Shown here: positions 1 to 64,000 of the stretch, one piece after another | Numbering within the stretch: position 1 is the first letter of the stretch | Layout: each line of letters begins with the position of its first letter | Source of the DNA: a virus | DNA: 64,000 bases | Strand: one strand, 5' to 3' | IMG/VR virus record: IMGVR_UViG_3300042516_005631 | Coordinates: 1-64,000 of that record | Made by a program: the position numbers and the translations under genes | Notes under the pieces: generated by a model | Database searches by the model: none | The model's input: the letters and a program-made list of their open reading frames with translations, nothing else | What the model was told of the DNA's origin: nothing

Positions 1-310
1 CTTCTAAATTAAGCAAAGTGCTTTCTTGCCCAGTTACAATTAAATATATTTCGGCGTTGTTTGTTTTAGATAGATTGGTTAATCTAACATATTTTACAGA
101 AGATTTTACAAATGCTCCACCTGTTTGTTCTTCTTCACTATTAACAAAACGTAAAATTTCAACACCCGAACCACTAAATGTAGTAGGGATAGTATCAATA
201 CGTCTAACTATTTGGTTAATATTAGAGATTGTTACTAGGTTATGCGTTTTCTCCTGGTTTTGGTTTGGGAGGGTGATTTCTTCTGTAATGGTTACGTATA
301 AATTAGCCAT
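1..310 (-). CDS. Unknown structural-module protein, N-terminal part only
   Basis: An open frame begins at an ATG (MANLYVTITEE...) and is still open at the window edge, so only about 103 residues are visible. The visible part is rich in beta-branched residues and has no motif I can name. It follows the capsid gene in the direction of transcription but is separated from it by a terminator, so it probably has its own promoter in the AT-rich 35 bp upstream. Its position after gene 23 suggests a head or neck component, but this is inference only. Confidence 0.7.
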   Translation of the reverse strand, partial: MANLYVTITEEITLPNQNQEKTHNLVTISNINQIVRRIDTIPTTFSGSGVEILRFVNSEEEQTGGAFVKSSVKYVRLTNLSKTNNAEIYLIVTGQESTLLNLE

Positions 311-344
311 TTAATTTTATTATACATATTATCATATTATAAAA

Positions 345-376
345 AAATAAAAAAGCCCCGCTTTATAAGCGAGGCT
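345..376 (-). terminator. Rho-independent terminator after the capsid gene
   Basis: On the minus strand an imperfect stem (AGCC-TCGCTT against AAGCG-GGGCT, one mismatch, 3-nt loop) is followed by a long run of T. It lies about 25 bases past the capsid stop codon. Confidence 0.85.
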
Positions 377-401
377 CTTTATTTTCGGTTGACCGTTACT
401 C

Positions 402-2081
402 TTATAGAGTGTTCAAATCACTAACCCAAATACGACCGTAGAATTCAGGACGGATCATTTTCTTAGCGTAACGAGTCAATAGACCTTTTCTTGGTGTGAA
501 AGTGTCTGGATCGTACACTAATGGAGTCATGATTAGAGGTACATATGGAGCGAATACAGCACCAGTTTCAAGGAATTGAGATCCTCTATAACCCATCAAA
601 ATTACATTTTCAGTCATGTATGGGTTTTTGTATACTGTATAACGGTTGTTCAAGTTACCTGATTTTTGGATACCAAATGCATAGCTTGCTTTTGTTACAT
701 CACCATCAGAAGATGAAGCAAATCCTGGGATTGATTCAAGGATAGTTGCTACTGAAGGAGAACATACTAGGAAGTTTGCACCACCACGTAATGTCTTTTG
801 GTGAATTTTGTTAGAAACTTTCTGCATTTTAGTTCCCAAAGTTTGGAACCACTGACCTTGTGTGTTGTAGAAGTTCAAATCAGATGCCCAAGCTGTTTTA
901 CCTGCATTCAAGTAATTGTTGTTTTTAGCTGACCAATATTCATCCCATGCAGAAGCATCTTGAATCAACATATCTAAGTTTTCTAGATCAATTTCTAGAG
1001 CAATGTACTCAGACATGATTGAAGTCAATTCAGCTTCAGCATCTAGTGATTGGTAAGCATTCAAATCTTGAGCGAATTCTGGTGTCCATTGTGCTTTCAA
1101 TTTTCTTGTTTTAGCAACAATAGCTTCAGATTTCATTTTGATATCGATTTGTGGGATAGCTAACGCATCAGCAGAAGTTGATTCAGCATTTGGATAACCA
1201 GCACCGCTGTTATCTTCGAAATCACCTCTAAAGTTATCAGCTGGTTGCATGTTGTAGAAAATAGATGAAGAAACACCTGCAGCTGGGATATCAGCTGAAC
1301 CTACAGCACCACTATAGATAAATGTGATTGCATTAGTACCATTTGTAGAAGTGTATTGTGGTAACAATTTAGCTGCAGTAGCTGAAGTTAAAACTGAACC
1401 AGAGGCTAATACGAATGCTCTAACACCTTTATAATCAGGGCGAGTTAATTGGCCAGTTACAGTTACAGCTGTATAACTACCAGTTGTTGAAGCTAATTCA
1501 GCAGTATATTCTAATTGAGCCCAAGATGCTGTTGCTACAGTTACACCTACAGAAGCTGAGAATTGGTTGATTGAATAAGCAAATCTACCAGCACCATATA
1601 AACCGCTAGAAGCATCAGCATTAGCACCAGGATTTGTGTTACCGTACATAGAAGATGAAGCAGCGTAAACATCTGCACCTGGTCCGAATTGAGTTGGAGA
1701 TCCAGCTTTAGCTGAAGCACCATATTGGAAATCCAAGAAGAATACAAGACCTGAAGGTAGATTCATTGGTTGTACTGACATGAATTCTTTAGTTGATAAA
1801 GAACCAAATACTTTACGTACCAATGGAAGAGCTACACCAGCCCATTGCTCACCTTGTCCTACGTTGAATGTACCACCACCTACGTTTGTAGAAGATTGTT
1901 CAACAACAAGTTGTTTTGCTTGGTTTTCGAGGATCAAAGCCATGTTGTTTTTTTCAACTTCGCTTCCTAGTCCTTCTAATAGGCCTGTTTTAGACCATTT
2001 GCTAGCCATACGTGCAGCATCACTCTGCATGTTTCTCCATCCGTTGGCTGAGCTTTCTAAAAGAGAATTAATACTTGACAT
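402..2081 (-). CDS. 23: Major capsid protein, T4 gp23-like
   Basis: This 559-residue protein has the T4 gp23 layout: an N-terminal helix with KTGLLEGL (31-38), then a segment expected to be removed during maturation, then the HK97-fold shell domain with a SVQPMNLPSGL stretch typical of the family. T4 gp23 has 521 residues and is cut after Glu65. Here a comparable V-V-E site lies at 59-61, followed at once by T-N-V-G-G-x-x-F-x-x-G-Q-G-E (65-78). That peptide recurs in the protein encoded at 7111-7566. The protein assembles the head lattice. It follows scaffold and protease genes as in T4 and is closed by a terminator. Confidence 0.96.
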   Translation of the reverse strand: MSSINSLLESSANGWRNMQSDAARMASKWSKTGLLEGLGSEVEKNNMALILENQAKQLVVEQSSTNVGGGTFNVGQGEQWAGVALPLVRKVFGSLSTKEFMSVQPMNLPSGLVFFLDFQYGASAKAGSPTQFGPGADVYAASSSMYGNTNPGANADASSGLYGAGRFAYSINQFSASVGVTVATASWAQLEYTAELASTTGSYTAVTVTGQLTRPDYKGVRAFVLASGSVLTSATAAKLLPQYTSTNGTNAITFIYSGAVGSADIPAAGVSSSIFYNMQPADNFRGDFEDNSGAGYPNAESTSADALAIPQIDIKMKSEAIVAKTRKLKAQWTPEFAQDLNAYQSLDAEAELTSIMSEYIALEIDLENLDMLIQDASAWDEYWSAKNNNYLNAGKTAWASDLNFYNTQGQWFQTLGTKMQKVSNKIHQKTLRGGANFLVCSPSVATILESIPGFASSSDGDVTKASYAFGIQKSGNLNNRYTVYKNPYMTENVILMGYRGSQFLETGAVFAPYVPLIMTPLVYDPDTFTPRKGLLTRYAKKMIRPEFYGRIWVSDLNTL

Positions 2082-2113
2082 TTTGTTTTGTTTTTTGTTT
2101 TTAAATTAGTTAA

Positions 2114-3544
2114 TTAAATTAATCCAGCCAATTTTTGCATTCTTGCGAATACATCGTTTGACTCTACGATTGGTTGTTTTGTGGTAGGAGTAACAGTTGA
2201 TTTTGAAGCTCTACCTAGGTTTTCTTTAATAGTATTTTTAGCAACTTTAATTCCCTCATTTAAAGTTTCATATACCATTTTTACTTCACCTACGTTTTTA
2301 GCTTTGTCAAATGAACTTAATACTTTTACCTTTTGATTTTCGTTTAAGTTTTTAGCTTTGAAGATTTTGTTTGAGTAAAGCAACTTAGCGTTTAGTAAAT
2401 TGATTTCGTTGATTTCAGCTTTCAAAGTTTCAATTGTAGAAAGAGCTTCATTTAGTTCTTCATCCATCTTTTTCAATTGATATTCTTTAGAAGAAATATC
2501 TTGTCCTTTAGAGTATGATTTTATAGCACCTCCTAAAGCACCTACAGTACCACCGATAAGAGAAACTATACCACCTACAACATTTGGATTAATATTAATA
2601 AGATCACCTACTTTTGCTGAGACAACTTCACCTAGATCTTGATTTAGACCATAAATTAATGAAGCCATACCTAATACTGCGGCACTGATACCTAATTTGG
2701 TTGCTACTTTCCAGATTCTTTGGTCTTTTTTAAGATTTTCGATATCTTGTTTTACAACAGCTTTAAGATCTTCACCTTCAGCTTCAGATATAGTATCATC
2801 TTCTGCTTCTTCTTCACCAGCGGCAGCTACGCCAGCTATTTCTTCTTTACTTACTTCACCACTTTTAACGGCTGCTGCAAGTTTTTTAATTGCTGCTTCT
2901 ACTTCAGATCCTGATGGTAATCCTGATCCTGCTGCTTCGTCTACTTCTTCCATTTCTTCAATTTCTCTTAATAATTCTGCTAAATCTACTTCTTCTTCCT
3001 CTTCTTCAGCGTCCATTTCCATTTCTTCACCTTCTTCTTCGCCTTCTTCGCTTTCGAATTCAGGTCCTGCTTCCAACTCACCGTCTTTAATCATTTGTGC
3101 GATTACGTCTTCAATCATGTCCTTAATTTCATCGTCCGAAAGGTCTCCCATTTCCATGTCGCCTTCACTTTCTTCTTCTTCGCCTTCTTCTTCGGCTTCG
3201 TAAAGGTTTTCGCCTTCTCCTTCTTCTACTTCATCACCTTCTTCTAATTCTAGCTCTGCTAAAAGCTCTTCCAAATCAACTTCCATCATTTCATCTTTTT
3301 CTTCGTCTAAAGCTTTTTCGTCCATTCCAACACCAAATCCTTCTTCTGAATCTGCTGTGGCTTTTCCGAATCCTTCTTCTTCAAGATCTTCTTTTTCCAT
3401 TTCTTGAAGTTTTAAAGATAACATTGATTTCAATTGAGGTGTAAAGGCTTCTTCAAGAGCTGCTTTTGCGTTTGCTATAGCCATTTCTTTTACAGCTTTA
3501 GCTTCAGCGATTGCTTCTTTAAGCATTTCTCTGTTTTTTGCCAT
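2114..3544 (-). CDS. Prohead core scaffold protein, T4 gp22-like
   Basis: This is a 476-residue protein (T4 gp22 has 269). It begins with a helix containing L-K-E-A and I-A-E-A sites (8-14) like gp21 cleavage sites. Residues 50-205 are extremely rich in Glu and Asp. Two hydrophobic stretches follow (about 283-301 and 322-342), then a coiled coil (about 353-390), and the protein ends in MQKLAGLI. Position between protease and capsid genes, acidity and helicity support a scaffold that is digested during maturation. The hydrophobic pair is unusual for a scaffold and could anchor the core or the initiating complex to the membrane. The role is inferred from position and composition. Confidence 0.82.
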   Translation of the reverse strand: MAKNREMLKEAIAEAKAVKEMAIANAKAALEEAFTPQLKSMLSLKLQEMEKEDLEEEGFGKATADSEEGFGVGMDEKALDEEKDEMMEVDLEELLAELELEEGDEVEEGEGENLYEAEEEGEEEESEGDMEMGDLSDDEIKDMIEDVIAQMIKDGELEAGPEFESEEGEEEGEEMEMDAEEEEEEVDLAELLREIEEMEEVDEAAGSGLPSGSEVEAAIKKLAAAVKSGEVSKEEIAGVAAAGEEEAEDDTISEAEGEDLKAVVKQDIENLKKDQRIWKVATKLGISAAVLGMASLIYGLNQDLGEVVSAKVGDLININPNVVGGIVSLIGGTVGALGGAIKSYSKGQDISSKEYQLKKMDEELNEALSTIETLKAEINEINLLNAKLLYSNKIFKAKNLNENQKVKVLSSFDKAKNVGEVKMVYETLNEGIKVAKNTIKENLGRASKSTVTPTTKQPIVESNDVFARMQKLAGLI

Positions 3545-3613
3545 TTTTCCTAAATTTATTTTTTGTTGGGAAAGTACGTTTATTTAAAAAACGTAATAGA
3601 ATTCATTTAATTG

Positions 3614-3641
3614 ATACCACATATATTGAGGGTGGTGGTAT
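3614..3641 (-). promoter_or_regulatory. Hairpin in the long leader of the scaffold gene
   Basis: The 190 bp between the scaffold start and the upstream terminator hold no gene. They contain a perfect 7-bp inverted repeat (ATACCAC/GTGGTAT, 14-nt loop) and AT-rich stretches. Possible promoter and leader region for the scaffold-capsid pair, which need high expression. Confidence 0.4.
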
Positions 3642-3685
3642 ATTCCATTATATGTATGTATAAAACCGTTCAAAGTCGTAGAAAA

Positions 3686-3710
3686 CAAAAAAAGCTCTCA
3701 AAATGAGAGC
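3686..3710 (-). terminator. Rho-independent terminator
   Basis: A perfect 7-bp stem (GCTCTCA/TGAGAGC, 3-nt loop) is followed on the minus strand by seven T. It lies about 25 bases past the end of the 85-residue gene and separates it from the scaffold-capsid unit. Confidence 0.9.
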
Positions 3711-3734
3711 AATTTCTGTACCGGTTTGCATATT

Positions 3735-3992
3735 TTAAAATATTTTTTTCAGGATACTTATTAAATCAATAACATCATTTGTAATTTGTTCTTCATATTT
3801 TGAATTAGTTTCAATTCCAGGAAGATAATAATTAGACATATAATATGCTATTTCATTATCGAATAAATCTTGGATAAGTTTTTTAGTAACGTCGTTTAAT
3901 TTATTTGATTTTCTTAATTGAACAATTAAAGATTCCAAATATGATATAGCATTGTCTATATCTTTGTTTTCTTCATTAATATCAAACATCAT
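3735..3992 (-). CDS. Unknown small helical protein
   Basis: An 85-residue, mostly helical, charged protein with no recognised domain. It overlaps the upstream 61-residue gene by 11 bases, so the two are probably translated together. It is the last gene before a terminator. Its place between the homing endonuclease and the scaffold suggests a head-core accessory, without direct evidence. Confidence 0.7.
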   Translation of the reverse strand: MMFDINEENKDIDNAISYLESLIVQLRKSNKLNDVTKKLIQDLFDNEIAYYMSNYYLPGIETNSKYEEQITNDVIDLISILKKIF

Positions 3993-4167
3993 ACCCTTGG
4001 TCTTTTAAATGTTGTTTGATTAAATCACATTTTTTAGATATTTTATTTGATAAATTCATTAAATCTAATTCCTGGGATTGAGTTTTATATTCTTCTTCAG
4101 TAATTAATCCTGCAAGTTTTTGCATATGAAGAAATTCCTGGGTTAATTTTGGTTGATTTTGGTCCAT
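3982..4167 (-). CDS. Small head-core accessory with MQKLAGLI motif
   Basis: A 61-residue protein carrying MQKLAGLITEEEY at 15-27. The first eight residues are identical to the C-terminal end of the scaffold protein, which points to a shared binding or processing signal. It starts just downstream of a TATTTATA late-module motif and overlaps the next gene. Function unknown. Confidence 0.72.
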   Translation of the reverse strand: MDQNQPKLTQEFLHMQKLAGLITEEEYKTQSQELDLMNLSNKISKKCDLIKQHLKDQGYDV

Positions 4168-4171
4168 ATTT

Positions 4172-4185
4172 TATTTATAAATATT
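4172..4185 (-). promoter_or_regulatory. Late-module motif (AATATTTATAAATAA)
   Basis: TATTTATA lies about 10 bases before the start codon of the 61-residue gene. The overlapping sequence also contains TATAAATA, the T4 late promoter word, in the coding direction. The site overlaps the stop codon of the upstream HNH gene. Confidence 0.5.
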
Positions 4186-4852
4186 TACTTCCTTTACTTC
4201 TATTATCTGAGTGGTATAAAGGTTGGGTATTTGAATAATGGAAGCATTCTTTTTGTTGGTTTGGGTCGGTTAAATCAAAAGAAGCACATGGTTTGATATG
4301 GTCTATTTCCCATAACATTCCATGATTTTCCCATGTCATATCATGTTTAAATTGTTGTTCAATATGTTGTTTATAGAATTCAATATCACATCCTATCAGA
4401 TCAATAGCAGAGTGAAATTTGTTTACTTTTCCTCCAGTTGTATGTCTTTTAATAGCATCTAAATATCTTCCTCTCAAAATTTGTTTTATTTTATATTGTG
4501 GATCTATTTGACGTCTAATTTTATTACGGTTATTTTGCTGTCCAGTTTGTTGTTGATATTGGTTCCATTTAATATTAAAACATATCTTACACAAACTAGT
4601 AACCCCAAATCGACCATTTTTTTGTGGTTTAAATTCAGATAACATCAATGTTTTTTCACAACAAGTACAGGTTTTATATCCTTCAGGAATAGGATTATTT
4701 AAACGTGGAGATTTTTTTGAATGATAATGTTTATTATGGTGGACATAACAACACTGTTTACATTCCCTTTGAAGACCATCTTTACGGGTTTTATTTTTCC
4801 CGTAATTATCAATTGATTTTTCTATTTTACAAGTAGGACAAAGTTTTACCAT
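4175..4852 (-). CDS. HNH homing endonuclease with zinc-ribbon pairs
   Basis: A 225-residue protein with two N-terminal CxxC zinc-ribbon units (C5-C8 with C33-C36; C62-C65 with C88-C91) and a C-terminal HNH core of the WEIDHIKP...F...YSNTQPL type. This is the layout of free-standing phage HNH endonucleases, which cut DNA at a specific site and copy their gene into it. It interrupts the protease-scaffold block, which is contiguous in T4, so it is an insertion. It may have its own transcription from the AT-rich gap on its right. Confidence 0.92.
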   Translation of the reverse strand: MVKLCPTCKIEKSIDNYGKNKTRKDGLQRECKQCCYVHHNKHYHSKKSPRLNNPIPEGYKTCTCCEKTLMLSEFKPQKNGRFGVTSLCKICFNIKWNQYQQQTGQQNNRNKIRRQIDPQYKIKQILRGRYLDAIKRHTTGGKVNKFHSAIDLIGCDIEFYKQHIEQQFKHDMTWENHGMLWEIDHIKPCASFDLTDPNQQKECFHYSNTQPLYHSDNRSKGSKYL

Positions 4853-4898
4853 ACGTTTTATTATACATATGGTAAAGACTTTGAAGAGTTAATTTGGA

Positions 4899-5531
4899 TC
4901 AGAAAATAGGGCAAGATCCTTTTGCGCAAAGAATTTCTGTTATTATCGAATTTGTGCGTGCGTAAGGATCTAGATATGTTGTTCTAGATTCATTTAATTG
5001 TCCATTACGCATCCAAGAGTCAGGATTAGAAGGGTTTGAAACTAAATCAAAAGTCAATAATTCAAAATCATCTTGTACTTCCATCACCTCACCCATTTGT
5101 TTGAGTGAACCCATTCCGCGAGATGAAATACCAATAGTTAAACCATTGTTAACTAAAGCACCTGCTATGCGGCCAGATACTGTTCCTTTTGGTCCTGGGT
5201 CGGAAAATATTTCAACTGTCCCCCATATCTCATCACCATCCCACCATATTTTTCTAATGGCGTGGGAAGCGTTTTTTAAGTTAATTACTTGGGAATCTGG
5301 GTGGTCTAATTCACCGCATGTTTCTGTGGTTTTTTGGTTTATTTTTTGTTGGAAGTTTTCAATTTCACGTTCCCACAACTCACGTTTGTAGTATCTTCCG
5401 TTACCGTTTTTTACCTCAACGGTAGCTAAAATACCTTCAACAAAGATGTTTCCATTACCTTTTAGCCCTTCTAAAAGGCGAACTGGTTGGGGAACAAAAT
5501 GTCTAGTCTCTATTAAAAGATGTTTATCCAT
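4899..5531 (-). CDS. 21: Prohead maturation protease, T4 gp21-like
   Basis: A 210-residue serine protease of the T4 gp21 (S77) family. The expected catalytic elements are visible: GELDHP (73-78) with the His, ISSRG (135-139) with the Ser, and FDLVSNPS (161-168). It cuts scaffold, capsid and internal proteins inside the prohead, usually after [L/I]-x-E. Its own ends carry such sites (L-I-E near residue 8, Q-L-N-E-S near 179), as expected for self-processing. The stop lies about 50 bases from the HNH insertion, and the start sits two bases after the stop of the 526-residue gene. Confidence 0.94.
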   Translation of the reverse strand: MDKHLLIETRHFVPQPVRLLEGLKGNGNIFVEGILATVEVKNGNGRYYKRELWEREIENFQQKINQKTTETCGELDHPDSQVINLKNASHAIRKIWWDGDEIWGTVEIFSDPGPKGTVSGRIAGALVNNGLTIGISSRGMGSLKQMGEVMEVQDDFELLTFDLVSNPSNPDSWMRNGQLNESRTTYLDPYARTNSIITEILCAKGSCPIF

Positions 5532-5533
5532 GT

Positions 5534-7114
5534 TTAGTAATTTTCATCGTATGACATTTCCTCACCCATCATATTATCATCTAGGGGCATTTCTTCCATC
5601 ATGTCATCTTCAGTTTCGTCAATTACTTCTTTTTTCTTGCCTTTAGTTTTGCTAAGCATTTTTTCAACTTTTGATTTTGCTTGCTCTAGTTTTTTGATAT
5701 CTTTTTCAAGTTCTTTAACTTTTTTCTTGTCAGTTAAAGCTTTCATATCTTCATCCTCATCAAGTTTACCAAGTTGAGATTGTTTTTTATCGATCAATTC
5801 TTGAATTTTATCTAGTTTAGATTGTAAAATTTCTTGTTCTGCTTCTTTGTTAATTGCAGCTAAATCTTTTTCAACACTTTCACGTAAAGATTCTAATGTA
5901 TCTTCTTTTACTTCTTTTTTAGGGTTTGGTATAAAAAATGAAAGTCTTCCTTCTCTACCTACATTAACATTATTTAAAAGTGTATAATCGTCAGTTCCAC
6001 CTTCCCTTGTTGGAAGAGTAATTTTACCTCCAATATTATTAGCAGTATTTAAGAAACCTACAAACATTGGGTTGATATCGTATGGTAATTTTTTTAAGTT
6101 TTGTGGAGACAATAATCTAGAACGAATAGCAATTCCTGTAATTTGTTCTGGGTCTTTAGGGTCTTTTAATATTCTTAAGTGTTGGTTTTTCTTGAGTAGT
6201 TCTTCTGTTGCACCTTTAAGGTAAACATACATATCTTGTGGGTCTCTCTCTTCTCTTTCTTTATCGCTTGTTTTTGGACGAATAATAGTAGTCATTTGAG
6301 TAGCCTCTTCTAATTCAGCATCAATCATTTCTTGAATTGCTTTACGTAAAGTAATTTCTTCAAGTGATTCGCCGGCTTCTTTTCTACGTTTTAATTCCTC
6401 TTCGCGTTTTGCTTTTAATTTAGCTTTAATTTCCTCGTCACTGAATTTTTTAGATGGTTCTTTTTTAAATTCATCTTTCCAACTTTCTTTTTCCTCGTTT
6501 AAATTACCGTAGCCAGAAGATTTATATTTTCCAGTTGCTTCTTTTGGTGTACCTAAACCAGGTGCTTCAGTTGTGTATCCTAAATCTTTAACACCAAATT
6601 GACCATCTTTTGTATAGTGAATTGGATCTTTTGCTAAATTTTTCAATACAATATCTTTCAATTGCTGCATTGTTTTATCAGCATTTTTAGGATCTTTCAT
6701 TTCAGTATAATAACCCATCATGATTTGACCGAATATCAAATTGTCAGGATTTTTATCGTCTTTGTTATCAAAGTTATGTTCAAGATCTTTTTCTACAGGT
6801 TTAGAGACTTTTTTCTCCTCTGCTTTTACTTTTTCGTCTTCGTTTTCTTTTTTCTTTCTAGCTTCAGCTAAAAATGCCTCAAATGCAGTTTCGTATGTTT
6901 CCTTTTTTCTCGGCTCATATCCAGCAACAGCACTTAAACCAATTACATTTTCTGAAATTATGTTTTTGGTTTTTAAAGATGCAGTAGCTTCCTCAAATGT
7001 AGCATGATTTGGTACAATATTTGGGAATTGACGTTTAGCATCTGCAAGGAAAACACCTTTATGTCCTTTACCTTCTTTAATTAATAGATACTGATCTTGT
7101 AATGTTTTTTTCAT
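5534..7114 (-). CDS. Head-core protein, charged and coiled
   Basis: A 526-residue protein with many Lys and Glu. The N-terminus includes L-L-I-K-E-G (10-15), a candidate gp21 cleavage site, followed by a region resembling a family found next to the protease in related uncultured phages. Residues 85-270 and 405-500 are rich in charged helix and probable coiled coil. The tail is acidic and methionine-rich. It overlaps the upstream gene by 4 bases. The likely role is a prohead core or internal protein; the enzyme-free composition argues against catalysis. Confidence 0.78.
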   Translation of the reverse strand: MKKTLQDQYLLIKEGKGHKGVFLADAKRQFPNIVPNHATFEEATASLKTKNIISENVIGLSAVAGYEPRKKETYETAFEAFLAEARKKKENEDEKVKAEEKKVSKPVEKDLEHNFDNKDDKNPDNLIFGQIMMGYYTEMKDPKNADKTMQQLKDIVLKNLAKDPIHYTKDGQFGVKDLGYTTEAPGLGTPKEATGKYKSSGYGNLNEEKESWKDEFKKEPSKKFSDEEIKAKLKAKREEELKRRKEAGESLEEITLRKAIQEMIDAELEEATQMTTIIRPKTSDKEREERDPQDMYVYLKGATEELLKKNQHLRILKDPKDPEQITGIAIRSRLLSPQNLKKLPYDINPMFVGFLNTANNIGGKITLPTREGGTDDYTLLNNVNVGREGRLSFFIPNPKKEVKEDTLESLRESVEKDLAAINKEAEQEILQSKLDKIQELIDKKQSQLGKLDEDEDMKALTDKKKVKELEKDIKKLEQAKSKVEKMLSKTKGKKKEVIDETEDDMMEEMPLDDNMMGEEMSYDENY

Positions 7115-7566
7115 TGTTTTTGTTTTAATAAATCTACTGCTTTTTGAATGTATGCTAAAACCATTGAAGATGGTTTATAGATGTCATATGATCCTGGGTT
7201 AGCAGCATAATATTCTATGGTTTCGTTTTTTGCGTTTGATATAAGTGGGGATATTTCTTTAATTAAAGTTTCAATTTGTTCAAATTCTTTAACTCTGTCA
7301 TCTTGAAATTTATCTGCTCCTGTTTTTTCTTTTTCCTCTTCCCACAATTTTTTAATATCGTAAGATTTTGGTTTAATATTCGGAACATTTTTAAATCCCA
7401 ACTTATAATAATAAATATTCTTAGCTCCTTTAGCGTTTTTATTTTTGTTAAATGCCTTTGGAGTAGCATAGCCTTCTCCTTGCCCAGCAGTAAAAGAAGC
7501 ACCACCAACATTAGTAGCGCTCATTTCTTTGAGTTTTTTACGAATTATTTCTTTTAACTTATCCAT
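7111..7566 (-). CDS. Small head protein sharing a capsid-type N-terminal peptide
   Basis: A 151-residue protein starting MDKLKEIIRKKLKEMSA, with L-K-E just before T-N-V-G-G-x-x-F-x-x-G-Q-G-E (18-31). The same 14-residue pattern follows the predicted cleavage site of the major capsid protein. The rest is basic and helical. It overlaps genes on both sides by 4-8 bases. Probably a protease-processed head component. Confidence 0.76.
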   Translation of the reverse strand: MDKLKEIIRKKLKEMSATNVGGASFTAGQGEGYATPKAFNKNKNAKGAKNIYYYKLGFKNVPNIKPKSYDIKKLWEEEKEKTGADKFQDDRVKEFEQIETLIKEISPLISNAKNETIEYYAANPGSYDIYKPSSMVLAYIQKAVDLLKQKQ

Positions 7567-8416
7567 TTACAGCTTCTAGTTCATTAATTAGATCACAATA
7601 CTGCAACAAATCAACTAAATCATTGTCTGTTATTTTAGCATTTTTTAATGGTGGGTTAATTACAGATATAATTTCGTTAATTTTAATTTGGGTAACTGGG
7701 TTTTTTGTTTTCTTGTTTAGATTTTTTAGTTCAGTTTTAATCTCGTTTATTTTGTTTGTATAAAATTCTTTTAAACGAGGTGTATTATCTATTGAATTGA
7801 TATATTCTTTTAAAATGAGTTTTTGGTTTAAACTCAAATCATCGTATTTGTTATTAAATTTCTCCATTAATATTTTGTATGCAAGAAACTTAACATCTTT
7901 ATCTGATTTTTCTATTTCCTCTAGTACTTCATCCTTTGCAGCATTTCCTTTGATTTGAGCTGCTGTTAAATGCTCTAAAATAGTTATTTTATTTGAAATA
8001 GATTGTTCAGGGTTAGTTGGAGTTGTGGAATGTGTGATTTCTAGCAATGTATAGAAAGCAGCATATACTTTATAATTAGGTAATTTATGATTAAAAAATG
8101 TATTTAAATCATAGTGTTTTTGGATTTCACTAATTAGATTGTATTTTTGTCTTTTAAGTACTCCTCTATTTAATGCTTTAGAAGAATCAACTAAAGTAGA
8201 AACCACAACATTAGCTTTTGCTTCAGTTAAAGTGGTTTTCTTTAATAAAGTTTCATATAACTTGTACTCACGACCTAATTCCGTTTTAACGAAATACTTT
8301 TTAAGTATATCTTTTGCCGGGGAATCCTTACCATCTAGTGTGTCTGTGGTTATTTGACGAACTAAAAGTTCAAAAAGTATACCCGTATTTTTATATTTTG
8401 AATGACGAATTAACAT
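7559..8416 (-). CDS. Conserved head-module protein of unknown function
   Basis: A 285-residue mainly helical protein with no known catalytic motif. Position after the portal and before the core proteins corresponds to the small core-protein genes of T4 (67/68), but it is larger and I see no sequence likeness I could defend. It overlaps the 151-residue gene by 8 bases. Confidence 0.75.
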   Translation of the reverse strand: MLIRHSKYKNTGILFELLVRQITTDTLDGKDSPAKDILKKYFVKTELGREYKLYETLLKKTTLTEAKANVVVSTLVDSSKALNRGVLKRQKYNLISEIQKHYDLNTFFNHKLPNYKVYAAFYTLLEITHSTTPTNPEQSISNKITILEHLTAAQIKGNAAKDEVLEEIEKSDKDVKFLAYKILMEKFNNKYDDLSLNQKLILKEYINSIDNTPRLKEFYTNKINEIKTELKNLNKKTKNPVTQIKINEIISVINPPLKNAKITDNDLVDLLQYCDLINELEAVNG

Positions 8417-8419
8417 ATT

Positions 8420-9139
8420 TTATTTTTTCCAAATGTATTTGTATGCTGTTTTTCTTTTTCCATTAACACATTCTGTTATAGCAGGGATACCATTAGGTTT
8501 ATTAATAAATATAGCAGCTTCTGTTATAGAGGGAAAAGTTTTAATTAAATTATTATTTAAGTCGTATTGTGTAATAGGTGTTTTTTTTAAAGAAGGTTTT
8601 CCTTTTTTTGAATCACTAATTTTTTGTGATCTTTCATTGTTATTTATCAACCATGGGAGAGTTCCTCTTTCTTTTCCTTTTTTACTTTGAGATTGAGATT
8701 CACACCATTGTAAAGATTTTTTAATTCCTTTTTTACAACCTGCTTTTCCTTTTAAATATGAATAATCTCTATTATTATGGGATAATTTCATATTATTTTT
8801 AGCTTGTTCTGTTTTAGGTTTACTTTTTTTAATTTTAGTTTCAAGGGAATCTTTTCTACCGTATTGACCATCACCTCCATCAGTAAGATTAGTTAATATT
8901 CCTTGATTTTTATCTTTTCTACCATATAATGATATGAATTCTTTTTCTTTTTGACAAGCTTCTTCCCAAGTTAAATCATCTAATATTATTTCAATTTTAT
9001 ATTCTTGTTTATATGCTATATCTTTCCAAGAATATGATCTTCCTTTTTTATTATATGCCCTTTTATATTTTTTATCACTCCCAATTCCTATATAAAAAGG
9101 AATATTTTCAGAAGTAACATGTCTATAAATATAAGCCAT
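8420..9139 (-). CDS. GIY-YIG homing endonuclease
   Basis: A 239-residue protein with an N-terminal GIY-YIG fold (AYIYRHV... FYIGIG, with a downstream Arg and a Glu near KEKEFI). A lysine-rich middle is followed by a C-terminal NUMOD-like DNA-binding segment (ITQYDLNNNLIKTFPSITEA). It sits between portal and core genes and carries its own TATTTATA motif, as expected for an inserted mobile gene. Homing specificity is unknown. Confidence 0.92.
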   Translation of the reverse strand: MAYIYRHVTSENIPFYIGIGSDKKYKRAYNKKGRSYSWKDIAYKQEYKIEIILDDLTWEEACQKEKEFISLYGRKDKNQGILTNLTDGGDGQYGRKDSLETKIKKSKPKTEQAKNNMKLSHNNRDYSYLKGKAGCKKGIKKSLQWCESQSQSKKGKERGTLPWLINNNERSQKISDSKKGKPSLKKTPITQYDLNNNLIKTFPSITEAAIFINKPNGIPAITECVNGKRKTAYKYIWKK

Positions 9140-9150
9140 AATGTTTGTTT

Positions 9151-9164
9151 ATTTATAAATATAT
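9151..9164 (-). promoter_or_regulatory. Late-module motif before the GIY-YIG gene
   Basis: ATATTTATAAATAAAC lies 17 bases before the start codon and contains both TATTTATA and TATAAATA. Confidence 0.5.
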
Positions 9165-9173
9165 GAAAATTTG

Positions 9174-11072
9174 TTACTCTCGTATTTGTGATTCATCTAA
9201 CAATGAATTTCCTCTAATATCTGATTCAAAAATCATTTGTTTTTTCTGATTTTTAATAGCATTAAAGGCATATGCATTTTTATTTCGTGAATTTTTTGTT
9301 TCAAGAGCTAATGGAGAACCGCCTTTATATTGTGGTTTAATTGAATCTGATTCATCGTTGTCTTTGGTTACGCCTGATCTTCCAATTCTATCTTTTCCAA
9401 AAGCATTGTCTTGTGTGTTTCTATCTGTTACATTTTCTTTTGGTCTTCCAAGTGGTTCTTTTTCGTCATATCCTTCAGGTACCTCCCCATTTTCGTATCT
9501 TTGTCTTCCATATAAAGAAGCTAAATCATGTGGTGTACCGTAAGATTTACCTGTTTCAAGTGGATCATTTCCTTCATTTTCAACTTGAGTTAAACGGAAT
9601 TTACGTTTAGCATCTTGTAGAATCAAGTCTCTATACTCGTCATATTGATCCTCACTCATATGGAATAATCTTTCATATATAAAATCAGTAGGGAATATTT
9701 TAGCTTCAACCATACTATTAGCTAATTCTACTTTTTCCTTCATTAATGCTACTCTTTCTTGATCATATATAATTGAAGGTGTAGTTAATGAAAGTTCAAA
9801 ATTTGTTAAACTCTCGTCGGTATAACCTTGAGCATATAAATGAACTAATGCTATTTTAGTTAATTCTGAGATGAGAATGCGTTGGATACGCTCAATAGTA
9901 CGGGCAAAACGAATATCTTCTGCTGCTAATGTTGCTTTACCAGTTAAGTCTTTTTCATATCCCATAAATGCTTTAGGTACTTTTAAAGCAGCAAATAATT
10001 TATCTCTTAAATATTCAACATCCTGTATACCATCGTATTGTAAACCACCTAAATTATCTATTTTTGTTGCTTGATCATTACCTCTAACAGGAATATAAAA
10101 ATCTTCAAGTAAATTTTGCATATTGTACTTCAAGTTATAATCACCTGTTTGTTGATCAATGTATGGAGTACGTTTCATTTTGGAAATTGTTTTCTGCATG
10201 AAATTTTCTACTTCAGCTGGTGCAATGTTTCCAACATTAATGTAAAATATACGTTTTTCTGGGGCGCGAACAATTCTATGAATTAACATCGCGTCTTCCA
10301 TCATTGTATATTGCTTAAATAACTTACGACCTGGTTCTAGATATGATCTACCATAGGGTAAAAAGTTAGTATCCGTTAATAAACGGAAATGAGCCATTTC
10401 GTAGTTATCAAAATATATATCTTTAGCTTGACCACCAGCATTTGGTACATTATAATAACCATAATCTGAAGGGGATGAAATACCATCTGGGTCAAATCTA
10501 AATCTTACAGACATTGGATGATCTGTATCATATCCATCTTGTCTTTCAATATGGAATGCATTGTATGGAATTACATTATATACACCGAATTTTTCTGCAA
10601 TCTCTAATTTTAAGAAGAAATCACCATACTTACACATGTTACGAACCCAAGGCCATAAATTAAATTCTACATTTAATACATCGTAAAATAAATTGTATAG
10701 GATTCTTTGAATATCTTCGTCAGATGATTTAATCTGTAATACCTCACCCATATCATTACGTAAAGTACTCTCGTCAGCTATAATATCTAAAGCAGAGGCA
10801 ACAATTGCATCTGTATCCATTGCATCATATTCTGAGTATAGGGTAGGTCTAAGTGTTTGGTAGTTAAAACTACTTTGATATCCATAAATTGATGAATGGG
10901 AATTTGTCCATACTCTATTAAATCTATCTACTAGAGCATTTGTTTCATATTCACCTGATATTTGGATTTTATTTATATCAACTACTTTAAGTTGGTTTCC
11001 TCCATCATTACGAATGATTACGTCTGTTGAAAATAGTCGTTTTAATCTTGAAAATAATCTAGTATCTGCCAT
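9174..11072 (-). CDS. 20: Portal vertex protein, T4 gp20-like
   Basis: A 632-residue protein with the gp20-type core, including DAMDTDAIVASALDIIADE and LWPWVRNMCKYGDFFLKL segments and a central region typical of T4 portals. T4 gp20 has 524 residues, so this one has an extended C-terminal tail (about 500-632) rich in Gly, Asn and charged residues. It forms the dodecameric ring through which DNA is packaged and to which terminase and tail attach. It lies 6 bp downstream of the terminase gene. Confidence 0.96.
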   Translation of the reverse strand: MADTRLFSRLKRLFSTDVIIRNDGGNQLKVVDINKIQISGEYETNALVDRFNRVWTNSHSSIYGYQSSFNYQTLRPTLYSEYDAMDTDAIVASALDIIADESTLRNDMGEVLQIKSSDEDIQRILYNLFYDVLNVEFNLWPWVRNMCKYGDFFLKLEIAEKFGVYNVIPYNAFHIERQDGYDTDHPMSVRFRFDPDGISSPSDYGYYNVPNAGGQAKDIYFDNYEMAHFRLLTDTNFLPYGRSYLEPGRKLFKQYTMMEDAMLIHRIVRAPEKRIFYINVGNIAPAEVENFMQKTISKMKRTPYIDQQTGDYNLKYNMQNLLEDFYIPVRGNDQATKIDNLGGLQYDGIQDVEYLRDKLFAALKVPKAFMGYEKDLTGKATLAAEDIRFARTIERIQRILISELTKIALVHLYAQGYTDESLTNFELSLTTPSIIYDQERVALMKEKVELANSMVEAKIFPTDFIYERLFHMSEDQYDEYRDLILQDAKRKFRLTQVENEGNDPLETGKSYGTPHDLASLYGRQRYENGEVPEGYDEKEPLGRPKENVTDRNTQDNAFGKDRIGRSGVTKDNDESDSIKPQYKGGSPLALETKNSRNKNAYAFNAIKNQKKQMIFESDIRGNSLLDESQIRE

Positions 11073-11078
11073 ATAATT

Positions 11079-12668
11079 TTATATTAACCATGAGATATCC
11101 TCTTGATCATTTGAATAAGGATTATCTATTTTGAATGGGTTATTGTTATGTTTGTTTGGTTGTTGAGATGAATATCCTCCAGAATACCCATGATGATTAG
11201 TACTTATACCATTAAGCATACTTTTGGTCATCTCCATACCATTTTGTCTTAATTTAAATGCTGTTTCTCGTAAAAATGCTGCAATAGAAAATCCCATAAT
11301 TAAATCATCATTGTAACCAGGTTGTGCTTCTGGTCTACCATTTCTCCATATAAATACTTTCATTTCCTCCATTAGTCTAGCAGACTGAATAATTGCACCT
11401 CTATCTCTAACAGCTTCTTGGAATTTTCCAATTGATATTGGACGTGTAGCAGAAGACATTGTAAAACCTGGTGTCATTTTACTATGGTCCATATATGGGT
11501 CAAAATAGCTATCCACTGTTAAAGCATTTCCTTTAGGTGAAAAATACAAATTATGATACCCTCTATCAAGGATAGTTTGAATAGTTGACCAAGCTATACT
11601 AGAATTTTCTGGGGCTAGTAGGGCATTATTGTATTCTGTTGCTATTGCTACAAGTAAGTAACCAAAATCTTTTGTACCAATTTGTCCTTTATATTCACCT
11701 ACTTGTTTATATGTTTCGATATCAATTATATGAAACGTAGAATAATCGGCTCCATCACCTCTAGCAACATCCGCTGTAATTAAGTAGTTACGTGAGTAAT
11801 CCGCTGGTTCCCAAATCCATAAATTTTGGTCAACTCCACGTTTTTCAAGTGGTTCTCTTATATATGTTTTTTCGTAAAAATCTATTTCATCTGCTAGAAA
11901 TACTGTATCACCAGAGGTACTAAAATCACAGTCACATTCTTGTGCTGCCATTTTAGGTCCCAAATCAGCATCTTGCTGATCTCTCCACGATTGATCTCTT
12001 TCAGGATGTACACTCCAAGGTAAACGAATAGGTAAAAAACTATTTTCACCCATTTCGGAAGCAACCCATGTTTTATGAAACCAGTTACCTGTACCATAAG
12101 GTGTAGATAAAGCAATACATCCACCACCAGTAGCTAAGGTTTGTTGAGCTGAGGCCCATATCTCACCTATGTTGTTAATGAATGCTGCCTCATCTATTAT
12201 TAGTAAAGAAACTGCTTCTGAACGACCGGCATCACTGGATGCTGAAGTGGCTTTAATTTGGGAGCCATTTGGTAGTCGTAATGTTAATTTATTAGCTTCG
12301 TCTGGTTTGGATGGAAACTTAAGCCATGAAGGTAAGTTTTCATACATAAACTTAACCTTTGTAACCATATTTTTTGCAGTATCCTGTTTTGTTGCAATAC
12401 AAAGTACATTCTTGTCTTGATGAAACATCATTAACCACAAAGAATATCCTGCAGATAATGTTGATATACCTAACTGTCTGGATTTCAAAACAATTGAGTA
12501 TGGGTTTTCTTGGAATAAAGTTAAAACACGCTCTTGAAATGGATATAGGTTAAATTGAATACGTCCGCGTTTTGGATGCTGGATATAGCAATATTTTTTC
12601 ATAAAATATGCCGGGGATGCAGCGCATTTAATATATTCTTCTCGTATTGCTTGTTTTAAATCAGACAT
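11079..12668 (-). CDS. 17: Terminase large subunit, T4 gp17-like
   Basis: A 529-residue packaging motor. The ATPase domain shows a Walker A of the SRQLGIST type (63-70), Walker B LLIIDEAAF (155-163) and a coupling motif STPYG (188-192). The nuclease domain begins at LITADVARGDGADYS with the first catalytic Asp at 300. It translocates DNA through the portal and cuts concatemers. The small subunit gene is not recognisable nearby. Confidence 0.96.
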   Translation of the reverse strand: MSDLKQAIREEYIKCAASPAYFMKKYCYIQHPKRGRIQFNLYPFQERVLTLFQENPYSIVLKSRQLGISTLSAGYSLWLMMFHQDKNVLCIATKQDTAKNMVTKVKFMYENLPSWLKFPSKPDEANKLTLRLPNGSQIKATSASSDAGRSEAVSLLIIDEAAFINNIGEIWASAQQTLATGGGCIALSTPYGTGNWFHKTWVASEMGENSFLPIRLPWSVHPERDQSWRDQQDADLGPKMAAQECDCDFSTSGDTVFLADEIDFYEKTYIREPLEKRGVDQNLWIWEPADYSRNYLITADVARGDGADYSTFHIIDIETYKQVGEYKGQIGTKDFGYLLVAIATEYNNALLAPENSSIAWSTIQTILDRGYHNLYFSPKGNALTVDSYFDPYMDHSKMTPGFTMSSATRPISIGKFQEAVRDRGAIIQSARLMEEMKVFIWRNGRPEAQPGYNDDLIMGFSIAAFLRETAFKLRQNGMEMTKSMLNGISTNHHGYSGGYSSQQPNKHNNNPFKIDNPYSNDQEDISWLI

Positions 12669-12670
12669 AG

Positions 12671-13099
12671 TTATTTAACTAATGCAAATGTAAGAAAAGA
12701 AATTAATACTCCCACGAATCCTCCTCCAAGCCATTTAATACCTTCTCTAAGATTTTTATTTTCTGTGGTTAGTTTTTCAATATCTTTTTCTAGACCTTTA
12801 TTTACTACTGATTGGGTTTCTTTTATTTCAGCGTATTTTTGAATTTGGGTAATGTAATTGGTATCTTTTTTTATATAAACTCTTATAGTACTATCTTTTT
12901 CAACTATAGTTTCGTTTAGTTGTTTTACAAGCTTTTGAGTTTTTTCCAGTTCAGCTTTTGCTGAATCACCTTTAACTAAATCTGCAGCTATTTTTTGAGC
13001 GGTTTTATGGTCAAAACAGATCTTATTTATATCGCTTTGAGAAAAAATCGTCAAGTTGCTGTGGAGTATAATTAAGAATATCCCTAATTTTTTTACCAT
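12671..13099 (-). CDS. Spanin-like or lysis-associated membrane protein
   Basis: Starting from the ATG at 13099, the 142-residue product opens with a signal-peptide-like segment (MVKKLGIFLIILHSN... FSQS). It continues with DLVKGDSAKAEL, a long coiled coil, and a C-terminal membrane helix (GGGFVGVLISFLTFAL). An ATG 15 bases upstream is possible but would break the signal peptide. Similar proteins with a CxxxTxxxIxxDLxxGD block are frequent in Bacteroidota phages. It overlaps the upstream gene by about 77 bases in another frame, as Rz/Rz1 genes do. It has no lipobox Cys. Confidence 0.72.
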   Translation of the reverse strand: MVKKLGIFLIILHSNLTIFSQSDINKICFDHKTAQKIAADLVKGDSAKAELEKTQKLVKQLNETIVEKDSTIRVYIKKDTNYITQIQKYAEIKETQSVVNKGLEKDIEKLTTENKNLREGIKWLGGGFVGVLISFLTFALVK

Positions 13100-13379
13100 A
13101 ATATTCACGTACATCTGCTATTTCTTTGTTTGTGTTGTTTATCTCGTTATTTAATGAATCTATTTTGTTTTGGTGGTAAAATATAGATTTATCTAATTGG
13201 AGTTGTTCTTTTTGTAATTCTGTTATTACACGAGCTAAACTATCGATTTGTTGTTTTTGTTTATCGTATTTAGATAAATCAACATTAGATGGTTTAAATA
13301 GTATCCATAATAGGAGTAAAATGATCGCACCCAAAATTAGGTGCGATACATTTAAAGTTATGGATTTATCTTTTATCAT
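13023..13379 (-). CDS. Inner-membrane coiled-coil protein, spanin-like
   Basis: A 118-residue protein with a short N-terminal tail, one membrane helix (about 13-28) and a periplasmic-type coiled coil (35-95). This is the topology of i-spanins, which link the inner to the outer membrane during lysis. Its 3' end overlaps the next membrane protein gene out of frame. Its start overlaps the stop of the upstream gene by one base. Function is inferred from topology and gene arrangement only. Confidence 0.72.
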   Translation of the reverse strand: MIKDKSITLNVSHLILGAIILLLLWILFKPSNVDLSKYDKQKQQIDSLARVITELQKEQLQLDKSIFYHQNKIDSLNNEINNTNKEIADVREYYGKKIRDILNYTPQQLDDFFSKRYK

Positions 13380-14248
13380 TATTCTACATCTCTACCAGCT
13401 GCTCGTTTCAAATCATCAAGCATTGATTTTGAAAATTTAAATTTATCTTTTGCTAATTTTAATATTCCGTCAATTTTAGCTTTATCTTCTTTATTTTTCT
13501 TAACAGATGCTAAAAATTGATTAAATTTTATTTTCTTTTCTTCAGGTGTAGAACCTAATTCTTTTGCTGTTTCGTCTTTTTCTAATTCTTTAGCTGAAGG
13601 TCCTTCTTCATCGTCTGATTTAGTTTCTTTAGCTTTAGGTTCAGATTTAGGTGCTGCTTCTTTTTTTTCTTTTTTAGGTGCTTCTGGTTTTTCTTCAGAT
13701 GCTTTTCTACCGCGTTGACCTTTTTCTGTACCTAATACTTGAGCGGCAGCGTCTTTTTCAATTGTGTTAGTTGCAATATCGTCTTTAAATTTATCTCCTG
13801 CTTTTTCAGCATCAAGCATAACTTTAGTTAATAAATCTTGCAAATTAATATCGTGTTCTGCTTTAAGTTCTTTTTTAAGTGCAGATACATATCCTTTTAA
13901 TCTTGCATTTTTACCTTCACCTGAAAATACTGGGTTTTGTTTTAATTTGTCGATGGTTGCTTTTTCAGCTGCTTTAACTGCTTCTAACTCGCCTGTTTTA
14001 CCTTGTTTTTCCAATTGAGTTTTTAATTGTACCATACTAGCCATTTCCGCTAATTGTTCAATTTCATTTAATTGAGTTTCAGCAACACCAGTTTTTTGCA
14101 ATTCAGCTTTTTTCTTTTGTAAAGCTTTAATTTCTAAATCAGTAGCTTTAAGGGCTGCCATTTGGGCTGCTTTATCTTCAGCATCACCTTCTCTTAACGC
14201 AAAAGCAATTTCTTCACGTACTATTTCGAGTAAACGAGTTTTTTTCAT
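13379..14248 (-). CDS. Charged head-cargo or core protein with N-terminal targeting-like helix
   Basis: A 289-residue protein that starts MKKTRLLEIVREEIA, then has Lys/Glu/Ala-rich helices, a disordered proline-lysine middle (about 180-225) and a compact C-terminal helical domain (235-289). The opening helix fits the recurrent signature of this region with L-L-E and V-R-E sites. No enzyme motif is visible. It has its own TATTTATA motif 17 bases before the start. Confidence 0.75.
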   Translation of the reverse strand: MKKTRLLEIVREEIAFALREGDAEDKAAQMAALKATDLEIKALQKKKAELQKTGVAETQLNEIEQLAEMASMVQLKTQLEKQGKTGELEAVKAAEKATIDKLKQNPVFSGEGKNARLKGYVSALKKELKAEHDINLQDLLTKVMLDAEKAGDKFKDDIATNTIEKDAAAQVLGTEKGQRGRKASEEKPEAPKKEKKEAAPKSEPKAKETKSDDEEGPSAKELEKDETAKELGSTPEEKKIKFNQFLASVKKNKEDKAKIDGILKLAKDKFKFSKSMLDDLKRAAGRDVE

Positions 14249-14260
14249 TTTAATATAGTT

Positions 14261-14274
14261 TATTTATAAATATT
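14261..14274 (-). promoter_or_regulatory. Late-module motif before the 289-residue gene
   Basis: AATATTTATAAATAAAC, nearly identical to the copy before the GIY-YIG gene at 8420-9139. Confidence 0.5.
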
Positions 14275-14803
14275 ATGAAAATAGCGTTTGTTTAACTTTC
14301 TGTATTCTTTCCTCAACACTACCCGTTAAAACTGTAAAGTTTTTAGTTTTATGAGGGTATTTTCTTAATATTTTTTGAATTTCAAAATCAACTTCATCTC
14401 TATACTTAGCATCTGTTGTTCTAACACCATTATCCTCTATTTCAACTCCCTCAGGTGATATGTAAAATATGTAATCATATTCATTAATTAAGTGGGAAGC
14501 TGCTTGGTTAATCTCGTCACCTATATAGTACGGAATTGAATTAGCTAAACGTGTAAAAGCCATTACATCTATAACTGTGCGGTCTGTTATAACTTTTTCC
14601 ATAAGTAATTCAGAGGCACGTTCAGCTAAAAATACAAATTGACCTTTTATTGTTGAGTCAGTATTTAATGGTATACCTAAATCACGTAAATATTTTGAAC
14701 GTTCTGTTGCAAAATAATATTCTTTAAATTCTGGTAATTCTTTTAATGCATTAACTAATGTAGTTTTACCTACAGACATTGTTCCTGTAAATCCTATTTT
14801 CAT
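14273..14803 (-). CDS. P-loop kinase, NadR/thymidylate-kinase-like fold
   Basis: A 176-residue protein with Walker A GTMSVGKTT (6-14), a DRT motif in VITDRTVID (about 71-79) and a YIFYISPE strand, the pattern of AAA_28/NadR-like small kinases. It probably phosphorylates a nucleotide, nucleoside or nicotinamide riboside; the substrate cannot be read from sequence. Unlike its neighbours it lacks the N-terminal [L/I]-x-E helix, so it probably acts in the host cytoplasm. Confidence 0.85.
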   Translation of the reverse strand: MKIGFTGTMSVGKTTLVNALKELPEFKEYYFATERSKYLRDLGIPLNTDSTIKGQFVFLAERASELLMEKVITDRTVIDVMAFTRLANSIPYYIGDEINQAASHLINEYDYIFYISPEGVEIEDNGVRTTDAKYRDEVDFEIQKILRKYPHKTKNFTVLTGSVEERIQKVKQTLFS

Positions 14804-14818
14804 AACTTTATTTTACTT

Positions 14819-15076
14819 TTAATGATTTATTAAACTTTTTAAAACATATATAAGATCTTTAGCTTCATCTTTTAATACTTTTAAATATTTTGAAGCATTT
14901 TCTCCTTCATATTCCCCTATACTAGAAATATTTTTAATTAAAACATGACATGCTTCTTTTATATCTAAAAAATCACTGTCTAAATTATTCCAATTAATTT
15001 GGGTTAATAAAGATTCTATAGTTTTAATATAATTAGAAGCTAATACTTCAGCAAGTAATTTAGATATTCTTTCCAT
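14819..15076 (-). CDS. Small helical protein with N-terminal targeting-like helix
   Basis: An 85-residue all-helical protein starting MERISKLLAEVLA, which includes L-A-E before V. No known domain. Its start overlaps the preceding 41-residue gene by 17 bases. Confidence 0.7.
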   Translation of the reverse strand: MERISKLLAEVLASNYIKTIESLLTQINWNNLDSDFLDIKEACHVLIKNISSIGEYEGENASKYLKVLKDEAKDLIYVLKSLINH

Positions 15077-15185
15077 TTTTTTTCAATATTTTTTTAGCTT
15101 TTTCAATAGCTTGGCGAATAAATAAAATATCTTGATCAATCTGTTTTACTTCAGATTCTGTTAATTGTTTTTTCTTCTTTTTCAT
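15060..15185 (-). CDS. Tiny basic protein
   Basis: A 41-residue frame (MKKKKKQLTESEVKQIDQ...) beginning with five lysines and ending in another lysine cluster. It fills the gap between the FAD enzyme gene and the 85-residue gene and overlaps the latter by 17 bases. Function unknown; a nucleic-acid or protein tether is possible. Confidence 0.55.
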   Translation of the reverse strand: MKKKKKQLTESEVKQIDQDILFIRQAIEKAKKILKKNGKNI

Positions 15186-15190
15186 TTTAA

Positions 15191-16483
15191 TTAGTTTTTA
15201 AGTAATGACTCTGATATTAGAATACCATGGGCTCCACTAACACTAATTCCTCTTGCACTTAAAGCATCCCCAGCAAAGTGAACATTTGGATAATCCACCA
15301 AAGATAAATCGGAATAGTTTACTAACGGCTCTGCAGAGAGATATTTAACTTCTGGTATGTAAATCCCCCAATCATCTTTTAATGTTGGGAATACTTTTTT
15401 CATATCTTCAATAAAATCTTCTACATATTGAAAGTAACCACCCATTACCTCTCTTACACCATCTAAAAATTCAATTTGATATGATGTTACATTATTACCC
15501 TCTGATGTTTGGGATGGAACACGAGTTGGGCTATAATATAAACCAGTTCCATTAAATTGTAATTTATTTACTACATTACGTGACCAAGTGAATGGATCTT
15601 CAATACCATTAATTTCCATTAAAATACCAAAGTTAGTCATATTATTTCTATATGCTTCGTCTTTTTTAGCGTGACCATTATAGCTGTGGTCTCCATATGT
15701 TTCCTCTACAGCAACATAAGCGGCATTATTGTTTGTACAGAATGAACGTAACGAAACACCTTTATCGTCAAATTTTCTATATAACTTAAAGTCATATGAA
15801 ATGTCGATTAGTTTTTGAAAATGTTCTTGTGGTGCTTCAAATCGAACTCCAATTTGCACTGATTTAGGTTCATCTGGTAGGTTATATTCTTGGGCTAATT
15901 CTTGGGCGAAATCAATACCTGATTTTCCTACTGCAAAGATGAGTTCATCATATGAAATAGGGTCAAATTTGTCCATTCTTACAAAGTCAAAAAAGAAATC
16001 AATTTCAGTTACTTTAGTTTCCCATTTAAAATTAACACCTTTAGACACTAAATAATCGTACCAATTTTTAGCAATTTCAGATAGATAATCTGTTCCAACG
16101 TGCCATACAGGAAATAAACGTAAACCAAAGTATGGTTTAATAAATTCAGGTTCAGATTCAGGATTTGAACATTGTACTTCCTCTGGTTTAGGGTGGAAAC
16201 GTTTAAAATTAGTAATCACTTGATCCATTAATTCCATTGCTTTTTCCTCACCACAATATTTTGATAATTGACCTCCAATTGCTGTGTGGTAAGTTAATTT
16301 ACCATCACTCCAACCTCCAGCCCCTAAAAATCCTGTCATTACCTCTTCAGGTTTTCTACTATATGGATCTTTACCCATATCAATTATGGTAATTAATTCT
16401 CCCGGATATCCATTATCCACTAATTTAGTTGCAGCATTTACACCTGCTACACCTGCTCCTACTATTACTATTCGTTTTTCCAT
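15191..16483 (-). CDS. FAD-dependent oxidoreductase (COG2509-like)
   Basis: A 430-residue flavoprotein. The N-terminal dinucleotide-binding motif is GAGVAG (9-14), followed by GGWSDGKL (about 57-64) and a second FAD contact, VHFAGDALSARGISVSGAHG, in the last 30 residues. This matches uncharacterised bacterial FAD-dependent dehydrogenases. It is complete and uninterrupted. Its substrate is unknown. It is an accessory metabolic gene in a phage structural region, preceded by a strong terminator and a possible host-type promoter, so it is probably expressed separately. It lacks the N-terminal targeting-like helix. Confidence 0.88.
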   Translation of the reverse strand: MEKRIVIVGAGVAGVNAATKLVDNGYPGELITIIDMGKDPYSRKPEEVMTGFLGAGGWSDGKLTYHTAIGGQLSKYCGEEKAMELMDQVITNFKRFHPKPEEVQCSNPESEPEFIKPYFGLRLFPVWHVGTDYLSEIAKNWYDYLVSKGVNFKWETKVTEIDFFFDFVRMDKFDPISYDELIFAVGKSGIDFAQELAQEYNLPDEPKSVQIGVRFEAPQEHFQKLIDISYDFKLYRKFDDKGVSLRSFCTNNNAAYVAVEETYGDHSYNGHAKKDEAYRNNMTNFGILMEINGIEDPFTWSRNVVNKLQFNGTGLYYSPTRVPSQTSEGNNVTSYQIEFLDGVREVMGGYFQYVEDFIEDMKKVFPTLKDDWGIYIPEVKYLSAEPLVNYSDLSLVDYPNVHFAGDALSARGISVSGAHGILISESLLKN

Positions 16484-16500
16484 TATTTATTTTAATAATT

Positions 16501-16531
16501 TAAATATACAAAAAAAAGTAGCCCAATCCAA
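16501..16531 (-). promoter_or_regulatory. Possible host-type promoter for the FAD enzyme
   Basis: On the minus strand TTG is followed after 20 bases by TATATTTA, close to the Bacteroidota -33 TTG / -7 TAnnTTTG pattern. The T-run of the terminator forms the spacer. Two sites near 49.3 and 50.4 kb have the same spacing. Confidence 0.4.
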
Positions 16532-16543
16532 AGATCGGGCTAC
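16509..16543 (-). terminator. Rho-independent terminator
   Basis: A perfect 7-bp stem (GTAGCCC/GGGCTAC, 12-nt loop) is followed by eight T on the minus strand. It ends the 98-residue gene unit and isolates the FAD oxidoreductase gene. Confidence 0.92.
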
Positions 16544-16592
16544 AACTCCAAAAATATTTTTTAATCAACTAGGCTATGAATCTGTCTATATG

Positions 16593-16889
16593 TTAATCTG
16601 TTGTTCCAGGTGTTAAACGTGGATCAGCAGCTGGTGAATCAGTTGGAATGCTTGGAAAATTTTTTCCAATTCCTTTTGCAACAAGTAAATTCAATTGTTG
16701 AGCTTCATCTGCTGAAAGGTTGTTAATCATAGAATTTAATGCTGTATCTCCGGCTTCTTTAATTTGGTTTAAAGCACCACGAATTAGGGCTATTTGTTGA
16801 GGATCTCTTTCTTCAGATAACACTTTAAGTATTTCTTCTTTGATGAGAGACCACATTGCATTTTTTAATTTTGGATCTGATTTTTTCAT
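16593..16889 (-). CDS. Small cassette protein with [L/I]-x-E N-terminus
   Basis: A 98-residue protein from the ATG that overlaps the upstream stop codon (ATGA). An in-frame ATG 54 bases further upstream would overlap the neighbour heavily and is not used. It starts with MKKSDPKLKNAMWSLIKEEILKV, containing I-K-E and later L-S-E. The remainder is a helical domain and a Pro-rich tail. Unknown function. Confidence 0.75.
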   Translation of the reverse strand: MKKSDPKLKNAMWSLIKEEILKVLSEERDPQQIALIRGALNQIKEAGDTALNSMINNLSADEAQQLNLLVAKGIGKNFPSIPTDSPAADPRLTPGTTD

Positions 16890-17146
16890 AATTTGTATAT
16901 TTTTAATTTTAATGTTCCTGTTCCTTTTATCACACGATGCCACTCATGTCTTGGTATAAATATATGTTCTTTTAGTGAGGTAGGCAAACAATTATCTAAT
17001 TGAATTTGCCAATCTGTATCTTCTAGTATTTCAAGGGTTCTATCTTCATTATCGCGGTGCCATAACAGTTCAATTGGGTCTATATTTTCGTTAAATTCAC
17101 GAATAATATATTTGTCTGTAACTTCTATGTCTGTGTATGGGGTCAA
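16886..17146 (-). CDS. Small cupin-like protein
   Basis: An 86-residue beta-rich protein of a family found in many uncultured T4-like phages. HRDNEDR (about 30-36) and FIPRHEWHRVIKGTG (63-77) resemble the two cupin half-motifs with metal-binding His. An oxygenase or metal-sensing role is possible; the fold assignment is from pattern, not alignment. It overlaps both neighbours by 4 bases. Confidence 0.75.
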   Translation of the reverse strand: MTPYTDIEVTDKYIIREFNENIDPIELLWHRDNEDRTLEILEDTDWQIQLDNCLPTSLKEHIFIPRHEWHRVIKGTGTLKLKIYKL

Positions 17147-17733
17147 GAAGTAAATTTATTTAAATGGTCAAATACAATATAAGTACATCTTTCTAAAACC
17201 TCACTAAATAATTCTTCATTATTGTCGTCTAATTTTGTAAATTTAACTTTTTTCCACCAATTTTTTTCTTTAAAATTGATTTTTTTATTTTCCATTAATG
17301 TAATTAAAAGTCTAGTTAAATGTAAACATTCATGGGGAACTATACGTTCTTGAGTTAAATTTGATATTCTATCTAAATTAAAAAATATAAATAATTTACT
17401 ATCATATACATTAGTTAATCCAGCAATAAAAGCATCTTTTTTTTCGTTTTTATGTTTTTCCAGAAATTTAATACAATCTTCTTTTTTTAAACCAGCAATT
17501 TCATCTGTTTGGAATGCTTCAAATATAGATAAACTGTTTTTTCCTAAAATTAATTGAAATGGTTTTAATGTAATTTTTTTACCATCAAAAGTAGTAAATG
17601 GCTTTATAGTAATTGTTTTATGAACTACTACATCTTTACCTTTTTTTAAATTTTCAGAGGAAAAAATTTTTTCTTCTAAAATTAATTTTTTAGATAAAAT
17701 GCTTTCATTTAATATGTCTATAAGTTTGATCAT
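17143..17733 (-). CDS. Putative capsid-targeted zinc metallopeptidase (HExxH)
   Basis: A 196-residue protein starting MIKLIDILNES, a match to the capsid-targeting-like signature with the candidate cut L-N-E before S. Residues 134-138 are HECLH in a helix (the HExxH zincin motif), and a downstream EELFSEVLE (173-181) could supply the third zinc ligand. No signal peptide. It overlaps neighbours by 4 bases. Protease activity is inferred only from the motif. Confidence 0.72.
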   Translation of the reverse strand: MIKLIDILNESILSKKLILEEKIFSSENLKKGKDVVVHKTITIKPFTTFDGKKITLKPFQLILGKNSLSIFEAFQTDEIAGLKKEDCIKFLEKHKNEKKDAFIAGLTNVYDSKLFIFFNLDRISNLTQERIVPHECLHLTRLLITLMENKKINFKEKNWWKKVKFTKLDDNNEELFSEVLERCTYIVFDHLNKFTS

Positions 17734-17978
17734 TTTTCTTTAGGTAAAAACCAATTTGAACACCATTTTGAAGGGTCTTTAATTTGATTTCCTTCATTAT
17801 CTACTAGTTCAGCCGTTCCCATATGTTCTTGATAATATGAATTACCACACATATGCTTTTCATCTTCTACATAGTAAAATTTACAAACATGACAACCAAA
17901 TCCTACAGGTGAATACATGTATGGAGGTGATTGCTCTGATTGGTTTGCTTCTTTAAGTAAATCAGTTAGTTTAATCAT
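17730..17978 (-). CDS. Cys-rich small protein with capsid-targeting-like N-terminus
   Basis: An 82-residue protein starting MIKLTDLLKEA, with L-K-E before A. The rest holds four to five Cys (FGCHVCKFYYV, MCGNSYY, KWCSNWF) and resembles small metal- or FeS-binding phage proteins. The start overlaps the stop of the upstream gene by 8 bases. Confidence 0.75.
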   Translation of the reverse strand: MIKLTDLLKEANQSEQSPPYMYSPVGFGCHVCKFYYVEDEKHMCGNSYYQEHMGTAELVDNEGNQIKDPSKWCSNWFLPKEK

Positions 17979-18138
17979 CTTGTTTATTGATTTCTTTACC
18001 TGCTTTTACAGCTGATTTATATGCTTTTGAGCCTTTTGAAGATGGTTTTTCTCCACGTTCGCGTTTAGCACGTATGTTAGCCCATAAACCAGGGCGTTCT
18101 TTAAGTACTTCTTGTATAATTTTTTCTAGTCTATTCAT
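17971..18138 (-). CDS. Small basic protein of a conserved phage family
   Basis: A 55-residue product, MNRLEKIIQEVLKERPGLWANIRAKR in outline, with I-Q-E and L-K-E sites in the opening helix, then GLWANIRAKRERGEKPS and a lysine-rich tail. Similar GLWANI-AKRER peptides recur in T4-like phages. It overlaps the homing endonuclease gene upstream and the Cys-rich gene downstream by 8 bases each. Possibly a DNA-condensing head protein. Confidence 0.72.
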   Translation of the reverse strand: MNRLEKIIQEVLKERPGLWANIRAKRERGEKPSSKGSKAYKSAVKAGKEINKQDD

Positions 18139-18769
18139 CACCTAATACATATTTAACTTTATATTGCTTGTTACATATTGTATTTGCTTTTCCTATCAAA
18201 TGACATCTTACTGTTTCATGATGGATGTTTAAATCTGAAGCTAGGTCATAGTAACTATTATATTGTTGGATAAATTCTCCATTTGTATTGTATAAAGCTA
18301 CAGATTTTCCTTTACCTTTATTTGGGCTAGTTCTACCTTTATGGGCTTCAGATACTCCCGGTTTAGGCCCATCGGGTTTACCTTTTTTAGAGGTTGTGGA
18401 TCCTTTCTTAGCTTTAGATATTTTATCACATCTCTCTTTTGTAAATTTTTTCCCAGTTAGTTTTTCACTAACAGTGAGTTTGGTTTCTTCTTTATGAAGA
18501 TCATTTCCTCTAGCATCGTTAGTTAAATTATAGAACATCGGATTGGTAGCTGCCTCAAAGTGTTCTAACCATTGGGATTCTATTTCACGAGCATTTCCCT
18601 CACCTTGCCAAATTATATCTCTTGTAAAATTATTTTTACCGTATTTTTTTAGAGCATCTTTTATTACTCTACCACTACCATAATAATTTTCATCTATTTG
18701 AGATTTTCTAGAAGAACCAATATACTTTTTTCCATTTATAATATTGGTTATAAGATAAACATAAGCCAT
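18131..18769 (-). CDS. GIY-YIG homing endonuclease (SegA/Seg-like)
   Basis: A 212-residue protein with MAYVYLITNIINGKKYIGSS at the start (GIY-YIG), a Tyr/Arg/Glu pattern consistent with the catalytic core, basic NUMOD-like repeats in the middle and a C-terminal helix-turn-helix-like segment (YYDLASDLNIHHETVR). Its 3' end overlaps the 55-residue gene, and a 6-bp inverted repeat flanks its left junction. It carries its own TATTTATA motif 5 bases before the ATG. A mobile insertion. Confidence 0.93.
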   Translation of the reverse strand: MAYVYLITNIINGKKYIGSSRKSQIDENYYGSGRVIKDALKKYGKNNFTRDIIWQGEGNAREIESQWLEHFEAATNPMFYNLTNDARGNDLHKEETKLTVSEKLTGKKFTKERCDKISKAKKGSTTSKKGKPDGPKPGVSEAHKGRTSPNKGKGKSVALYNTNGEFIQQYNSYYDLASDLNIHHETVRCHLIGKANTICNKQYKVKYVLGDE

Positions 18770-18772
18770 TTT

Positions 18773-18784
18773 ATTATAAATATT
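18773..18784 (-). promoter_or_regulatory. Late-module motif before a GIY-YIG gene
   Basis: AATATTTATAATAAAATG: the motif ends only 5 bases before the start codon, so it is too close to serve as a normal -10 box for this gene. Confidence 0.45.
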
Positions 18785-18799
18785 GGTAGGGCCGATTTC

Positions 18800-19801
18800 C
18801 TACCAAAAACCGCTAAAGTTTTTTGAACCTCCTAATTGTTTCCAATAACGACCGATTCTACATGACCAATATCGCGCTTTCGTACGATCAGTAGCTTGAG
18901 CACATTTATGTCGTTTAGCAAAAGCTTGTCTAGCTTTAGGATCATTAATTTTTACAGATAGGCCTGTTGTATCTCCAAAAGATACTTTTTTAATTTTACC
19001 TTTATTTCTAACGTAAACGTAGAATTTTTTAGATCCACCACGTTTTGGTTTTCCAATTGGTGGAGTTTTCTTTTTATCAACTTCGTTTAATGATCCATAA
19101 TAACGATGTCTTTTAGTATATGTATTTGATTTTGGATTCCAATACACTGCCCAAGTTTCATTTTCACCTTCGGGTGTTGTATCAAAAACATATCCACTTA
19201 ATCTTTCATCATCTCCAGGTTTTGTTTCATCAGGAGTATATTGAGTAGGGCGTTCTGGTTCTCTAGTAGTTCTATGGAGTGCGCTATATTCTCCTGTTTT
19301 AAGGTTTTTATAAACAGTCCATTGTTCTGTTTCTTTATTTGGGCCTGTTTCTCTAGAGATATAAGCATCTGGTTCTTCATCCTCTGTTGGGGCTCTTTCA
19401 TCAGAATAATATCTTTCTTCCTCTAACATAGGTAAATCTAAAGGTACTTTTTTACCTTCATACATTCCATATTCACCTAAATTAGTTTCAAGTAAAATTT
19501 CTTTATCGTCATCATTCACATGAATAATTTCACGTAAATATAAATAACGAGCTTCCGACCATAAATTAAGAAATGATTTAGAACCATATCGGAACGTGTT
19601 TTCGGTGAGTGGGAGTTTATTATCCACGTGATATCGCAGATTTTCCGACAATATATCTTTTTTAACTAAACTCTCATTTAGTACTACACCAGTATTACCT
19701 ACATTGTCACAATCGTGACATCCACAATTGCAAGAATCTTTTTTAGGTGGAGTAGATAGTACTTCTTTTATAAGTTGTCTTAAGCGTTCCATTTTATCCA
19801 A
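18800..19801 (-). CDS. Conserved phage protein with repeat domain and Cys-rich ends
   Basis: A 333-residue protein. It opens with a targeting-like helix (MDKMERLRQLIKEV) and a Cys-rich patch (CNCGCHDC, about 23-30). Two related modules near 130-170 and 200-235 each contain an ETW(T/A)VY segment. A C-terminal domain (about 262-333, KKFYVYVRNKGKIKKVSFGD ... ARYWSCRIGRYW) occurs in many uncultured T4-like phages. Several L-N-E/L-T-E sites lie in the first 70 residues, so multiple cleavage is plausible. Catalytic role unknown. Confidence 0.78.
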   Translation of the reverse strand: MDKMERLRQLIKEVLSTPPKKDSCNCGCHDCDNVGNTGVVLNESLVKKDILSENLRYHVDNKLPLTENTFRYGSKSFLNLWSEARYLYLREIIHVNDDDKEILLETNLGEYGMYEGKKVPLDLPMLEEERYYSDERAPTEDEEPDAYISRETGPNKETEQWTVYKNLKTGEYSALHRTTREPERPTQYTPDETKPGDDERLSGYVFDTTPEGENETWAVYWNPKSNTYTKRHRYYGSLNEVDKKKTPPIGKPKRGGSKKFYVYVRNKGKIKKVSFGDTTGLSVKINDPKARQAFAKRHKCAQATDRTKARYWSCRIGRYWKQLGGSKNFSGFW

Positions 19802-20789
19802 ATATTTTTCCGAAATCTAAATATATAGCACTTTGTTTAGCAGCAAAATTATCTAATAAATTTTCGTTATTTTCTATTTTCTCAAAATCTATTTTGAAAA
19901 ATTTAATACTACCATTTTTTAATACATTAGCTAAATACCCACCATTTCCTGGTTTTCTGCTTAGTTTAGATTCAACCATTTTATATGCCATAGCTTGGGC
20001 ACCTTCTTTTGCTTCAGTTGGATTACCTAATTGATTGTTTACTACATCTATATTTTGTTTAATAGTAGCAAATACATTATATTGGGAAGCTAATCTTTCT
20101 AAATCAGGAATACGTTCAAGTTCAAGTACTTGCTCAAATGCTGGGAGTAGATCTGTTCCTTTAAAATTGGTTGGGTTAATAGCGGGTCCTTCTTTTTTGG
20201 CACCTAGGGCTTCACTTAATGCTTTAATACCAAATATAATACTTAATAATTGAAGATTATCTCTATCTGTTCCAAAACGACCTAGACCAATTTTTCCAGT
20301 ATGGGATTTATATGCTTTAACTTCAACACCTTTTCCACCAATAAATAAATCTGGGTCATCGCCAGATCTACCTATTTTAACTTCAGTTCCTGAATATTGG
20401 TAGAGCCAATAAAGAGCGACTTCACCATTTCCAACACCTTTAGTTTCGCCTTCTTCTTCACCTTTTTTAGGTGGGGCTACATTATACAATTTATCAAATT
20501 CACTTTTATCTTCGGAACTTACTTGTTCCATAAAAGTTCCTTCTTTCATTGTATATTTTCCTCTAGGTTTAGGTATAGGTTCACCTTCTTTTAATCCTAG
20601 AGCTTTTCGAATTACACCATTATATATTTCTTCTTCTGTACCTTCATTAATAGATGTTGATTTTGGTTGTAAAGTAGCTTCATTTATTAGTTTATGAAGC
20701 AATTCAACATCTTTAGGATCCTTCATATCAGGATATCCTTTAGGAAACTTATAAGCTATACTATGTAAAAATTGTTCTAAAATATCCAT
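19794..20789 (-). CDS. PD-(D/E)XK-like nuclease-fold head protein
   Basis: A 331-residue protein. Residues 123-158 read like a PD-(D/E)XK nuclease core: a helix with Glu123, then GDDPDLF (143-149) and VEVKAY (155-160), giving D147-E156-K158. The N-terminal part holds L-I-N-E-A (34-38) and S-I-N-E-G (46-50), candidate prohead-protease sites. It may be an injected nuclease or a structural protein with a nuclease fold. It overlaps the upstream gene by one base and the downstream gene by 8. Confidence 0.72.
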   Translation of the reverse strand: MDILEQFLHSIAYKFPKGYPDMKDPKDVELLHKLINEATLQPKSTSINEGTEEEIYNGVIRKALGLKEGEPIPKPRGKYTMKEGTFMEQVSSEDKSEFDKLYNVAPPKKGEEEGETKGVGNGEVALYWLYQYSGTEVKIGRSGDDPDLFIGGKGVEVKAYKSHTGKIGLGRFGTDRDNLQLLSIIFGIKALSEALGAKKEGPAINPTNFKGTDLLPAFEQVLELERIPDLERLASQYNVFATIKQNIDVVNNQLGNPTEAKEGAQAMAYKMVESKLSRKPGNGGYLANVLKNGSIKFFKIDFEKIENNENLLDNFAAKQSAIYLDFGKIFG

Positions 20790-21262
20790 TATGCCTCTGG
20801 TGTTTCTTCTGCTGGTGGGGTTTCAGCTGGGGCTTCTTCTGTTGGTGGGGTTTCACCTCCTAGTTCAGCTTCTGCTTCTCCTCCTGCTGTTTCTTCTTCT
20901 TTTGTTCCGTATCTTAATATACGAGCAATAGCTTGTGCTGCTCTTTCTTCCTCGGGTAAATTAAGTAAATAATATTTTTTTCCTTCAACTTGAGCTATCC
21001 AACTACGTGTACCATAAATTAAATAAAATTCTTGTCCATTTTTTAAATTAATACGAAAAGTGGTAGGACGAGGTGATACCCAATCAATTGAATCTAGAAA
21101 ATTATCGTATTCATTTGTCAATAAATCAACTATAACTTTTTTAAGTTCAGGGAATTTAGTTAGCTCATCGTATTGAGCAGCTTCTTCAGGTGTTATCTTA
21201 TTTACAGTATACACCTGTTTAACTAAACCTCTGATTCTATTTTTAAGTTGATCGCGAGTCAT
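20789..21262 (-). CDS. Conserved cassette protein with low-complexity tail
   Basis: A 157-residue protein with an N-terminal basic helix (MTRDQLKNRIRGLVKQV), an alpha/beta middle (residues 60-120) and a Glu-Pro-Thr-Ala tail with imperfect repeats of PPTEEAPAET. No enzyme motif. One-base overlaps on both sides indicate an operon. Probably a virion protein. Confidence 0.7.
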   Translation of the reverse strand: MTRDQLKNRIRGLVKQVYTVNKITPEEAAQYDELTKFPELKKVIVDLLTNEYDNFLDSIDWVSPRPTTFRINLKNGQEFYLIYGTRSWIAQVEGKKYYLLNLPEEERAAQAIARILRYGTKEEETAGGEAEAELGGETPPTEEAPAETPPAEETPEA

Positions 21263-22149
21263 TATTTTTTATTGTTAAGTTTAGCTAAAATAGCTTCTTT
21301 AATTTTTGCTTTCATAGCCTGTGAAGTAGCAATTTTACCTGCTTTCTCATTAGACATACCTTGAGCTTTTAATGCATCATATATTTCACCACGTTTTTTG
21401 ATTTGTTTTTTAGACATTTCATCAATAGACACAGTATCTACCATAGCATCAATTTGAGGTTCTTTTAATTCAAATTCAAGATAATTTTTTGCACTACCTA
21501 ACATAGTACATGCTTTTGTAATTTTGGATTGCCACCAAGCTGGTAGATCAACTTCTTGTTCTGATTTATCAAATGGTTTTAGTAGATTATATAATGCAAG
21601 AGCATTTTGAGCAATTTTATAAAGTTCACCTTTAATCATGTGTGGTTCATCATCTTGATGGCCTAGATCTAGATCTTCTGAAATGGGCTCATCTGCAATT
21701 AATTCTTCCTCTGATTCGTATTCATCAATTACACCTTTACCTTTTAAAATATCAGCTTGAGTTACTTTACCATCACCTGTTAAATCAGGGAAAGATTTTT
21801 TCTTTTCATCTAGCGGTTTAGATAAAGCCGCTTGAATCATTTCTTTTAGTTTTTGTTCTTGATCCATTGGTTCTTCAGTTGGTTGCTCTTCTGTAGGTGC
21901 TTCTTCAGGTTGTTCAGCTTTTTTCTTTACTTGATTAACAGCAATTCCATAAGCATATAATTCACCATCAGCTCCTTTAGTACTATATAATTTATCTAAA
22001 CGAGTATTGATAATTGATTTAAATTTATCTAATATCTCTTGAGATTGTTCGGCAGTTGGGATAAAACCCTCATTTAAAGAACCAAAAGATCCAACGGGAG
22101 TTCCGTTGGATGTTTTGTTAATTGTTTTTTTGGCTCTTTTTTTTTGCAT
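21262..22149 (-). CDS. Virion-associated protein with EF-hand/dockerin-like calcium loop
   Basis: A 295-residue protein. A basic start is followed by S-L-N-E-G (24-28, a candidate processing site) and an acidic spacer. Next comes FPDLTGDGKVTQADIL (120-135), whose DxTxDGxVTxxD pattern fits a Ca-binding EF-hand or dockerin-type loop. A helical domain (about 168-240) and a basic C-terminal helix follow. The combination recurs in related phages. Role unknown. Confidence 0.75.
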   Translation of the reverse strand: MQKKRAKKTINKTSNGTPVGSFGSLNEGFIPTAEQSQEILDKFKSIINTRLDKLYSTKGADGELYAYGIAVNQVKKKAEQPEEAPTEEQPTEEPMDQEQKLKEMIQAALSKPLDEKKKSFPDLTGDGKVTQADILKGKGVIDEYESEEELIADEPISEDLDLGHQDDEPHMIKGELYKIAQNALALYNLLKPFDKSEQEVDLPAWWQSKITKACTMLGSAKNYLEFELKEPQIDAMVDTVSIDEMSKKQIKKRGEIYDALKAQGMSNEKAGKIATSQAMKAKIKEAILAKLNNKK

Positions 22150-22150
22150 T

Positions 22151-22324
22151 TTATGCCTCTTTGTCTTCTGCAGTTGAAGTTTTCTTGAATTCAGCTGCTA
22201 GTTTTTTAATTGTGTTAGCTGCACTACGTGCTCTACCACGAGCTGCTTTTGAAGATTTAGCATGGTTTGCCTCTAAATCAGCTACAGCAACTTTGATTGC
22301 TTCTAAAATTTCAGTTGTGTTCAT
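22151..22324 (-). CDS. Histone-H1-like (Hc1-type) DNA-binding protein
   Basis: A 57-residue protein (MNTTEILEAIKVAVADLEAN...). Residues 23-50, KSSKAARGRARSAANTIKKL, then AAEFKKTS, strongly resemble the short H1-like proteins common in Bacteroidota. The N-terminal I-L-E-A and D-L-E-A are candidate prohead-protease sites. It probably compacts DNA, in the capsid or just after injection. It is a separate gene just upstream of the 295-residue gene, with one base between them. Confidence 0.75.
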   Translation of the reverse strand: MNTTEILEAIKVAVADLEANHAKSSKAARGRARSAANTIKKLAAEFKKTSTAEDKEA

Positions 22325-22356
22325 AGATTTTATTTTATATAGATTTAATTAATTAC

Positions 22357-22806
22357 TTATTCCCCTCCACCAATGTATTCGCTAACGAAAAATTTAAGTG
22401 TGTTTCCTACTTGTGTTTCAAGTTTTTCATTATTCATACCTTTTGCAATTTTAAAGGCAGACATTAAGTGATCCATAAGTTCACCTTCAGTTCCCTCCAT
22501 ATCAGCAGCTACATCTTCTAAACCACCACCAGCGGCAGGTGCTTCTTCAGCAGGAGCGTCTTCTGCAGGTATTTCTTCAGTTGTGTCAGTTGTTTCAACA
22601 TCAGTTGTTTCAACATCTTCTACTTCCTCGTCTTTTTTCTTTTTAGCTTCATCTAGATCTTCTTCTCCACCTAATTCAGCTAAAATCATTTCACGAATTT
22701 TACCACGAAGATCTCCTTCACTTAAATTTTCTTTTTTTAATATTGGGTTTAAATTCTCAATAGCTTTACTTTCTTTTAAGAATTTTTTTAAATCAAAATT
22801 GTCCAT
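22357..22806 (-). CDS. Acidic cassette protein with targeting-like N-terminus
   Basis: A 149-residue protein starting MDNFDLKKFLKESKA (L-K-E before S). An amphipathic helix (LRGKIREMILAEL) follows, then a long acidic Ala/Glu/Thr linker (50-100) and a C-terminal helical domain. A 9-base direct repeat (TCAGTTGTT-like) codes the VETTD repeats. Probably a head-associated protein. Confidence 0.72.
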   Translation of the reverse strand: MDNFDLKKFLKESKAIENLNPILKKENLSEGDLRGKIREMILAELGGEEDLDEAKKKKDEEVEDVETTDVETTDTTEEIPAEDAPAEEAPAAGGGLEDVAADMEGTEGELMDHLMSAFKIAKGMNNEKLETQVGNTLKFFVSEYIGGGE

Positions 22807-22808
22807 TT

Positions 22809-23429
22809 TTATTTGTTATTTGGGTATAAATATTCGGAAAGTAATGTTCCTATCACTCCTACTTTTTGTCTTATAAAAATCCATTCAGGAGTTATAATAT
22901 TATGTTCATCAATAAATGAAATTCCCATCACACCTATTAAATGATTATTTAAATCATATAATCCAACCATACATAATGATTTTGTTTTAAATTGTGATGT
23001 TAATACATCAACACCAAATGTATTTTCTTCAATTTCTACATTTAAAATCTCAAGTTCTCCATTTTGATGGACTTGAGATAATGCTTTACCAAATAAAGAT
23101 ACTGGAATGTTTTGGAAGGTGGTTTGTAGTGGGGGGAGTACAGGGTTGTATTTTTCGTAAAACATAGAAAATTTCTGGATTGATTTTCCTGTTGGGTAAA
23201 AATGTCCACCGTTATGAAATTGGGCTATCCAAACTCGATCACAATTTAATTCTTGCATTATGTCCTCTAATTGATGATCAATTAAAGCACTTGCTTCTAG
23301 AGCTTCTGTCATTAAAGCACCTTTTTGGGATTTTTCCATTTTTAATTTGAACCAGTTAACTATGATGGGTCCTACAACAGCTGTGATTAACGCTACTAAT
23401 ACAGTTGTTAACATTGCAAAAGTTTCCAT
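22809..23429 (-). CDS. Membrane-anchored GAF-like protein
   Basis: A 206-residue protein with an N-terminal membrane helix (about 4-25). A domain follows with CDRVWIAQFHNGGHFYPTG (64-82) and LCMVGLYDLNNHLIGVMGI (about 151-169), the pattern of a GAF-like sensor fold. Such proteins occur in many uncultured phages with no known role. Signal sensing or superinfection control at the host membrane is possible. It is translated with the 190-residue gene (one-base overlap). Confidence 0.75.
   Translation of the reverse strand: METFAMLTTVLVALITAVVGPIIVNWFKLKMEKSQKGALMTEALEASALIDHQLEDIMQELNCDRVWIAQFHNGGHFYPTGKSIQKFSMFYEKYNPVLPPLQTTFQNIPVSLFGKALSQVHQNGELEILNVEIEENTFGVDVLTSQFKTKSLCMVGLYDLNNHLIGVMGISFIDEHNIITPEWIFIRQKVGVIGTLLSEYLYPNNK
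22824..22834 (-). promoter_or_regulatory. Late-module motif within the end of the GAF-like gene
   Basis: AATATTTATACCC lies in the last codons of the GAF-like gene, about 19 bases before the acidic 149-residue gene. Confidence 0.45.
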
Positions 23430-24001
23430 TATTTTTTTAAAGAATTTAAGTGTTTAACCATCTCATCTAAAGCGTTTTGAGCACGCTCTTTATCTATTCC
23501 ACCAACCCATTTTTGAATTTCACCATTTTCAGAGACATAATTTTGATTTCCTTCTGAAAGGGTAGTTTCAAAATAACTTTTATATTCTTCTATTTGTTTA
23601 TCTATTTCAGCATTAAATGTAGAATTAATATAGTCTTGCCATTTACCTTCTACTTTAAGTTTAGTTTCAAATTTTGATCTACAATCTAGGCAATGCCCGT
23701 ATGACTTGAAATAAAATGGATCTAATTGTTTATCCATTATTTGTTTACAATCAGGACAAAATAAAGGAACTGCTGCTTTTTTAAATTTATCTAATTTAGT
23801 AATATTTTCTTTAATACCATCTCTAATGGTCCAGGTTTTTCCACCTTGTTCCCAAATATCACCTTCTTTGTGTTCTTCTTGAGTTTCACCGTTATAACCA
23901 ATTCCAACTGTAGTTCTATCACCATGTTTACCTTTGACTAGGTTACGGAGACGTTCTACATCTCGTTTTTGAAATTGTTTCTTTAAAACGTTATCTGACA
24001 T
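23429..24001 (-). CDS. Zinc-ribbon phage protein
   Basis: A 190-residue protein with a central CPDC ... CLDC zinc ribbon (about 82-109), a preceding beta-rich part (KEGDIWEQGGKTWTI) and C-terminal helices. The family is frequent in T4-like marine and freshwater phages near head genes. No catalytic residues seen. It overlaps the HAD gene by 11 bases. Confidence 0.78.
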   Translation of the reverse strand: MSDNVLKKQFQKRDVERLRNLVKGKHGDRTTVGIGYNGETQEEHKEGDIWEQGGKTWTIRDGIKENITKLDKFKKAAVPLFCPDCKQIMDKQLDPFYFKSYGHCLDCRSKFETKLKVEGKWQDYINSTFNAEIDKQIEEYKSYFETTLSEGNQNYVSENGEIQKWVGGIDKERAQNALDEMVKHLNSLKK

Positions 24002-24524
24002 ATTTTTTTAATTGGTCAATGGTATTTGCTGCTGAGGTATGTAGGATTCCTATTCCTCCGGCTTCATTCCATCTATTAATTGTATCTTCTCTATCGTCTA
24101 TAAGTATACGATTTTTTGCTGAGAGTTCTTGTTTAAATCTAGCAGGTTTAAAGTAAATATTTTTCATTCCATCTAAGCGTTGAACCCACTCACGTTTTCC
24201 TTGTTTAGAACCAGGATCAATTGAAGGTGCAGTTAGAATATATGGGTTATATTGTTTAATATAATCCCAAAGTATTTGACCATCAGACATCCATGGTAAA
24301 TTAACCCAATAATCGTATTCTGTTAATCCTTTTTCTTCTAGACTTTTCTTTAATAAATTCCAAAACCCGTCTTTACCTTGTTCATTAGCGTGTTGAGTAG
24401 ATTTGCCAGTTAGTTCTTCATATCCTTTATCAAAATCAACTAATACACCATCCATATCACAAAAAATGATATATTTTGGTTTAATAGCTTCGTATAAATC
24501 TAGTAAATTGGGAGTTTTTTTCAT
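23991..24524 (-). CDS. HAD-family phosphatase, 5'-nucleotidase-like
   Basis: A 177-residue protein with HAD motif I DMDGVLVDF (23-31), motif II in LTAPS (about 78-82), a basic motif III and a terminal RILIDDRED (about 143-151). This resembles 5'(3')-deoxyribonucleotidases. The first 13 residues (MKKTPNLLDLYEA) add a targeting-like helix with L-Y-E before A in front of the catalytic domain. It may hydrolyse nucleotides or a 3' phosphate, in the prohead or after injection. Confidence 0.85.
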   Translation of the reverse strand: MKKTPNLLDLYEAIKPKYIIFCDMDGVLVDFDKGYEELTGKSTQHANEQGKDGFWNLLKKSLEEKGLTEYDYWVNLPWMSDGQILWDYIKQYNPYILTAPSIDPGSKQGKREWVQRLDGMKNIYFKPARFKQELSAKNRILIDDREDTINRWNEAGGIGILHTSAANTIDQLKKYVR

Positions 24525-24586
24525 TTTAAAGTTTATATAAATCTACAACAAGTCTTTTACTTTTTCAAGTAATTTTTTAATTAAAA

Positions 24587-25570
24587 TTAACTCCATTCAG
24601 TAATAGTATCTGTCCAATTTCTAAACATCATATTACCTTTTTCATATGCTTCACGTTCGATTTCAGGTAAATCACCTTCCTCGTTTGTGTTTTGGGTTGT
24701 AATATTTTGTAATTTACCATTACAGTTTTGTTCGTGGTGAATCATTTCATGTGCAAATGAACGCATTATATCTTTTGGATGGCGATCCATTGTGTAAAGT
24801 ACAATTGATTTTTCATTTGGATTATAATATGCTGTTTTACCAAAGAAATCTCTAGCATTTTCAACATCATCTTCTATAAATTTTACTTTAGGTAAAGGTC
24901 GAATATTCATTCCTTTACTTAACATGTATTGAATTAAAGAAGATAACATTGTAGGATAACTGAATTTGCTAGGTTCAGCATACATGATTTCTTTGATGGG
25001 AGTTTTGGTTAATATAGACCAAATCTTGTCTCTATCTTCATCAGACAATTCAGTAGGTAAATAACGTTGAAACGATTCATATTCACCATTTAAAACAGCT
25101 AATCTAGCGTTTGTGCCGCTTATGCGATCTCCTTCTTCTTCGCTTTTAATTACAATAGGTTCAAAGTTATCGTATTTTCCTTTTAAACTGTCAAAGCGTT
25201 TCAAATCACCCATGTCTTCCTCTCCTCTAATTCCTACTACAGGAAAGTAAAAACTTGTTGGGTCATTTTTAATAATTGAGCTTACATCTGTTATAGGGGA
25301 TGGTTTTTGAGAAATTTGGATTTCAACATTAGATGGTAAATACTTTTTGTAAATATCCCATATTTGTTCACTTTCCTCTTTTGTAATTCCATCTCTATCT
25401 TTATGTCCTATTAAAACAAGAGCTTTTGATATCTCAGGACGTTTTGCAATCTCGCTAACTAAATAAAAATGACCTAATGTGGGTGGTTTAAAACCACCAG
25501 GAATTAAAGCAATACCTTGTTTGGTTTCCTCTAATATGGGCTGTATGATTGATTTAACTAGTGAATTCAT
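24587..25570 (-). CDS. Nucleotidyltransferase-metallopeptidase fusion
   Basis: A 327-residue protein in two parts. Residues 18-190 form a nucleotidylyltransferase of the NadM/cytidylyltransferase type, with GGFKPPTLGH (25-34) and ISGTNAR (150-156). Residues 200-327 contain HEMIH (274-278) and a later EIEREAYE (303-310), a zincin-like peptidase pattern. The start (MNSLVKSIIQPILEE) fits the cassette signature. Each domain type occurs in phages. The pairing suggests an injected two-function enzyme; substrates unknown. It overlaps the kinase gene by 17 bases. Confidence 0.82.
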   Translation of the reverse strand: MNSLVKSIIQPILEETKQGIALIPGGFKPPTLGHFYLVSEIAKRPEISKALVLIGHKDRDGITKEESEQIWDIYKKYLPSNVEIQISQKPSPITDVSSIIKNDPTSFYFPVVGIRGEEDMGDLKRFDSLKGKYDNFEPIVIKSEEEGDRISGTNARLAVLNGEYESFQRYLPTELSDEDRDKIWSILTKTPIKEIMYAEPSKFSYPTMLSSLIQYMLSKGMNIRPLPKVKFIEDDVENARDFFGKTAYYNPNEKSIVLYTMDRHPKDIMRSFAHEMIHHEQNCNGKLQNITTQNTNEEGDLPEIEREAYEKGNMMFRNWTDTITEWS

Positions 25571-26309
25571 TTACTTTATTTTTTGCTATATCAAACGTAT
25601 CAAATTCACGTTCTATATCTAAAAGTATTTTTATTTCTTGGTTTGTTTTTTCTTTTTCAGCTTTTGACTTTGCTAATTCCTCAGGTGATTTTAATTTTCC
25701 TACTGGTTGGGGAAATAATCGTTGGATTTTTTCAGGGTTAAAAGAAGTATCAACTTCATATCCTGGGGGGTCATTATTTATTATAATAATATTGTTTTCA
25801 AATGATTGTCTGTAGGTATCAATATTTTTTACTACACCTTCCCAACTTTTTAATACAGCACTTGTAGGTAAACTTCTACCACGTTGAGCGTTACGTTTTA
25901 AAGATGTCATAGGTGATACATAAATTAATATCATGAATGTATCGTATCCCATCGCCTCTAAATCTTCTTTCTTTTTAAGTAGTGGCCTTGAAGCAGCACC
26001 TGTACCATCAATTATGATGTTTTCTAAATTGGATAAAGCTTGGGTTTCTTTCTCTTTAGTTACTGCTCTAGCTTTTCCCATCAATTTAGCGGCAGTTGAT
26101 AGTTCTTCAGGTGACATTGAGGCAAAATCTTCTTTACCTAATTCTGTTTTTAAAAGTTCTTCATAAACATCATCTACGTTTATTACTTTAAATTTTTGAA
26201 GACCTAATTGATTAAGTATAGTTGTTTTACCAGATCCAGCAGGCCCAGCCATAAAAATAGCTTTAGGTTTTGCTTGAACCTCTTTAAGTAATTGAACCAG
26301 ACTTATCAT
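25554..26309 (-). CDS. P-loop kinase, zeta-toxin/polynucleotide-kinase-like
   Basis: A 251-residue protein with Walker A GPAGSGKTT (22-30) directly after a targeting-like start (MISLVQLLKEV, L-K-E before V). An IIDGTGA strand and a lid region with RNAQRGRSLP (about 139-148) fit small-molecule or polynucleotide kinases. With the adjacent nucleotidyltransferase and HAD phosphatase it forms a nucleotide or end-processing trio. Substrate unknown. Confidence 0.82.
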   Translation of the reverse strand: MISLVQLLKEVQAKPKAIFMAGPAGSGKTTILNQLGLQKFKVINVDDVYEELLKTELGKEDFASMSPEELSTAAKLMGKARAVTKEKETQALSNLENIIIDGTGAASRPLLKKKEDLEAMGYDTFMILIYVSPMTSLKRNAQRGRSLPTSAVLKSWEGVVKNIDTYRQSFENNIIIINNDPPGYEVDTSFNPEKIQRLFPQPVGKLKSPEELAKSKAEKEKTNQEIKILLDIEREFDTFDIAKNKVNEFTS

Positions 26310-26320
26310 ACTTATACATA

Positions 26321-27094
26321 TTACAAGTTTCGTTTAGCTACTGTTCTAAATTCAGTAAATACTGGGGAATGTGTTGGATTTTCTAGGTCAAATAAACGTT
26401 TTACTGTTTTAAAAATATCAATATTTTCCTCAAACGAACGAGTAGATTCAACTACTTCCCATCCTTTACCTTGCATTTTATCTTTTTTAGCTCCACGTTT
26501 TGAAGATTTTAACCATAAAATACCATAATGATCTATTTTTCTACCAAAACATTCTTCATAACATTGACCATAAACTGCAGTTTGGAGTTCATATGTTGTT
26601 TGTAGTTGATTAGATGTTTTTAAATCTAATAACCATAATTCACCATTAATTTCTACAATCAAGTCACACGTACCAGCTACTTTTAATACATCTGAAAATA
26701 AATGGACTTCGGTTTCAATTAATGTGGGTTTAATGGTTTCCCAAAATTCAACAAAACGTAAAAACATTTGCCAAACATCTGGATTATATTGGGGGCGACC
26801 TTTATCATCTAAAAATCTTAATTCTTCTCCATTTAAATAAGCTTCACATAACTCATGAACTTGAGTACCTTCTTCAGCTGCTTTTTTAACAATGTAATCA
26901 GATGCAAAACCAACTTGTTTAAGCCAATTTTCAAAGAATTTACCTTTTGGGTAATATCCCAAAACATATGTTACAGATGGATAATATTTTCCATTTCTTC
27001 TATAATAACGGGAATCAGGTAAGGTTATTTGTTGAGCGTCATCTGAAATTTCTAAAATTCGATCATAGGATTTTTTAATATTCCTTTTTTTCAT
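26321..27094 (-). CDS. RecB/Cas4-like PD-(D/E)XK exonuclease
   Basis: A 257-residue protein with the order seen in RecB/Cas4-family nucleases: GTQVH (76-80), Asp144 in AGTCDLIVE, LDLKTS (156-161) with D157 and K159, then a QTAVYG helix (171-176). No Cys cluster for an iron-sulfur centre is present. Likely 5'-3' or end-processing nuclease in phage replication or recombination. It overlaps the primase gene by 4 bases. Confidence 0.86.
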   Translation of the reverse strand: MKKRNIKKSYDRILEISDDAQQITLPDSRYYRRNGKYYPSVTYVLGYYPKGKFFENWLKQVGFASDYIVKKAAEEGTQVHELCEAYLNGEELRFLDDKGRPQYNPDVWQMFLRFVEFWETIKPTLIETEVHLFSDVLKVAGTCDLIVEINGELWLLDLKTSNQLQTTYELQTAVYGQCYEECFGRKIDHYGILWLKSSKRGAKKDKMQGKGWEVVESTRSFEENIDIFKTVKRLFDLENPTHSPVFTEFRTVAKRNL

Positions 27095-28017
27095 ATAGTT
27101 AAAAGTTTTTTCTCCATTAAATTATATTGGGTTAATGGGGAAACTGTTTGTACAAGTTTTGTGAAATTTTCAAAACCCATTTCACTTGGGTCTTTTCCTT
27201 GCATCTCTACAAGATAAACTTCTTTTCCAATATCTAAAAGTTGCTCGCAAAAACCAAGGGCTTGTTTTAGAGCATCTGTGTCTAGGGCAATATAGATTTT
27301 TTGTACCTTAGAGGTAACAATTTTTTTCATTAAGTTAGATTGGATATTTTTTCCAAATAATGGAATAGCATTTCGTTTTATTGCTATTGCATCAAATGGG
27401 CCCTCACATAGTATAATTGGTAAATCCCAATTAATAAACAACTCAAACGGTATTATATCGCGAGACGTTTCTGGATTGCGGTATTTAGTGAATGGGTCTT
27501 TCTCGAATGATCTCGCGGTGAAATAATTTAATTTACCGTTGTTATCATATGATGGGATAACAATCATATTATTATATGGGCCTGAGTCGCAATAACCTAT
27601 ATTATATTTTAAAATATCTTGGTTAGATATATTTCTTTTTTTAAGATATACTAGAGCATGTCTTGCTGTAAGGTCTTTATTATGGATAAAGGTTTTAAAT
27701 TCTTTGGGAAGTTCTAAAATAGAGTGAACTATTTCTGTGTCTTCAATGGTAACGTTTTTTACTAGTTTTCCAAGTTCTTGAAAATATGTAGCATCAACTT
27801 GAACTTGTTTAAATAAACTTTTAATTGTTTTACCTCTTTTACCACAAACCCAACATTGCCAAGGGTTATTTCCTTGATTATTTTCAGTAAAATTAACTTC
27901 AAGTTTTGGTTTATGGTGATGGCAAAAAGGGCATGTGTATGCTTGATTACCACGAGCGGTACGTTTTCCTGTTCCTAAAACAGAGTTTACTAAATTAACT
28001 AGTAATTCATTTACCAT
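27091..28017 (-). CDS. DNA primase, DnaG-type (T4 gp61-like role)
   Basis: A 308-residue primase. The ATG at 28017 is chosen over one 15 bases upstream because MVNELLVNLVNSVLG is the usual start in related phages. The zinc-binding part has CPFC (29-32) and CWVC (55-58). The TOPRIM core shows ILCEGPFDAIAI with the catalytic Glu and IYIALDTDA with the Asp pair. It makes RNA primers for lagging-strand synthesis. No helicase gene is adjacent in the window. Confidence 0.9.
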   Translation of the reverse strand: MVNELLVNLVNSVLGTGKRTARGNQAYTCPFCHHHKPKLEVNFTENNQGNNPWQCWVCGKRGKTIKSLFKQVQVDATYFQELGKLVKNVTIEDTEIVHSILELPKEFKTFIHNKDLTARHALVYLKKRNISNQDILKYNIGYCDSGPYNNMIVIPSYDNNGKLNYFTARSFEKDPFTKYRNPETSRDIIPFELFINWDLPIILCEGPFDAIAIKRNAIPLFGKNIQSNLMKKIVTSKVQKIYIALDTDALKQALGFCEQLLDIGKEVYLVEMQGKDPSEMGFENFTKLVQTVSPLTQYNLMEKKLLTI

Positions 28018-28034
28018 GAATATAAGATACAACT

Positions 28035-28481
28035 TTATTTTTGGGTAACAAAGTCTTTTGCAAAAAATTTACCTAAAATATTAGTATTAAGCCATTCATT
28101 TGATTCTAAAACACCTAATTGAAATTGATATTTACATTCAAAATAGGTAAGTAGTTTTTTATTAGGTACAAAATGAATTATTTCACGTGTGAATTCTTCT
28201 TGTTTTCCTTCTTTTATTTTTTGTTTGATGAATTCTTCTGAACCATAATAGGTTTTCCAGTCAGATTCTTTTTGGATTGTTTGTGTAGTTGATTTACGTC
28301 CTCTACCGGTTTGTTCAGCTAATTCTTTTTTGGTTAGTTTTTTCTTTACATTATGGTATAAAGATTTTTTACCTAAATACTTTTTTCCTGTTGGGATATG
28401 GGTTGTAATATATATAAAACCATAAGAACCTTCAAGTATATCGCTTATTGCAGATATTACTTTCTTTTGATATAACCACAT
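28035..28481 (-). CDS. GIY-YIG-like nuclease family protein
   Basis: A 148-residue protein with GFIYITTHIPTGKKYLGKKS (21-40) resembling a GIY-YIG core, a conserved WKTYYGS and a C-terminal helical part. The family sits beside primase or replication genes in other T4-like phages and lacks NUMOD repeats. It could be a resident nuclease rather than a homing enzyme. Confidence 0.72.
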   Translation of the reverse strand: MWLYQKKVISAISDILEGSYGFIYITTHIPTGKKYLGKKSLYHNVKKKLTKKELAEQTGRGRKSTTQTIQKESDWKTYYGSEEFIKQKIKEGKQEEFTREIIHFVPNKKLLTYFECKYQFQLGVLESNEWLNTNILGKFFAKDFVTQK

Positions 28482-28487
28482 TTAAAT

Positions 28488-29192
28488 TTAAAATATTTTA
28501 ACTCTAATATTGTAATTTGATCCACCACCGAATAAACCTAAAGGTGTAACTGTAATACTATTTAAAGATGCTATTTGATAAGTATAATCTACTCCTTGAG
28601 AATAAATGTTGTATGGATATGATGGAGGAAAACTAATAAGATCTCCTATAATTACATCAACAAAAAAACTATTTAAATTGTGAGTAATAGTAAATGGAGT
28701 TGCTGTGTTTATAATTCGTTGTTCACCGTACATACGATCATCAAATAATGATGATGAATTAAATGAAGATATTTGACCTGTTGAATTATTGTAAAATAAT
28801 AATTTAGAGGTAGAAGAATCTGTTAAGTTTATTATTGATAAAGAACCAGTAATAATTACACTTTGACTAAGAGGTGTTACAAATGATGATGTAGTAGCTC
28901 TTGATGCACTTAAAGCATAAGATGAACTTAAAGCATAAGATGAACTTAAAGCATATGAAGCACTTGTTGCAAATGATGATGAGATAGCATGAGAAGAACT
29001 AATAGCGTATGATGCAGTTAAAGGATTTACTAAACCTGGTTCTCCATTTATAGGACCAGTCATATTAAATGAGCCTGAAAGGGTGATGTCGTATGCTTCT
29101 GTTCCTGTAAAAGCATCAATAGATTGAGTTATATGATATGCCTCAACTGTGTTTCCTGTTTCAATTCCTACTTGAGTAAGTGTATTTGCCAT
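28488..29192 (-). CDS. Tail-fibre-like protein with hexapeptide repeats
   Basis: A 234-residue protein with seven consecutive six-residue units of the form [YHFR]A[ILT][ST][SA]S (62-103), encoded by near-identical 18-base repeats. A beta-rich C-terminus follows with HNLNSFFVDVIIGD. Such repeats typically form a fibrous triple-stranded shaft. A TATTTATA motif ends 4 bases before the start. Probably a fibre or baseplate-tip protein. Confidence 0.78.
   Translation of the reverse strand: MANTLTQVGIETGNTVEAYHITQSIDAFTGTEAYDITLSGSFNMTGPINGEPGLVNPLTASYAISSSHAISSSFATSASYALSSSYALSSSYALSASRATTSSFVTPLSQSVIITGSLSIINLTDSSTSKLLFYNNSTGQISSFNSSSLFDDRMYGEQRIINTATPFTITHNLNSFFVDVIIGDLISFPPSYPYNIYSQGVDYTYQIASLNSITVTPLGLFGGGSNYNIRVKIF
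28884..29009 (-). repeat. 18-bp tandem repeats coding fibre hexapeptides
   Basis: Seven units. The central AAAGCATAAGATGAACTT (plus strand) copies are almost identical, the outer ones degenerate. Expansion or contraction of units would change shaft length. Confidence 0.8.
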
Positions 29193-29195
29193 TTT

Positions 29196-29206
29196 GTATA
29201 AATATT
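29196..29206 (-). promoter_or_regulatory. Late-module motif before the fibre gene
   Basis: AATATTTATAC followed by AAAATG. The distance to the ATG is 4 bases, the shortest in the window. Confidence 0.45.
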
Positions 29207-30242
29207 ATAAATCCAAATTAACTAATATTGTTGTATCAGTAACTTGTGAAATTGGTAAAGGTTGAGCTAACTTAGCAACAGCTATAAGTTCTTTATTATT
29301 ATTATATAAACCTATAGTTGTTACATATGGTGTAAAATATGAACCTGTGGCCCAAGGATAAATATTTGAATTTAAAGCTGAAAGATCGTATCCATCATAT
29401 ACTGCATCGTCTTCATATATTAATACATCATCGTAATAATTTATATCATATCCTTGATCAGGAGGACCTAAAAGTGTTGGGTTTTGGGAAAAATTAAATT
29501 CATTTTGTCTAATAGTACATTTATATTGGGTTTCATATATTGTAGTTGTACTTTGAAAAGAACAGGTTAAATTACTTCCGCTTATAAAACCGTTTATAAA
29601 ATTAAAAGTAGCACCACCATATAAGCCTGAACCATAGGTTATGTAACCATATCCATCATCAACGCCAACGACTCCATTGCTAGTTAAAGTTATTATTCCA
29701 TGTTCATAAATTACATCTCCAAATTTTTGAGAACCGGAAATCATATTTCCTAAACCATCATCTGTAATAATAATATTTCCATCTGAAATAGTAACAGTAC
29801 CTGGGTTTAAATATTCTCCAAATAGATTTGAGGGGATAGATATTACTCCTATAGTAGCATTTGATTCTGTAGGTAAATATCTGTATGTAGGTAATGTTGT
29901 GGAAAGATAATTATAGTAATTTGGAGTGTAAGCTGGTCCTGTAATAGTTCCATCTGTATTAAAAGAGGCAGTATTGACTGGGGAACCTGATGGGTTGGTT
30001 AAATAATTTGAATAATATAATTCTTTTATAGAACGATATATTAAAATTTCATCTTGAATATGAATTTGACCAGTTGGATATGAACCAGAAACCCATAAAG
30101 GTGAAGTAATGTTTCTCCCAATATATCTATCAATTTCTACATTTGGGTCAATAAGTTCACTTCCTTTAAAAGTAAATGATTTATTTACCTTAAAAGGTGA
30201 GACGACAACGTCAGAAGTTATGAATGGTTTGTAGACGCTCAT
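29205..30242 (-). CDS. Tail structural protein, paralogue A
   Basis: A 345-residue beta-rich protein, mostly Ser, Thr, Gly, Tyr and Asn. Its C-terminal block (TTIGLYNNNKELIAVAKLAQPL) is closely related to that of the next protein, so the two are diverged duplicates that probably sit side by side or interchangeably in baseplate or fibre. No catalytic site. Confidence 0.78.
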   Translation of the reverse strand: MSVYKPFITSDVVVSPFKVNKSFTFKGSELIDPNVEIDRYIGRNITSPLWVSGSYPTGQIHIQDEILIYRSIKELYYSNYLTNPSGSPVNTASFNTDGTITGPAYTPNYYNYLSTTLPTYRYLPTESNATIGVISIPSNLFGEYLNPGTVTISDGNIIITDDGLGNMISGSQKFGDVIYEHGIITLTSNGVVGVDDGYGYITYGSGLYGGATFNFINGFISGSNLTCSFQSTTTIYETQYKCTIRQNEFNFSQNPTLLGPPDQGYDINYYDDVLIYEDDAVYDGYDLSALNSNIYPWATGSYFTPYVTTIGLYNNNKELIAVAKLAQPLPISQVTDTTILVNLDL

Positions 30243-30248
30243 TCATTC

Positions 30249-31256
30249 TTAAAAATCAAGTTTTACTCTGATTAGAGCTTCTTTTGTAAAATCTTTTAAT
30301 AATGGTCTTGACATTTTAGCAACTGCTAAAAGTTCATTTGAATCATTATACATTCCTACTGTTGTAATATAAACTTGAGGAGCATTTATGAAATTATCAT
30401 AAATTACCTCACCAGTAGAACCTGATATGAATGATGGGTTTTCTGAGTAATTAAATTCACTATTTCTTGCTCTAACAAACACATAATCTGATGTAATTGT
30501 TTCTTCTGAATTTAGAGCAAATGAAGCAGCTCCACTAATAGTATTGAATAGTATTCTATTATTTAATCCATCTGAGTTATTTGAACGAGATGGGGCAATA
30601 TTAATAGATTGTGAAATTGCTTCTGGGTTTAAAATAATTGTTCCTAAATCAGGAAATACTAAACCGTATGAACCATATCCAGTTACATACCCACTGTTTA
30701 GTAAAGATCCTGCAGTTCCGTTTGAGCCGGAAATTAATTGGTAAACACGAGATGAACCAATAAATGTATTTACTGGGTTGTCTTGAGAGTCGTCTGTTAA
30801 ATTAATTGTTCCACCAGGTCCAGAAAGTTGTAAATTTAATGAGCCAGGGAAAAGTGATTGTTTATATCTTGCTCTCTCAATAGATAAAACCCAAAAATAT
30901 GAACCTGTTATAACATTAGTTCCTTTTCCAAAAATAAAACTAGCATTCTCGTCCTCTAGAATTAATGCACGATATTGACCATACATTGTTTTTGTTGGAG
31001 AAGCATGTGGAACAATTGGATTAAACCATGTACTACCACTTCCTTCAGAATCACAATATACTATATCAAATTGAACTTCTTGATCAGCTGAAGAGGTGTT
31101 GTAGATACTTAAATAATAGCTCCCTGCCGAACTTGCTTCTTGAACAGAACTAGTAAAAAATGTTGATAATGTTGGGGCTCCATTTGACCATAATGTAGAA
31201 GTAATTGAATCACTACTTACTACAAAATCTTCAGGATCTAATCTTTTAAATGACAT
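30249..31256 (-). CDS. Tail structural protein, paralogue B
   Basis: A 335-residue partner of the preceding protein. The ends align (TTVGMYNDSNELLAVAKMSRPL, then a V-K-L-D-F terminus), while the N-terminal parts differ more. Only 6 bp separate the two genes, so they form one unit. Probably a baseplate or fibre-attachment component. Confidence 0.78.
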   Translation of the reverse strand: MSFKRLDPEDFVVSSDSITSTLWSNGAPTLSTFFTSSVQEASSAGSYYLSIYNTSSADQEVQFDIVYCDSEGSGSTWFNPIVPHASPTKTMYGQYRALILEDENASFIFGKGTNVITGSYFWVLSIERARYKQSLFPGSLNLQLSGPGGTINLTDDSQDNPVNTFIGSSRVYQLISGSNGTAGSLLNSGYVTGYGSYGLVFPDLGTIILNPEAISQSINIAPSRSNNSDGLNNRILFNTISGAASFALNSEETITSDYVFVRARNSEFNYSENPSFISGSTGEVIYDNFINAPQVYITTVGMYNDSNELLAVAKMSRPLLKDFTKEALIRVKLDF

Positions 31257-31267
31257 CGTTTGCTATT

Positions 31268-31924
31268 TTATTGAGTTTTATTAATTGTAATTGGAATAGT
31301 TAATCTAGCACCACTATCTAAACCTACTACAGTTAATGTAGCAGAAAGTTGAGTATTTGAACCAAATAAAGTATTTACAGTAGTTGCTCTTAAATTAATT
31401 TGAGAACCAATTACTGTTGTAGAAACATTAGTTCCTAATGTAGTTGTTGTATTTGCTGTAGTAGCAGCAGTAGTATTAATACCAATACCTGTAAATGTGG
31501 ACATTAAACGAACATCTGAAATAGTAGCTGAGTAACCGCTAGTTTCATAGGTTTGAGTATTACCTAAATAATTTAAAGTTTGAGGAGTAACTGCAAGTGA
31601 AGCTCCTTGAACTAATGTAATAGCAGAATAACCTAAATCAAGTACAGGTAATTTAGCTGTTCCACGAGGTAAAGTAGCTAATTTATATTTCATAATTTGA
31701 GTTTCAAGAGGAAATGCCTCAAGTAAAGGCATATTATCAATTGCTTCTCCATAAAATGATGAACCTGAGGGGTGATTTGGATTATATAATGTATAATCTA
31801 TCTCGTCATCTGCTAATGCAAATTGTGTAATTCTAAAAGAACCATCATTTTTAGCTAAAAGTTCTCTACCTTTTGTTGTTAAAATTGCGTCTACTGTGAC
31901 AACTTGATTATTTAAATATCCCAT
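31268..31924 (-). CDS. Tail or baseplate protein
   Basis: A 218-residue beta-rich protein. The start MGYLNNQVVTVDAILTTKGR resembles a family located beside large tail proteins in other T4-like phages. A Thr/Ala-rich segment (about 150-185) follows. Function not known. Confidence 0.75.
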   Translation of the reverse strand: MGYLNNQVVTVDAILTTKGRELLAKNDGSFRITQFALADDEIDYTLYNPNHPSGSSFYGEAIDNMPLLEAFPLETQIMKYKLATLPRGTAKLPVLDLGYSAITLVQGASLAVTPQTLNYLGNTQTYETSGYSATISDVRLMSTFTGIGINTTAATTANTTTTLGTNVSTTVIGSQINLRATTVNTLFGSNTQLSATLTVVGLDSGARLTIPITINKTQ

Positions 31925-31954
31925 TATTTTGTTTTATTGTAGATGTATTATACT

Positions 31955-31964
31955 AATAAATATT
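31955..31964 (-). promoter_or_regulatory. Late-module motif variant
   Basis: AATATTTATT lies about 30 bases before the 218-residue gene and just after the stop of the 1997-residue gene. Confidence 0.35.
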
Positions 31965-31965
31965 G

Positions 31966-34900
31966 TTAGAGCAAACCTTTCTGTGTAAGATCCGTAATAA
32001 ATGTATCAACATTTTTATTTAATGATGGAGTTACATATTCTGGGGTTATGATATATGGTCCTTCTGTTCCAGTAGGTCTAAATCCTTCAATTATAATTTG
32101 TGAAGCATCATCAACATATCTTCTGATTAAGAAATGATCTAAATCAATTGATGCTGAAGGTAAATTGTTTCCAAATTGGACTTCAATTGATCCTGTTTGA
32201 GATACTCTTTCATTATCTGTTTCAACAGTATTATATACTTTTTTAACAACAAATGCGCTATTTTCGTTACCCTCAAATCTAAATTCATCTCCGTATTTTA
32301 TAGACCATGGTAATGATATTGGGTTAAATCCAGAACCAGAAATGTCAACTTGGTAGAATCCTTGATCATAAAATTCATTTAATATTGAATTAGATGATGT
32401 TATAGCATATAATTTTGTATTATCTGGGTAACCCCAAAGTGAATTAATGCCTGAAGATGTTACTTGAACATTTGTTGGGGATGGGATTTGGCTAACTTGA
32501 AAATAAGATGAGTTCTTTTTAAATCTAATTCCTGGGGAAATTGGTCCAAGAGTAGAGGTAAAATGTCCAGCTCTTACAAATATTTGATCATTTGGTTGAA
32601 GATCTTGTGGTTGAATAGAATAATTAAAATCAATACTACTAAATGAAATATCATTTGGAGTTACATTATTTGGTTGGGGACCAACGTTTATAGATTGAGC
32701 AATTTCATCTAATATAGTTTCATCTGAACCCCTTCTTTTAATTAATCTAGCAATAGCATAATGAGTTTGAGCAGCATACACACCAGCTCTTAATACAGGT
32801 TCAATATGAATTTTAATTTGTAAAGTTACATTTTCATCAATAACGCCTTGATCAACTACATATGCATTACCTGACCATAAACCTGGGGAACCTATAGATA
32901 CAACATTATTGAAATCTATTCCTGAATAGTTTCCATCTGTAAAAATAGGAAAAGAAGCTGATGGAGATGCTTTAGCAGTATAATTATCTACTGCTGAGGA
33001 TCCAATAAAATCTGTGGTAAAAGACATAGTAACATTATTCCAAGATGCTGGGGAATGTCCTATTTGGGTATATAAAATTGGTTCAATGCGGGTACCTCCT
33101 CTAATTACTGTTCTAAATTGAGAGGCTACTCCACTTCCTTGAGTTGGAGTTGTAATTCTAATTCTATCTCCAGTTTGAAAATTTTGTTGAATTATTGGAA
33201 GTGAATTTTGGGATGTATTTGGAATACTTACATCTCCATTTTCATCAATTAAATATTTAACAAATATAGCAGATGCATTCATACGTTCAGGTGGCCATCC
33301 TCCAATTGAAGGAGCATAAGCTACATATGATTTTACACTTTCGATAGTTGGAAGTTTACCATATGTTCCTTGATCTGAATATCCAGGAATGGTATTTGGT
33401 GGGGAATATTGGTTTAGTTGTTGAGATGTTGATTTTGAACCTAAATATCTTGGTGTAATTACACGTTGTGAGGTATAATTTGAATCTTGTACTTTTGCTC
33501 TAGTTGCATTACCATTTATAAGAGCATTAAAATTAACTGGTTCTGTTAAACCTCTTGAATAATCAACATCCATATAGTATGAACTATTTCTTAATTCAAA
33601 AGCGTTATTTAATAATGCATTTTGATCACTATTATAGAAATTTGGGATACTTATGTCTGGTTCAATTATAAATTGTCCACTAGAAGCACTTACTGCTCTA
33701 CTTTGGGTAATAAGTAAATTTACCCCAGTAAGATTAACATCCTTTCCTCCTTTTCTTGTAAGGGTAATTATATCTTGTGAAAGTCCATAATATGAAGCTG
33801 ATATAGTTCTAGTTCCTGTAAATGAAGAGGGGAAAGTGGTAGTTGATAAATTAGTTATATTACCTCCTCTATTAAGTGAAATAGAACAGGTTCCTGAACT
33901 TCCTGCACCTGATTGGGATATATTAAAAGATGATGTAATAGAAAGTAATGTATTTGGAGTATTTTCTAAAGTATATTCTCCTGATGAAGTATTAAAATAC
34001 CCAATAATATTTCCTAATTCAATATTATAATTATTAATAGGTTGTTCTACAGGATTAAATGAAATTAATGTTGTTCTAGAAGAGGAAACATAATAATTTA
34101 ATACTTGGTTTTCAGTATCTGTTGGATTATATGTGTTATAAAGAGAATTAATATTATTTGAAATTAAAGTTACAGTATAAATAAAATATTGAGATGTTTC
34201 ATTTAATTTAATAACATCATATACTAAATTTACATTTTCTCCAAGTGAAAAAATAGGGGTAGGAATTATTATTTTATCAAATTGATCTAAAGAAATACTA
34301 TAATCATTCCCATTAAGGTCAATTTTAGCAATTTTTAAATATTTAGGAGTATAATTTCCTGGGGAAATAAGTTTTTCAAAAAACAATATTTCTCCATTTT
34401 CTGGGGAAGTAAGAGGGTTTAAATAATTATTTTCAAATATTAAATCTTCTACAGATGAAGTACCATAGTAATATACAGGTTTGTAAATCATAAGTGCATT
34501 ATCATTAGGATATGCTTCACCTAATACACCATTTGATATTAATATTGTAGATCCGCTAAATTCACCGTTATAAAACTCATCTTGTGAATTGTGTAATACA
34601 AGTACTGAACCTGAAGGAGTAGTTAAATTTTCGTACCAACTTTGAGATACATTTGAAATTGAATTAAATGAGTCAAATACGCCTCCTGTTTGACCTTCAA
34701 AATGCTCTACAGTTCCTTCTTGATATCCATTCCAAGTTGGTTTTAAAGTACCCGAAATATCTAAATTTTGCCACTCCATTTGTGGTTGTGGGTATTTATT
34801 TCTTTCAAGTAAGTGTTGTTTAATTACAATTCCAGCTGCTAAACTCGTACGTGCAGGTACAAAGTCTCGAATCATTTTAAATAATGAATTGTCAAAGAAT

Positions 34901-37900
34901 TTAATTAAACGAATAAAATCAACTAGATCATAATTTTTAGTATACTTTTGAAAGTATTCATTTCGTAATTGATCTAAAGCAGGGTATGTAACAGCTGAAG
35001 ATGATCTTAATCTTGGGTCTCCAATAAATTCACCTATATTAAAATATCCTAATTGATCAACTATATCTTCATTTATTTCATTTTGGGGAGAAAAAGCTAC
35101 CTCTAAATAATTAATACTTGGAGTATAACTTTGAGATATATTAGCCATTTGAGATAATGACATGTAAGGAGATAAAGTATCTCCCTCAGGTATTACGTTA
35201 TTTTCTACTCTAATTTTATCTGAAACTGTATTTCTAATGCCTGCTATTGGTTGGTCAGCAAATGTATATTCTATATTCGGGACAAAATTAGGTGAAGCAT
35301 CATAATAAAAATTACTATCAGAGGCAAATGAATGAGTTATTTGCCAAGATCCAGTTATTTTAGGATGAATTGAAATCGATGCTGTATATAATTCTCCACC
35401 AATAGAGGCTCTAAAAGCTAATTCATTTGGTGAACTATTTAATGTATTTCCCTCAATTGAATGTGGATTCATTGTATAATCCGTAAATACACTTTCACTT
35501 ATTGGAACTGTATAATATCTAATTTCTTGATATGAACCTGTAAATGGTATAAATGATCCTGCTAGAGTTCCTGCTTCATCATATACTCCAACATCATATG
35601 CTGATATGTCATATCCTACAGTACCTGAAATGGAGAAACTAACAGGAAAATAACTTGTAGAAGTATTAGTCCAAGCGTTAGTAGCATATGTTATGGAACT
35701 AGATGCTTTAAATCCTAAAATAGTTCCATTATCTCCCCCCTCATATATCTTATTTTGGGAATGTAATGTATAAGTATCTGATTCTTTTGTAATCATTACA
35801 GACCACCATCCACCATCATAAAATGGTAAATAAACACTTGCGGTTTGACTTGAATTATTTATATCTGGGTAAAATACTACATTAGCGTATTGATAATAAG
35901 GGTCAATTATTGATCCTGAATATGATCCACTTGAATATGCTGATCCTGTGTATGTTAAGGTTAATGCACTCCCACCATCTCCATACCATAAACTTTGAGA
36001 GTATAATATGTTGGATGTAGGTAAACCATCTGTTTTAAATCGAAATGCTAATGTTGCGGGAACATCATTTGGAGCATTCCAATCTGGGTTTAATTTCCAA
36101 GATGAAGAAATAAAATTGCTTCCTGAGGTATTAAATGCATAGTTAAATTCATTTTGCCAATAATCCCAATCATTGTAATCTATTTTATCTTTTCCACCAT
36201 ATTCATTAATTCTTAATATAGTATCAGGAATACCATATGAAGTTATTAAAGCACGTAAACCAGGTAATGTTCCTTTTGCTTTAAGTAGGTATGGTAAGTT
36301 ATGGTAAATACGTTTATATAGCGATTTATTTACATCATCTAACGGCATATAATCATTAGATGCAGATATAAAATATTCAATATATTCAAATCCAGAAGGA
36401 GCAGGTAAAGAACCTGTCATATTTGGGAAAGGAAATAAACCACCTTGAGGAGTTAAACCTAAAAATGCTGTATATAAATCCTCGTTTGAAAAATTATTTT
36501 GATATAATTTAATCCCAAAATCACGAATAACATCAGCTACTATATCTTTTGAAACACCGTATTCTAATCGGTTATCAGCATTATATTTTTGAGTTACTTC
36601 ATTATAATATATCCAAATATTATCGTAATGTTGAGCAACCATTTGAACAAACAATTCATACTGTTGGTTAGCTGGATCGTCTCTTAAATATTCTGGAATA
36701 GAGTATAAAAGATTATCTTTATTGGTATTGTCATATAATGATGCTGAGTAAAGAAGTCCTCCAAAATATGGGCTATATTCATTTTCACTTCCAATCCAAG
36801 TTAAAACTACTACACTATCAGATTTAGCTAATTCATATGGTTTTTGTGTGTTTGTTTTAGGCCAAGCGTATGGGTTATTTTCATAATATAAAAAATATTC
36901 ATAACCATCAAAATTAGTTATAATATTATTTATTTTACTTTCATATACTGCCGCACTACTACTAATTGAAGTAGGTGAATTAATTGTATTATTTAATACA
37001 GCAATAGATGAAGAATACTGTTCTATTAATTGGATTTTAGAATAAAAATTTTCTAAACGAGTTTGGGCTGAACTAAAATGGATATAGTTTTCGAATGAAG
37101 TATAATCTACATTTATATCAATTTCTTTTTCTTCTAATAAACTGTTTAATTGTTGAATTGAACTTGTTAAAGAAGTAGATATTAAATCACTATATGATAA
37201 ATTTTGAGTTGAATTATTTACTCTATCTTTTAAATCTATATTAAAGTTAGGTCCACTTATGTTTTCAAAATCAACAAAAACAATAGGTTCATCCTCAAAT
37301 GTGACTTGATATGCTGATGGTTCTTCAAAGGTGGTTACAATCCATAATGTAGAATTTATATCAAATTCCTCTGGTAAAGGTTCATATAATTTAACAAGTA
37401 CTGTTGGGTTAGTTGGATCAAGATTATCTAACTGGATGTTATTAGCTATAGGTAATTGGTTGTCTCCAAAATTTAAATAGAAATCTAGGAAATAAGTACT
37501 AGTTTCTCTTTCTTGAATAAATTGAGTAGTTTGTTCAACTATATCTAAATTTAAAAGTGTAGTACTATCTAAACGTAGTTCAGTTCTGTCTGAGGATATT
37601 TCAGTTATGTATAGTTGTTGGAGATCAGAGCCTATTTTTTTATTAAGAAAATTAAAATACGTTATATATTCACCTTGATCAAATCCATTATCTATAAGTA
37701 ATTGTTCAGGATCTATTGTAATTTGAGATACGTTTCCATCATTTCCAGCAGATTGACCATCATTTTGTATAGTATAGTCAATAAAATTATAATCAAAAGT
37801 AATTATATTACGATTATTATCATATACAAAATATTCTATGTAACTTGAAGGTCCAAAAGAAGTACTTAAATCAAATGTTGAAATTAAATTTGTATCTTGT

Positions 37901-37959
37901 CCTTCATATATTTGAGAAGTAAAATCTTGTGTATCTATTTGAATAATTTCTGCTGCCAT
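31966..37959 (-). CDS. Very large tail or baseplate protein
   Basis: A 1997-residue protein, the longest in the window. It is Ser, Thr, Asn and Tyr-rich and contains a conserved segment LPYLLKAKGTLPGLRALITS (near residue 560) that marks a family of tail-wedge proteins. Many beta-sandwich-like stretches follow it. The region around 280-340 is helical. It overlaps its neighbour by one base. It probably occupies the place of T4 gp7 or gp10 in the baseplate, but I see no direct match. Confidence 0.82.
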   Translation of the reverse strand: MAAEIIQIDTQDFTSQIYEGQDTNLISTFDLSTSFGPSSYIEYFVYDNNRNIITFDYNFIDYTIQNDGQSAGNDGNVSQITIDPEQLLIDNGFDQGEYITYFNFLNKKIGSDLQQLYITEISSDRTELRLDSTTLLNLDIVEQTTQFIQERETSTYFLDFYLNFGDNQLPIANNIQLDNLDPTNPTVLVKLYEPLPEEFDINSTLWIVTTFEEPSAYQVTFEDEPIVFVDFENISGPNFNIDLKDRVNNSTQNLSYSDLISTSLTSSIQQLNSLLEEKEIDINVDYTSFENYIHFSSAQTRLENFYSKIQLIEQYSSSIAVLNNTINSPTSISSSAAVYESKINNIITNFDGYEYFLYYENNPYAWPKTNTQKPYELAKSDSVVVLTWIGSENEYSPYFGGLLYSASLYDNTNKDNLLYSIPEYLRDDPANQQYELFVQMVAQHYDNIWIYYNEVTQKYNADNRLEYGVSKDIVADVIRDFGIKLYQNNFSNEDLYTAFLGLTPQGGLFPFPNMTGSLPAPSGFEYIEYFISASNDYMPLDDVNKSLYKRIYHNLPYLLKAKGTLPGLRALITSYGIPDTILRINEYGGKDKIDYNDWDYWQNEFNYAFNTSGSNFISSSWKLNPDWNAPNDVPATLAFRFKTDGLPTSNILYSQSLWYGDGGSALTLTYTGSAYSSGSYSGSIIDPYYQYANVVFYPDINNSSQTASVYLPFYDGGWWSVMITKESDTYTLHSQNKIYEGGDNGTILGFKASSSITYATNAWTNTSTSYFPVSFSISGTVGYDISAYDVGVYDEAGTLAGSFIPFTGSYQEIRYYTVPISESVFTDYTMNPHSIEGNTLNSSPNELAFRASIGGELYTASISIHPKITGSWQITHSFASDSNFYYDASPNFVPNIEYTFADQPIAGIRNTVSDKIRVENNVIPEGDTLSPYMSLSQMANISQSYTPSINYLEVAFSPQNEINEDIVDQLGYFNIGEFIGDPRLRSSSAVTYPALDQLRNEYFQKYTKNYDLVDFIRLIKFFDNSLFKMIRDFVPARTSLAAGIVIKQHLLERNKYPQPQMEWQNLDISGTLKPTWNGYQEGTVEHFEGQTGGVFDSFNSISNVSQSWYENLTTPSGSVLVLHNSQDEFYNGEFSGSTILISNGVLGEAYPNDNALMIYKPVYYYGTSSVEDLIFENNYLNPLTSPENGEILFFEKLISPGNYTPKYLKIAKIDLNGNDYSISLDQFDKIIIPTPIFSLGENVNLVYDVIKLNETSQYFIYTVTLISNNINSLYNTYNPTDTENQVLNYYVSSSRTTLISFNPVEQPINNYNIELGNIIGYFNTSSGEYTLENTPNTLLSITSSFNISQSGAGSSGTCSISLNRGGNITNLSTTTFPSSFTGTRTISASYYGLSQDIITLTRKGGKDVNLTGVNLLITQSRAVSASSGQFIIEPDISIPNFYNSDQNALLNNAFELRNSSYYMDVDYSRGLTEPVNFNALINGNATRAKVQDSNYTSQRVITPRYLGSKSTSQQLNQYSPPNTIPGYSDQGTYGKLPTIESVKSYVAYAPSIGGWPPERMNASAIFVKYLIDENGDVSIPNTSQNSLPIIQQNFQTGDRIRITTPTQGSGVASQFRTVIRGGTRIEPILYTQIGHSPASWNNVTMSFTTDFIGSSAVDNYTAKASPSASFPIFTDGNYSGIDFNNVVSIGSPGLWSGNAYVVDQGVIDENVTLQIKIHIEPVLRAGVYAAQTHYAIARLIKRRGSDETILDEIAQSINVGPQPNNVTPNDISFSSIDFNYSIQPQDLQPNDQIFVRAGHFTSTLGPISPGIRFKKNSSYFQVSQIPSPTNVQVTSSGINSLWGYPDNTKLYAITSSNSILNEFYDQGFYQVDISGSGFNPISLPWSIKYGDEFRFEGNENSAFVVKKVYNTVETDNERVSQTGSIEVQFGNNLPSASIDLDHFLIRRYVDDASQIIIEGFRPTGTEGPYIITPEYVTPSLNKNVDTFITDLTQKGLL

Positions 37960-38321
37960 TATTGTGGGTTAGCTAATGTTGTTCCTGTTTGTAACTCTAC
38001 TATTTGTTTTTGAGCATCAAGTAATTCTGTTCTTAATTGAGCTATTTCGTTTTGTAATGCAGTTATTTCTTCTTGATTTGCTTCAAAATTAATATATTCA
38101 CTACTTTTTTTAATTAAAAATTCATGTGAATTAATTTCCCCAGTTTCAGGTATATCGTAAAATAACTCATTATACATTTCAAAAAAATCATTTACAGTAG
38201 GTTGTTCATCAATCTGTTGTTGGATTGTTTGAACACCTAACTGTTTGAAAGAAGTATCTATAACTTTAGTATAATCTCCTTTATTATATACTTGTTTATT
38301 AAATGTAATATTTTCAGCCAT
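37959..38321 (-). CDS. Small baseplate-associated coiled-coil protein
   Basis: A 120-residue protein, helical, with a C-terminal coiled coil (about 78-112). One-base overlaps join it to the giant tail gene and to the 391-residue gene. Possibly an assembly chaperone or wedge subunit. Confidence 0.72.
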   Translation of the reverse strand: MAENITFNKQVYNKGDYTKVIDTSFKQLGVQTIQQQIDEQPTVNDFFEMYNELFYDIPETGEINSHEFLIKKSSEYINFEANQEEITALQNEIAQLRTELLDAQKQIVELQTGTTLANPQ

Positions 38322-39496
38322 TAATTAATAACTTTAAAGTAATAATCATCATCAAATATTAATGTAGAACCATTAATTATAGTTTTAATTAAAATTTTAT
38401 AATATCTTTCCGGTTCTAAACCACTCATATAAACATCAAAATAATTACCTTTATTGTCAGAACTAATTTGAGTATATTGTTCATCGAAGTTAATAACAAA
38501 TTCATTGGTAGCCAAGTCTTTTATAGCATAGTATGAACTAGTTGGTAAATAATTTAAATTAGTAAATAAAGAGGATGTTTGATATACTCTAGTAGGGTAT
38601 AAAGGACTTACATTAATATAAAATCTATTTACACTCTCTGGGTTAAATATTCCTGGGTTTTCAGCTAAAGACATTTTAAGGTCTGTTGTATTAACAACAG
38701 GTGAATTTTCTGTTATGACTGAAGTATAATCTCTCCATCTAAATTCTAATTGGGGAGGGTAAATAGTATTAGTATCAACACTATAATATTTTAATACAGG
38801 TTGAACATATTGACTAGTATTAAATTCTTGTGAACCCGTTAATTTAACAATAAATCCATAATTTGGAATAGTATCAGTATACCAAGTTTGAACTATTGGT
38901 TTTACATTTACTGTTATATCTTTATTATCTCGTAATCCAAAAGATTGAGTTTGGGGTAATCCCATACTACTACCTTGGATAAATGAAGGGTCAGCATATG
39001 TGTATGCTACATAAAATAAATCTTCGTTATCATAAAACCAATTTCCTCCTCCAGGTTCAGAATAAGTAGAATTATATGATCCAGTATATCCATACCCGTT
39101 ATATGATCCACTTAGACTCCATAATCCTGAATTAGAGTAATTGGAATAGTTCCAGGAGGCTCCATCTTGAACTTGGGGGCTATCTAAGTAATGACCTGTT
39201 CCATTATTCCATTGTTGAGCTATAGGTCTAATTTCCAAAGAAGCATCTAAATTTATACCTTGTGCTGTAGCTATGAAATTTCTTAAAAATACATCGTATT
39301 CTTTTTCTCCAATTTTATTAACAATATCTTTTATTTCATTATTGTCAAATTGAATTAAATATCTAGAAACTGAAGGGTTTCCATCTATACCGAGGATATT
39401 GAATGCTTCACATATTGCATCTAATCCAGTATTCATTGAAGGGTAAGAGGAATATAGAGTTGTATCCTGTTGAGGGAAAATTTTATAAATAGCCAT
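38321..39496 (-). CDS. Beta-rich tail protein with DNRLRE-like features
   Basis: A 391-residue protein. The N-terminal half (YKIFPQQDTTLYSSYPSMNTG, VSRYLIQFD) resembles the DNRLRE-type beta-sandwich found in adhesive and tail proteins, and a Gly/Tyr/Ser loop lies at about 115-150. Probably an exposed baseplate or fibre-network protein. Confidence 0.75.
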   Translation of the reverse strand: MAIYKIFPQQDTTLYSSYPSMNTGLDAICEAFNILGIDGNPSVSRYLIQFDNNEIKDIVNKIGEKEYDVFLRNFIATAQGINLDASLEIRPIAQQWNNGTGHYLDSPQVQDGASWNYSNYSNSGLWSLSGSYNGYGYTGSYNSTYSEPGGGNWFYDNEDLFYVAYTYADPSFIQGSSMGLPQTQSFGLRDNKDITVNVKPIVQTWYTDTIPNYGFIVKLTGSQEFNTSQYVQPVLKYYSVDTNTIYPPQLEFRWRDYTSVITENSPVVNTTDLKMSLAENPGIFNPESVNRFYINVSPLYPTRVYQTSSLFTNLNYLPTSSYYAIKDLATNEFVINFDEQYTQISSDNKGNYFDVYMSGLEPERYYKILIKTIINGSTLIFDDDYYFKVIN

Positions 39497-39509
39497 TTAT
39501 AATGTTTTA

Positions 39510-39519
39510 TTATAAATAT
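39510..39519 (-). promoter_or_regulatory. Late-module motif
   Basis: ATATTTATAA lies about 14 bases before the 391-residue gene. Confidence 0.45.
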
Positions 39520-39523
39520 GCAA

Positions 39524-41368
39524 TTATAAAGGAACTACTTTACCTTTTATATCAGAATTTGGATATCTTACCTCAAAAATACTAGGATCTAATGATGGAT
39601 AAATAACTAAATTTTGAGTAGCTGCTGTTATATCATAAGCATATTGGGAATATCCTGAAGAGGTTCCTGCTTTATTTGATATAGAAATATTTTTTACTGT
39701 TTGGACTCCTGAAATTTTATCAAGTAAGATATATAGATCTCTTAATATAATAGGTTGGTTGAGTTGCCATTTAGAAATAATAAAATAATCTTGTAAAGCT
39801 TTAATGCAACTTAATAGTACTTCATTATTATTATATTCTGGGAGAACTATGATTTCAAAATCAACTCCTATATTAATTATAAATGCATCTCTAATTTCAA
39901 TATTATCACCAATCATTCTATATTGGGATAAATAGGTTCTTAAATTATTTTTTAAAGCACTTCCAGCATAATCTAATTGGCCACTTGAATTTTGAGATAA
40001 AACATATAGATTTAAAGTTTCAATAGTTGATACTTGATTATCTGTTAATTTAGGTTGTTCAATATATGCTTTAGATATAGCTCCATAATTTGAAGGCATA
40101 CTTAAAGCTCTAATTAAATAGTCATCTGCTGTAACTGAACGTTTTTGGGATGCTATAGAAACTAAAGTATTTTGACGGATTTCTTCAATTGTATCTCCTG
40201 CTTTACCACCTGAAGCTGCTAATGGGTTATTTGCTGCTAATGAATTAAATATATAATTTGATATAACAGCATTTAAATTTATTTGATTAAATTTAGCACT
40301 GGTTGGGGATACAGTTGTTAATGTATTTGCTGGGATATTAGATTCAACTCCTCCACCACTTAAATATCTTACTGTTAATGTAGTGTTTGATGGAGCAATA
40401 CCGTATGTTCCTGTGTATAAAAAGTTAACAGGTGAATATGCTGTGGTTAGTTTATCTTTAATAAAAGGTAAGCCTATACCTACATTATTTGCATTTGGAG
40501 ATATTTCCTCATCTATATTATTTGGGGATCCTACACCAAATTGTAATTGAATCGTATCTGGTGATATAATTCTAGTAGCAAAACGTCTTTGGATTTTTTT
40601 TAATCGAAGTAAATAAGCAGCATCTGTTCCAGCATTTGGGTCATTTATGTTAGTATTTTTAATACTATCTAAAACCATTTCTTGACCTAAATGATCTACT
40701 TCATACCACTTATTTCCATCTGAATCTGTAACATCTAGAATTTGAAGAAAATTATTTGATGTTAAATTTATTGTTGCAAATTGTTCGGGGGTAGTAAAAT
40801 TAAATGTTTGGGTTGAAATGTTTGAGGAAATAGCATTTCTACTTTTCTTTAAAAGAAAATATTGAGGTACATTTCCTGCTATTTGGTATACAGAAACTTC
40901 AGTTGGGTCTTGTGAACTTGAAATAGAAAAATCAACTTTATCTTGTATTAAGAATGTTGTTCCGTTTTGGGATGATATTGTTGAATTTTCTGAAATAGTT
41001 AGAGCATAATCATAATCAGGGACAATTTCACCTCCTACATTTTTAGCAGGTAACTGTTGGTAAAGATCTACAGTTACTTGAGCTGCTGTTGAAACTTTTG
41101 GTTTATATCCAAACATATATGCTAATTCATATACATTATTATTTTGTTGAGCATATTGGATAAATGTTTCTTGCAATTGGTTATCTAAATAGAAACTTAA
41201 AACATCCCCAACATATGCTGCTTGTTCCATAAACATCATACCAGGTGATGCAGGGGAAAAATCATTATATGTGTTTGGGAAATATGTTTGAGCATATTCG
41301 ATTAATCGTTGTCTAAAATCTGAAAAATCGCGATTAATGTATTTTATATCTCTATTTGTATTAGCCAT
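39524..41368 (-). CDS. 6: Baseplate wedge protein, T4 gp6 / phage J-like
   Basis: A 614-residue protein starting MANTNRDIKYINRDFSDFR and containing PASPGMMFMEQAAYVGDVLSFYLDNQLQETF, the signature region of gp6-like wedge proteins. The C-terminal region (IIVLPEYNNNEVLLSCI...) fits the J-like beta/alpha unit. It forms the ring that carries the baseplate wedges. It follows the gp25-like gene by 2 bp, as in T4-type baseplate operons. Confidence 0.85.
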   Translation of the reverse strand: MANTNRDIKYINRDFSDFRQRLIEYAQTYFPNTYNDFSPASPGMMFMEQAAYVGDVLSFYLDNQLQETFIQYAQQNNNVYELAYMFGYKPKVSTAAQVTVDLYQQLPAKNVGGEIVPDYDYALTISENSTISSQNGTTFLIQDKVDFSISSSQDPTEVSVYQIAGNVPQYFLLKKSRNAISSNISTQTFNFTTPEQFATINLTSNNFLQILDVTDSDGNKWYEVDHLGQEMVLDSIKNTNINDPNAGTDAAYLLRLKKIQRRFATRIISPDTIQLQFGVGSPNNIDEEISPNANNVGIGLPFIKDKLTTAYSPVNFLYTGTYGIAPSNTTLTVRYLSGGGVESNIPANTLTTVSPTSAKFNQINLNAVISNYIFNSLAANNPLAASGGKAGDTIEEIRQNTLVSIASQKRSVTADDYLIRALSMPSNYGAISKAYIEQPKLTDNQVSTIETLNLYVLSQNSSGQLDYAGSALKNNLRTYLSQYRMIGDNIEIRDAFIINIGVDFEIIVLPEYNNNEVLLSCIKALQDYFIISKWQLNQPIILRDLYILLDKISGVQTVKNISISNKAGTSSGYSQYAYDITAATQNLVIYPSLDPSIFEVRYPNSDIKGKVVPL

Positions 41369-41370
41369 TT

Positions 41371-41775
41371 TTAAAGTTGTATTTCTAAAGTATCAGTTAT
41401 ATTAGTATTAATTACTGAATATTTAAGGGTTACAGTAATTTGGTTTAAATCTTCTTGTCCAGCTACAATTAAATCTGCTACATTTATATTTGGGAAATAT
41501 AATGAAAGTTTAGCATTTATATCTTCTCTAAGAAAATTTAAATTATCTGCTGTAATTTGTTCAAATATAAAAGCACGTAATCCACCTCCAAAAGTCGGAT
41601 TTAATGGACGTTCTCCAGGATTAGTTAAAAAGAAATTAATTAAGTTGTTTTTAATGGCATCCTTAGTTTGATAATTTGAAATAAAAACAGCAGGTCCATT
41701 TAATGGAAGATTTACCCCAACAGCAGCATTTGCATTTAAATCAATTGGATATATCTGTTGAGGGCTAAATGCCAT
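41371..41775 (-). CDS. 25: Baseplate wedge protein, T4 gp25-like
   Basis: A 134-residue protein of the gp25/lysozyme-like wedge family, with the characteristic FFLTNPGERPLNPTFGGGL (about 47-65). This fold nucleates the wedge and contacts the sheath. Its neighbour downstream is gp6-like; upstream it overlaps the 111-residue gene by one base. Confidence 0.9.
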   Translation of the reverse strand: MAFSPQQIYPIDLNANAAVGVNLPLNGPAVFISNYQTKDAIKNNLINFFLTNPGERPLNPTFGGGLRAFIFEQITADNLNFLREDINAKLSLYFPNINVADLIVAGQEDLNQITVTLKYSVINTNITDTLEIQL

Positions 41776-42110
41776 TATTTAGTATTTAAAAGTCCCATAA
41801 TTTGGTCCATTCCTAATTCACCAGTACCTAAATTACCATTTACAGGATCACTTGATTGAGGTCTAAATGTTGATTGAACGTCATTTGAGGTAAAACTTAA
41901 AGCTGTTTCTCCCAATACATCTTTATATTTTTGTCTCAAATCCATAGTTGGTTGAGTAAATGTAGGTTTTGGAGTTTCTACGGGTTGGATAGATTCTCTA
42001 ATAACTGTTTTAGGTGAGCGAACTGCTTCTAAAAGAATATCTTTTAATTCTTCTTGGATTGCCTCTCGTACTGCTTCTTTAATTAATTTTTTTAATCCGT
42101 CGGTTTTCAT
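41775..42110 (-). CDS. Small protein with amphipathic [L/I]-x-E helix
   Basis: A 111-residue protein starting MKTDGLKKLIKEAVREAIQE, the same helix pattern as the 13-26 kb cassette, with I-K-E before A. Pro/Thr-rich linker and a short C-terminal helix follow. It sits inside the baseplate block, so the helix may not be exclusively a head signal. Confidence 0.7.
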   Translation of the reverse strand: MKTDGLKKLIKEAVREAIQEELKDILLEAVRSPKTVIRESIQPVETPKPTFTQPTMDLRQKYKDVLGETALSFTSNDVQSTFRPQSSDPVNGNLGTGELGMDQIMGLLNTK

Positions 42111-42113
42111 ATG

Positions 42114-42124
42114 ATTATAAATAT
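42114..42124 (-). promoter_or_regulatory. Late-module motif
   Basis: ATATTTATAATCATATG: the motif ends 5 bases before the start codon of the 111-residue gene. Confidence 0.45.
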
Positions 42125-42128
42125 AGGG

Positions 42129-43892
42129 TTAATCTGCTTTTAAATCATTTTGTTGTATATAAAATATAAGTTCATCAATTAATATCTGATCAATTGATGA
42201 AAAAGACCATTCTCCTTTCAACATTACTACACCACTTTTATTTCTAGCTATAGCTCTTCTACGTTTTAAAGAATTAGTTGTAGTTTCAGTTTCAACTCCC
42301 ATTTCAAATCCATTTACATTTATTACTATAGGGGAATTATTTGATTGTTGTTGAGTTAAAGCTATTAATTCAGCTGAAAGTTGTTCTTGGGTTAATTCAT
42401 TATTAGGTGAACATTGTTGAATTAAGGTATCGAGTAAACTTAAATATTGTAATAATTGGGTTAAAACTTGTCTAACTATAACTAATATAGTTAATAAACC
42501 AACATTAGTTGATTTTAATCTATCAATAGTTTTACTCAATATTTTATTAATTCCTGGGGGAAATGGATTAAGGAATGATGGAGTATTATCTGCTGTAAAA
42601 AGGGTAGCATCTAATAATATTAAAGCTCCTTCTGTTATACCTAAAATTTTAGTAGCATTATCTATAATTTTTAATGAATTATTTATTTGTTTTACTAATT
42701 TATTTTTACGGGAAATTAATTTACTTAATTCCTCTGGGGTAGGGCAAGAAATTTTATCTTTTAAATCTGATGTTTTGGTTTTACCTTGATCTATTAATTG
42801 GGCGGCTTTTGTAATTCCAAATTGGGATATTAAAGTTATAGCTAATGGTAAAGCAGTTTGTTTGAGATTTATAACCAAATCTGTAAGTTTCTTTTGAGCA
42901 AAATATTCAGGGGTTTTCTTTGAATCAGATAATTTATTTATTTGATCTGGTTTTAACTGGGAGGCCTCTATTTTATCTGTTTCAGTAGCAGTTTGAATAG
43001 GGGTCATTTGAATAACACCTAAATCTTCTTTTACAGTACCATCTCCTTTATATGGATTTTTTTCTATAATTTCATAACCAGGAGCAGAAATAGTTACTGT
43101 AGGAGGTAATGGAGATTCAGGTAATTCAAGACTAACTTCTCCTTTACTATTTGAAGTTGTTGGTTGGGAAATTATTGATGTAGTGGAAGATGTTGGTTGA
43201 GTAATTTTAAATGGGGGGTATTTATTTAATGTTATTTCATCAGTATACCCATTATCATTAATTTCTCTTAAAATACTAGCTTCATATTCTTCATATGTTT
43301 TATAAACTATATTATCAGCAACCTCTGAAAATTCAGGGTAATCACTACCATAATATATAGTTTGGATAAATTGACCATTATGATAAATCTTAGCTCCCCA
43401 TTTAAAAAAATCTGGGTTATTTGGGTTATTAATAGGGATTTTGGTTATATTATATGAATATGGGCCTACTTCAGTAGAATTAGGGATGGTGGTAGATTTA
43501 TTAGTTGGTGGTGGTGGAGGTGGTTCGTTAATTGTTATTTTAGCTCCTTTAACTGGTTGATTTGAATTATTATCTATAATTTTACCTTCAGTTTTAGTTG
43601 TTGAGGTAGTTTTGGATGTTAAAGGAAGAATCTCAACAGGGGTATTAGGTGGGGGTGGAAATAAAGGTCTAGTAGTAACTAAATCTTGTAACATTCCATT
43701 AAGTATTTGAAACTCTACATCTTTTTCAACTTCAATTAATGTATAATTATTTTCATATATTGGAATATTAGTACTAACTTCTTTGCCTTGATAGTATATT
43801 TTAATATCATAAAATATACCTTTTAAATTTTTTATTTCATATATTTCATATATATAATCCCCAATCTTTTTCTTTAGTACTTTTGTTCCCAT
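42129..43892 (-). CDS. Baseplate protein with carboxypeptidase-regulatory-like domain
   Basis: A 587-residue protein. Two related segments (about 10-75 and 145-215, each with an (I/A)KIY(Y/H)xG strand) flank the start of a CnaB-like beta-sandwich (GKIIDNNSNQPVKGAKITI, resumed at GEVSLELPESP... VTISAPGYE). The second copy appears to be inserted into that fold. The C-terminal half is helical, with two hydrophobic stretches near 345-365 and 415-435. Structural tail protein; exact position unknown. Confidence 0.75.
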   Translation of the reverse strand: MGTKVLKKKIGDYIYEIYEIKNLKGIFYDIKIYYQGKEVSTNIPIYENNYTLIEVEKDVEFQILNGMLQDLVTTRPLFPPPPNTPVEILPLTSKTTSTTKTEGKIIDNNSNQPVKGAKITINEPPPPPPTNKSTTIPNSTEVGPYSYNITKIPINNPNNPDFFKWGAKIYHNGQFIQTIYYGSDYPEFSEVADNIVYKTYEEYEASILREINDNGYTDEITLNKYPPFKITQPTSSTTSIISQPTTSNSKGEVSLELPESPLPPTVTISAPGYEIIEKNPYKGDGTVKEDLGVIQMTPIQTATETDKIEASQLKPDQINKLSDSKKTPEYFAQKKLTDLVINLKQTALPLAITLISQFGITKAAQLIDQGKTKTSDLKDKISCPTPEELSKLISRKNKLVKQINNSLKIIDNATKILGITEGALILLDATLFTADNTPSFLNPFPPGINKILSKTIDRLKSTNVGLLTILVIVRQVLTQLLQYLSLLDTLIQQCSPNNELTQEQLSAELIALTQQQSNNSPIVINVNGFEMGVETETTTNSLKRRRAIARNKSGVVMLKGEWSFSSIDQILIDELIFYIQQNDLKAD

Positions 43893-43893
43893 A

Positions 43894-45129
43894 TTAACTA
43901 GTCTTTACAAAATTAGATTTAATAGTATCTATTTGTTGTAAGATTCTATTTAAATTATTTGAAGCAACAGTAGCTGTTGTATTCATTATAGCATCTGGGG
44001 TAGGTACTCCTCCTGGGTAAATTTGGGAGGATTGGAGTGCTGTTGAAATATTAAGTAATTCATTTATTACTATTTTTAATAATTGTACTGTATCATCTCC
44101 TTTTAGAACTGGTTGGGTAGCATTTTTATTACCTAATCTAATATCTCTTCCGTCTATATAGACTTGTTTAGCTTCTAAATTTATACTATCATTTGAGGAT
44201 AAACCAATTGATTTTTGTCCACTGATTAAAACACTATCAGATTTTGCATTTAAAATTACTCTATCTGAGTGTAAAATAATTTGAGGTAAATTAAATGTAG
44301 CTGGGGTAATTGGTGGTGTAGTATAGGAAATAAAATTTTCGTTAGCTAAACTTAAAGTAGATAATTTTTGGGTTGAAGTTAAATAAATTGAAGATAAATC
44401 TTTTTTTATATTTTCTATAATAGGCTCAGCCCCAAAATCACTTGAATTTGGGTCTTGTCCATTTCTTAATATTGTAATTGGATCACCATTATTTCCCGCT
44501 GAAGACCAAGTATTGGAATATTGTCCTGTAATTTTTGAAGTATTACCTAAACGTAAACTATTTCCCCATCTTCCTTCATATATTACGTCTCCTGAAAATG
44601 GGAGTAAAGGGTGAATATTACTTTTTTCATTGAAAGTATCTTGTGGTGAAGTTGAAGTGCTTACGGTAGGAAGATTATTATCTACCACGTTAACAGCTCC
44701 TACCCCTACTTGAGAATAATCAACTTTTTGAGAAGATGGTTTAGTATTATTATATGGTGATGGTTGTATATTAGCGTTTGGAGCTGCCGCTCCATATAAA
44801 GAAACAGGTCCTTCCCAAACGTATTGACCACCAAAAGAATTAGGTGCTAATGTTTTCCAAACCCAAACATATTCATTTATTATAGGATATTTTCTTATAG
44901 ATGTATTGGATGGATAAACGTTAGTAAGGATTTTTCCAGTATCAACTCCTGTTGGGCTAATTTTATTACCTGAAAGGACTCCTATCTGATCGAATCCTTG
45001 AGAAGGATCTAAATTTATTGAGGTAACTCTAATTAAAAATCTTGTTACTTCAGGTGTTGGATTTGGATTGGGTGATTTATTACCCAAAGCCCTATTGGTC
45101 ATTGCAGGAAATCCAAACTTATGTGACAT
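43894..45129 (-). CDS. Baseplate hub/spike protein, gp5-like
   Basis: A 411-residue protein. The N-terminal part (VTRFLIRVTSINLDPSQG, NEYVWVWKTL) resembles an OB-like hub domain. The section around 285-345, rich in alternating VILNAKSDSVLISGQKS and NLEAKQVYIDGRDI strands, resembles the beta-prism or helix of cell-puncturing spikes. No lysozyme domain is seen. Likely central spike. Confidence 0.75.
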   Translation of the reverse strand: MSHKFGFPAMTNRALGNKSPNPNPTPEVTRFLIRVTSINLDPSQGFDQIGVLSGNKISPTGVDTGKILTNVYPSNTSIRKYPIINEYVWVWKTLAPNSFGGQYVWEGPVSLYGAAAPNANIQPSPYNNTKPSSQKVDYSQVGVGAVNVVDNNLPTVSTSTSPQDTFNEKSNIHPLLPFSGDVIYEGRWGNSLRLGNTSKITGQYSNTWSSAGNNGDPITILRNGQDPNSSDFGAEPIIENIKKDLSSIYLTSTQKLSTLSLANENFISYTTPPITPATFNLPQIILHSDRVILNAKSDSVLISGQKSIGLSSNDSINLEAKQVYIDGRDIRLGNKNATQPVLKGDDTVQLLKIVINELLNISTALQSSQIYPGGVPTPDAIMNTTATVASNNLNRILQQIDTIKSNFVKTS

Positions 45130-45467
45130 TAATTTTTTGGGTTAAATTTTTTAACTTCGTTTAATAACTGTTGTTTTTCCTCTTCAGTCATACCAAACCC
45201 TTCTTCACTTGATTTACCACTAGCAATAGCACGTTGTGCTATAGTAGCCATTTTAATCAATTGTTCATCGTTTTTAATACCTAATTCCATATATTCTTTA
45301 ATTAATGGAACTATTAGGGTAGCATCACCAATATCGTTTATGAGAGGTTTTAATTCACCTATTAAAGCATTGATTTGGGCTTCTTTTTTCTTTGAGTTAT
45401 CGTAAATTTCCTTTAATAAATCCGAAAATTTTTTCTTGCCCCAAATATTTTCTTCTAAGTTACTCAT
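45129..45467 (-). CDS. Small helical virion protein
   Basis: A 112-residue helical protein (FSDLLKEIYDNSKKKEAQIN... EEGFGMTEEEKQQLL). Members of this family lie next to the late sigma gene in related phages. It overlaps the spike gene by one base. Its role is unknown, but a tail-tube or hub chaperone is plausible. Confidence 0.72.
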   Translation of the reverse strand: MSNLEENIWGKKKFSDLLKEIYDNSKKKEAQINALIGELKPLINDIGDATLIVPLIKEYMELGIKNDEQLIKMATIAQRAIASGKSSEEGFGMTEEEKQQLLNEVKKFNPKN

Positions 45468-45477
45468 ATTATTTTGG

Positions 45478-45487
45478 GTATAAATAT
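45478..45487 (-). promoter_or_regulatory. Late-module motif
   Basis: ATATTTATACCC lies 11 bases before the 112-residue gene and after the sigma gene. Confidence 0.45.
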
Positions 45488-45493
45488 GAAAAA

Positions 45494-46195
45494 TTAAAAT
45501 TCTATATATCCTTCATCTAGATAAAATAGATAATTCTTTTTAAATATATCGTATAAAATATTCGCTATTTTTGTAATTTTGGGAGTCTTTACATCTGGGA
45601 TCATTTCATGTATGTAAATGTAAAGTGCTTTTTTATTGAATATGTCTATTTGGTCTCGTTTTCTAAATAACTCTAAAATAGCATCTGCAATTTTTGCATC
45701 ATATTCTTTTGGGAAAAAATCATATATGTTTTCTGTTACATAATCAACATATTGATCTATAAAATAAGATAATTTATCTTTTTGAGGAGAAACAGAATCT
45801 AAAGTATATGAATATGAATCATCTTGTTCAAGTTCAGCGATGGCTACTTTTTTAATTTTACTTTTATAATTTTTATCGTTATATAAAATACACCAACGTT
45901 TAACTATAGTTCCAAAATATGAATATGCTTTAGCTCCATTATTTGGATTAAATAAATGGATTTTGGAAAGTAAAAATACTATGATTTCATGTTGTAAATG
46001 CTCTAAATCCTCTACTTCAGTATGGTAAAATTTAAAAGTATGAATTATATTTTGAGTTAATTTAAAAAATGCATAATGTATTTTTTCCTCGTATATTTTA
46101 CTTTTTAAAGCCGGGTTTTCAGTGTTATTATATAATACAATAGCATCTTCGGTTTCTTGGGTAAAGTAGTTTTTATTTTTAGCTTTCCTAGCCAT
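45494..46195 (-). CDS. 55: Late-transcription sigma factor, T4 gp55-like
   Basis: A 233-residue protein starting MARKAKNKNYFTQETEDAIV. The ATG 30 bases upstream would overlap the neighbour and is not used. Residues about 33-110, IHYAFFKLTQNIIHTFKFYH... LEHLQHEIIVFLLSKIH... KAYSYFGTIVKRWCI, match the sigma region 2 pattern of gp55-like proteins of T4-like phages. It would redirect the host polymerase to late promoters. This fits the recurrent TATTTATA-type motif in the structural region. Confidence 0.88.
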   Translation of the reverse strand: MARKAKNKNYFTQETEDAIVLYNNTENPALKSKIYEEKIHYAFFKLTQNIIHTFKFYHTEVEDLEHLQHEIIVFLLSKIHLFNPNNGAKAYSYFGTIVKRWCILYNDKNYKSKIKKVAIAELEQDDSYSYTLDSVSPQKDKLSYFIDQYVDYVTENIYDFFPKEYDAKIADAILELFRKRDQIDIFNKKALYIYIHEMIPDVKTPKITKIANILYDIFKKNYLFYLDEGYIEF

Positions 46196-46196
46196 T

Positions 46197-46484
46197 TTAG
46201 TTGAACTTTCTAAGATTGAATTCATTTAGTATTTCTTGCAGGTTTACAATTGATTGGAATATTACACCAACATCATCATCTTTTTCAAACATACCTCCAC
46301 GGTCTATTTCTTTAAGTTTTTTGTCTGAAATTTCAATTACACGAGATAATCTGTCTAAATATTCCAGATAACCAGCTAAAATATCTTCTGATTTTTCTTG
46401 TTTTTTCATCAAGTTGAAAGTCGTGAATCCTAGAATCACGACTAACACTGATAAGACGCAAATGGCAACTATTAACCCTATCAT
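46197..46484 (-). CDS. Membrane-anchored coiled-coil protein
   Basis: A 95-residue protein with an N-terminal membrane helix (about 3-23) and a charged helical remainder. It is encoded immediately before the late sigma factor and overlaps the HD gene by 4 bases. Function unknown. Confidence 0.75.
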   Translation of the reverse strand: MIGLIVAICVLSVLVVILGFTTFNLMKKQEKSEDILAGYLEYLDRLSRVIEISDKKLKEIDRGGMFEKDDDVGVIFQSIVNLQEILNEFNLRKFN

Positions 46485-47275
46485 ATATTATCTAATAAAT
46501 TTTTTAAACCATTACTTTTAAATGAACCTAATGCCTTTTCCTTTGTTGAGGTCTTTTTAGACATGTTTGGTTTATTCCCCAATGTATAATTATCCTTTTT
46601 AATATCCACGGACTTTTTACCTTCTTTTAATTTAGGTAACCATTCACGTTCAAATTCAATACGTGCTGCCATTAAGTCCGCCTGATGTAAAATAAAAGGA
46701 AGTGATGTTCTTGGTTTTTGTTCTGGCATGAAATTTAAGAGATATTTTTTATTTGCCTCATCGTATAAACCATCATGAGTTTGAATAGCAACCATTTCAT
46801 TAAATGTATACTGGATACCATGGGATTGAAGTAAAAATAACCCTCTATCAGGTACTGAAGCGAATGGAACTTTAGTATTAAACATATAATCTTCTCCAAG
46901 TTTATCTTTACGCCATTGATCAGTTTGAGGGATATATGAATCTTCTTCTTCACTACCCATTTTACCTAAATCATGATTTAATGCTGAGAATATTAATTCT
47001 TCAACTGTGAAAGTAGACATATCAGCTTCTTCACTTGCCCATAAATCATATTGTTTTAAAGCACATCGAATAACGCGTAAAACATGTTCTACATATCCTC
47101 CAGGAAAAGCATTATGGTATTCTTTTTTATGCGCAGCAGGCATTAACATTAAACGTTCAGAATATTGATTATAAAATTCTAAAACTTTTTCTTTACGTGG
47201 GGAAGAAATATAACCATCAATATAAGACATTAATTCTTCCCAATTATCTTGGATTTGTTCGGCTGTTAGATTCAT
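46481..47275 (-). CDS. HD-domain phosphohydrolase
   Basis: A 264-residue protein with GGYVEHVLRVIRC (about 58-70), ALNHDLGKMG (93-102) and a later HDG motif in QTHDGLY, the metal-binding pattern of HD hydrolases. It probably hydrolyses nucleotides or signalling nucleotides. The C-terminus is basic. The family is common in uncultured T4-like phages. Start context is AAAAGTTATG. Confidence 0.85.
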   Translation of the reverse strand: MNLTAEQIQDNWEELMSYIDGYISSPRKEKVLEFYNQYSERLMLMPAAHKKEYHNAFPGGYVEHVLRVIRCALKQYDLWASEEADMSTFTVEELIFSALNHDLGKMGSEEEDSYIPQTDQWRKDKLGEDYMFNTKVPFASVPDRGLFLLQSHGIQYTFNEMVAIQTHDGLYDEANKKYLLNFMPEQKPRTSLPFILHQADLMAARIEFEREWLPKLKEGKKSVDIKKDNYTLGNKPNMSKKTSTKEKALGSFKSNGLKNLLDNI

Positions 47276-47291
47276 AACTTTTATTTATTAA

Positions 47292-47459
47292 TTAATTTTC
47301 ACGTTCTACAATTGATTGAGTATCGTCTCTCAATTCAAGTACTTCTTGTAATATTTGACGAGCTGCTTCAACATTTCTTTCATTTAAAGCGTTTCTCATA
47401 CGTTTTAATTTACTTTCTAGAGACTCCAAGCGTCTCAATACTAATTCTTTATTTTTCAT
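47292..47459 (-). CDS. Small coiled-coil protein
   Basis: A 55-residue helical protein (MKNKELVLRRLESLESKLKRMRNAL...), a type found in T4-like phages. Its leader carries a TTTA tetranucleotide repeat. Unknown function. Confidence 0.7.
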   Translation of the reverse strand: MKNKELVLRRLESLESKLKRMRNALNERNVEAARQILQEVLELRDDTQSIVEREN

Positions 47460-47461
47460 TT

Positions 47462-47512
47462 TTATTTATTTACTTATTTATTTATTTATTTTATAACCTT
47501 TATTTATTTCAA
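47462..47512 (-). repeat. TTTA/AAAT tetranucleotide repeat in a leader
   Basis: About seven nearly perfect 4-bp units precede the 55-residue gene. Such tracts can change length by slippage. Confidence 0.6.
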
Positions 47513-47554
47513 TAATGTAATATTAAAATATAAATTAAAGATAATAACCTTCTT

Positions 47555-48007
47555 TTAGGGAGTCACGTTTTCTTTTTTAATTAGAGACCTTTTTACAAAA
47601 TCTTGTATTTTTTTAAGGAAAGCACATTTTTCATATTCCTCCAAACCTTCAAAATATCGTAATACCACTTCAAGATATTCTATAAAATCTTCTGAAGCAT
47701 TATCCTGTAGAGCTAATTTCCAATCTTTTTTCCTTAAATTACATTCAGAAATCCAAAACCAAGCTCGATTATACATCATAAAATCCCCAGCTTCACCTAA
47801 ATCGGCAGTATCCATTTTAGGTTGCATATTTGAGAAAAATTTTAGAAGTTGATTTTTAAACCCAATACCTTGAGATACCATTTTAATAAACATCTTAACT
47901 TTAAAATGGGGAGTTTCTTTAAAGGCCTCTAAATCTTTTTTGAGTTTCTTATCTTCCTTATCTCCTTCATTGAACCCAAATAATGCAAATATTCCTCCTA
48001 TATTCAT
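47555..48007 (-). CDS. Unknown protein
   Basis: A 150-residue alpha-rich protein with many Phe, Trp and Lys residues and no recognised motif. Flanked by AT-rich gaps on both sides. Confidence 0.7.
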   Translation of the reverse strand: MNIGGIFALFGFNEGDKEDKKLKKDLEAFKETPHFKVKMFIKMVSQGIGFKNQLLKFFSNMQPKMDTADLGEAGDFMMYNRAWFWISECNLRKKDWKLALQDNASEDFIEYLEVVLRYFEGLEEYEKCAFLKKIQDFVKRSLIKKENVTP

Positions 48008-48048
48008 ACTCTTATATGTATATATAATTTCCTAATTGAATCCACGTA

Positions 48049-48309
48049 TTAATTCGTTGATTTTAAATGGTTAATTTTTGATTCTAAATTCTCAAGTTTA
48101 AGCTCTAATTGTGAAATTGATTTTTTCAAATCATCATAAGCTTTAATTGGATTGATAAAATCGGGATTTGCAGGGTGATATTGCCAAAACTCATCCAACA
48201 TCCCATAATCCTCCACCAATTGATTTTGAATGGATGCAACCTTCATTTCTAGTTCTTGCAGTTCCATATCTATAATTTGTTGATACATATTTAAATTTTT
48301 ACTAGACAT
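48049..48309 (-). CDS. Small coiled-coil protein
   Basis: An 86-residue protein with a coiled coil at each end (10-32 and 60-83) and a short aromatic middle. It overlaps the upstream gene by 8 bases, indicating coupling. Confidence 0.72.
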   Translation of the reverse strand: MSSKNLNMYQQIIDMELQELEMKVASIQNQLVEDYGMLDEFWQYHPANPDFINPIKAYDDLKKSISQLELKLENLESKINHLKSTN

Positions 48310-48754
48310 ATTTTTCTCCTATTTGTTCTATAACTTGTTTAGCCTCTTCCAACGATACTCTAAAAAATTCTTTTTGAGTATTAACTCTTTGTTTTTTAAA
48401 ATATTTATGAACTTCACCCTCTATACGCTCACCTTTAAAACACTTATAAGCCCATTCAACCTCAAACCCTAAAGGTATTCCTGTTCCACGAGAAATTTGA
48501 TTTGCTCTTATGAATGGATCTTTTGCAGTATAACCTATTTTAACCATTTCGGGCATCGCGGGATTTGATAATATATAAACCCATTCATCACCCTCGCGGC
48601 CAACGAATAGACCTCGTTTTTTACCCGTGTAATACGTTATTTCATCCCAACCGTCTTGCTGCTCTTGAACCGTAAAATATGTTGGTGGATTATTTGAGTA
48701 ATCTTCAGAACAAGGAATATATTTTTTAGCTTCTTCATGTGTAATTCGTTGCAT
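48302..48754 (-). CDS. T5orf172/GIY-YIG-superfamily protein
   Basis: A 150-residue protein. Residues 58-150 (WVYILSNPAMPEMVKIGYT ... IEGEVHKYFKKQR) match the T5orf172 nuclease-like fold of the GIY-YIG superfamily. It lacks a DNA-binding repeat domain. Possible nuclease or defence-related early protein. Start context AAAGGTTATG. Confidence 0.82.
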   Translation of the reverse strand: MQRITHEEAKKYIPCSEDYSNNPPTYFTVQEQQDGWDEITYYTGKKRGLFVGREGDEWVYILSNPAMPEMVKIGYTAKDPFIRANQISRGTGIPLGFEVEWAYKCFKGERIEGEVHKYFKKQRVNTQKEFFRVSLEEAKQVIEQIGEKYV

Positions 48755-48772
48755 AACCTTTATTTTTTACTT

Positions 48773-49015
48773 CTAAAACCTAGCTTGCGCTCCAGACCCT
48801 TTATACCAAGGTAATCCTTCTCTTGTGCGTAAACGCTCCTTCCACTGTTCCTCCGTATATTTAATCCCATTTAAATAATACTCGCGTAAACGCATGTTAC
48901 CTTGTGGAATTACCGCGGGACCCTCCCAATTATGTAACTTACCATCAAACATAAACATTTGAGTTCCATCAGCGGTTGTAATTTTTCTAGACGGTTGATA
49001 CTTTTGATTTTCCAT
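48773..49015 (-). CDS. Small conserved protein
   Basis: An 80-residue protein with FDGKLHNWEGPAVIPQGNMR (24-43) and YYLNGIKYTEEQWKERL, a motif set known from phages and bacteria but of unknown function. Confidence 0.75.
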   Translation of the reverse strand: MENQKYQPSRKITTADGTQMFMFDGKLHNWEGPAVIPQGNMRLREYYLNGIKYTEEQWKERLRTREGLPWYKGSGAQARF

Positions 49016-49018
49016 AAT

Positions 49019-49267
49019 TTAAAATTGTTTATATTTATTAATTAAACTATTATTTTTCTTGATCATCAATGAACTAATAACACTAATAGTTCCAATTCCT
49101 AGAGCTATTAAAGCAAGACCAACAATTGTGAAAATATTGTTTTGAAATTTTTCCAACAACAACATGGAAGTTTGTGACAATGAAAACAACCCAAGTATAA
49201 CAGCTTTTACTTTAAGTGATTTGTTTTCTTCTTTTAGCTCTTCAATTCTTTTTTCTATTTCAAACAT
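49019..49267 (-). CDS. Small membrane protein
   Basis: An 82-residue protein with an N-terminal coiled coil (residues 2-20) and two membrane helices (about 22-38 and 46-66). It is the first gene after a host-type promoter-like site. Function unknown. Confidence 0.75.
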   Translation of the reverse strand: MFEIEKRIEELKEENKSLKVKAVILGLFSLSQTSMLLLEKFQNNIFTIVGLALIALGIGTISVISSLMIKKNNSLINKYKQF

Positions 49268-49290
49268 AACCTTTATTTTTATTTATACTA

Positions 49291-49321
49291 CAAATATACA
49301 AACCAAAAATCAAGTAACCAA
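49291..49321 (-). promoter_or_regulatory. Host-type promoter-like site (TTG-N20-TATATTTG)
   Basis: Matches the Bacteroidota -33 TTG / -7 TAnnTTTG consensus on the minus strand, upstream of the 82-residue gene. Confidence 0.6.
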
Positions 49322-49356
49322 GGATCTTTTAAAGAATCTAATCACTAAGTTAAACT

Positions 49357-49704
49357 TTAATAAGATAAAGCAAGAGTTATCCCACCAGTTCCTCTTAACC
49401 TTAAAGTAGTTCCATCAACATTAGTTGCTGGGGTAAAAATAAAGGAATTTGTTGATGTTGGTAAAACAAACCCTGCAACATAATCTGTTATGTTTGAGCC
49501 GGCTATATTTGTAAGTGAGGAAAACGAGCCTGAAGTATTTTTTGGGGTTGAACCATCAAACTGGTAGTTAAATGGTGTTTTCATAAAAAAGTAACTTGAA
49601 CCTGAATTATTTGTTATAGAAAAGGTGTAAGCTGTTCCTGCTGTTAAATTAATTGAGGAAGTACCTTCATATAAAGAGGCAAAGGGATAATTTATAGTTG
49701 GCAT
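49357..49704 (-). CDS. Beta-rich virion-type protein
   Basis: A 115-residue protein composed almost entirely of Ser, Thr, Gly, Asn and aromatic residues, typical of tail or fibre tips. It has a late-module motif and a start-codon hairpin in its leader, unlike the surrounding early-type genes. Probably a late-expressed adhesin or structural accessory. Confidence 0.75.
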   Translation of the reverse strand: MPTINYPFASLYEGTSSINLTAGTAYTFSITNNSGSSYFFMKTPFNYQFDGSTPKNTSGSFSSLTNIAGSNITDYVAGFVLPTSTNSFIFTPATNVDGTTLRLRGTGGITLALSY

Positions 49705-49728
49705 TTATCGTTTTGACGATAAATATTT
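49703..49728 (-). promoter_or_regulatory. Hairpin over a start codon plus late-module motif
   Basis: A perfect 9-bp inverted repeat (ATTTATCGT/ACGATAAAT, 4-nt loop) reaches into the start codon of the 115-residue gene. AATATTTAT overlaps its outer arm. It may hide the start codon. Confidence 0.6.
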
Positions 49729-49737
49729 GAAAAAATA

Positions 49738-49974
49738 TTATTTTTTAACTGTCCAACTTAAAAAACCGTTAAGCCATTTTTTACGTTTAGTACAACTACA
49801 TTCTTGTAGGCCAAAAAATTCTTTGTAACGTTCTTGGGTAATACCAAGTTTAGTTAAAGCAGATTCAACAACATCACCTAAACCAACTACTGTTGTTGGG
49901 TTTGTGTCTTGGGTAATTCCATTAGCTTCTAATTCTTGGATTAATTTGTCTAGTTCTGGTCTTACGTCGCTCAT
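49738..49974 (-). CDS. Small conserved protein with CxC
   Basis: A 78-residue protein with LGITQERYKEFFGLQECSCTKRKKWLN (43-69), a recurring phage sequence. A CxC pair lies next to a basic stretch. Function unknown. It overlaps the next upstream gene by 4 bases. Confidence 0.75.
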   Translation of the reverse strand: MSDVRPELDKLIQELEANGITQDTNPTTVVGLGDVVESALTKLGITQERYKEFFGLQECSCTKRKKWLNGFLSWTVKK

Positions 49975-50090
49975 ATTTTTTTGTTTTGGAATAAATATTT
50001 GGAAAATTCATAATGTGCACAAATTATTATTGATATATAACCAAATAATAAAAGGAAAGGCATTTTAATTAAGTTTTTTATTGTTTTCAT
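49971..50090 (-). CDS. Tiny membrane protein 1
   Basis: A 39-residue product from the internal ATG at 50090 (MKTIKNLIKMPFLLLFGYIS...), with one membrane helix. A longer frame starting at 50168 overlaps the upstream gene and is not used. Its ATG overlaps the stop of the next gene (TAATG), so translation is coupled. Confidence 0.65.
   Translation of the reverse strand: MKTIKNLIKMPFLLLFGYISIIICAHYEFSKYLFQNKKI
49990..50000 (-). promoter_or_regulatory. Late-module motif
   Basis: AAATATTTATT lies about 15 bases before the 78-residue gene. Confidence 0.4.
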
Positions 50091-50203
50091 TATGTGTGTG
50101 TTAAATAGGCAATAGCTATACCCGCAAATATACCTATTAGGGTTCCATGAAGAAAACCCATCCACCAAATTTGTTGTTTTTTTTCGTCGTTATCTAAAAG
50201 CAT
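50090..50203 (-). CDS. Tiny membrane protein 2
   Basis: A 37-residue protein with a charged start (MLLDNDEKKQQIWWMG) and one membrane helix rich in Gly and Ile. Its stop codon overlaps the start of the 39-residue membrane gene (TAATG). Confidence 0.68.
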   Translation of the reverse strand: MLLDNDEKKQQIWWMGFLHGTLIGIFAGIAIAYLTHT

Positions 50204-50204
50204 T

Positions 50205-50420
50205 TTATTCTGATTTAAATGTTTTGTTGTAGTATTGTTCTGCTACGTTTGGAGTCATTTCTGCCCATTCATACCACGCATATTCAAAAGCATCAATTAT
50301 CTGCTCCTTTTCTATTTGTAAAGCGTATTCAAAAGTTATTTTCCATTCATCATAATCAAATGGTTTATCTTTTTGACCCTCTAATATTTTTAAAAGCCAT
50401 TGTATTGCTGTTGGTTTCAT
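50205..50420 (-). CDS. Conserved Bacteroidota-phage protein
   Basis: A 71-residue protein, MKPTAIQWLLKILEG... with KEQIIDAFEYAWYEW and YYNKTFK. Similar small proteins recur in Bacteroidota phages; function unknown. It lies 2 bp upstream of the two tiny membrane genes and follows a host-type promoter-like site. Confidence 0.8.
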   Translation of the reverse strand: MKPTAIQWLLKILEGQKDKPFDYDEWKITFEYALQIEKEQIIDAFEYAWYEWAEMTPNVAEQYYNKTFKSE

Positions 50421-50697
50421 ATGTTTGAAATATACGTATATCCTATGTCGATGCCAAGGATTTTTATAAAAGAAAAGATTTGATTTTTGTGAATTTTTAT
50501 CCCCTTTTACATTTTGGAATTTTGGGTTTCATTTGGGGGTATATAAAGATATACAATGTCGATGTGTAAAGATCGTTTACGAGCTGTGAAGTGGTCTAAG
50601 CACCGTCCCTCACCACCCCGCCATATATTGACAACGGCGCGCGTGGGGCGATATGGCTATACCCATACCATATATATACGGCGGTACGGCCACAGGA
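50421..50697. other. Module boundary: GC-richer non-coding island
   Basis: No gene is seen. The right part is clearly GC-richer than the surroundings. It carries GCCATAT/ATATGGC and CCGCC-ATATAT/ATATAT-AC-GGCGG inverted repeats (50618-50684) and two copies of ATGTCGATG 111 bp apart (50445, 50556). It separates the late/structural and early regions. Confidence 0.6.
50427..50457 (-). promoter_or_regulatory. Host-type promoter-like site (TTG-N20-TATATTTC)
   Basis: Same spacing as the sites at 16.5 and 49.3 kb, upstream of the 71-residue gene. Confidence 0.5.
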
Positions 50698-50865
50698 TTA
50701 CCACCCTTGTACTTTGATCTTAGATCCTACCACCACACCATTTTCAAACCAGTAAAACACCAGCTTACCCTCAGGCGTTAAGACCGTGATTGTGGCTTGA
50801 TCTAAGTTACCGTCTATGTTCTGGATTCTGGGTCTATTAATCTTGATGAATGTGTCTACGCTCAT
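50698..50865 (-). CDS. Small GC-richer gene of unknown function
   Basis: A 55-residue beta-rich protein (MSVDTFIKINRPRIQNIDGN...). The ATG at 50865 follows a hairpin; an upstream ATG lies inside the hairpin and is unlikely. Base composition differs from all neighbours, which suggests recent acquisition. Confidence 0.55.
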   Translation of the reverse strand: MSVDTFIKINRPRIQNIDGNLDQATITVLTPEGKLVFYWFENGVVVGSKIKVQGW

Positions 50866-50871
50866 GGCCCC

Positions 50872-50893
50872 AAAAGCCCGGATCAACCGGGCT
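50872..50893 (-). terminator. Hairpin (attenuator or terminator) before the GC-richer gene
   Basis: A perfect 7-bp GC-rich stem (AGCCCGG/CCGGGCT, 5-nt loop) is followed by TTTT on the minus strand, just before the start codon. The T-run is short, so an attenuator is as likely as a terminator. Confidence 0.55.
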
Positions 50894-50941
50894 CACAGGG
50901 CGTATAATTAAAAAGATAAGTGCTGTCTCTCCAGCTGTCAT

Positions 50942-51010
50942 TTATTTCTCAAATACCATTATCATTACCGATCCAACAACCACTAAACCAAATATTACTG
51001 CTACCACCAT
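50942..51010 (-). CDS. 22-residue membrane peptide 1
   Basis: MVVAVIFGLVVVGSVMIM... is one hydrophobic helix with a charged tail. It lies one base downstream of the second micro-gene, in the early array. Confidence 0.5.
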   Translation of the reverse strand: MVVAVIFGLVVVGSVMIMVFEK

Positions 51011-51011
51011 T

Positions 51012-51080
51012 TTATCCTAGATTTACTAATATCAAATATTTAACTCCAATTACCAAACAACTTAATCCTAATACTACCAT
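51012..51080 (-). CDS. 22-residue membrane peptide 2
   Basis: MVVLGLSCLVIGVKYLIL... has the same length and start as peptide 1 and directly follows early promoter copy 1. The pair looks like a tiny bicistron. Confidence 0.52.
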   Translation of the reverse strand: MVVLGLSCLVIGVKYLILVNLG

Positions 51081-51100
51081 TTGCTCTTTATTTATACTTT

Positions 51101-51134
51101 AATATACGAACTTTATTTTAAATGAGGTAGTCCT
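51101..51134 (-). promoter_or_regulatory. Early promoter-like element copy 1
   Basis: AGGA, 20-base spacer, TTCGTATATT, then AAAGTATAAATAAA, upstream of the two 22-residue peptides. Confidence 0.75.
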
Positions 51135-51453
51135 AAGCTGCTACCTCATTACCATCGCTCTTAACTTGAGCTGGTCGTCCTCGTTTCAAAGTACCATTTG
51201 CTCTTTTACTCTCTAATTCAGCTAATCTCATTTGTCTTACTGAATTTGGATTTACAGGTCGTCCTTGGCCAATACCGTTTGCTTTATTCTCTGCTTGTTT
51301 AGCTAATCGAATTTGTCTTTCTGAATCAGCTACTACAGGTCGTCCTCGTTTCAACTCTCCACTATTTCTTTTTAATTCTAATTCTTTTAATCTTAATTGT
51401 CTTACACTGTTTTCATTTACAGGACGTCCTAATTTTTTTACTTCATTTTTCAT
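51133..51453 (-). CDS. AT-hook-like repeat DNA-binding protein
   Basis: A 106-residue protein built of about 3.5 repeats of GRPVNxNSxRQxRLxELExKRxxGxLKR. GRP triplets flanked by basic residues lie at 9, 37, 64 and 92, a regular period of 27-28 residues. GRP with flanking Lys/Arg is an AT-hook-like minor-groove motif, so binding of AT-rich DNA is likely. It could mark phage DNA or promoters. Start context AAAAGTTATG. Confidence 0.8.
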   Translation of the reverse strand: MKNEVKKLGRPVNENSVRQLRLKELELKRNSGELKRGRPVVADSERQIRLAKQAENKANGIGQGRPVNPNSVRQMRLAELESKRANGTLKRGRPAQVKSDGNEVAA

Positions 51454-51503
51454 AACTTTTTTCTTTTTAAATTTAACTTATTTTCTTAACTTATTTATAC
51501 TGT

Positions 51504-51537
51504 AATATACGAATTACATTTTAATTAACTTAGTCCT
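51504..51537 (-). promoter_or_regulatory. Early promoter-like element copy 2
   Basis: AGGA box overlaps the end of the 49-residue gene; TTCGTATATTACAGTATAA; precedes the AT-hook gene. Confidence 0.75.
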
Positions 51538-51679
51538 GAATTAACATTTTACTAATAAATTCTAAACACTCATCTTTATTATTAAAACTAAATCTATTTC
51601 CATTTTCATCATTAAAAAACCACCCTACTCTTTCATCAAATTTAACTAATATTCCTCTATAAACAAACATATTATTCAT
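51530..51679 (-). CDS. Unknown 49-residue early protein
   Basis: MNNMFVYRGILVKFDERVGW... is a small beta-alpha protein with no motif. Standard early unit: promoter, short leader, gene. Confidence 0.65.
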   Translation of the reverse strand: MNNMFVYRGILVKFDERVGWFFNDENGNRFSFNNKDECLEFISKMLIQD

Positions 51680-51703
51680 CTTTTATTTTTTTAATTATAC
51701 ATC

Positions 51704-51737
51704 AATATACGAATTACTTATTAAATTAACTCTTCCT
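51704..51737 (-). promoter_or_regulatory. Early promoter-like element copy 3
   Basis: AGGA, 20-base spacer, TTCGTATATTGATGTATAA; precedes the 49-residue gene. Confidence 0.75.
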
Positions 51738-52047
51738 GTTTTAAAGCAAATTGTTTCAATTCTTCTAGTTTATTATTTAATAATTCAATCATTTCAAGTT
51801 CACTTCCTCCAAAATAAAATACTCTACTCTTCATTCCTGGTACTTTCATTTCAAAACAATTATACAATCCTTTAGCTAATCCTCTTCTAAGCATATCAGC
51901 ATACTTCTTATTTGCTTCCCCTCCTTTACTCTTTCTATAATAACCAAATACTTCCTTTTGAATTTGTCCTTCAGTAGCTATAACTGTTAAATCTAAAAAT
52001 TCTACTATTTGCTTTACACTGTTTTGTTTTCTTCCTTTAAACCCCAT
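51721..52047 (-). CDS. Unknown 108-residue early protein, winged-helix-like
   Basis: Basic N-terminus (MGFKGRKQNSVKQIVEFLD) followed by helices and YADMLRRGLAKG. The ordering of helix, loop and basic strand would suit a winged-helix DNA-binding fold, but this is not certain. Confidence 0.68.
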   Translation of the reverse strand: MGFKGRKQNSVKQIVEFLDLTVIATEGQIQKEVFGYYRKSKGGEANKKYADMLRRGLAKGLYNCFEMKVPGMKSRVFYFGGSELEMIELLNNKLEELKQFALKQEELI

Positions 52048-52073
52048 TTTCTTATCTTTTTTAATTATACTTC

Positions 52074-52107
52074 AATATACGAATTATTTATTAATTAATT
52101 TAGTCCT
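52074..52107 (-). promoter_or_regulatory. Early promoter-like element copy 4
   Basis: AGGA, spacer, TTCGTATATTGAAGTATAA; precedes the 108-residue gene. Confidence 0.75.
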
Positions 52108-52214
52108 TTAATTTCTAAATAAAATACTTACAATTTTCTCATCTTCAACATTCAATTCTTTCACATCTAAAGTTTGATAAAAGAATGTATCTTCATCTAA
52201 GTCATTATCACTTA
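52108..52214 (-). pseudogene. Remnant of an early gene without a start codon
   Basis: An open frame encoding about 33 residues (DNDLDEDTFFYQTLDVKE...) runs to a TAA but has no in-frame ATG. The only nearby ATG meets a stop two codons later. It directly abuts early promoter copy 5. It looks like a deletion that joined the promoter to the 3' part of a gene. Confidence 0.45.
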
Positions 52215-52248
52215 AATATACGATTCAATACTAAATTAATTTACTCCT
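52215..52248 (-). promoter_or_regulatory. Early promoter-like element copy 5 (variant)
   Basis: AGGA and spacing kept, box ATCGTATATT; leads only into the gene remnant. Confidence 0.6.
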
Positions 52249-52250
52249 AA

Positions 52251-52406
52251 TTAAAACCCAATTAAATCAATTGCTATTTCTCCTGTACTTTTACCATTAT
52301 AGGTAATCTCATAATTTGGGTCCATCCCGGAAATCATAATATGGGCGATAAGATCCCCAATCGTTTTAAACTCTACCTCGTAATAATCACAATTTAAACT
52401 ATACAT
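52251..52406 (-). CDS. MYSLN-family early protein, copy 1
   Basis: A 51-residue protein (MYSLNCDYYEVEFKTIGDLI...) sharing M-D-P-N-Y-E-I-T and a common end with the copy at 54301-54456. Unknown function. Confidence 0.75.
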   Translation of the reverse strand: MYSLNCDYYEVEFKTIGDLIAHIMISGMDPNYEITYNGKSTGEIAIDLIGF

Positions 52407-52432
52407 AATTTATCATTTTTTAATTATACTTT

Positions 52433-52466
52433 AATATACGAATTATTTATTAATTTTACTATTCCT
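52433..52466 (-). promoter_or_regulatory. Early promoter-like element copy 6
   Basis: AGGA, spacer, TTCGTATATTAAAGTATAA; precedes MYSLN copy 1. Confidence 0.75.
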
Positions 52467-52469
52467 AAC

Positions 52470-52670
52470 TCAACAAAACTTATCTAATAAACCCTTATTC
52501 TCTAATTTAATTAAACAATTATTAACATTATAAGGATTCTTTCTTTTATAATTTTTCAACTCATCATTTACTAAATCCAAAAACTCCTTTTCATCATCCT
52601 CACTTACAAAATCAACTTCATCATATTCATTAATAAACAAATTTAACTCTTTAATACTTTCAAATTTCAT
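52470..52670 (-). CDS. Unknown 66-residue early protein
   Basis: Acidic N-terminal helix, lysine-rich end. No motif. Confidence 0.65.
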   Translation of the reverse strand: MKFESIKELNLFINEYDEVDFVSEDDEKEFLDLVNDELKNYKRKNPYNVNNCLIKLENKGLLDKFC

Positions 52671-52694
52671 ATCTTATCTTTTTAATTATACTGA

Positions 52695-52728
52695 AATATA
52701 CGAACTTAATTTTAACTCTGTTATTCCT
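52695..52728 (-). promoter_or_regulatory. Early promoter-like element copy 7
   Basis: AGGA, spacer, TTCGTATATTTCAGTATAA; precedes the 66-residue gene. Confidence 0.75.
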
Positions 52729-52921
52729 ATTTTAAATTAATAATTAAATCAAATAATAAATCCTCTAAACTATCATCACCCTTCCAACCTCTCTTATACA
52801 AATAATACTCCTTTACATCTTCTAAAGTTTCTAATTTATCAATATCTTTTTTTACCTCTAAAGCAAAATCCTCAAAACTCACTTCACATTCAAATTCAAA
52901 TACTTTTTCTGTTAATGTCAT
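52727..52921 (-). CDS. Unknown 64-residue acidic early protein
   Basis: Rich in Glu and Asp (FECEVSFEDFALEVKKDID...), helical. No motif. Confidence 0.65.
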   Translation of the reverse strand: MTLTEKVFEFECEVSFEDFALEVKKDIDKLETLEDVKEYYLYKRGWKGDDSLEDLLFDLIINLK

Positions 52922-52945
52922 CTTTTATTTTTTTAATTATACATC

Positions 52946-52979
52946 AATATACGAATCTTAATTTAATTAACTTAGTCCT
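52946..52979 (-). promoter_or_regulatory. Early promoter-like element copy 8
   Basis: AGGA, spacer, TTCGTATATTGATGTATAA; precedes the 64-residue gene. Confidence 0.75.
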
Positions 52980-52982
52980 GAA

Positions 52983-53186
52983 TTAACTAAATGATTCAAT
53001 CAAATCAGTTGCAATGTAAACGTCTCTACAAATCAATTCTTCAAATGAAAATACCCCTACTGTACCAAATGCTAATTTTACTTGTGCGTCCCATAATTTG
53101 TAATTTGTAGTACGCTTTAAACGCTGTTCAATACCTTTTAATTTAATCGTTAATTCTAATTTTTCTTTGTTGCTTAATCTGCTCAT
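52983..53186 (-). CDS. Unknown 67-residue early protein
   Basis: Lysine-rich helix followed by an alpha/beta part. No motif. Confidence 0.65.
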   Translation of the reverse strand: MSRLSNKEKLELTIKLKGIEQRLKRTTNYKLWDAQVKLAFGTVGVFSFEELICRDVYIATDLIESFS

Positions 53187-53208
53187 ATGTCTTTTTTAAT
53201 TATACCTG

Positions 53209-53242
53209 AATATACGAATTATATTTTTACTCTACTATTCCT
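53209..53242 (-). promoter_or_regulatory. Early promoter-like element copy 9
   Basis: AGGA box in the end of the 37-residue membrane gene; TTCGTATATTCAGGTATAA; precedes the 67-residue gene. Confidence 0.75.
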
Positions 53243-53340
53243 AAAATTAAACTTAATATATATAAAACAATTAAAGGCATTGCAATTGGGAATACTACTT
53301 TACCAAATAAATCATTTAAACCCTTGTTTCTCTTTTTCAT
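53227..53340 (-). CDS. 37-residue membrane protein
   Basis: MKKRNKGLNDLFGKVVFPIAMPLI... has one membrane helix after a basic start. Three bases from the 41-residue gene upstream, so probably co-expressed. Confidence 0.6.
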   Translation of the reverse strand: MKKRNKGLNDLFGKVVFPIAMPLIVLYILSLILGIVE

Positions 53341-53343
53341 ATC

Positions 53344-53469
53344 TTAATTCCATCTAATTACACAATCATCAAATTCTAGTATTTCTAATAGGTTTGAATT
53401 TAAAATAATTCCAACAGCCATCTCTTGTTTGATTAATAATCTCAATAATTTAATTTCTGCTTTTGTCAT
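53344..53469 (-). CDS. 41-residue early protein
   Basis: Amphipathic helix (MTKAEIKLLRLLIKQEM...) and short C-terminus. Unknown function. Confidence 0.58.
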   Translation of the reverse strand: MTKAEIKLLRLLIKQEMAVGIILNSNLLEILEFDDCVIRWN

Positions 53470-53493
53470 AACGTTTCTTTTTAATTATACTTT

Positions 53494-53527
53494 AATATAC
53501 GAATCAATTTTTAAAGACACTAGTCCT
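53494..53527 (-). promoter_or_regulatory. Early promoter-like element copy 10
   Basis: AGGA, spacer, TTCGTATATTAAAGTATAA; precedes the 41-residue gene and borders the non-coding block. Confidence 0.75.
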
Positions 53528-53841
53528 TAATTAAGCAGTAAGGTGGCCTGCAATTTATTGCAAGCTTTTCTTTTATTTTAACAAACGTTCCATCACAGGT
53601 CATTCTGATGGGCTTATCCTGGGTATGTTTTGTTGTAGGAGAACATCCAAACTCATTCATTTACCAACACGAATACGCTATTTTCCGCCATGTTTTGTAG
53701 GTCCTGGGGATATTTCTGTGTCCTAATGCTGTTGCTATCCGTTACCCGTTTCCATTATGGAGAATACATTGTATTCAGTAATACATATGTGAAGGTAATG
53801 CCTTTTTATTGCTTTTCCAACTATTTTTTTAATTTCTTTTA

Positions 53842-53870
53842 CCCCCCTCTCCCCCAAGGGGGACGGGGGA
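53842..53870. repeat. C/G-tract inverted repeat
   Basis: Two stacked C5/G5 stems around a 2-base loop (CCCCC-TCT-CCCCC against GGGGG-AC-GGGGG). Similar repeats are common in intergenic DNA of Bacteroidota. Confidence 0.6.
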
Positions 53871-54010
53871 GTCGCATTTTTTGTATATATTTTTGGAAAG
53901 AACGTAAAGGGGACGTGGCGATGTGGGGAAGGGTTAGACCCTAACATTCCCTAACACACCCTTAGTGACCTATATTTTCCACATACTATTTTAATTAATT
54001 TTCATTTCAT

Positions 54011-54284
54011 TTGATAATTGACGTTTTGTGGTGATTGACATCCTTTCGGTAATTTCTGTTATTTATTGACGTTTTTCGTTCCGTGACGATTTTCATTGGT
54101 AATTTTTATTTTATGATAATTTCCGTTTTGTGGTGATTTTCATTGACGATTTTCATTCCCCATGTTGATTTTCATTCCACATAAACTAATCTAAACATTA
54201 GTTTAGCTTACATGTTAATTTCTATTCCTTGCGTTTATCTGTTGGTGATTTCTATCTTTGACGATTTCCTTGATAATTGACGTT
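54011..54284. repeat. Iteron-like array
   Basis: TTGATAATTGACGTT occurs perfectly at both ends (54011, 54270). CGTTTTGTGGTGATT occurs twice (54022, 54124), TGACGATTTTCATT twice (54084, 54144) and GATTTTCATT four times. TGACG[T/A]T occurs six times. Consistent with protein-binding iterons. Confidence 0.65.
54183..54204. repeat. Perfect hairpin inside the iteron array
   Basis: AAACTAAT and ATTAGTTT, 8-bp stem, 6-base spacer. Confidence 0.6.
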
Positions 54285-54300
54285 CCTCGTTTTATACACG

Positions 54301-54456
54301 TTAAAATCCAATTAATTCAATTAACATTTCCCCTGTTAATTTTCCATTTCTAGTTATTTCATAATTAGGATCCATTCCTACTTGCATCGCATAATTAATC
54401 AATTCATCTATTGAACTAAACTCCTCTACAAAATAATTACAATTTAAACTATACAT
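54301..54456 (-). CDS. MYSLN-family early protein, copy 2
   Basis: A 51-residue protein (MYSLNCNYFVEEFSSIDELI...), diverged paralogue of the gene at 52251-52406 with M-D-P-N-Y-E-I-T and L-I-G-F end retained. The two copies are separated by other genes and the non-coding block. Confidence 0.75.
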   Translation of the reverse strand: MYSLNCNYFVEEFSSIDELINYAMQVGMDPNYEITRNGKLTGEMLIELIGF

Positions 54457-54482
54457 TTTTTTCTTTTTTTATTTATATCCTG

Positions 54483-54516
54483 AATATACGATCTCTATTT
54501 TATGTTTCTTAGTCCT
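54483..54516 (-). promoter_or_regulatory. Early promoter-like element copy 11 (variant)
   Basis: AGGA and spacing kept, box ATCGTATATT, then CAGGATATAA; precedes MYSLN copy 2. Confidence 0.65.
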
Positions 54517-54709
54517 CTAAATCTTCTATAAATTTAGTTTTGGTAAGTATTTCTGTTCCCCATTCAATGTCATCATCCACTTCCTCACCTTCACCACGTT
54601 CTTCTCCTTCTATTATTTTCAATTCTGCTTCTTCTTGTGAATTAGCTTCAACAATATATTGTATTGTTTTAGTTGATTTTACTTCTGTTGTAATTCTAAA
54701 TACTTTCAT
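54509..54709 (-). CDS. Small acidic early protein, paralogue A
   Basis: A 66-residue protein with FRITTEVKSTKTIQYIVEAN and DIEWGTEIL. It is similar in plan to the gene at 54947-55135. Unknown function. Confidence 0.72.
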   Translation of the reverse strand: MKVFRITTEVKSTKTIQYIVEANSQEEAELKIIEGEERGEGEEVDDDIEWGTEILTKTKFIEDLED

Positions 54710-54718
54710 TTTTTTTTC

Positions 54719-54898
54719 TTAATTATATCGTTGCATAATAATATCAGCAAATGCATAAAACTGATCAAAATCATCCTCTCTCATTAATGTTACTGCACTT
54801 TGAAATTCTAATATAAATGCTTCTCGTTTTGGTGAATTATCAACCAATTCAATATCATCTGCTAAGTGTTCAATTTGTTCAAACATTTTTTCTTTCAT
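54719..54898 (-). CDS. Unknown 59-residue early protein
   Basis: MKEKMFEQIEHLADDIELV... is helical and acidic. Between the paralogue pair. Start context AAAAGTTATG. Probably co-transcribed with paralogue A from copy 12. Confidence 0.65.
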   Translation of the reverse strand: MKEKMFEQIEHLADDIELVDNSPKREAFILEFQSAVTLMREDDFDQFYAFADIIMQRYN

Positions 54899-54926
54899 AA
54901 CTTTTTTCTCTCTTTATTTATACCGT

Positions 54927-54960
54927 AATATACGAAATTTATTTTACTAATCTATTTCCT
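54927..54960 (-). promoter_or_regulatory. Early promoter-like element copy 12
   Basis: AGGA, spacer, TTCGTATATTACGGTATAA; precedes the 59-residue gene. Confidence 0.75.
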
Positions 54961-55135
54961 CTTCTACAGTAATTACTTCACTTCCCCAATCATATTGTTC
55001 ATCAAATGTTATTCCATCACATCGGTGTTCTCCGTTTTGTAATTGTTCAAGTGCTTCCTCTAGTGAATCCGCTTCAATAAGATATTCTATTGTTGCTTTT
55101 ACTTGTACCTCTGTTTCAAATCTGAATTGTCCCAT
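54947..55135 (-). CDS. Small acidic early protein, paralogue B
   Basis: A 62-residue protein with FETEVQVKATIEYLIEADSL and YDWGSEVITVEEE. The two proteins share a (F/I)xTEV...(Y)xI/VEA(D/N)S...EEA core, evidence of duplication. Confidence 0.72.
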   Translation of the reverse strand: MGQFRFETEVQVKATIEYLIEADSLEEALEQLQNGEHRCDGITFDEQYDWGSEVITVEEEID

Positions 55136-55136
55136 T

Positions 55137-55433
55137 TTATCTACTTGTTACTGATTCGATTACTTCTGTTCCTGAATTGATCATTGCTATTACTCCACCC
55201 CACATATTTTCATCTGCTTCCCATTCTACTTCGTGTTTTGCATGTTTCATTTGCCAATTACTTATTGAAAATCCCATTCCATCTATTTTAAAATCACCTT
55301 CACTATTTTTCTTAAATCTTAAATAATGAACATTATCACACATACATGATACTGTTTTGAATATGACCTCTCTAGCTCCTTCTTTAATAGTTAATTTAGG
55401 TTGGTTTAATCTTAATTCTCTGTATTTACTCAT
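55137..55433 (-). CDS. Unknown 98-residue early protein
   Basis: Beta-rich, with MCDNVHYLRFKKN and WQMKHAKHEVEWEADENMWGG. No named family. Directly upstream of paralogue B and probably co-transcribed. Confidence 0.68.
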   Translation of the reverse strand: MSKYRELRLNQPKLTIKEGAREVIFKTVSCMCDNVHYLRFKKNSEGDFKIDGMGFSISNWQMKHAKHEVEWEADENMWGGVIAMINSGTEVIESVTSR

Positions 55434-55467
55434 AACTTTTTATTTTTTCTTTTTTTATTTATACTGT

Positions 55468-55501
55468 AATATACGAACTTTATTTTAAATCTCTATTTCC
55501 C
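55468..55501 (-). promoter_or_regulatory. Early promoter-like element copy 13
   Basis: GGGA instead of AGGA at the usual distance; TTCGTATATTACAGTATAA; precedes the 98-residue gene. Confidence 0.65.
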
Positions 55502-55663
55502 TAAAATTTCATCTAAATTTTCTTTAATATATTCCTTTACATCACTATACTCAAATCCATCATTTAACATTTGATCTGCTATTTCATTAATAGCTGTTGT
55601 TAATTGTACTGCTGATTCGAATGTTAATAGATTTTCAATTCGTTCTCTTTTTTCAAAATTCAT
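55493..55663 (-). CDS. Unknown 56-residue early protein
   Basis: MNFEKRERIENLLTFESAVQ... is helical and acidic. No motif. Confidence 0.63.
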   Translation of the reverse strand: MNFEKRERIENLLTFESAVQLTTAINEIADQMLNDGFEYSDVKEYIKENLDEILGK

Positions 55664-55685
55664 GTCTTTCTTTTTTATTTACTGA

Positions 55686-55719
55686 AATATACGAAAGCCC
55701 CTTTAATTTGGGGCTTCCT
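55686..55719 (-). promoter_or_regulatory. Early promoter-like element copy 14 with hairpin in spacer
   Basis: AGGA-AGCCCC...GGGGCT-TTCGTATATT: a hairpin fills the spacer and a T-run merges with the box. It may end the upstream gene and start the 56-residue gene. Confidence 0.72.
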
Positions 55720-55739
55720 TTACTAAATTTTATTTTAAT

Positions 55740-56087
55740 TTATTCCTCTGTTGAATTTTCATCTTCAATGTCATCTTCTTCCTCAACCATAAATTCATCA
55801 AGTACTGCATTTACATGTTCCATTATTTCATAAACATTAACATCTATATCAGTTACTCGAATAGTATTATTGTAATCTAATTCCAATTCTACACTATCTA
55901 GATCAACTAAACCACGACTATTATTATCCATTACTAACTCAATTTTGTTAGATATTTTATCTACTAGTTTTGGGGTAAGTCCTCCTGTCTCAATTTGTTT
56001 AATCAATTCAATTACTTTATCAATATCAACTGTTGATGATAATACTTTTGCTGTTTCTAGTTGTTCAATTAAATGTTCTTTTTTCAT
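55740..56087 (-). CDS. Unknown 115-residue acidic early protein
   Basis: Helical with an alternating Leu/Val/Asp middle and an acidic tail. No motif. Followed by the hairpin-containing promoter copy 14. Confidence 0.65.
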   Translation of the reverse strand: MKKEHLIEQLETAKVLSSTVDIDKVIELIKQIETGGLTPKLVDKISNKIELVMDNNSRGLVDLDSVELELDYNNTIRVTDIDVNVYEIMEHVNAVLDEFMVEEEDDIEDENSTEE

Positions 56088-56113
56088 ATCTTTTTCTTTT
56101 TTTATTTGAGTGA

Positions 56114-56147
56114 AATATACGAAAGCCCTTTTAAATAAGGGCTTCCT
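56114..56147 (-). promoter_or_regulatory. Early promoter-like element copy 15 with hairpin in spacer
   Basis: AGGA-AGCCC...GGGCT-TTCGTATATTTCAC; precedes the 115-residue gene. Confidence 0.72.
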
Positions 56148-56373
56148 TTTTTGTTTTCTCTACTATAAAAGAAATTGCTCTTTGGTTTTCTGGTAATGTA
56201 TTATCTGGTTTAATTCCCAAATCTTCCATTAACCCGTTTATTTTAGCCCAATCTGATACTGAACGTAGTGTAATGTTATTATCTTTTCCAAATAGACTTT
56301 CATCTACTTTAATTTGTAAAAATAATTCTGCTTCTTTTTGTTGAATTACTTCAATCATTTGTTTTTTTGTCAT
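56131..56373 (-). CDS. Unknown 80-residue early protein
   Basis: N-terminal helix (MTKKQMIEVIQQKEAELF) and alpha/beta remainder. Start context AAAGGTTATG. Confidence 0.65.
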   Translation of the reverse strand: MTKKQMIEVIQQKEAELFLQIKVDESLFGKDNNITLRSVSDWAKINGLMEDLGIKPDNTLPENQRAISFIVEKTKKEALI

Positions 56374-56389
56374 AACCTTTATTTTCTTT

Positions 56390-56423
56390 AATATACGAAC
56401 TTAAATTGGATAACCTATGTCCC
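56390..56423 (-). promoter_or_regulatory. Early promoter-like element copy 16
   Basis: GGGA at the usual distance; TTCGTATATTAAAG; precedes the 80-residue gene. Confidence 0.6.
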
Positions 56424-56484
56424 TTGCTCCAAAATCTAGCTCTTCCATTTGAGCTAGTATTGCTAATGCTTCCTCGTCACTCAT
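56401..56484 (-). CDS. 27-residue acidic peptide
   Basis: MSDEEALAILAQMEELDFG... starts at an ATG overlapping the upstream stop (ATGA). Probably translated with that gene. Confidence 0.5.
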   Translation of the reverse strand: MSDEEALAILAQMEELDFGARDIGYPI

Positions 56485-56660
56485 TTGTTTAGTTTCATTT
56501 TTAACTTTAAATCACTAATTGTCATTTCAACAAAACCAGCAGTCATTATTGGTGTTTTTCCACTTTGCTCTACTTTTTCAATTTCAGCGATCATATCTGC
56601 TTGTACTTTGTCTAATCCATCATTGATTAGAAACTTCTCAAAACCATTTAATTTGCTCAT
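56481..56660 (-). CDS. Unknown 59-residue early protein
   Basis: MSKLNGFEKFLINDGLDKVQ... followed by helices. Its stop overlaps the start of the 27-residue gene. No motif. Confidence 0.65.
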   Translation of the reverse strand: MSKLNGFEKFLINDGLDKVQADMIAEIEKVEQSGKTPIMTAGFVEMTISDLKLKMKLNK

Positions 56661-56690
56661 AACTTTTATTTCTTTTTTTATTTATACTGT

Positions 56691-56724
56691 AATATACGAA
56701 ATTTCTATTAAATCTCCTATGCCC
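56691..56724 (-). promoter_or_regulatory. Early promoter-like element copy 17 (weak upstream box)
   Basis: TTCGTATATTACAGTATAA is intact, but the upstream box is GGGC. Precedes the 59-residue gene. Confidence 0.6.
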
Positions 56725-56947
56725 TCATTACTAAATTTAAGGGCACATTAAAACCGTCCGGATCAATTACAGGTACAAATTCACCTTCATCTTCATCCAT
56801 CACGTATTCAATATCTAACCAATCTGTAACATCACAATCTTCATTATTTATTACTAGTTTTGCTGCTTCACCACAATCTGAGAGTATAACACCATAACCA
56901 CAACAATTTGAATATGTGTAATAACCATGGATTTTTTCTTTTAACAT
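56717..56947 (-). CDS. Conserved phage protein, possible metal-binding
   Basis: A 76-residue protein with CCGYGVILSDCGEAA and WLDIEYVMDEDEG...VPVIDPDGFNVPLN, a widespread small phage family. Three Cys and acidic residues could bind metal. Unknown role. Confidence 0.78.
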   Translation of the reverse strand: MLKEKIHGYYTYSNCCGYGVILSDCGEAAKLVINNEDCDVTDWLDIEYVMDEDEGEFVPVIDPDGFNVPLNLVMRA

Positions 56948-56971
56948 AACCTTTATTTCTTTTTATACTTT

Positions 56972-57005
56972 AATATACGAAATCTATTTTAATCTTCTTC
57001 GTCCT
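56972..57005 (-). promoter_or_regulatory. Early promoter-like element copy 18
   Basis: AGGA, spacer, TTCGTATATTAAAGTATAA; precedes the 76-residue gene. Confidence 0.75.
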
Positions 57006-57366
57006 CTATTTCAAACGTTTTATTTTTTAATTCTACTTTAAGTGCGTCCAATTCTTCTTTTAATCGTTCAATAAACGATTCTTCTCCATCATCACCTGCC
57101 AATAACCAATCTATACGTTGAGCATATATTTCTGCTTTGCGGAGCATTTCATAGCCTTTTTTAAATTCCTCTATAATTTCATCTGAGTATTTGTAGTGGT
57201 TTAGGTCCTCTGGGTATTTTTCGTACCATTCTCTATCTCTGTAATAGCCTTCTTCTTTTAATTCACGTGGTGTTTTTGGTCTACCACTTCTAGCTATTTC
57301 TTGTTCAATATCATCAGCTATGTATCTGATTTTGTATTGGTTGTAATCAAATGTTCCTCCACTCAT
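56989..57366 (-). CDS. Conserved phage protein (MSGGTFDYxQY family)
   Basis: A 125-residue protein with the family start MSGGTFDYNQYKIRYIADDI and EEFKKGYEMLRKAEIYAQRIDWLLAGDDGEE. The family is common in phages and prophages of many hosts; function unknown. Confidence 0.85.
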   Translation of the reverse strand: MSGGTFDYNQYKIRYIADDIEQEIARSGRPKTPRELKEEGYYRDREWYEKYPEDLNHYKYSDEIIEEFKKGYEMLRKAEIYAQRIDWLLAGDDGEESFIERLKEELDALKVELKNKTFEIEDEED

Positions 57367-57385
57367 AATTTTCTTAATTTATTTT

Positions 57386-57419
57386 AATATACGAAATTTA
57401 TTTTAATAACCTTCGTCCT
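57386..57419 (-). promoter_or_regulatory. Early promoter-like element copy 19
   Basis: AGGA, spacer, TTCGTATATTAAAA; precedes the MSGGTFDY gene. Confidence 0.72.
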
Positions 57420-57810
57420 TTACTATCCAACCTTTATCAATCAAATGACCAATAAACCCTCTAAATTCAGCTATGCCTTGTTCATCTAACATTTCCTCTG
57501 CTTCCGGCATACTTTCAGGATTTCCTTCATAAACACCTATAAACCATCTAGGATTATCTGAATTATCTTTTTTCCAATCATCTCTATTTGCAGGGCGTTT
57601 ATCTGTTATTTCAACCCAGGAATCAGCATAAATATCTGTTAAATCTTTTGCTTCGTCTTTCAATATAACTGTTGCTTCAAAACACCATTCATCTGATTCC
57701 CAAGTACAACTTAAACTATTTGTAACATCTCTTGGTTTGATTTCCACTATTGGTAATGTAGATGTTTCTCTAACATACCATACTCCGTCTACTTGTATTC
57801 TATCTTTCAT
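57403..57810 (-). CDS. RIQVxGVWYVRET-family protein, copy 1
   Basis: A 135-residue protein with RIQVDGVWYVRET at the start and WESDEWCFEATVIL in the middle, related to the gene at 61454-61843 over most of its length. Unknown function; duplicated in this phage. Confidence 0.8.
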   Translation of the reverse strand: MKDRIQVDGVWYVRETSTLPIVEIKPRDVTNSLSCTWESDEWCFEATVILKDEAKDLTDIYADSWVEITDKRPANRDDWKKDNSDNPRWFIGVYEGNPESMPEAEEMLDEQGIAEFRGFIGHLIDKGWIVKDEGY

Positions 57811-57829
57811 TTTCTTTTTAATTTATTGG

Positions 57830-57863
57830 AATATACGAAAAGGGTATTAAATACCCTCTTCCT
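57830..57863 (-). promoter_or_regulatory. Early promoter-like element copy 20 with hairpin in spacer
   Basis: AGGA-AGAGGGTATTTAATACCCTT-TTCGTATATT: the GGGTAT/ATACCC stem fits the spacer; precedes RIQV copy 1. Confidence 0.72.
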
Positions 57864-58230
57864 CTAATTCTTCTACTAAAATATCTACTGTTGAACGTCC
57901 TAATTTATTTACTAACCAAATACCACCTATAGTTAAACAATAAATATATTCTATTCCACTTTCAAACCCATAATCAAACAAATCTGGTACATTTGGAAAT
58001 GTTTTGAAATGTAAATCTTCTCCTCTATCACGATGATATGCTATTGTCCATAAGATTGATTCCCCTAACGCTGAGATATCCCCTAGTTCCATTAGTTTTT
58101 CGGTTTTTTCTCTATCGTAGTGGTTAAATAATTTTTTACCTACTCCATCTAAATAACCATCAAAATGACAATAAATTGATGTTACTGTTCCGTCTTGATT
58201 TTCAATTGCTATTCTACTTCTTGTTGCCAT
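57847..58230 (-). CDS. Conserved phage protein (MATRSRIAIEN family)
   Basis: A 127-residue protein with MATRSRIAIENQDGTVTSIY and HFDGYLDGVGKKLFNHY, a frequent phage family with an alpha/beta fold. Function unknown. Confidence 0.83.
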   Translation of the reverse strand: MATRSRIAIENQDGTVTSIYCHFDGYLDGVGKKLFNHYDREKTEKLMELGDISALGESILWTIAYHRDRGEDLHFKTFPNVPDLFDYGFESGIEYIYCLTIGGIWLVNKLGRSTVDILVEELEEEGI

Positions 58231-58254
58231 AATTTTTCTCTTTATTTATACTGT

Positions 58255-58288
58255 AATATACGAAATTTCTTTAATATCTTCTATTCCT
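58255..58288 (-). promoter_or_regulatory. Early promoter-like element copy 21
   Basis: AGGA, spacer, TTCGTATATTACAGTATAA; precedes the MATRSRI gene. Confidence 0.75.
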
Positions 58289-58669
58289 CTATTTTTTATC
58301 AATTATCACTTCAACTTTAATTTCTCCATCTACAAAACGACTAACCTGAAAGTATTCTACTTCATCCATTGCTTTAATGTCTTTCTTTAATTTGTTTAAA
58401 GTTGTTTTATTTTTAATTGAGCCACAACTAAATGCAGGTGAATCAAAATACTTGATTCGATATGCTCCATACGGGTTTGTGTTTTTAACTATTTTCCAAT
58501 CATCATCAGTCAATAAGTCTAGTCTTTTATTTCTATCTTTAATTGTTGCTGAGTAGTGGTAGCCACAATTTTGGCAATTTACATATTGTTCTCCTGTTTT
58601 GTAATAGAAATCACTAAACGCTTCGTGTTCACAGTTTGGACACTCTATTTCATCTATAAAACTTCCCAT
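58289..58669 (-). CDS. Zinc-ribbon early protein
   Basis: A 126-residue protein with CPNC (10-13) and CQNC (33-36), an N-terminal zinc ribbon, and a lysine-rich alpha/beta C-terminal domain. Possible nucleic-acid binding. It is followed by copy 21. Confidence 0.75.
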   Translation of the reverse strand: MGSFIDEIECPNCEHEAFSDFYYKTGEQYVNCQNCGYHYSATIKDRNKRLDLLTDDDWKIVKNTNPYGAYRIKYFDSPAFSCGSIKNKTTLNKLKKDIKAMDEVEYFQVSRFVDGEIKVEVIIDKK

Positions 58670-58670
58670 T

Positions 58671-59243
58671 TTAATCTTCTCTTGTAATACTTTCTAAACC
58701 AAACAAATAAGCTAATACTGTTTCTTCCATTCCTTCATAACATGTAAGTTCCATTGATGTTAATATCTCAGCTACAGTTGATGAATTTTGTACCTTTTCA
58801 ATAGCTTTCATACAATGGTTAGTGTTAGTTTTGATTGTTTTAATAATATCTTCAATTTGATCTACTGTATCGTCGTCAATATCTTGTATTGACATTTTAA
58901 CATCTTGTAGCATATCAAATTCAAAATCTTCAATATGTCCTTCTAACATATTTATAACTCGTTGCTTACCTTCTTTAAAATTAAATTTCATAACTTTCTT
59001 ATTTTCTTCAAATATACGACCTTCTTTTTGCTGAGAAACTTCCTCTACTTTTGTAAATTGATGTTCAAAATAACCACCATCTGCTTGTTCACCTGATAAT
59101 TCATCTCGAATCCATTTTACAAAAACATATTCTTCATCATTCCATCCAATGTAATACTCTTCAACTATAGCTGTTGCTCCTTTTTTAGCTGCGTATGTAC
59201 CTTCTCCTTCAAATTCTACTATGTCTCCTTTTTTAAATTTCAT
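58671..59243 (-). CDS. Readthrough fusion of two early genes over a promoter
   Basis: A 190-residue frame. Residues 1-75 form an SH3-like module (KKGDIVEFEGEGTYAAKKGAT ... VKWIRDEL). Residues 76-84 (GRIFEENKK) are a translation of promoter element copy 22. Residue 85 is a Met with AAAGTTATG context that starts a complete 106-residue helical protein. The internal gene can be expressed alone from copy 22. Its stop is the only one for the upstream frame. The fusion may be made from the upstream start, or the first gene may have lost its stop codon. Confidence 0.7.
   Translation of the reverse strand: MKFKKGDIVEFEGEGTYAAKKGATAIVEEYYIGWNDEEYVFVKWIRDELSGEQADGGYFEHQFTKVEEVSQQKEGRIFEENKKVMKFNFKEGKQRVINMLEGHIEDFEFDMLQDVKMSIQDIDDDTVDQIEDIIKTIKTNTNHCMKAIEKVQNSSTVAEILTSMELTCYEGMEETVLAYLFGLESITRED
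59011..59044 (-). promoter_or_regulatory. Early promoter-like element copy 22 (inside a reading frame)
   Basis: AGGA box and 24-base distance kept; box GTCGTATATT; located between the two halves of the fusion frame. Confidence 0.7.
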
Positions 59244-59400
59244 CTTCTAATTTCTTTTTTATTCCATCCAATATCATATTTACCCCATCATATACTTCAT
59301 CAATTAGATAAAGGTTAGGATGGTATTCATCTATAAGTTCATTTAATTGAAATACAAATGCTTTTAATCGTTCTGGGTTGTTTTCTGCAAATTTATTCAT
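59233..59400 (-). CDS. Unknown 55-residue early protein
   Basis: MNKFAENNPERLKAFVFQLN... is helical. It overlaps the fusion gene by 11 bases. Start context AAAAGTTATG. Confidence 0.65.
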   Translation of the reverse strand: MNKFAENNPERLKAFVFQLNELIDEYHPNLYLIDEVYDGVNMILDGIKKKLEDEI

Positions 59401-59424
59401 AACTTTTATTTTTTTCTTACTTGA

Positions 59425-59458
59425 AATATACGAAAGGCTCTTTAATTAGAGCCTTCCT
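59425..59458 (-). promoter_or_regulatory. Early promoter-like element copy 23 with hairpin in spacer
   Basis: AGGA-AGGCTCTAATTAAAGAGCCT-TTCGTATATT; precedes the 55-residue gene and probably ends the 253-residue gene. Confidence 0.74.
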
Positions 59459-60203
59459 TTTTTACTTGTTTTGAAAATTTATCTAACAATTCCTCTGAAT
59501 TCATTTTCTCAAATTCAGCATCATATTTTTTATGAAGAATTTCTTTATTTTGATATGTGTTTAATGTAAGCTGAATGTAACTACCTGATTCAAATTTAAC
59601 TTCAATAACATCAAATGTACCACTATATCTTGAATAGTCACTTTTAACCGTTATTGTAGCATTTGGGTACAATTTTGTATACTTTTCAACTGTACTTAGT
59701 TTTAAACCGTTTTTCTTTTTATATTCCTCCAACAATTGTTCTTGACGGGAATTGTATGTTTTTAATTTTTCAAGTAATGTTGCAGGTTTAATGTAGCGAT
59801 AATTATCTTGAATAGTACTACAATTAACTTTATCTCTTTCAAATTCAATATTGAATGTAGAATCAACCAATTCATTTGGTTTTGAATATGTATCAAATTG
59901 TTTTCCTTTCAAAAAAATACCCCCACCAATTGCTTTATATGTTATTTCAGCTCTAAAATCAGTTTTGTTATAGGAATAACCTATTGTTGTTTCATTAGTA
60001 ACAGTTTCTACTTTAAATGTATTAACAAAATCAACATCTTTAACAAAACCATTGTTGATAAGCAATTGCTCGCGTTGTTTGTTTATACTCTCATTTGTAT
60101 TAGCAATATCTTCTCTAATTTTGATAAATTCTGCTATTTTTTGTTCTTGTTCAGGTGTAAATAATATACCATCAAATAAACTTAATTGAATTCCTTCTTT
60201 CAT
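59442..60203 (-). CDS. Early protein with sliding-clamp-binding motif
   Basis: A 253-residue protein opening MKEGIQLSLFDG. QLSLF at residues 6-10 matches the bacterial beta-clamp-binding consensus QL[SD]LF. Helical and beta regions follow without a recognised catalytic site. It might hijack or block the host clamp, or be loaded onto DNA through it. Start context GAAAGTTATG. Confidence 0.75.
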   Translation of the reverse strand: MKEGIQLSLFDGILFTPEQEQKIAEFIKIREDIANTNESINKQREQLLINNGFVKDVDFVNTFKVETVTNETTIGYSYNKTDFRAEITYKAIGGGIFLKGKQFDTYSKPNELVDSTFNIEFERDKVNCSTIQDNYRYIKPATLLEKLKTYNSRQEQLLEEYKKKNGLKLSTVEKYTKLYPNATITVKSDYSRYSGTFDVIEVKFESGSYIQLTLNTYQNKEILHKKYDAEFEKMNSEELLDKFSKQVKKEGSN

Positions 60204-60228
60204 AACTTTCTTTTTTTATTTATACTTT

Positions 60229-60262
60229 AATATACGAAATCTATTTTACTTTTCTTTGTCCT
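60229..60262 (-). promoter_or_regulatory. Early promoter-like element copy 24
   Basis: AGGA, spacer, TTCGTATATTAAAGTATAA; precedes the QLSLF gene. Confidence 0.75.
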
Positions 60263-60416
60263 TCATTAATTCTTCTCCAAAATCAGAATTTTTACACCAC
60301 AATTCCCACATTGCATTAAACCATGCTGGGCCATCTTCTTCATATGTTAGTCCTTCAACAGTTGCATGTGTGTTTCTAACCAAAAACGCTGTCCAATTTA
60401 ATAACCAAGGTTCCAT
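60246..60416 (-). CDS. Unknown 56-residue early protein
   Basis: MEPWLLNWTAFLVRNTHATV... is rich in Trp, acidic at the end. No family recognised. Confidence 0.65.
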   Translation of the reverse strand: MEPWLLNWTAFLVRNTHATVEGLTYEEDGPAWFNAMWELWCKNSDFGEELMKDKEK

Positions 60417-60436
60417 TTTCTTTTAATTTATACTTT

Positions 60437-60470
60437 AATATACGAAATCTCTTTTAAATTAACTATTCCT
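60437..60470 (-). promoter_or_regulatory. Early promoter-like element copy 25
   Basis: AGGA, spacer, TTCGTATATTAAAGTATAA; precedes the 56-residue gene. Confidence 0.75.
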
Positions 60471-60845
60471 TTTTGCTAATATCTTTTGATATTCTTCTTC
60501 ACATAAAGTTGTATACCAACCTATATCTGTTCTCAATTGTCCTGGTTTGCCTGTTACCTCGCATGTTTGGTAGCTTAAATCTTCTGCTTTGCTTATACGC
60601 GCATGCATTTCATCTGATGCTTCATTGATATAGAAGCGTAGACCACCAAATTTTTCCTTTATTTGGCATACTTCTTTGTTCCAACCCAATTCAATCAAAT
60701 CAGTGATAAGGTCTTTTATTAGTTGATACCAACCTGAATCGCATTCAAAGAATCCTGCATTCGTTATTGGTTCTCTATTTGAGTACATGCCATTTTCCAA
60801 CCCACCTATGGATTGTAGAAAATCGTTCATTTCTTGTTCTGTCAT
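60459..60845 (-). CDS. Conserved phage/bacterial protein
   Basis: A 128-residue protein with DSGWYQLIKDLITDL and VCQIKEKFGGLRFYI, the mark of a family seen in phages and some bacteria. Also contains a Cys pair near 95-115. Function unknown. It overlaps the next gene by 4 bases. Confidence 0.8.
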   Translation of the reverse strand: MTEQEMNDFLQSIGGLENGMYSNREPITNAGFFECDSGWYQLIKDLITDLIELGWNKEVCQIKEKFGGLRFYINEASDEMHARISKAEDLSYQTCEVTGKPGQLRTDIGWYTTLCEEEYQKILAKRNS

Positions 60846-61093
60846 AGTTGTTCTATTTCTTGTTTAACTTGTTGCCAACTCGTTAAAGAGCCTGCGATAA
60901 GGCCTTTAGCATGTGGGTGTAAATCTTCTGCTACTTCAAGTGATTCTTTTAAGTCTTTTAATATCTCATCTACTGCAATTAAAGCACATTGTTTAGCTGT
61001 TGGATGATAAATTATAGAATAGTCTGCTAACTTCTGTTTTCTTATGTTCATAAAAGCTTCAACTAGCTCTTCTGCTTTTTCTTTTGGTGTCAT
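60842..61093 (-). CDS. Conserved phage protein (MTPKEKAEELV family)
   Basis: An 83-residue product from the ATG at 61093. An upstream ATG would overlap the neighbour by 38 bases and is unlikely. Contains AKQCALIAVDEIL, which recurs in Bacteroidota phages. Function unknown. Confidence 0.8.
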   Translation of the reverse strand: MTPKEKAEELVEAFMNIRKQKLADYSIIYHPTAKQCALIAVDEILKDLKESLEVAEDLHPHAKGLIAGSLTSWQQVKQEIEQL

Positions 61094-61094
61094 T

Positions 61095-61403
61095 TTATTC
61101 TGGTTCTTGGTATAATCCTGCTGATTCATCATCTTTCATCATTTGAATCAATTTTGATTCCCTAACATATTTTCGAATTAAAGCAATAATTACTTTAGGT
61201 TCCTCAGCAAATTTTATTTTATCATCATTTTTAATTCCAAACCAAGCAATGTTGAAACCATGATTTGCTGTAAAATCTTCTGATTTAATTCGAATACCAT
61301 TTACTTTATCTAAGTAGATCCATGGATAATTTCCAACCAATTCTATTTCGATACCACAACGTCTTAATCGTTTAACTAAAATTGAAATTACGTCTTCTCC
61401 CAT
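61095..61403 (-). CDS. Conserved phage protein
   Basis: A 102-residue protein with IEIELVGNYPWIYLDKVNGIRI (18-39) and ANHGFNIAWF, a small alpha/beta family frequent in Bacteroidota phages. First gene of a three-gene unit with short spacings. Confidence 0.8.
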   Translation of the reverse strand: MGEDVISILVKRLRRCGIEIELVGNYPWIYLDKVNGIRIKSEDFTANHGFNIAWFGIKNDDKIKFAEEPKVIIALIRKYVRESKLIQMMKDDESAGLYQEPE

Positions 61404-61419
61404 TTTTTTAATTTAATTT

Positions 61420-61453
61420 AATATACGAAAGCTCTCTTACGAGAACTAGTCCT
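61420..61453 (-). promoter_or_regulatory. Early promoter-like element copy 26 with hairpin in spacer
   Basis: AGGACTAG, TCTC/GAGA stem, then TTCGTATATTAAA; precedes the 102-residue gene. Confidence 0.7.
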
Positions 61454-61843
61454 TTATTTTGTTAACCAACCAATACTATTCAAATATAAAAGAAATGCTT
61501 TAAATTCCTCTAAACCTTGTTTATCAAACATTTCTCTTGCATCAATCATTGAATCAGGATTATCTTCTAACACACCAAACATAAAGTTCGGATTATCAAC
61601 ATCATCTTCAACCCAATCTTTTCTATCTGCAGGACGTTTATCTGTTATTTTAATGTATGGGTCCGGGTAATGATCATCTAATGTTTCTGCTCCATCTAAC
61701 ATAATCACAGTTGCAACAAAACACCAGTCGTTTGATTCCCAAATACGTTCCATACTGAATGTAATATCTTTTTCTTTTATTTCAGGTGTTGGGTTAGTTT
61801 CTCTAACATACCATACACCGTTTACTTGAATTCTTTCTTCCAT
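61454..61843 (-). CDS. RIQVxGVWYVRET-family protein, copy 2
   Basis: A 129-residue paralogue of the gene at 57403-57810. Matching segments include RIQVNGVWYVRET, WESNDWCFVATVIM and ITDKRPADRKDW. One base separates it from the next gene. Confidence 0.8.
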   Translation of the reverse strand: MEERIQVNGVWYVRETNPTPEIKEKDITFSMERIWESNDWCFVATVIMLDGAETLDDHYPDPYIKITDKRPADRKDWVEDDVDNPNFMFGVLEDNPDSMIDAREMFDKQGLEEFKAFLLYLNSIGWLTK

Positions 61844-61844
61844 A

Positions 61845-62201
61845 TCATTTATTTTCAGTTATTTCAATTAACTTTTTAAGACAAGCAAATTCTGCTTCTT
61901 CATAGGTGGTAAAATTTTCAAATCCATGTTCATTATTTCCTAAATCTTCCCATCCACTACAAAAACCATCACCACTAAAGTTAATAAAATTACATAATTG
62001 ATACTTCTCTCTAAACCATCTAAATGCTTGTTGGTATAGTGGTGCTGATGTAAATCCTCTTCTTGAGTAGTTAGGGGATGTATTTTTCATGTTGTCTAAA
62101 ACAAATTCATTTTCAACCCCATAGTATCCAAAACAAGGTTCATCAAATCCAAGTTGCTTCATCTTTAAAGCTAACTCATAAGGTACAAATTCTTTTTCCA
62201 T
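61845..62201 (-). CDS. Conserved Bacteroidota-phage protein
   Basis: A 118-residue protein starting MEKEFVPYELALKMKQLGFD and containing QQAFRWFREKYQL, a well-known small family of Bacteroidota phages and prophages. Function unknown. Confidence 0.85.
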   Translation of the reverse strand: MEKEFVPYELALKMKQLGFDEPCFGYYGVENEFVLDNMKNTSPNYSRRGFTSAPLYQQAFRWFREKYQLCNFINFSGDGFCSGWEDLGNNEHGFENFTTYEEAEFACLKKLIEITENK

Positions 62202-62217
62202 TCTCTTAATTTTCTCA

Positions 62218-62251
62218 AATATACGAAATTTTTACTTTAAAACCTATTCCT
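62218..62251 (-). promoter_or_regulatory. Early promoter-like element copy 27
   Basis: AGGA, spacer, TTCGTATATTTGAG; precedes the 118-residue gene. Confidence 0.72.
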
Positions 62252-62506
62252 TTACTTTAATATAAAATACATTGACAACAAAGCACCTATTGTATAACCT
62301 AAAGAACTAGCCAATGCTAAAAAAAACCTACCTTTCCATGTTTTTTCATCTGCAACAAAACCAGCAAATGGTAAAGCAATAAACGGACCTACAAATGCCC
62401 AAAACATTGTGCTTGTAATGCTTTTATCTGCTACTGAGCTGATGTACATTGTACTTCCAACTTCTAAAATTAGAGCTGATATAGAAATGATTAAATACCT
62501 ATTCAT
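62252..62506 (-). CDS. Membrane protein with three hydrophobic segments
   Basis: An 84-residue product from the ATG at 62506, overlapping the upstream stop codon by 8 bases. Hydrophobic segments at about 4-17, 30-48 and 58-80. An upstream ATG would add a long polar stretch within the neighbour's gene. Confidence 0.65.
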   Translation of the reverse strand: MNRYLIISISALILEVGSTMYISSVADKSITSTMFWAFVGPFIALPFAGFVADEKTWKGRFFLALASSLGYTIGALLSMYFILK

Positions 62507-62732
62507 GGTAATTAAAGCAAACAGCCATATATGTTGGTACATAAAACATTTGTCCTGCACATTCATTATATTTTGTATGTTCTTCGTGTGGCAGGACTTC
62601 AAAGTATGACTTTTCCTCGTCATACGAAATTAGACGTGCTTTCATAGTTGGAGAGATGTTGGTAAATGTTACTCTACCAACTGCCTCTCTAATATGGTTA
62701 AGAGTTTTAACACGTTGTGTTACTTGTCTCAT
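62499..62732 (-). CDS. Unknown 77-residue early protein
   Basis: Basic N-terminus and beta-rich middle (VGRVTFTNISPTMKARLISYD...). Overlaps genes on both sides by 4-8 bases. Confidence 0.68.
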   Translation of the reverse strand: MRQVTQRVKTLNHIREAVGRVTFTNISPTMKARLISYDEEKSYFEVLPHEEHTKYNECAGQMFYVPTYMAVCFNYHE

Positions 62733-62932
62733 TTTTTCATTCTATAAACTATAAATGCAATCAAAAGAGCTGTTCCTGCAATCAGTATAGCTGCTGAAAT
62801 TGGTATCCAAAGCGGGGCTGTAACCCACCACCAACTCCAAGTAATATGACCTGTTAATTTTAAAGTCATAAATATAAGGAATAGTATCATACCAATTCCA
62901 ATTCCGTTTGTGTTTGTTTTTTTATCGCTCAT
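62729..62932 (-). CDS. Two-helix membrane protein
   Basis: A 67-residue protein with membrane helices at about 11-29 and 38-61 and a Trp-rich centre (WSWWWVTAPLWIP), a recurrent small phage protein. Overlaps the 77-residue gene by 4 bases. Confidence 0.72.
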   Translation of the reverse strand: MSDKKTNTNGIGIGMILFLIFMTLKLTGHITWSWWWVTAPLWIPISAAILIAGTALLIAFIVYRMKK

Positions 62933-63068
62933 TTATATATTTTTCTGTTATTTTAATTTGACGCTCTAATATGTCTATATACTTGTCACGTGATTCAATG
63001 TCTTTCTTTAAAATTTCAATTATTTCCTGTTGAATCTCAATTATTTTCTCTAGTTGTTTTCTCTTCAT
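62922..63068 (-). CDS. 48-residue coiled-coil protein
   Basis: MKRKQLEKIIEIQQEIIEIL... is a single coiled coil. It overlaps the membrane gene by 11 bases and the next gene by 32. Confidence 0.6.
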   Translation of the reverse strand: MKRKQLEKIIEIQQEIIEILKKDIESRDKYIDILERQIKITEKYINER

Positions 63069-63225
63069 TTTTATTTTCTTTAGATTCTTTTATTTCAGCA
63101 TAAATTATAGCATAAACAATTGTTAGAATAAATAGAAATAGTGTTTCTACTGTGAAAAAATAAAGCCCTGCTACTATAGCGGCTAATACTAAAAGTGTTG
63201 TTGTTGTTTGTAAATGTGTATTCAT
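63037..63225 (-). CDS. Small membrane protein
   Basis: A 62-residue protein with two hydrophobic segments (about 9-25 and 28-45) and a charged tail. First gene of the run behind promoter copy 28. Confidence 0.65.
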   Translation of the reverse strand: MNTHLQTTTTLLVLAAIVAGLYFFTVETLFLFILTIVYAIIYAEIKESKENKNEEKTTRENN

Positions 63226-63247
63226 TTTCTTTTTTTTAATTTATGTT

Positions 63248-63281
63248 AATATACGAAATTTCTTTTGCTCATAAACGTCCT
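63248..63281 (-). promoter_or_regulatory. Early promoter-like element copy 28
   Basis: AGGA, spacer, TTCGTATATTAAC; directly follows the tRNA terminator and precedes the membrane gene. Confidence 0.72.
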
Positions 63282-63284
63282 TTT

Positions 63285-63322
63285 TTAAAAAACCTGCCGT
63301 ATGTTCGTATCCACACGGCAGG
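63285..63322 (-). terminator. Strong rho-independent terminator after the tRNA-like gene
   Basis: A perfect 8-bp GC-rich stem (CCTGCCGT/ACGGCAGG, 14-nt loop) is followed by six T on the minus strand. Confidence 0.93.
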
Positions 63323-63348
63323 AAAAGAAACGGTTATGAAGCGTTTTG

Positions 63349-63455
63349 TAGTCAGAACAGGATTCGAACCTGTAAGTGGGTTTATTCATTTCATTCTTAT
63401 ATCACCCTTTCATATAATCTTCTAGATAGCGTCTAACCAATTCCGCCACCTGACT
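63349..63455 (-). tRNA. tRNA-like gene, Leu-type, with aberrant anticodon region
   Basis: Acceptor stem AGTCAGG/TCTGACT (one G-T pair), a D arm GCGGAATTGGTTAGACGC typical of tRNA-Leu, and a perfect T arm ACAGG-TTCGAAT-CCTGT are clear. The 55-base region between D and T arms is about 15-20 bases longer than usual and does not give a normal 5-bp anticodon stem with a T33 loop, so the anticodon cannot be assigned. CCA is not encoded. Degenerate, intron-like or non-translating tRNA. Confidence 0.72.
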
Positions 63456-63464
63456 ATTTTTTGC

Positions 63465-64000
63465 TTAGGCAGCTATAAATTCAGCTGCCATTGCAAATAA
63501 TTTTTGATTGATTTCTAGGTCTTGTTTGAAATTTTTCACTTTACGTGCTTTTCTTATTTTAGCACCTGACATATATGTGAATCCTCCATCCAATATTTTC
63601 TCTTGGATCACATTAAATACTGACCATAAATCACTGCCTTTATCTTCAGGGCGAGTTGGTTCAAGTAACAAATCTAAATCAATGTTCATTGCCTCAACTT
63701 GTTCTTCCTCGAATCGAGTTGTCAATGCTTTTTTAGCTAATTCTTTTGCTTGCTCCTCATTCAATTGGATAGCTTTCATTTTATTCATTGATTCAACTGT
63801 TAATGGTAATTGTTCAACCATAGCACGGATTTGTGTTTGCAATTCCTCAAATGTGTAACCCATGTGACGCATTTTTACATCATTGAATTGCTCAGTGGAA
63901 ATAACTAAACCATTTTCACATACCAAACGAAACAAACCAGCTGTAAATGTAAATGCATTTTTTCCGTCATTTGAATTTGTTAATAGGATTTGTGGAAATA
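63465..64000 (-). CDS. DUF932-like protein, C-terminal part (runs off the window)
   Basis: The frame is open to the window edge, so the start is not visible. Residues include ILLTNSNDGKNAFTFTAGLF and FRLVCENGLVIST, typical of DUF932 proteins found in phages and plasmids, with a C-terminal helical part ending in AAEFIAA. The tRNA-like gene follows by 9 bases. Function in the family is unknown. Confidence 0.85.
   Translation of the reverse strand, partial: FPQILLTNSNDGKNAFTFTAGLFRLVCENGLVISTEQFNDVKMRHMGYTFEELQTQIRAMVEQLPLTVESMNKMKAIQLNEEQAKELAKKALTTRFEEEQVEAMNIDLDLLLEPTRPEDKGSDLWSVFNVIQEKILDGGFTYMSGAKIRKARKVKNFKQDLEINQKLFAMAAEFIAA

Follow-up and report, generated by a model that had tools for sequence, protein, structure and literature searches.

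The repeated element at the locus

The window analysed here is a stretch of 64,000 nucleotides from the virus record IMGVR_UViG_3300042516_005631, and its right-hand part carries copies of a two-box element among small genes, together with two canonical contrast promoters, an AT-hook-like repeat protein and a sigma-like protein (Table 1). The initial annotation had counted 28 copies at 51101-63281, and this count is exact, all of them lying on the minus strand, in the same orientation as the genes. The boxes are likewise as reported there, with AGGA in 25 of the 28 copies, GGGA in two and GGGC in one, and with ATCG in two and GTCG in one copy of the downstream box. Five further copies are located just beyond the window, at 64.9-67.2 kb of the record, giving a total of 33 in the record.

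Table 1. Coordinates of the element copies and associated features in the window
Feature	Position	Strand
Copy 1, AGGA-N20-TTCGTATATT, no 30-codon ORF after	51101..51134	-
Copy 2, upstream of AT-hook-like repeat gene (ATG at +56)	51504..51537	-
Copy 3	51704..51737	-
Copy 4; immuto ortholog with TTG instead	52074..52107	-
Copy 5, ATCG box, no 30-codon ORF after	52215..52248	-
Copy 6	52433..52466	-
Copy 7	52695..52728	-
Copy 8	52946..52979	-
Copy 9	53209..53242	-
Copy 10	53494..53527	-
Copy 11, ATCG box	54483..54516	-
Copy 12	54927..54960	-
Copy 13, GGGA	55468..55501	-
Copy 14, spacer hairpin (by eye)	55686..55719	-
Copy 15, spacer hairpin (by eye); immuto ortholog with TTG instead	56114..56147	-
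Copy 16, GGGA	56390..56423	-
Copy 17, GGGC	56691..56724	-
Copy 18	56972..57005	-
Copy 19	57386..57419	-
Copy 20, spacer hairpin (by eye)	57830..57863	-
Copy 21	58255..58288	-
Copy 22, GTCG box, within long open frame 58671-59243	59011..59044	-
Copy 23, spacer hairpin (by eye)	59425..59458	-
Copy 24	60229..60262	-
Copy 25	60437..60470	-
Copy 26	61420..61453	-
Copy 27	62218..62251	-
Copy 28	63248..63281	-
Canonical contrast promoter TTG-N20-TATATTTG	49293..49321	-
Canonical contrast promoter TTG-N20-TATATT	50429..50457	-
AT-hook-like repeat protein, 106 aa, RGRP/KLGRP cores; unproven candidate linked factor	51133..51453	-
Sigma-70 region-2-like phage protein, 243 aa; in AGGA and TTG phages	45494..46225	-

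The exact form, AGGA-N20-TTCGTATATT, occurs 22 times in the window and 27 times in the 95,454-base record, always on one strand, and the reversed pattern is found 0 times in that record. Allowing at most one mismatch, 27 of the 28 copies in the window are recovered against 0.03 expected under a first-order Markov model; at up to three mismatches there are 46 matches on both strands of the window against a shuffle mean of 12.4, so that three-mismatch matches are at chance level.

That the element precedes small genes, as had been claimed, is seen for 31 of the 33 copies in the record, where an ATG that starts a frame of 30 codons or more lies 22-56 nt downstream of the first T of TATATT (copies 1 and 5 are the exceptions). 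A reading of AGGA as a Shine-Dalgarno sequence was ruled out, since it lies far upstream of the start codons and its distance to TATATT is fixed. The sites at 49.3 and 50.4 kb, TTG-N20-TATATTTG and TTG-N20-TATATTTC, agree with their earlier description. It is from gene content and synteny only that the timing of the promoters may be called early.

The element in related phages and in Bacteroidota genomes

The search of related phages proposed at the outset shows between 1 and 25 exact copies in each IMG/VR record that was scanned in full, always confined to one strand of the record, with 0 copies of the reversed pattern. In 97 related stretches, fetched with a longer AGGA pattern that is matched by only 269 of their 530 AGGA-N20-TTCGTATATT copies, AGGA lies exactly 25 bases ahead of TCG at 544 of 870 TCGTATATT sites, against 29 for the second most frequent offset. 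Outside the anchored boxes, the aligned sites share (A/C)TA after AGGA and (T/C)AAA in the middle of the spacer. AGGA sites are grouped in one stretch per phage (in G026, at both ends of the linear record), and TTG-type promoters are found mostly outside this stretch. Composite AGGA and TTG sites are present in G016; a -33 TTTG is not a feature of the class, TTG being also found in the tested positions of only 26 of 506 unique AGGA sites. No isolated relative was found by DNA in the phage collection, the AGGA form is absent from Microcystis phage Mel-JY01, and the huge phage LR756508 gave 0 matches to the core-plus-downstream pattern. A version of the pattern with an added downstream box gave only 3 matches. 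The virus family carrying AGGA probably infects Bacteroidota.

The closest isolated phage, Flavobacterium phage vB_FspM_immuto_2-6A, has 0 exact AGGA copies in 160 kb. Its corresponding small genes start from a core of this kind as well (TTCG-TATATT or near variants), with a similar downstream AGGTAT/AAGTAT, but these promoters are of the form TTG-N20-TATATT, with the canonical Bacteroidota -33 TTG 20 bases ahead of TATATT, a TTG that the AGGA lineage has lost. Of the 47 reciprocal-best ortholog pairs in which both members have a promoter, 8, which come from 6 genes of 3 phages, have AGGA in one member and TTG in the other, and 33 have TTG in both. Compared in this way, AGGA replaces the -33 TTG and sits slightly 5' of it at a fixed position, spanning about -40 to -37, and the core TTCG-TATATT is common to the canonical TTG-type promoters of related phages. 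These relatives constitute a natural mutagenesis experiment, in which a single element is exchanged and almost everything else is conserved between corresponding genes. Constant spacing with a changing spacer over hundreds of copies, position before genes and replacement of the -33 TTG support well the original proposal of a promoter class read at two places and distinct from TTG/TAnnTTTG; judged from sequence, all 28 copies belong to a phage-specific promoter class.

Promoters of the sigma-ABfr type (-33 TTTG / -7 TAnnTTTG), which related phages also use in corresponding genes in their TTG form, resemble the AGGA promoters in TA..TT at -7, a fixed distance and an A-rich leader, TATATT at the -7 place having served as the anchor for the AGGA site set. 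They differ in that AGGA lies about 4 bases farther upstream than the -33 TTG, TTCG stands ahead of TATATT, and T-6 G-5 is mostly missing. G is found at -5 in 2% of the AGGA sites (n = 482) and in 8% of the TTG sites (n = 111). Given how rarely the phage cores contain the T-6 G-5 that hosts have in their -7 element, transcription may rely on a modified polymerase or on another one. According to PMC6847099, the distance from the -7 element to the transcript start is 4-5 nt, which would place the start where C vanishes from the leader; the leader composition is compatible with a start 4-5 nt past an 8-base -7 element.

In 395 Bacteroidota genomes, among which the hosts of the AGGA phages may be missing, the AGGA form gave 6 matches against 20 in the control, whereas the TTG form (TTTG ending) gave 23 against 4. 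TTG-N16-TTCGTATATTTG is also enriched in Bacteroidota genomes, and on this sequence evidence the downstream box is not foreign. The extended AGGA form has 0 matches in an 84,980-genome collection, where the hosts are possibly unsampled. A host regulon is not supported, with no AGGA enrichment over the whole-genome control among the sampled Bacteroidota genomes. Two AGGA matches in one of them (G278), inspected in context, look like chance; the gene behind one is, by eye, presumably cytochrome-assembly-like.

Candidate readers of the AGGA box

Since the host-like half of the promoter is kept and the other half is a private code word, a protein able to read that word is probably supplied by the virus. 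We favour, with a probability of roughly 0.55, a phage-specific promoter class at which the host polymerase acts on the core and a phage-supplied factor on AGGA. The polymerase of the host, carrying the primary sigma of Bacteroidota (sigma-ABfr), would bind the core and melt the DNA there, transcription would start about 7 nt after TATATT, and the polymerase, without its -33 contact, would be held by a phage-supplied DNA-binding factor at AGGA(A/C)TA, at about -40 to -34. Such a factor could be an activator or a protein remodelling sigma region 4, and some 30 small genes would come as a block under one phage protein, as T4 middle genes do under MotA/AsiA. In T4 middle promoters the host -10-like box is kept and the host -35 contact is replaced by a box read by the phage. 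By analogy, the AGGA promoters may work in the same manner, with a host-type core kept and the other contact swapped, although AGGA at about -40 to -37 does not coincide with the T4 middle activator box, which lies near -30. A search of 9 records, of which several are fragments, gave 0 matches to the MotA activation domain (PF09114).

The initial annotation had offered a phage activator or an alternative sigma. A phage factor is retained as the likeliest reader, as a candidate only, while recognition of both boxes by an alternative sigma is less likely than host polymerase together with such a factor, given that the downstream box is present in the relatives' TTG promoters and that TTG-N16-TTCGTATATTTG is enriched. 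It is unlikely that the sigma-like phage protein guides RNA polymerase to the AGGA/TATATT element as a whole. Weak Sigma70_r2 matches are present in 5 of 9 records, 0 of them above cut-off, and with the model of the protein Foldseek gave sigma or polymerase-holoenzyme titles for 42 of the best 50 of 107 rows; no hit in the list attains E 0.001, and the top three ranks are taken by cross-linking models that pair ribosomal proteins with polymerase. Helices at the C-terminal end could form a DNA-binding domain, and this segment reads Y(I/L)HEM in AGGA-clade rows and YIRE in TTG-clade rows. However, a near-identical C-terminal segment is also found in TTG-type sister phages and immuto, and the mixed phages G010 and G016 read YIREQ. 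The protein is not restricted to element-bearing phages, and as it is also found in TTG-only phages its presence is not the cause; a gp55-like late role, by analogy with T4, is more natural. Sigma region 4 (PF04545) was found in 0 of 9 records, and a PDB sequence search with the profile of the sigma-like protein gave 0 matches.

Unaided reading of AGGA by the host polymerase and primary sigma, e.g. via contacts of sigma region 4 or of alpha, is quite unlikely. The core is of the same kind as in TTG-type promoters, and the -33 element is weak or poorly conserved in F. johnsoniae according to PMC6847099, so that its loss might alone need no replacement; against this, the AGGA form is unenriched in the 395 genomes and its extended form absent from the larger collection, with the same reservation on host sampling. 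Exploitation of a host ECF-type alternative sigma appears highly improbable: GGAA near -39 and CGTA superficially resemble ECF boxes, but the gap, counted by hand, exceeds the usual spacing of the ECF consensus by about 4 bases, sampled genomes have no host AGGA regulon, and TTG-type promoters share the core. An RNA or terminator element in place of a promoter is hardly credible, for although 58 of 428 unique spacers have a stem of at least 5 bp against 2.8 expected, the remaining 370 are stemless with both boxes fixed, and the core equals that of canonical promoters.

Within the favoured reading of host polymerase plus phage factor, the AT-hook-like repeat protein is the leading, unproven candidate for the AGGA factor. 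Across phages it goes with the loss of TTG, although the phylogenetic test is low in power. A pairing of 53 rows with both traits, which took in loci with an upstream flank too short to show the repeat gene, gave 1.4 concordant and 1.0 discordant pairs. Requiring 8 kb or more of upstream sequence at each locus, a restriction chosen after that result, left 44 rows (23+18 concordant, 3 discordant) and 2.4 versus 0.1 in 3 pairs; here states were set by hand for our own record, G026, G039, G004, G006, G010, G016 and immuto, and the non-TTG state of G010 is generous, with TTG in 27 of its 44 cores. Under a uniform 50% rule for states, with same-record duplicates dropped (L173 = G006, L195 = G039), 42 rows gave 20+18 concordant and 4 discordant (L281, L299, L308 and G010), and 2.0 versus 0.1 in 3 pairs, which is not significant; none of the phylogeny-aware tests of the protein against TTG loss reached significance. 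A weak match to the protein is present in the TTG-type record G447, and tblastn gave no match in the phage collection.

Implications for Bacteroidota phages

Promoter takeover by phages is understood for the E. coli-type polymerase, from which the Bacteroidota primary sigma and promoters differ. Among the titles and abstract openings listed by searches of open-licence PMC articles, none describes a phage activator or the AGGA motif for Bacteroidota. A more general idea, doubtful at present, is that lineages evolve private promoter codes by element exchange, with the repeat protein rewiring -33 recognition by the Bacteroidota polymerase, each lineage to its own word. If true, the words would be AGGA here, GGCAAA/GTCAAAA-like boxes in other lineages bearing the protein, and TTG where the repeat protein is missing. 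An orthogonal promoter system for Bacteroidota could be built on the reader of AGGA.

Occurrence and layout of the AGGA element

We regard the AGGA element as a promoter class with a probability of roughly 0.93. Its exact form, AGGA-N20-TTCGTATATT, has 22 occurrences in the window and 27 in the parent IMG/VR record of 95,454 bases (of which the window is bases 1-64000), always on the minus strand, and the reversed pattern has no match in that record. The initial annotation had counted 28 copies at 51101-63281, a figure which is reproduced once the variants it named are included; the whole record then holds 33, reaching position 67196. Copies at up to one mismatch number 27 in the window, as against 0.03 expected under a first-order Markov model. 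For 31 of the 33 copies, an ATG that opens a frame of 30 codons or more follows, 22-56 nt from the first T of TATATT.

In the search of related phages which had been proposed, the extended AGGA form was present in 97 IMG/VR stretches. When 49 of their source records were searched whole, each carried the motif on a single strand in up to 25 copies (presence in all 49 being a selection effect), and the reversed pattern was found in none. The isolated Flavobacterium phage vB_FspM_immuto_2-6A (immuto), searched alongside, showed no AGGA motif. Across the 97 stretches, AGGA lies exactly 25 bases before TCG at 544 of 870 TCGTATATT sites, counted without deduplication, and at any other offset at 29 or fewer. 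The longer pattern used for fetching was matched by 269 of 530 full copies, so that about half of these were not directly selected. An alignment of 506 unique sites, in which AGGA and TCG-TATATT are fixed by selection, is conserved beyond these anchors in (A/C)TA directly after AGGA, in (T/C)AAA 14 to 11 bases before TATATT, in a T ahead of TCG and in AAGTATAA behind TATATT.

The AGGA sites of each AGGA phage occupy one stretch (both ends of the linear G026 record), and TTG sites in these phages lie mostly outside it. Of 428 unique spacers, 58 contain a perfectly paired stem of 5 bp or longer, compared with 2.8 after shuffling; in the examples viewed, the conserved A's fall in the loop and TTCG is where the 3' arm ends. 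Such hairpins are probably terminators of the upstream gene folded into the promoter.

Features of the window and its parent record (one shared numbering)
Feature	Coordinates	Strand	Remarks
Sigma-70 region-2-like protein	45494-46225	minus	adjoins baseplate genes
Repeat protein gene	51133-51453	minus	downstream of AGGA copy 2
Small family	55137-55433		tracks the AGGA clade
Spacer hairpins	55686-55719, 56114-56147, 57830-57863, 59425-59458
Weak likeness to restriction-alleviation protein Lar	58289-58669		E 2.5e-4, below cut-off
Open frame, 190 aa	58671-59243		looks as if two genes were fused via their intergenic promoter
AGGA copy, GTCG variant	59011-59044		within the 190-aa open frame
Small family	64345-64680		tracks the AGGA clade
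698-aa protein (locus L009:10266-12362)	70266-72362		signal-peptide-like start by eye; looks like a secreted Bacteroidota protein; no match in Pfam or NCBIfam

Relatives and the exchange of the -33 element

Portal, terminase and clamp-loader families were recognised in the phage. By portal protein its closest isolated relative is immuto (60% identity; portal annotated as T4-like Gp20), and the head and baseplate regions of the two have their shared genes largely in the same order. The host is presumably a member of Bacteroidota, because of this relationship and because the phage has canonical TTG-N20-TATATT promoters of its own. Replication genes differ between sister phages (immuto and records G010 and G016 against the AGGA phages); immuto, for which family A polymerases are annotated, yielded none of the clamp-loader families of the AGGA phages. 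Microcystis phage Mel-JY01 (PP395634.1; loci L165-L168) shows 29 Bacteroidota-type TTG/TAnnTTTG matches on one strand and 10 on the other, along with the portal and sigma-like proteins common to this phage group, and its stated host may therefore deserve a check.

Judged by its neighbours (DUF932, HD hydrolase and the sigma-like gene), a small-gene region of immuto is the counterpart of the AGGA block, and among the matches listed many of its genes are preceded by TTG-N20-TATATT in which TATATT follows TTCG or a near match to it. Genome-wide, TTG accompanies 28 of 32 recognised cores in immuto as against 6 of 39 in the window's phage. Both observations point to a core that was retained while the -33 TTG gave way to AGGA, which lies immediately upstream of the -33 place. 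Reciprocal-best ortholog pairs between five AGGA and five TTG phages in which both members have a recognised promoter number 47; of these, 33 were TTG/TTG, eight AGGA/TTG, one AGGA/AGGA and five other. The eight represent six genes from three phages, with identities as low as 25%, and one of them, like the AGGA/AGGA pair, has a poor core and may be a chance match. Two related records are mixed, with TTG in 27 of 44 cores (G010) and 16 of 34 (G016), the latter including composite AGGA-ATTTG sites that carry both elements.

In 395 genomes assigned to the same phylum as a Prevotella genome, 6 matches (5 genomes) to the AGGA form stood against 20 for the reversed pattern, by hand count from the table, and TTG-N16-TTCGTATATTTG gave 23 (18 genomes) against 4 for its control; the TTG pattern, ending in TG, is one fixed letter longer, so the two are not exactly matched. 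The extended AGGA form had no match in a collection of 84,980 genomes. Going by these counts, TTCG-TATATTTG with TTG is a host-type promoter and AGGA is no host element in the genomes sampled, outside which the true hosts may lie. As described in PMC7366714 and PMC6847099, the promoter of sigma-ABfr, the Bacteroidota primary sigma, has TTTG at -33, TAnnTTTG at -7 and T at -12, with transcription starting 4-5 nt past the -7 element and a weak -33 in F. johnsoniae; AGGA takes -40 to -37 on this numbering. Phage cores mostly lack the host G at -5 (2% of 482 AGGA sites, 8% of 111 TTG sites). The core is probably read by the host sigma-ABfr polymerase.

Candidate readers of AGGA

AGGA itself we believe, with somewhat less assurance, to be read by a phage-supplied factor. 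Neither sigma region 4 nor the MotA activation domain was found in any of nine records. The sigma-like protein gave weak profile matches in five of the nine, with E values no higher than 1 and all short of the cut-off, and its model is modest (mean pLDDT 72.6, pTM 0.44). Foldseek returned no match reaching E 0.001 and no sigma factor at ranks 1-3, with sigma or holoenzyme titles in 42 of the 50 matches listed. Its presence does not account for AGGA, since TTG phages encode it too, its C-terminal part being almost identical in the sister clade. What marks the AGGA clade version is Y(I/L)HEM in place of YIRE, absent from the mixed phages. The family is large in IMG/VR, with at least 600 stretches in each of three scans.

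The repeat protein has repeats with RGRP/KLGRP cores that read as AT-hook-like; Pfam gave no AT-hook for it and, in a relative, a single one that is insignificant (E 3.9). Among 98 loci or genomes whose upstream sequence was long enough, its gene accompanies 16 of the 17 AGGA-type ones, none of the 33 TTG-type ones and 12 of the 48 in which few cores can be recognised (14/15, 0/33 and 12/48 without two same-record duplicates), the AGGA-type exception being G007, a record that ends at the block. TTG occurs in 35 of 206 promoters at 18 loci with the gene versus 142 of 199 at 29 loci without; with the spacing shifted, the two groups give 11 and 2. Phylogeny-aware tests either gave no clear direction or were favourable but of low power (three pairs), and record G010 and loci L281, L299 and L308 are discordant. 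Whole-record searches found the protein in 7 of 26, including a weak match (E 3.9e-5) in TTG-type G447, and not in G446 (114 kb; few cores), G462 (167 kb; clearly of TTG type) or G463 (162 kb). The repeat protein is thus a lead only, because clamp-loader genes and several other small families, including those in the table, also follow the AGGA clade, and we consider it unlikely to be the phage-supplied factor.

Other possible promoter boxes in the group

A further motif, TATTTATAA, is commoner on the sense strand (26/5 in record G039, 24/10 in G004, 19/1 in G026, 23/5 in G006 and 9/6 in the window's phage). It is a possible late promoter and resembles that of T4.

Some lineages that have the repeat gene and are without AGGA carry boxes such as GGCAAA and GTCAAAA, which begin and end roughly 16 and 10 bases ahead of TATATT in a reading by eye of seven loci. 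In L294, L305, L312 and L320, loci upstream of the sigma-like gene, these boxes stand in place of TTG or AGGA. Their occurrence in related phages suggests that promoter codes are lineage-specific.

Follow-up and report, generated by a model that had tools for sequence, protein, structure and literature searches.

Some promoter-like elements in a T4-like phage carry a hairpin that fits exactly into the space between their two conserved blocks, raising the question of whether one stretch of DNA can both end the upstream gene and start the next. We analysed 64,000 nucleotides (the window) of the virus record IMGVR_UViG_3300042516_005631, the nearest isolate of which is Flavobacterium phage immuto. 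T4-type gp23, gp20 and terminase are encoded within the window, ruling out a crAss-like phage with a virion polymerase. A megablast search with 24 kb of the window found no match among phages, an Rfam scan of the window returned nothing at the gathering threshold, and BLAST of the short element against phages yielded partial matches only, none reaching 80% of the query. AGGA-N20-TTCGTATATT precedes small genes in the record, and the copies form the following array:

51101..63257, minus strand: array of 28 NTCGTATATT boxes before small genes, AGGA exactly 20 b upstream, GGGA/GGGC three times

With spacers of 18-22 permitted, the distance from AGGA to the box was exactly 20 b in all 27 matched copies. 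TATATT fits the TAnnTT portion of the Bacteroidetes A-type promoter, given as -33 TTTG / -7 TAnnTTTG in PMC6847099 and PMC9723704, with the following base being T in 27% of cases and G in 2%. TTTG or TTG is present 20 b upstream of TATATT in five other, non-array copies of the phage record and also in immuto, whereas in the array copies AGGA stands at about -40, mostly followed by NTAR in place of TTTG at -33, and TG at -6/-5 is rare. We infer that the box is in each copy the -7 part of a promoter serving the small-gene region, with TATATT at the host A-type spacing, and that AGGA and a degenerate -33 accompany it in these predicted small-gene promoters; promoter activity, termination and early timing of the elements are likewise predictions. 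T4 MotA-dependent promoters retain the -10 side and exchange the upstream block, and the early and middle promoters of T4 share with the present array a T4-like phage, an own promoter per small gene and a replaced upstream block, although the motif here is not theirs. A spacing of about 20, where 16-17 is usual, led us to reject an ECF-type promoter (GGAA..CGTA), and the central TAA is not merely the upstream stop codon, being kept where the stop lies elsewhere. AGGA-N20-TTCGTATATT could instead act at the RNA level, as part of a polycistronic message. This is improbable, since the strict 20-b spacing holds in mostly unstructured copies, and TATATT at N20 from TTTG/TTG elsewhere in the record and in immuto reproduces the published -33/-7 pattern.

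Five spacers had been named as inverted repeats in a sequence-only reading, with stem arms such as AGCCCC/GGGGCT, GGCTCT/AGAGCC and GGGTAT/ATACCC. With its copy numbers assigned to box positions of the present analysis, all five were recovered on the minus strand (boxes 55686, 56114, 57830, 59425 and 61420), the quoted arms included:

55696..55715, minus strand: spacer hairpin AGCCCC-8-GGGGCT, RNA fold -16.5 kcal/mol, z -5.1
55686-55695 and 55716-55719, minus strand: box and AGGA, respectively, flanking the hairpin above
56124..56143, minus strand: spacer hairpin AGCCCTT-6-AAGGGCT, -15.3 kcal/mol, stop codon of the upstream ORF in the loop
57840..57859, minus strand: spacer hairpin AGGGTAT-3-ATACCCT, -14.2 kcal/mol, upstream stop codon at the apex
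59435..59454, minus strand: spacer hairpin AGGCTCT-6-AGAGCCT, -15.6 kcal/mol, upstream stop codon in the loop
61430..61447, minus strand: spacer hairpin AGTTCTC-GTAA-GAGAGCT with one U-G pair, -9.8 kcal/mol, z -2.5

Two hairpin-free copies folded as RNA gave -0.2 and -0.1 kcal/mol. Stems flush within the spacer occupy 5 of the 12 elements in 55686-61453, where column permutation predicts 0.08. Three more hairpin copies lie just past the window (G000 64938, 65762 and 67163), and the window together with the adjacent L009 holds 8 flush hairpin spacers in 30 copies (0.095 expected by column permutation), the majority, 22 of 30, being hairpin-free. The T-run said to pass from the stem into the box was recovered in part: the tail does enter the box, but a separate T-run is absent: the tail consists of the final T of the stem plus TT from the box, and CG follows.

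Flush stems recur across viral contigs that share the element. Only strands of loci with at least three boxes entered the counts, rows with the same sequence around the box were collapsed into one, close relatives stayed separate, and 138 of 836 boxes, lacking GG at -23, were excluded beforehand, as were boxes less than 200 b from the locus start. Among the matches listed, flush stems were found in 132 of 698 elements overall (2.96 expected), a set combining a hairpin-blind scan (matches listed) with two scans requiring AG..CT ends, and in 16 of 135 elements from contigs fetched blind to hairpins (0.43 expected). Between -200 and +60, 100 of the 145 stems of seven or more pairs end at the box (690 elements, matches listed), and the hairpin-blind subset gave 16 of 29 (matches listed). 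Stem length is bimodal, with 0-4 or 7-8 pairs and few stems of 5-6 (688 elements, matches listed), and two designs dominate, a 7-bp stem with a 6-nt loop, and 2 nt followed by a 7-bp stem with a 4-nt loop that is mostly GNRA. The hairpins are mostly 7-6-7 or 2+7-4-7, presumably because AGGA and box cannot move. In the short class, 30 of 37 loops are GNRA (GCAA 15, GTAA 12, GCGA 2, GAAA 1), and non-hairpin copies have GNRA at the matching place in 70 of 600.

The defects of the stems reveal which strand matters. Single-defect stems contain G-U in 15 cases, A-C in none and another mismatch in 8, whereas G-U and A-C defects are roughly equal in number in permuted data; as single defects are G-U and never A-C, the sense-strand hairpin is the form that is kept. 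Two clusters of orthologous sites, both chosen for their abundance of hairpins, gave covariation of 0.476 vs 0.244 shuffled (cluster 1, 7 sequences; reached by 1 of 500 shuffles) and 0.478 vs 0.204 (cluster 2, 13/14 distinct sequences; 0 of 500), with a register slid by -2 scoring nearly equal, 0.452, in one covariation test. Hairpin retention at orthologous sites was not significant, with 89 pairs against 71.9, a number reached in 147 of 2000 permutations. GNRA-like loops can be stable as DNA too, and C-GNNA-G loops are so, as would suit a palindrome that extrudes as a cruciform within the spacer, closing the promoter under negative supercoiling. An rrnB promoter with an N4 hairpin placed between its -35 and -10 was inactive in E. 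coli unless gyrase was inhibited (PMC4496689). Such a supercoil switch is nevertheless improbable, since a cruciform requires both strands and a sense G-U is an A-C opposite, contrary to the observed defects, and since the presence of a hairpin is tied more closely to the upstream than to the downstream gene.

The sequence-only reading had alternatively suggested that the hairpin itself is recognised by a virion RNA polymerase as in phage N4, with which the array shares a short hairpin in a phage promoter, its repetition before small genes and a similar stem length. The N4 hairpin is however centred at -11, within -17 to +1 (PMC4496689), while the spacer hairpin here falls at about -36 to -17, taking the box as the -7 element. 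Moreover, the N4 promoter needs a template-strand hairpin, whereas here coding-strand G-U pairing is kept and the hairpin is optional. PF00940 was positive in the N4 and T7 controls and negative in this 95-kb record, which may be a fragment, and in immuto; it was also negative in 6 further records, and PF00562 matched 0 of 8 records, leaving the searched records with no T7/N4-type or multisubunit RNA polymerase match, although a diverged gene, or one beyond the fragment, may have escaped these searches. Position, strand, optional presence and the absence of a polymerase in these searches thus led us to reject an N4-like hairpin promoter as highly implausible.

Fixed spacing, flush stems, sense-strand pairing and a link to the upstream gene are evident in the sequence, and the best explanation, which we consider probable, is an intrinsic terminator of the upstream gene superposed on the next promoter. 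Upstream ORFs are longer at hairpin copies, with a median of 127 aa against 77 aa elsewhere, a difference reached in 0 of 2000 within-locus permutations, while downstream ORFs differ less by hairpin presence (45 of 2000 permutations). Shared with intrinsic terminators are a GC-rich sense-strand hairpin, predicted to be stable as RNA as such terminators require, G-U tolerance, Us right after the stem and, in one design, GNRA loops; differing from them, the promoter spacer fixes the stem length, and the next box supplies a U-tract that is broken by CG. The tract is UUU, then CG, in box copies, and T6-T8 in copies fused to GTATATT (window 16503-16543, and immuto):

16518..16543, minus strand: canonical terminator hairpin, 11-bp stem with one G-U, loop TTTG (16529-16532)
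16503..16517, minus strand: T8 run (16510-16517), then G and a TATATT -7-type box (16503-16508)

The TTTG loop at 16529-16532 sits N20 upstream of TATATT, the host -33 position, and the ATG of the ORF at 15191-16483 comes 19 b after the fused element 16503-16543. Over 108 strands, 18 of 64 hairpins with strong T-runs enter GTATATT, 11 with AGGA and 7 without, while four control offsets gave 2, 2, 0 and 0. The 64 were drawn from the same loci as the box set, so that locus selection favoured the 11 AGGA cases but not the remaining 7; one of these seven (L010) touches an ATG. Immuto has the same fusion with T6-8, as read by eye, at 22091, 25035 and 64521, outside the 18 of 64 because that count was restricted to hairpins with no more than one G-U.

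The short tails were scored with our own implementation of a TransTermHP-style formula, giving 2.9-3.0 for two filter-passing box copies vs 4.2-5.7 for five separate hairpins; four other hairpins scored 2.5-3.1. Opposite-strand tails of 3 of the 5 window hairpins score 2.5-3.2, equal or better, so the tail does not fix direction, and long-T box variants (TTTG) are not hairpin-enriched (8 of 40 vs 26 of 167, p 0.48). The upstream stop codon lies inside the loop in 43 of 132 hairpin copies (matches listed), and a ribosome there would cover the 5' arm, counting against the terminator; tR2 is reported to be repressed directly downstream of a gene (PMC4824070). Given the short U-tract, the equal opposite-strand tails and the close stop codons, termination at box hairpins may be weak or conditional. 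The same short tail and nearby stop codons suit an RNA hairpin on the sense strand that protects or defines the upstream mRNA 3' end, terminating inefficiently with frequent read-through, and sense-strand pairing and the upstream-gene link fit such a stabiliser or processing signal equally well. We regard it as unlikely, though the likeliest of the rivals, as the stem is locked to the box such that UUU comes immediately after, and a stabiliser alone would not need long-T-run hairpins fused to GTATATT in the same genomes.

According to the terminator-in-promoter model, in about one quarter of the copies here the 20-b spacer from AGGA to TTCG would double as the intrinsic terminator of the upstream gene. 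RNA polymerase entering from the upstream side would transcribe the spacer, the RNA would form a 6-8 bp hairpin that GGA/UUC pairing can extend to about 10 bp, the polymerase would halt in the UUUCGUAUAUU stretch provided by the next promoter's own box, and a new polymerase would begin about 10 b further along. As the flush hairpin would end the prior message, one stretch is probably both stop and start signal. The dual use originally proposed is favoured by comparative evidence, namely G-U tolerance, box-locked position, upstream-gene dependence and long-T hairpins running into GTATATT, while staying a deduction from sequence. A further step, which is unlikely, would be a hand-off, with a polymerase terminating in UUUCGUAUAU being left on the next -7 box and restarting while on the DNA; if so, captured polymerases would cycle along the array, each gene keeping its own dose. 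In vitro, a polymerase that has terminated is able to start again at a promoter close by (PMC6978380), but terminator and promoter are apart there, whereas here they would be superposed. Literature searches on overlapping phage terminators and promoters, with subscription journals thinly covered, and on phage early promoters in Flavobacterium found no title or abstract opening that describes such an element.

Terminators and promoters are usually handled as separate parts. In these elements a terminator hairpin seems to have evolved repeatedly inside a promoter spacer whose length is fixed, taking two or more geometries and using the next box as U-tract. This suggests a rule for annotating the transcription units of these little-studied phages. 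Hairpin and hairpin-free copies within one genome form a natural comparison set, bearing on the tolerance of promoters for such spacers, on termination-fed re-initiation and on how compact phages insulate adjacent genes. A case for comparison, in which a terminator-like hairpin stands upstream of a promoter copy that has no hairpin of its own (box 63248-63257), is also present:

63293..63322, minus strand: separate canonical terminator-like hairpin, 11-bp stem, T6

The source record of the window (95,454 b, classed as linear, possibly a fragment) encodes in this stretch the T4-type major capsid protein gp23 (Pfam E 3.7e-74), portal gp20 (1.5e-68) and terminase, and Flavobacterium phage immuto was the nearest isolate found, with 57% identity in the terminase and 60% in the portal. 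The minus strand, which carries the long ORFs of the window, holds 29 NTCGTATATT boxes, 28 of which precede small genes at 51101-63257, while the one at 20916 lies within an ORF. A record-wide search for AGGA, 18-22 b and TTCGTATATT returned 27 matches, every one with a spacer of exactly 20, congruent with the proposal of the sequence-only reading that AGGA and box are held in phase. In related viral contigs, whose kinship rests on the arrays and on small proteins in common (downstream proteins form 101 clusters), GG is at the expected place in 698 of 836 distinct array boxes, and the AGGA offset is 20 in 523, 14 in 21, and any other value from 15 to 31 in 0-4 each (among the matches listed). 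The central TAAA is conserved, one A at 88-98%, and since it is kept also in copies with the upstream stop codon elsewhere, it belongs to the element.

Inverted repeats filling the spacer, as originally noticed, were borne out: flush stems of at least 6 pairs (G-U allowed), ending at the box, occur in 5 of 12 elements at 55686-61453, versus 0.08 upon column permutation. The window together with L009, a stretch of the same record beyond it, yielded 8/30 (permuted 0.095), and contigs fetched regardless of hairpins 16/135 (permuted 0.43; among the matches listed). Full 7-bp stems follow two designs: 61 enclose a 6-nt loop, mostly AATTAA, with 15 different arm sequences, and 37 begin after 2 nt and enclose a 4-nt loop (GCAA 15, GTAA 12, others 10), with 14 different arm sequences. 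The distribution of stem lengths has two peaks, and hardly any flush stem has 5-6 pairs. The T-run described as leading from the stem into the box amounts to UUU, followed by CG.

Stems with a single defect are informative as to the strand, with 15 G-U, no A-C and 8 other cases, compared to 0.15 G-U and 0.13 A-C per permuted run. Because G-U on the sense strand equals A-C on the template strand, the sense-strand hairpin is the kept form, and the bias argues for an RNA hairpin. The same pattern disfavors a cruciform, as well as the suggested alternative of a template-strand hairpin recognized by an N4 virion RNA polymerase-type enzyme; PF00940, which matched N4 and T7, moreover gave no match in the virus record or immuto. 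PF00562 was without match in 8/8 records, with 14/14 controls positive, and host polymerase is the simplest assumption. Sub-threshold sigma region-2 matches were detected in 2/8 records, in open frames of 242-245 aa of two relatives (sigma-70 region 2; G001 15075-15203 and G003 113193-113315), possibly late sigma factors like T4 gp55.

At orthologous sites both stem sides vary, in two clusters selected because they are rich in hairpins. A register shifted by two columns came close to the same score in the cluster of 13 sequences. The gene upstream of hairpin copies is longer than that of other copies (median 127 vs 77 aa, n=132 vs 523; 0/2000 within-locus permutations), as would be predicted for a hairpin that acts on behalf of the upstream transcript, and the hairpin-blind set with the virus record gave 113.5 vs 76 (0/2000). 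For the downstream gene the difference is opposite and smaller (69.5 vs 81; 45/2000).

Fused sites were also recovered elsewhere. At window 16503-16543 (minus), an 11-bp stem closes the loop TTTG and leads into T8, a G and TATATT. The loop lies exactly 20 b before TATATT, so that, judged by sequence, the same 41 b contain both a classical terminator and a promoter of host type. In immuto, hairpins whose T6-T8 tails lead into CGTATATT or GTATATT were seen by eye at 22091, 25035 (several G-U in the stem), 64521 and 130565. Strong-T hairpins meeting GTATATT amount to 18/64 over 108 strands, 11 being AGGA copies, compared with 2, 2, 0 and 0 when four control offsets are used. A strong T-run hairpin also ends at GTATATT directly before the ATG of an AAA clamp-loader-like protein (L010:8155-9069, beyond the window; 92155-93069 of the record), where the box adjoins the ATG and could hardly start that gene's message, except as a leaderless one.

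The idea that terminators and promoters can overlap is known. The G-U bias, the longer upstream genes and the fused long-T hairpins best support the initial notion of a terminator and a start in one stretch, and the spacer hairpin thus likely ends the upstream gene as an intrinsic terminator that lies on top of the next promoter. The T-tail on the opposite strand is equal or better in 3/5 window hairpins, so the direction of termination rests on G-U and gene order. Considering also the weak U-tract, upstream stop codons in the loop of 43/132 hairpin copies, TTTG boxes not richer in hairpins, and non-significant conservation of hairpin sites at orthologues, termination may be partial, or dependent on upstream-gene translation (excerpts of PMC4824070). 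E. coli polymerase restarts in vitro at nearby promoters after termination (excerpts of PMC6978380), and the spacer element, if it acts in this way, would be an extreme example. In the portions consulted of the literature on such overlaps and on Flavobacterium phage early promoters, no description was found of a repeated phage element in which a terminator is confined to the spacer of a promoter.

Flavobacterium start sites are preceded by TAnnTTTG, the -7 element, which spans -12 to -5 (PMC9723704, in part), and the -33 TTTG stands out much less in F. johnsoniae (PMC6847099, in part). Five GTATATT sites of the record, of non-AGGA type, carry TATATT at a distance of exactly 20 b from an upstream TTTG or TTG:

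GTATATT sites of TTTG/TTG type (whole-record coordinates)
64319, TTTG or TTG 20 b upstream
70242, TTTG or TTG 20 b upstream
75789, TTTG or TTG 20 b upstream
49299, TTTG or TTG 20 b upstream (window 49293-49299)
50435, TTTG or TTG 20 b upstream (window 50429-50435)

Immuto has AGTTGC with TTG 20 b from TATATT in five copies. As AGGA copies mostly have NTAR at the TTTG position, with AGGA directly upstream, the box is most plausibly a -7 element whose upstream part is changed. The two putative promoter types of the record share TATATT and N20 spacing, the host-like type having TTTG/TTG at -33 and the array type (51101-63257) AGGA plus NTAR. AGGA could, like the MotA site in T4 middle promoters, indicate where a phage activator acts.

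Most hairpin copies of the record (window 51101-63257 and L009) have no TATAA in their start region (present in 1/7 vs 18/23 without hairpin, p 0.004); among 698 pooled elements the values are 59/122 vs 377/576 (p 0.0006, among the matches listed), the contrast being significant in 0/11 single related loci. A tRNA-like sequence at 63349-63455 (minus) reached 32.1 bits against Rfam tRNA when searched narrowly. It has additional bases around its anticodon arm and its variable region, and gave no ARAGORN call and no match in the full-window Rfam scan. Three direct repeats at 51173-51430 (GGTCGTCCT..., spacing 81-84 b), within one ORF, are a short protein repeat. Inside the array region, 53500-54300 has few ORFs of at least 60 aa, and many repeats resembling GACGTTTT/TGATTTTCATT were seen there by eye.
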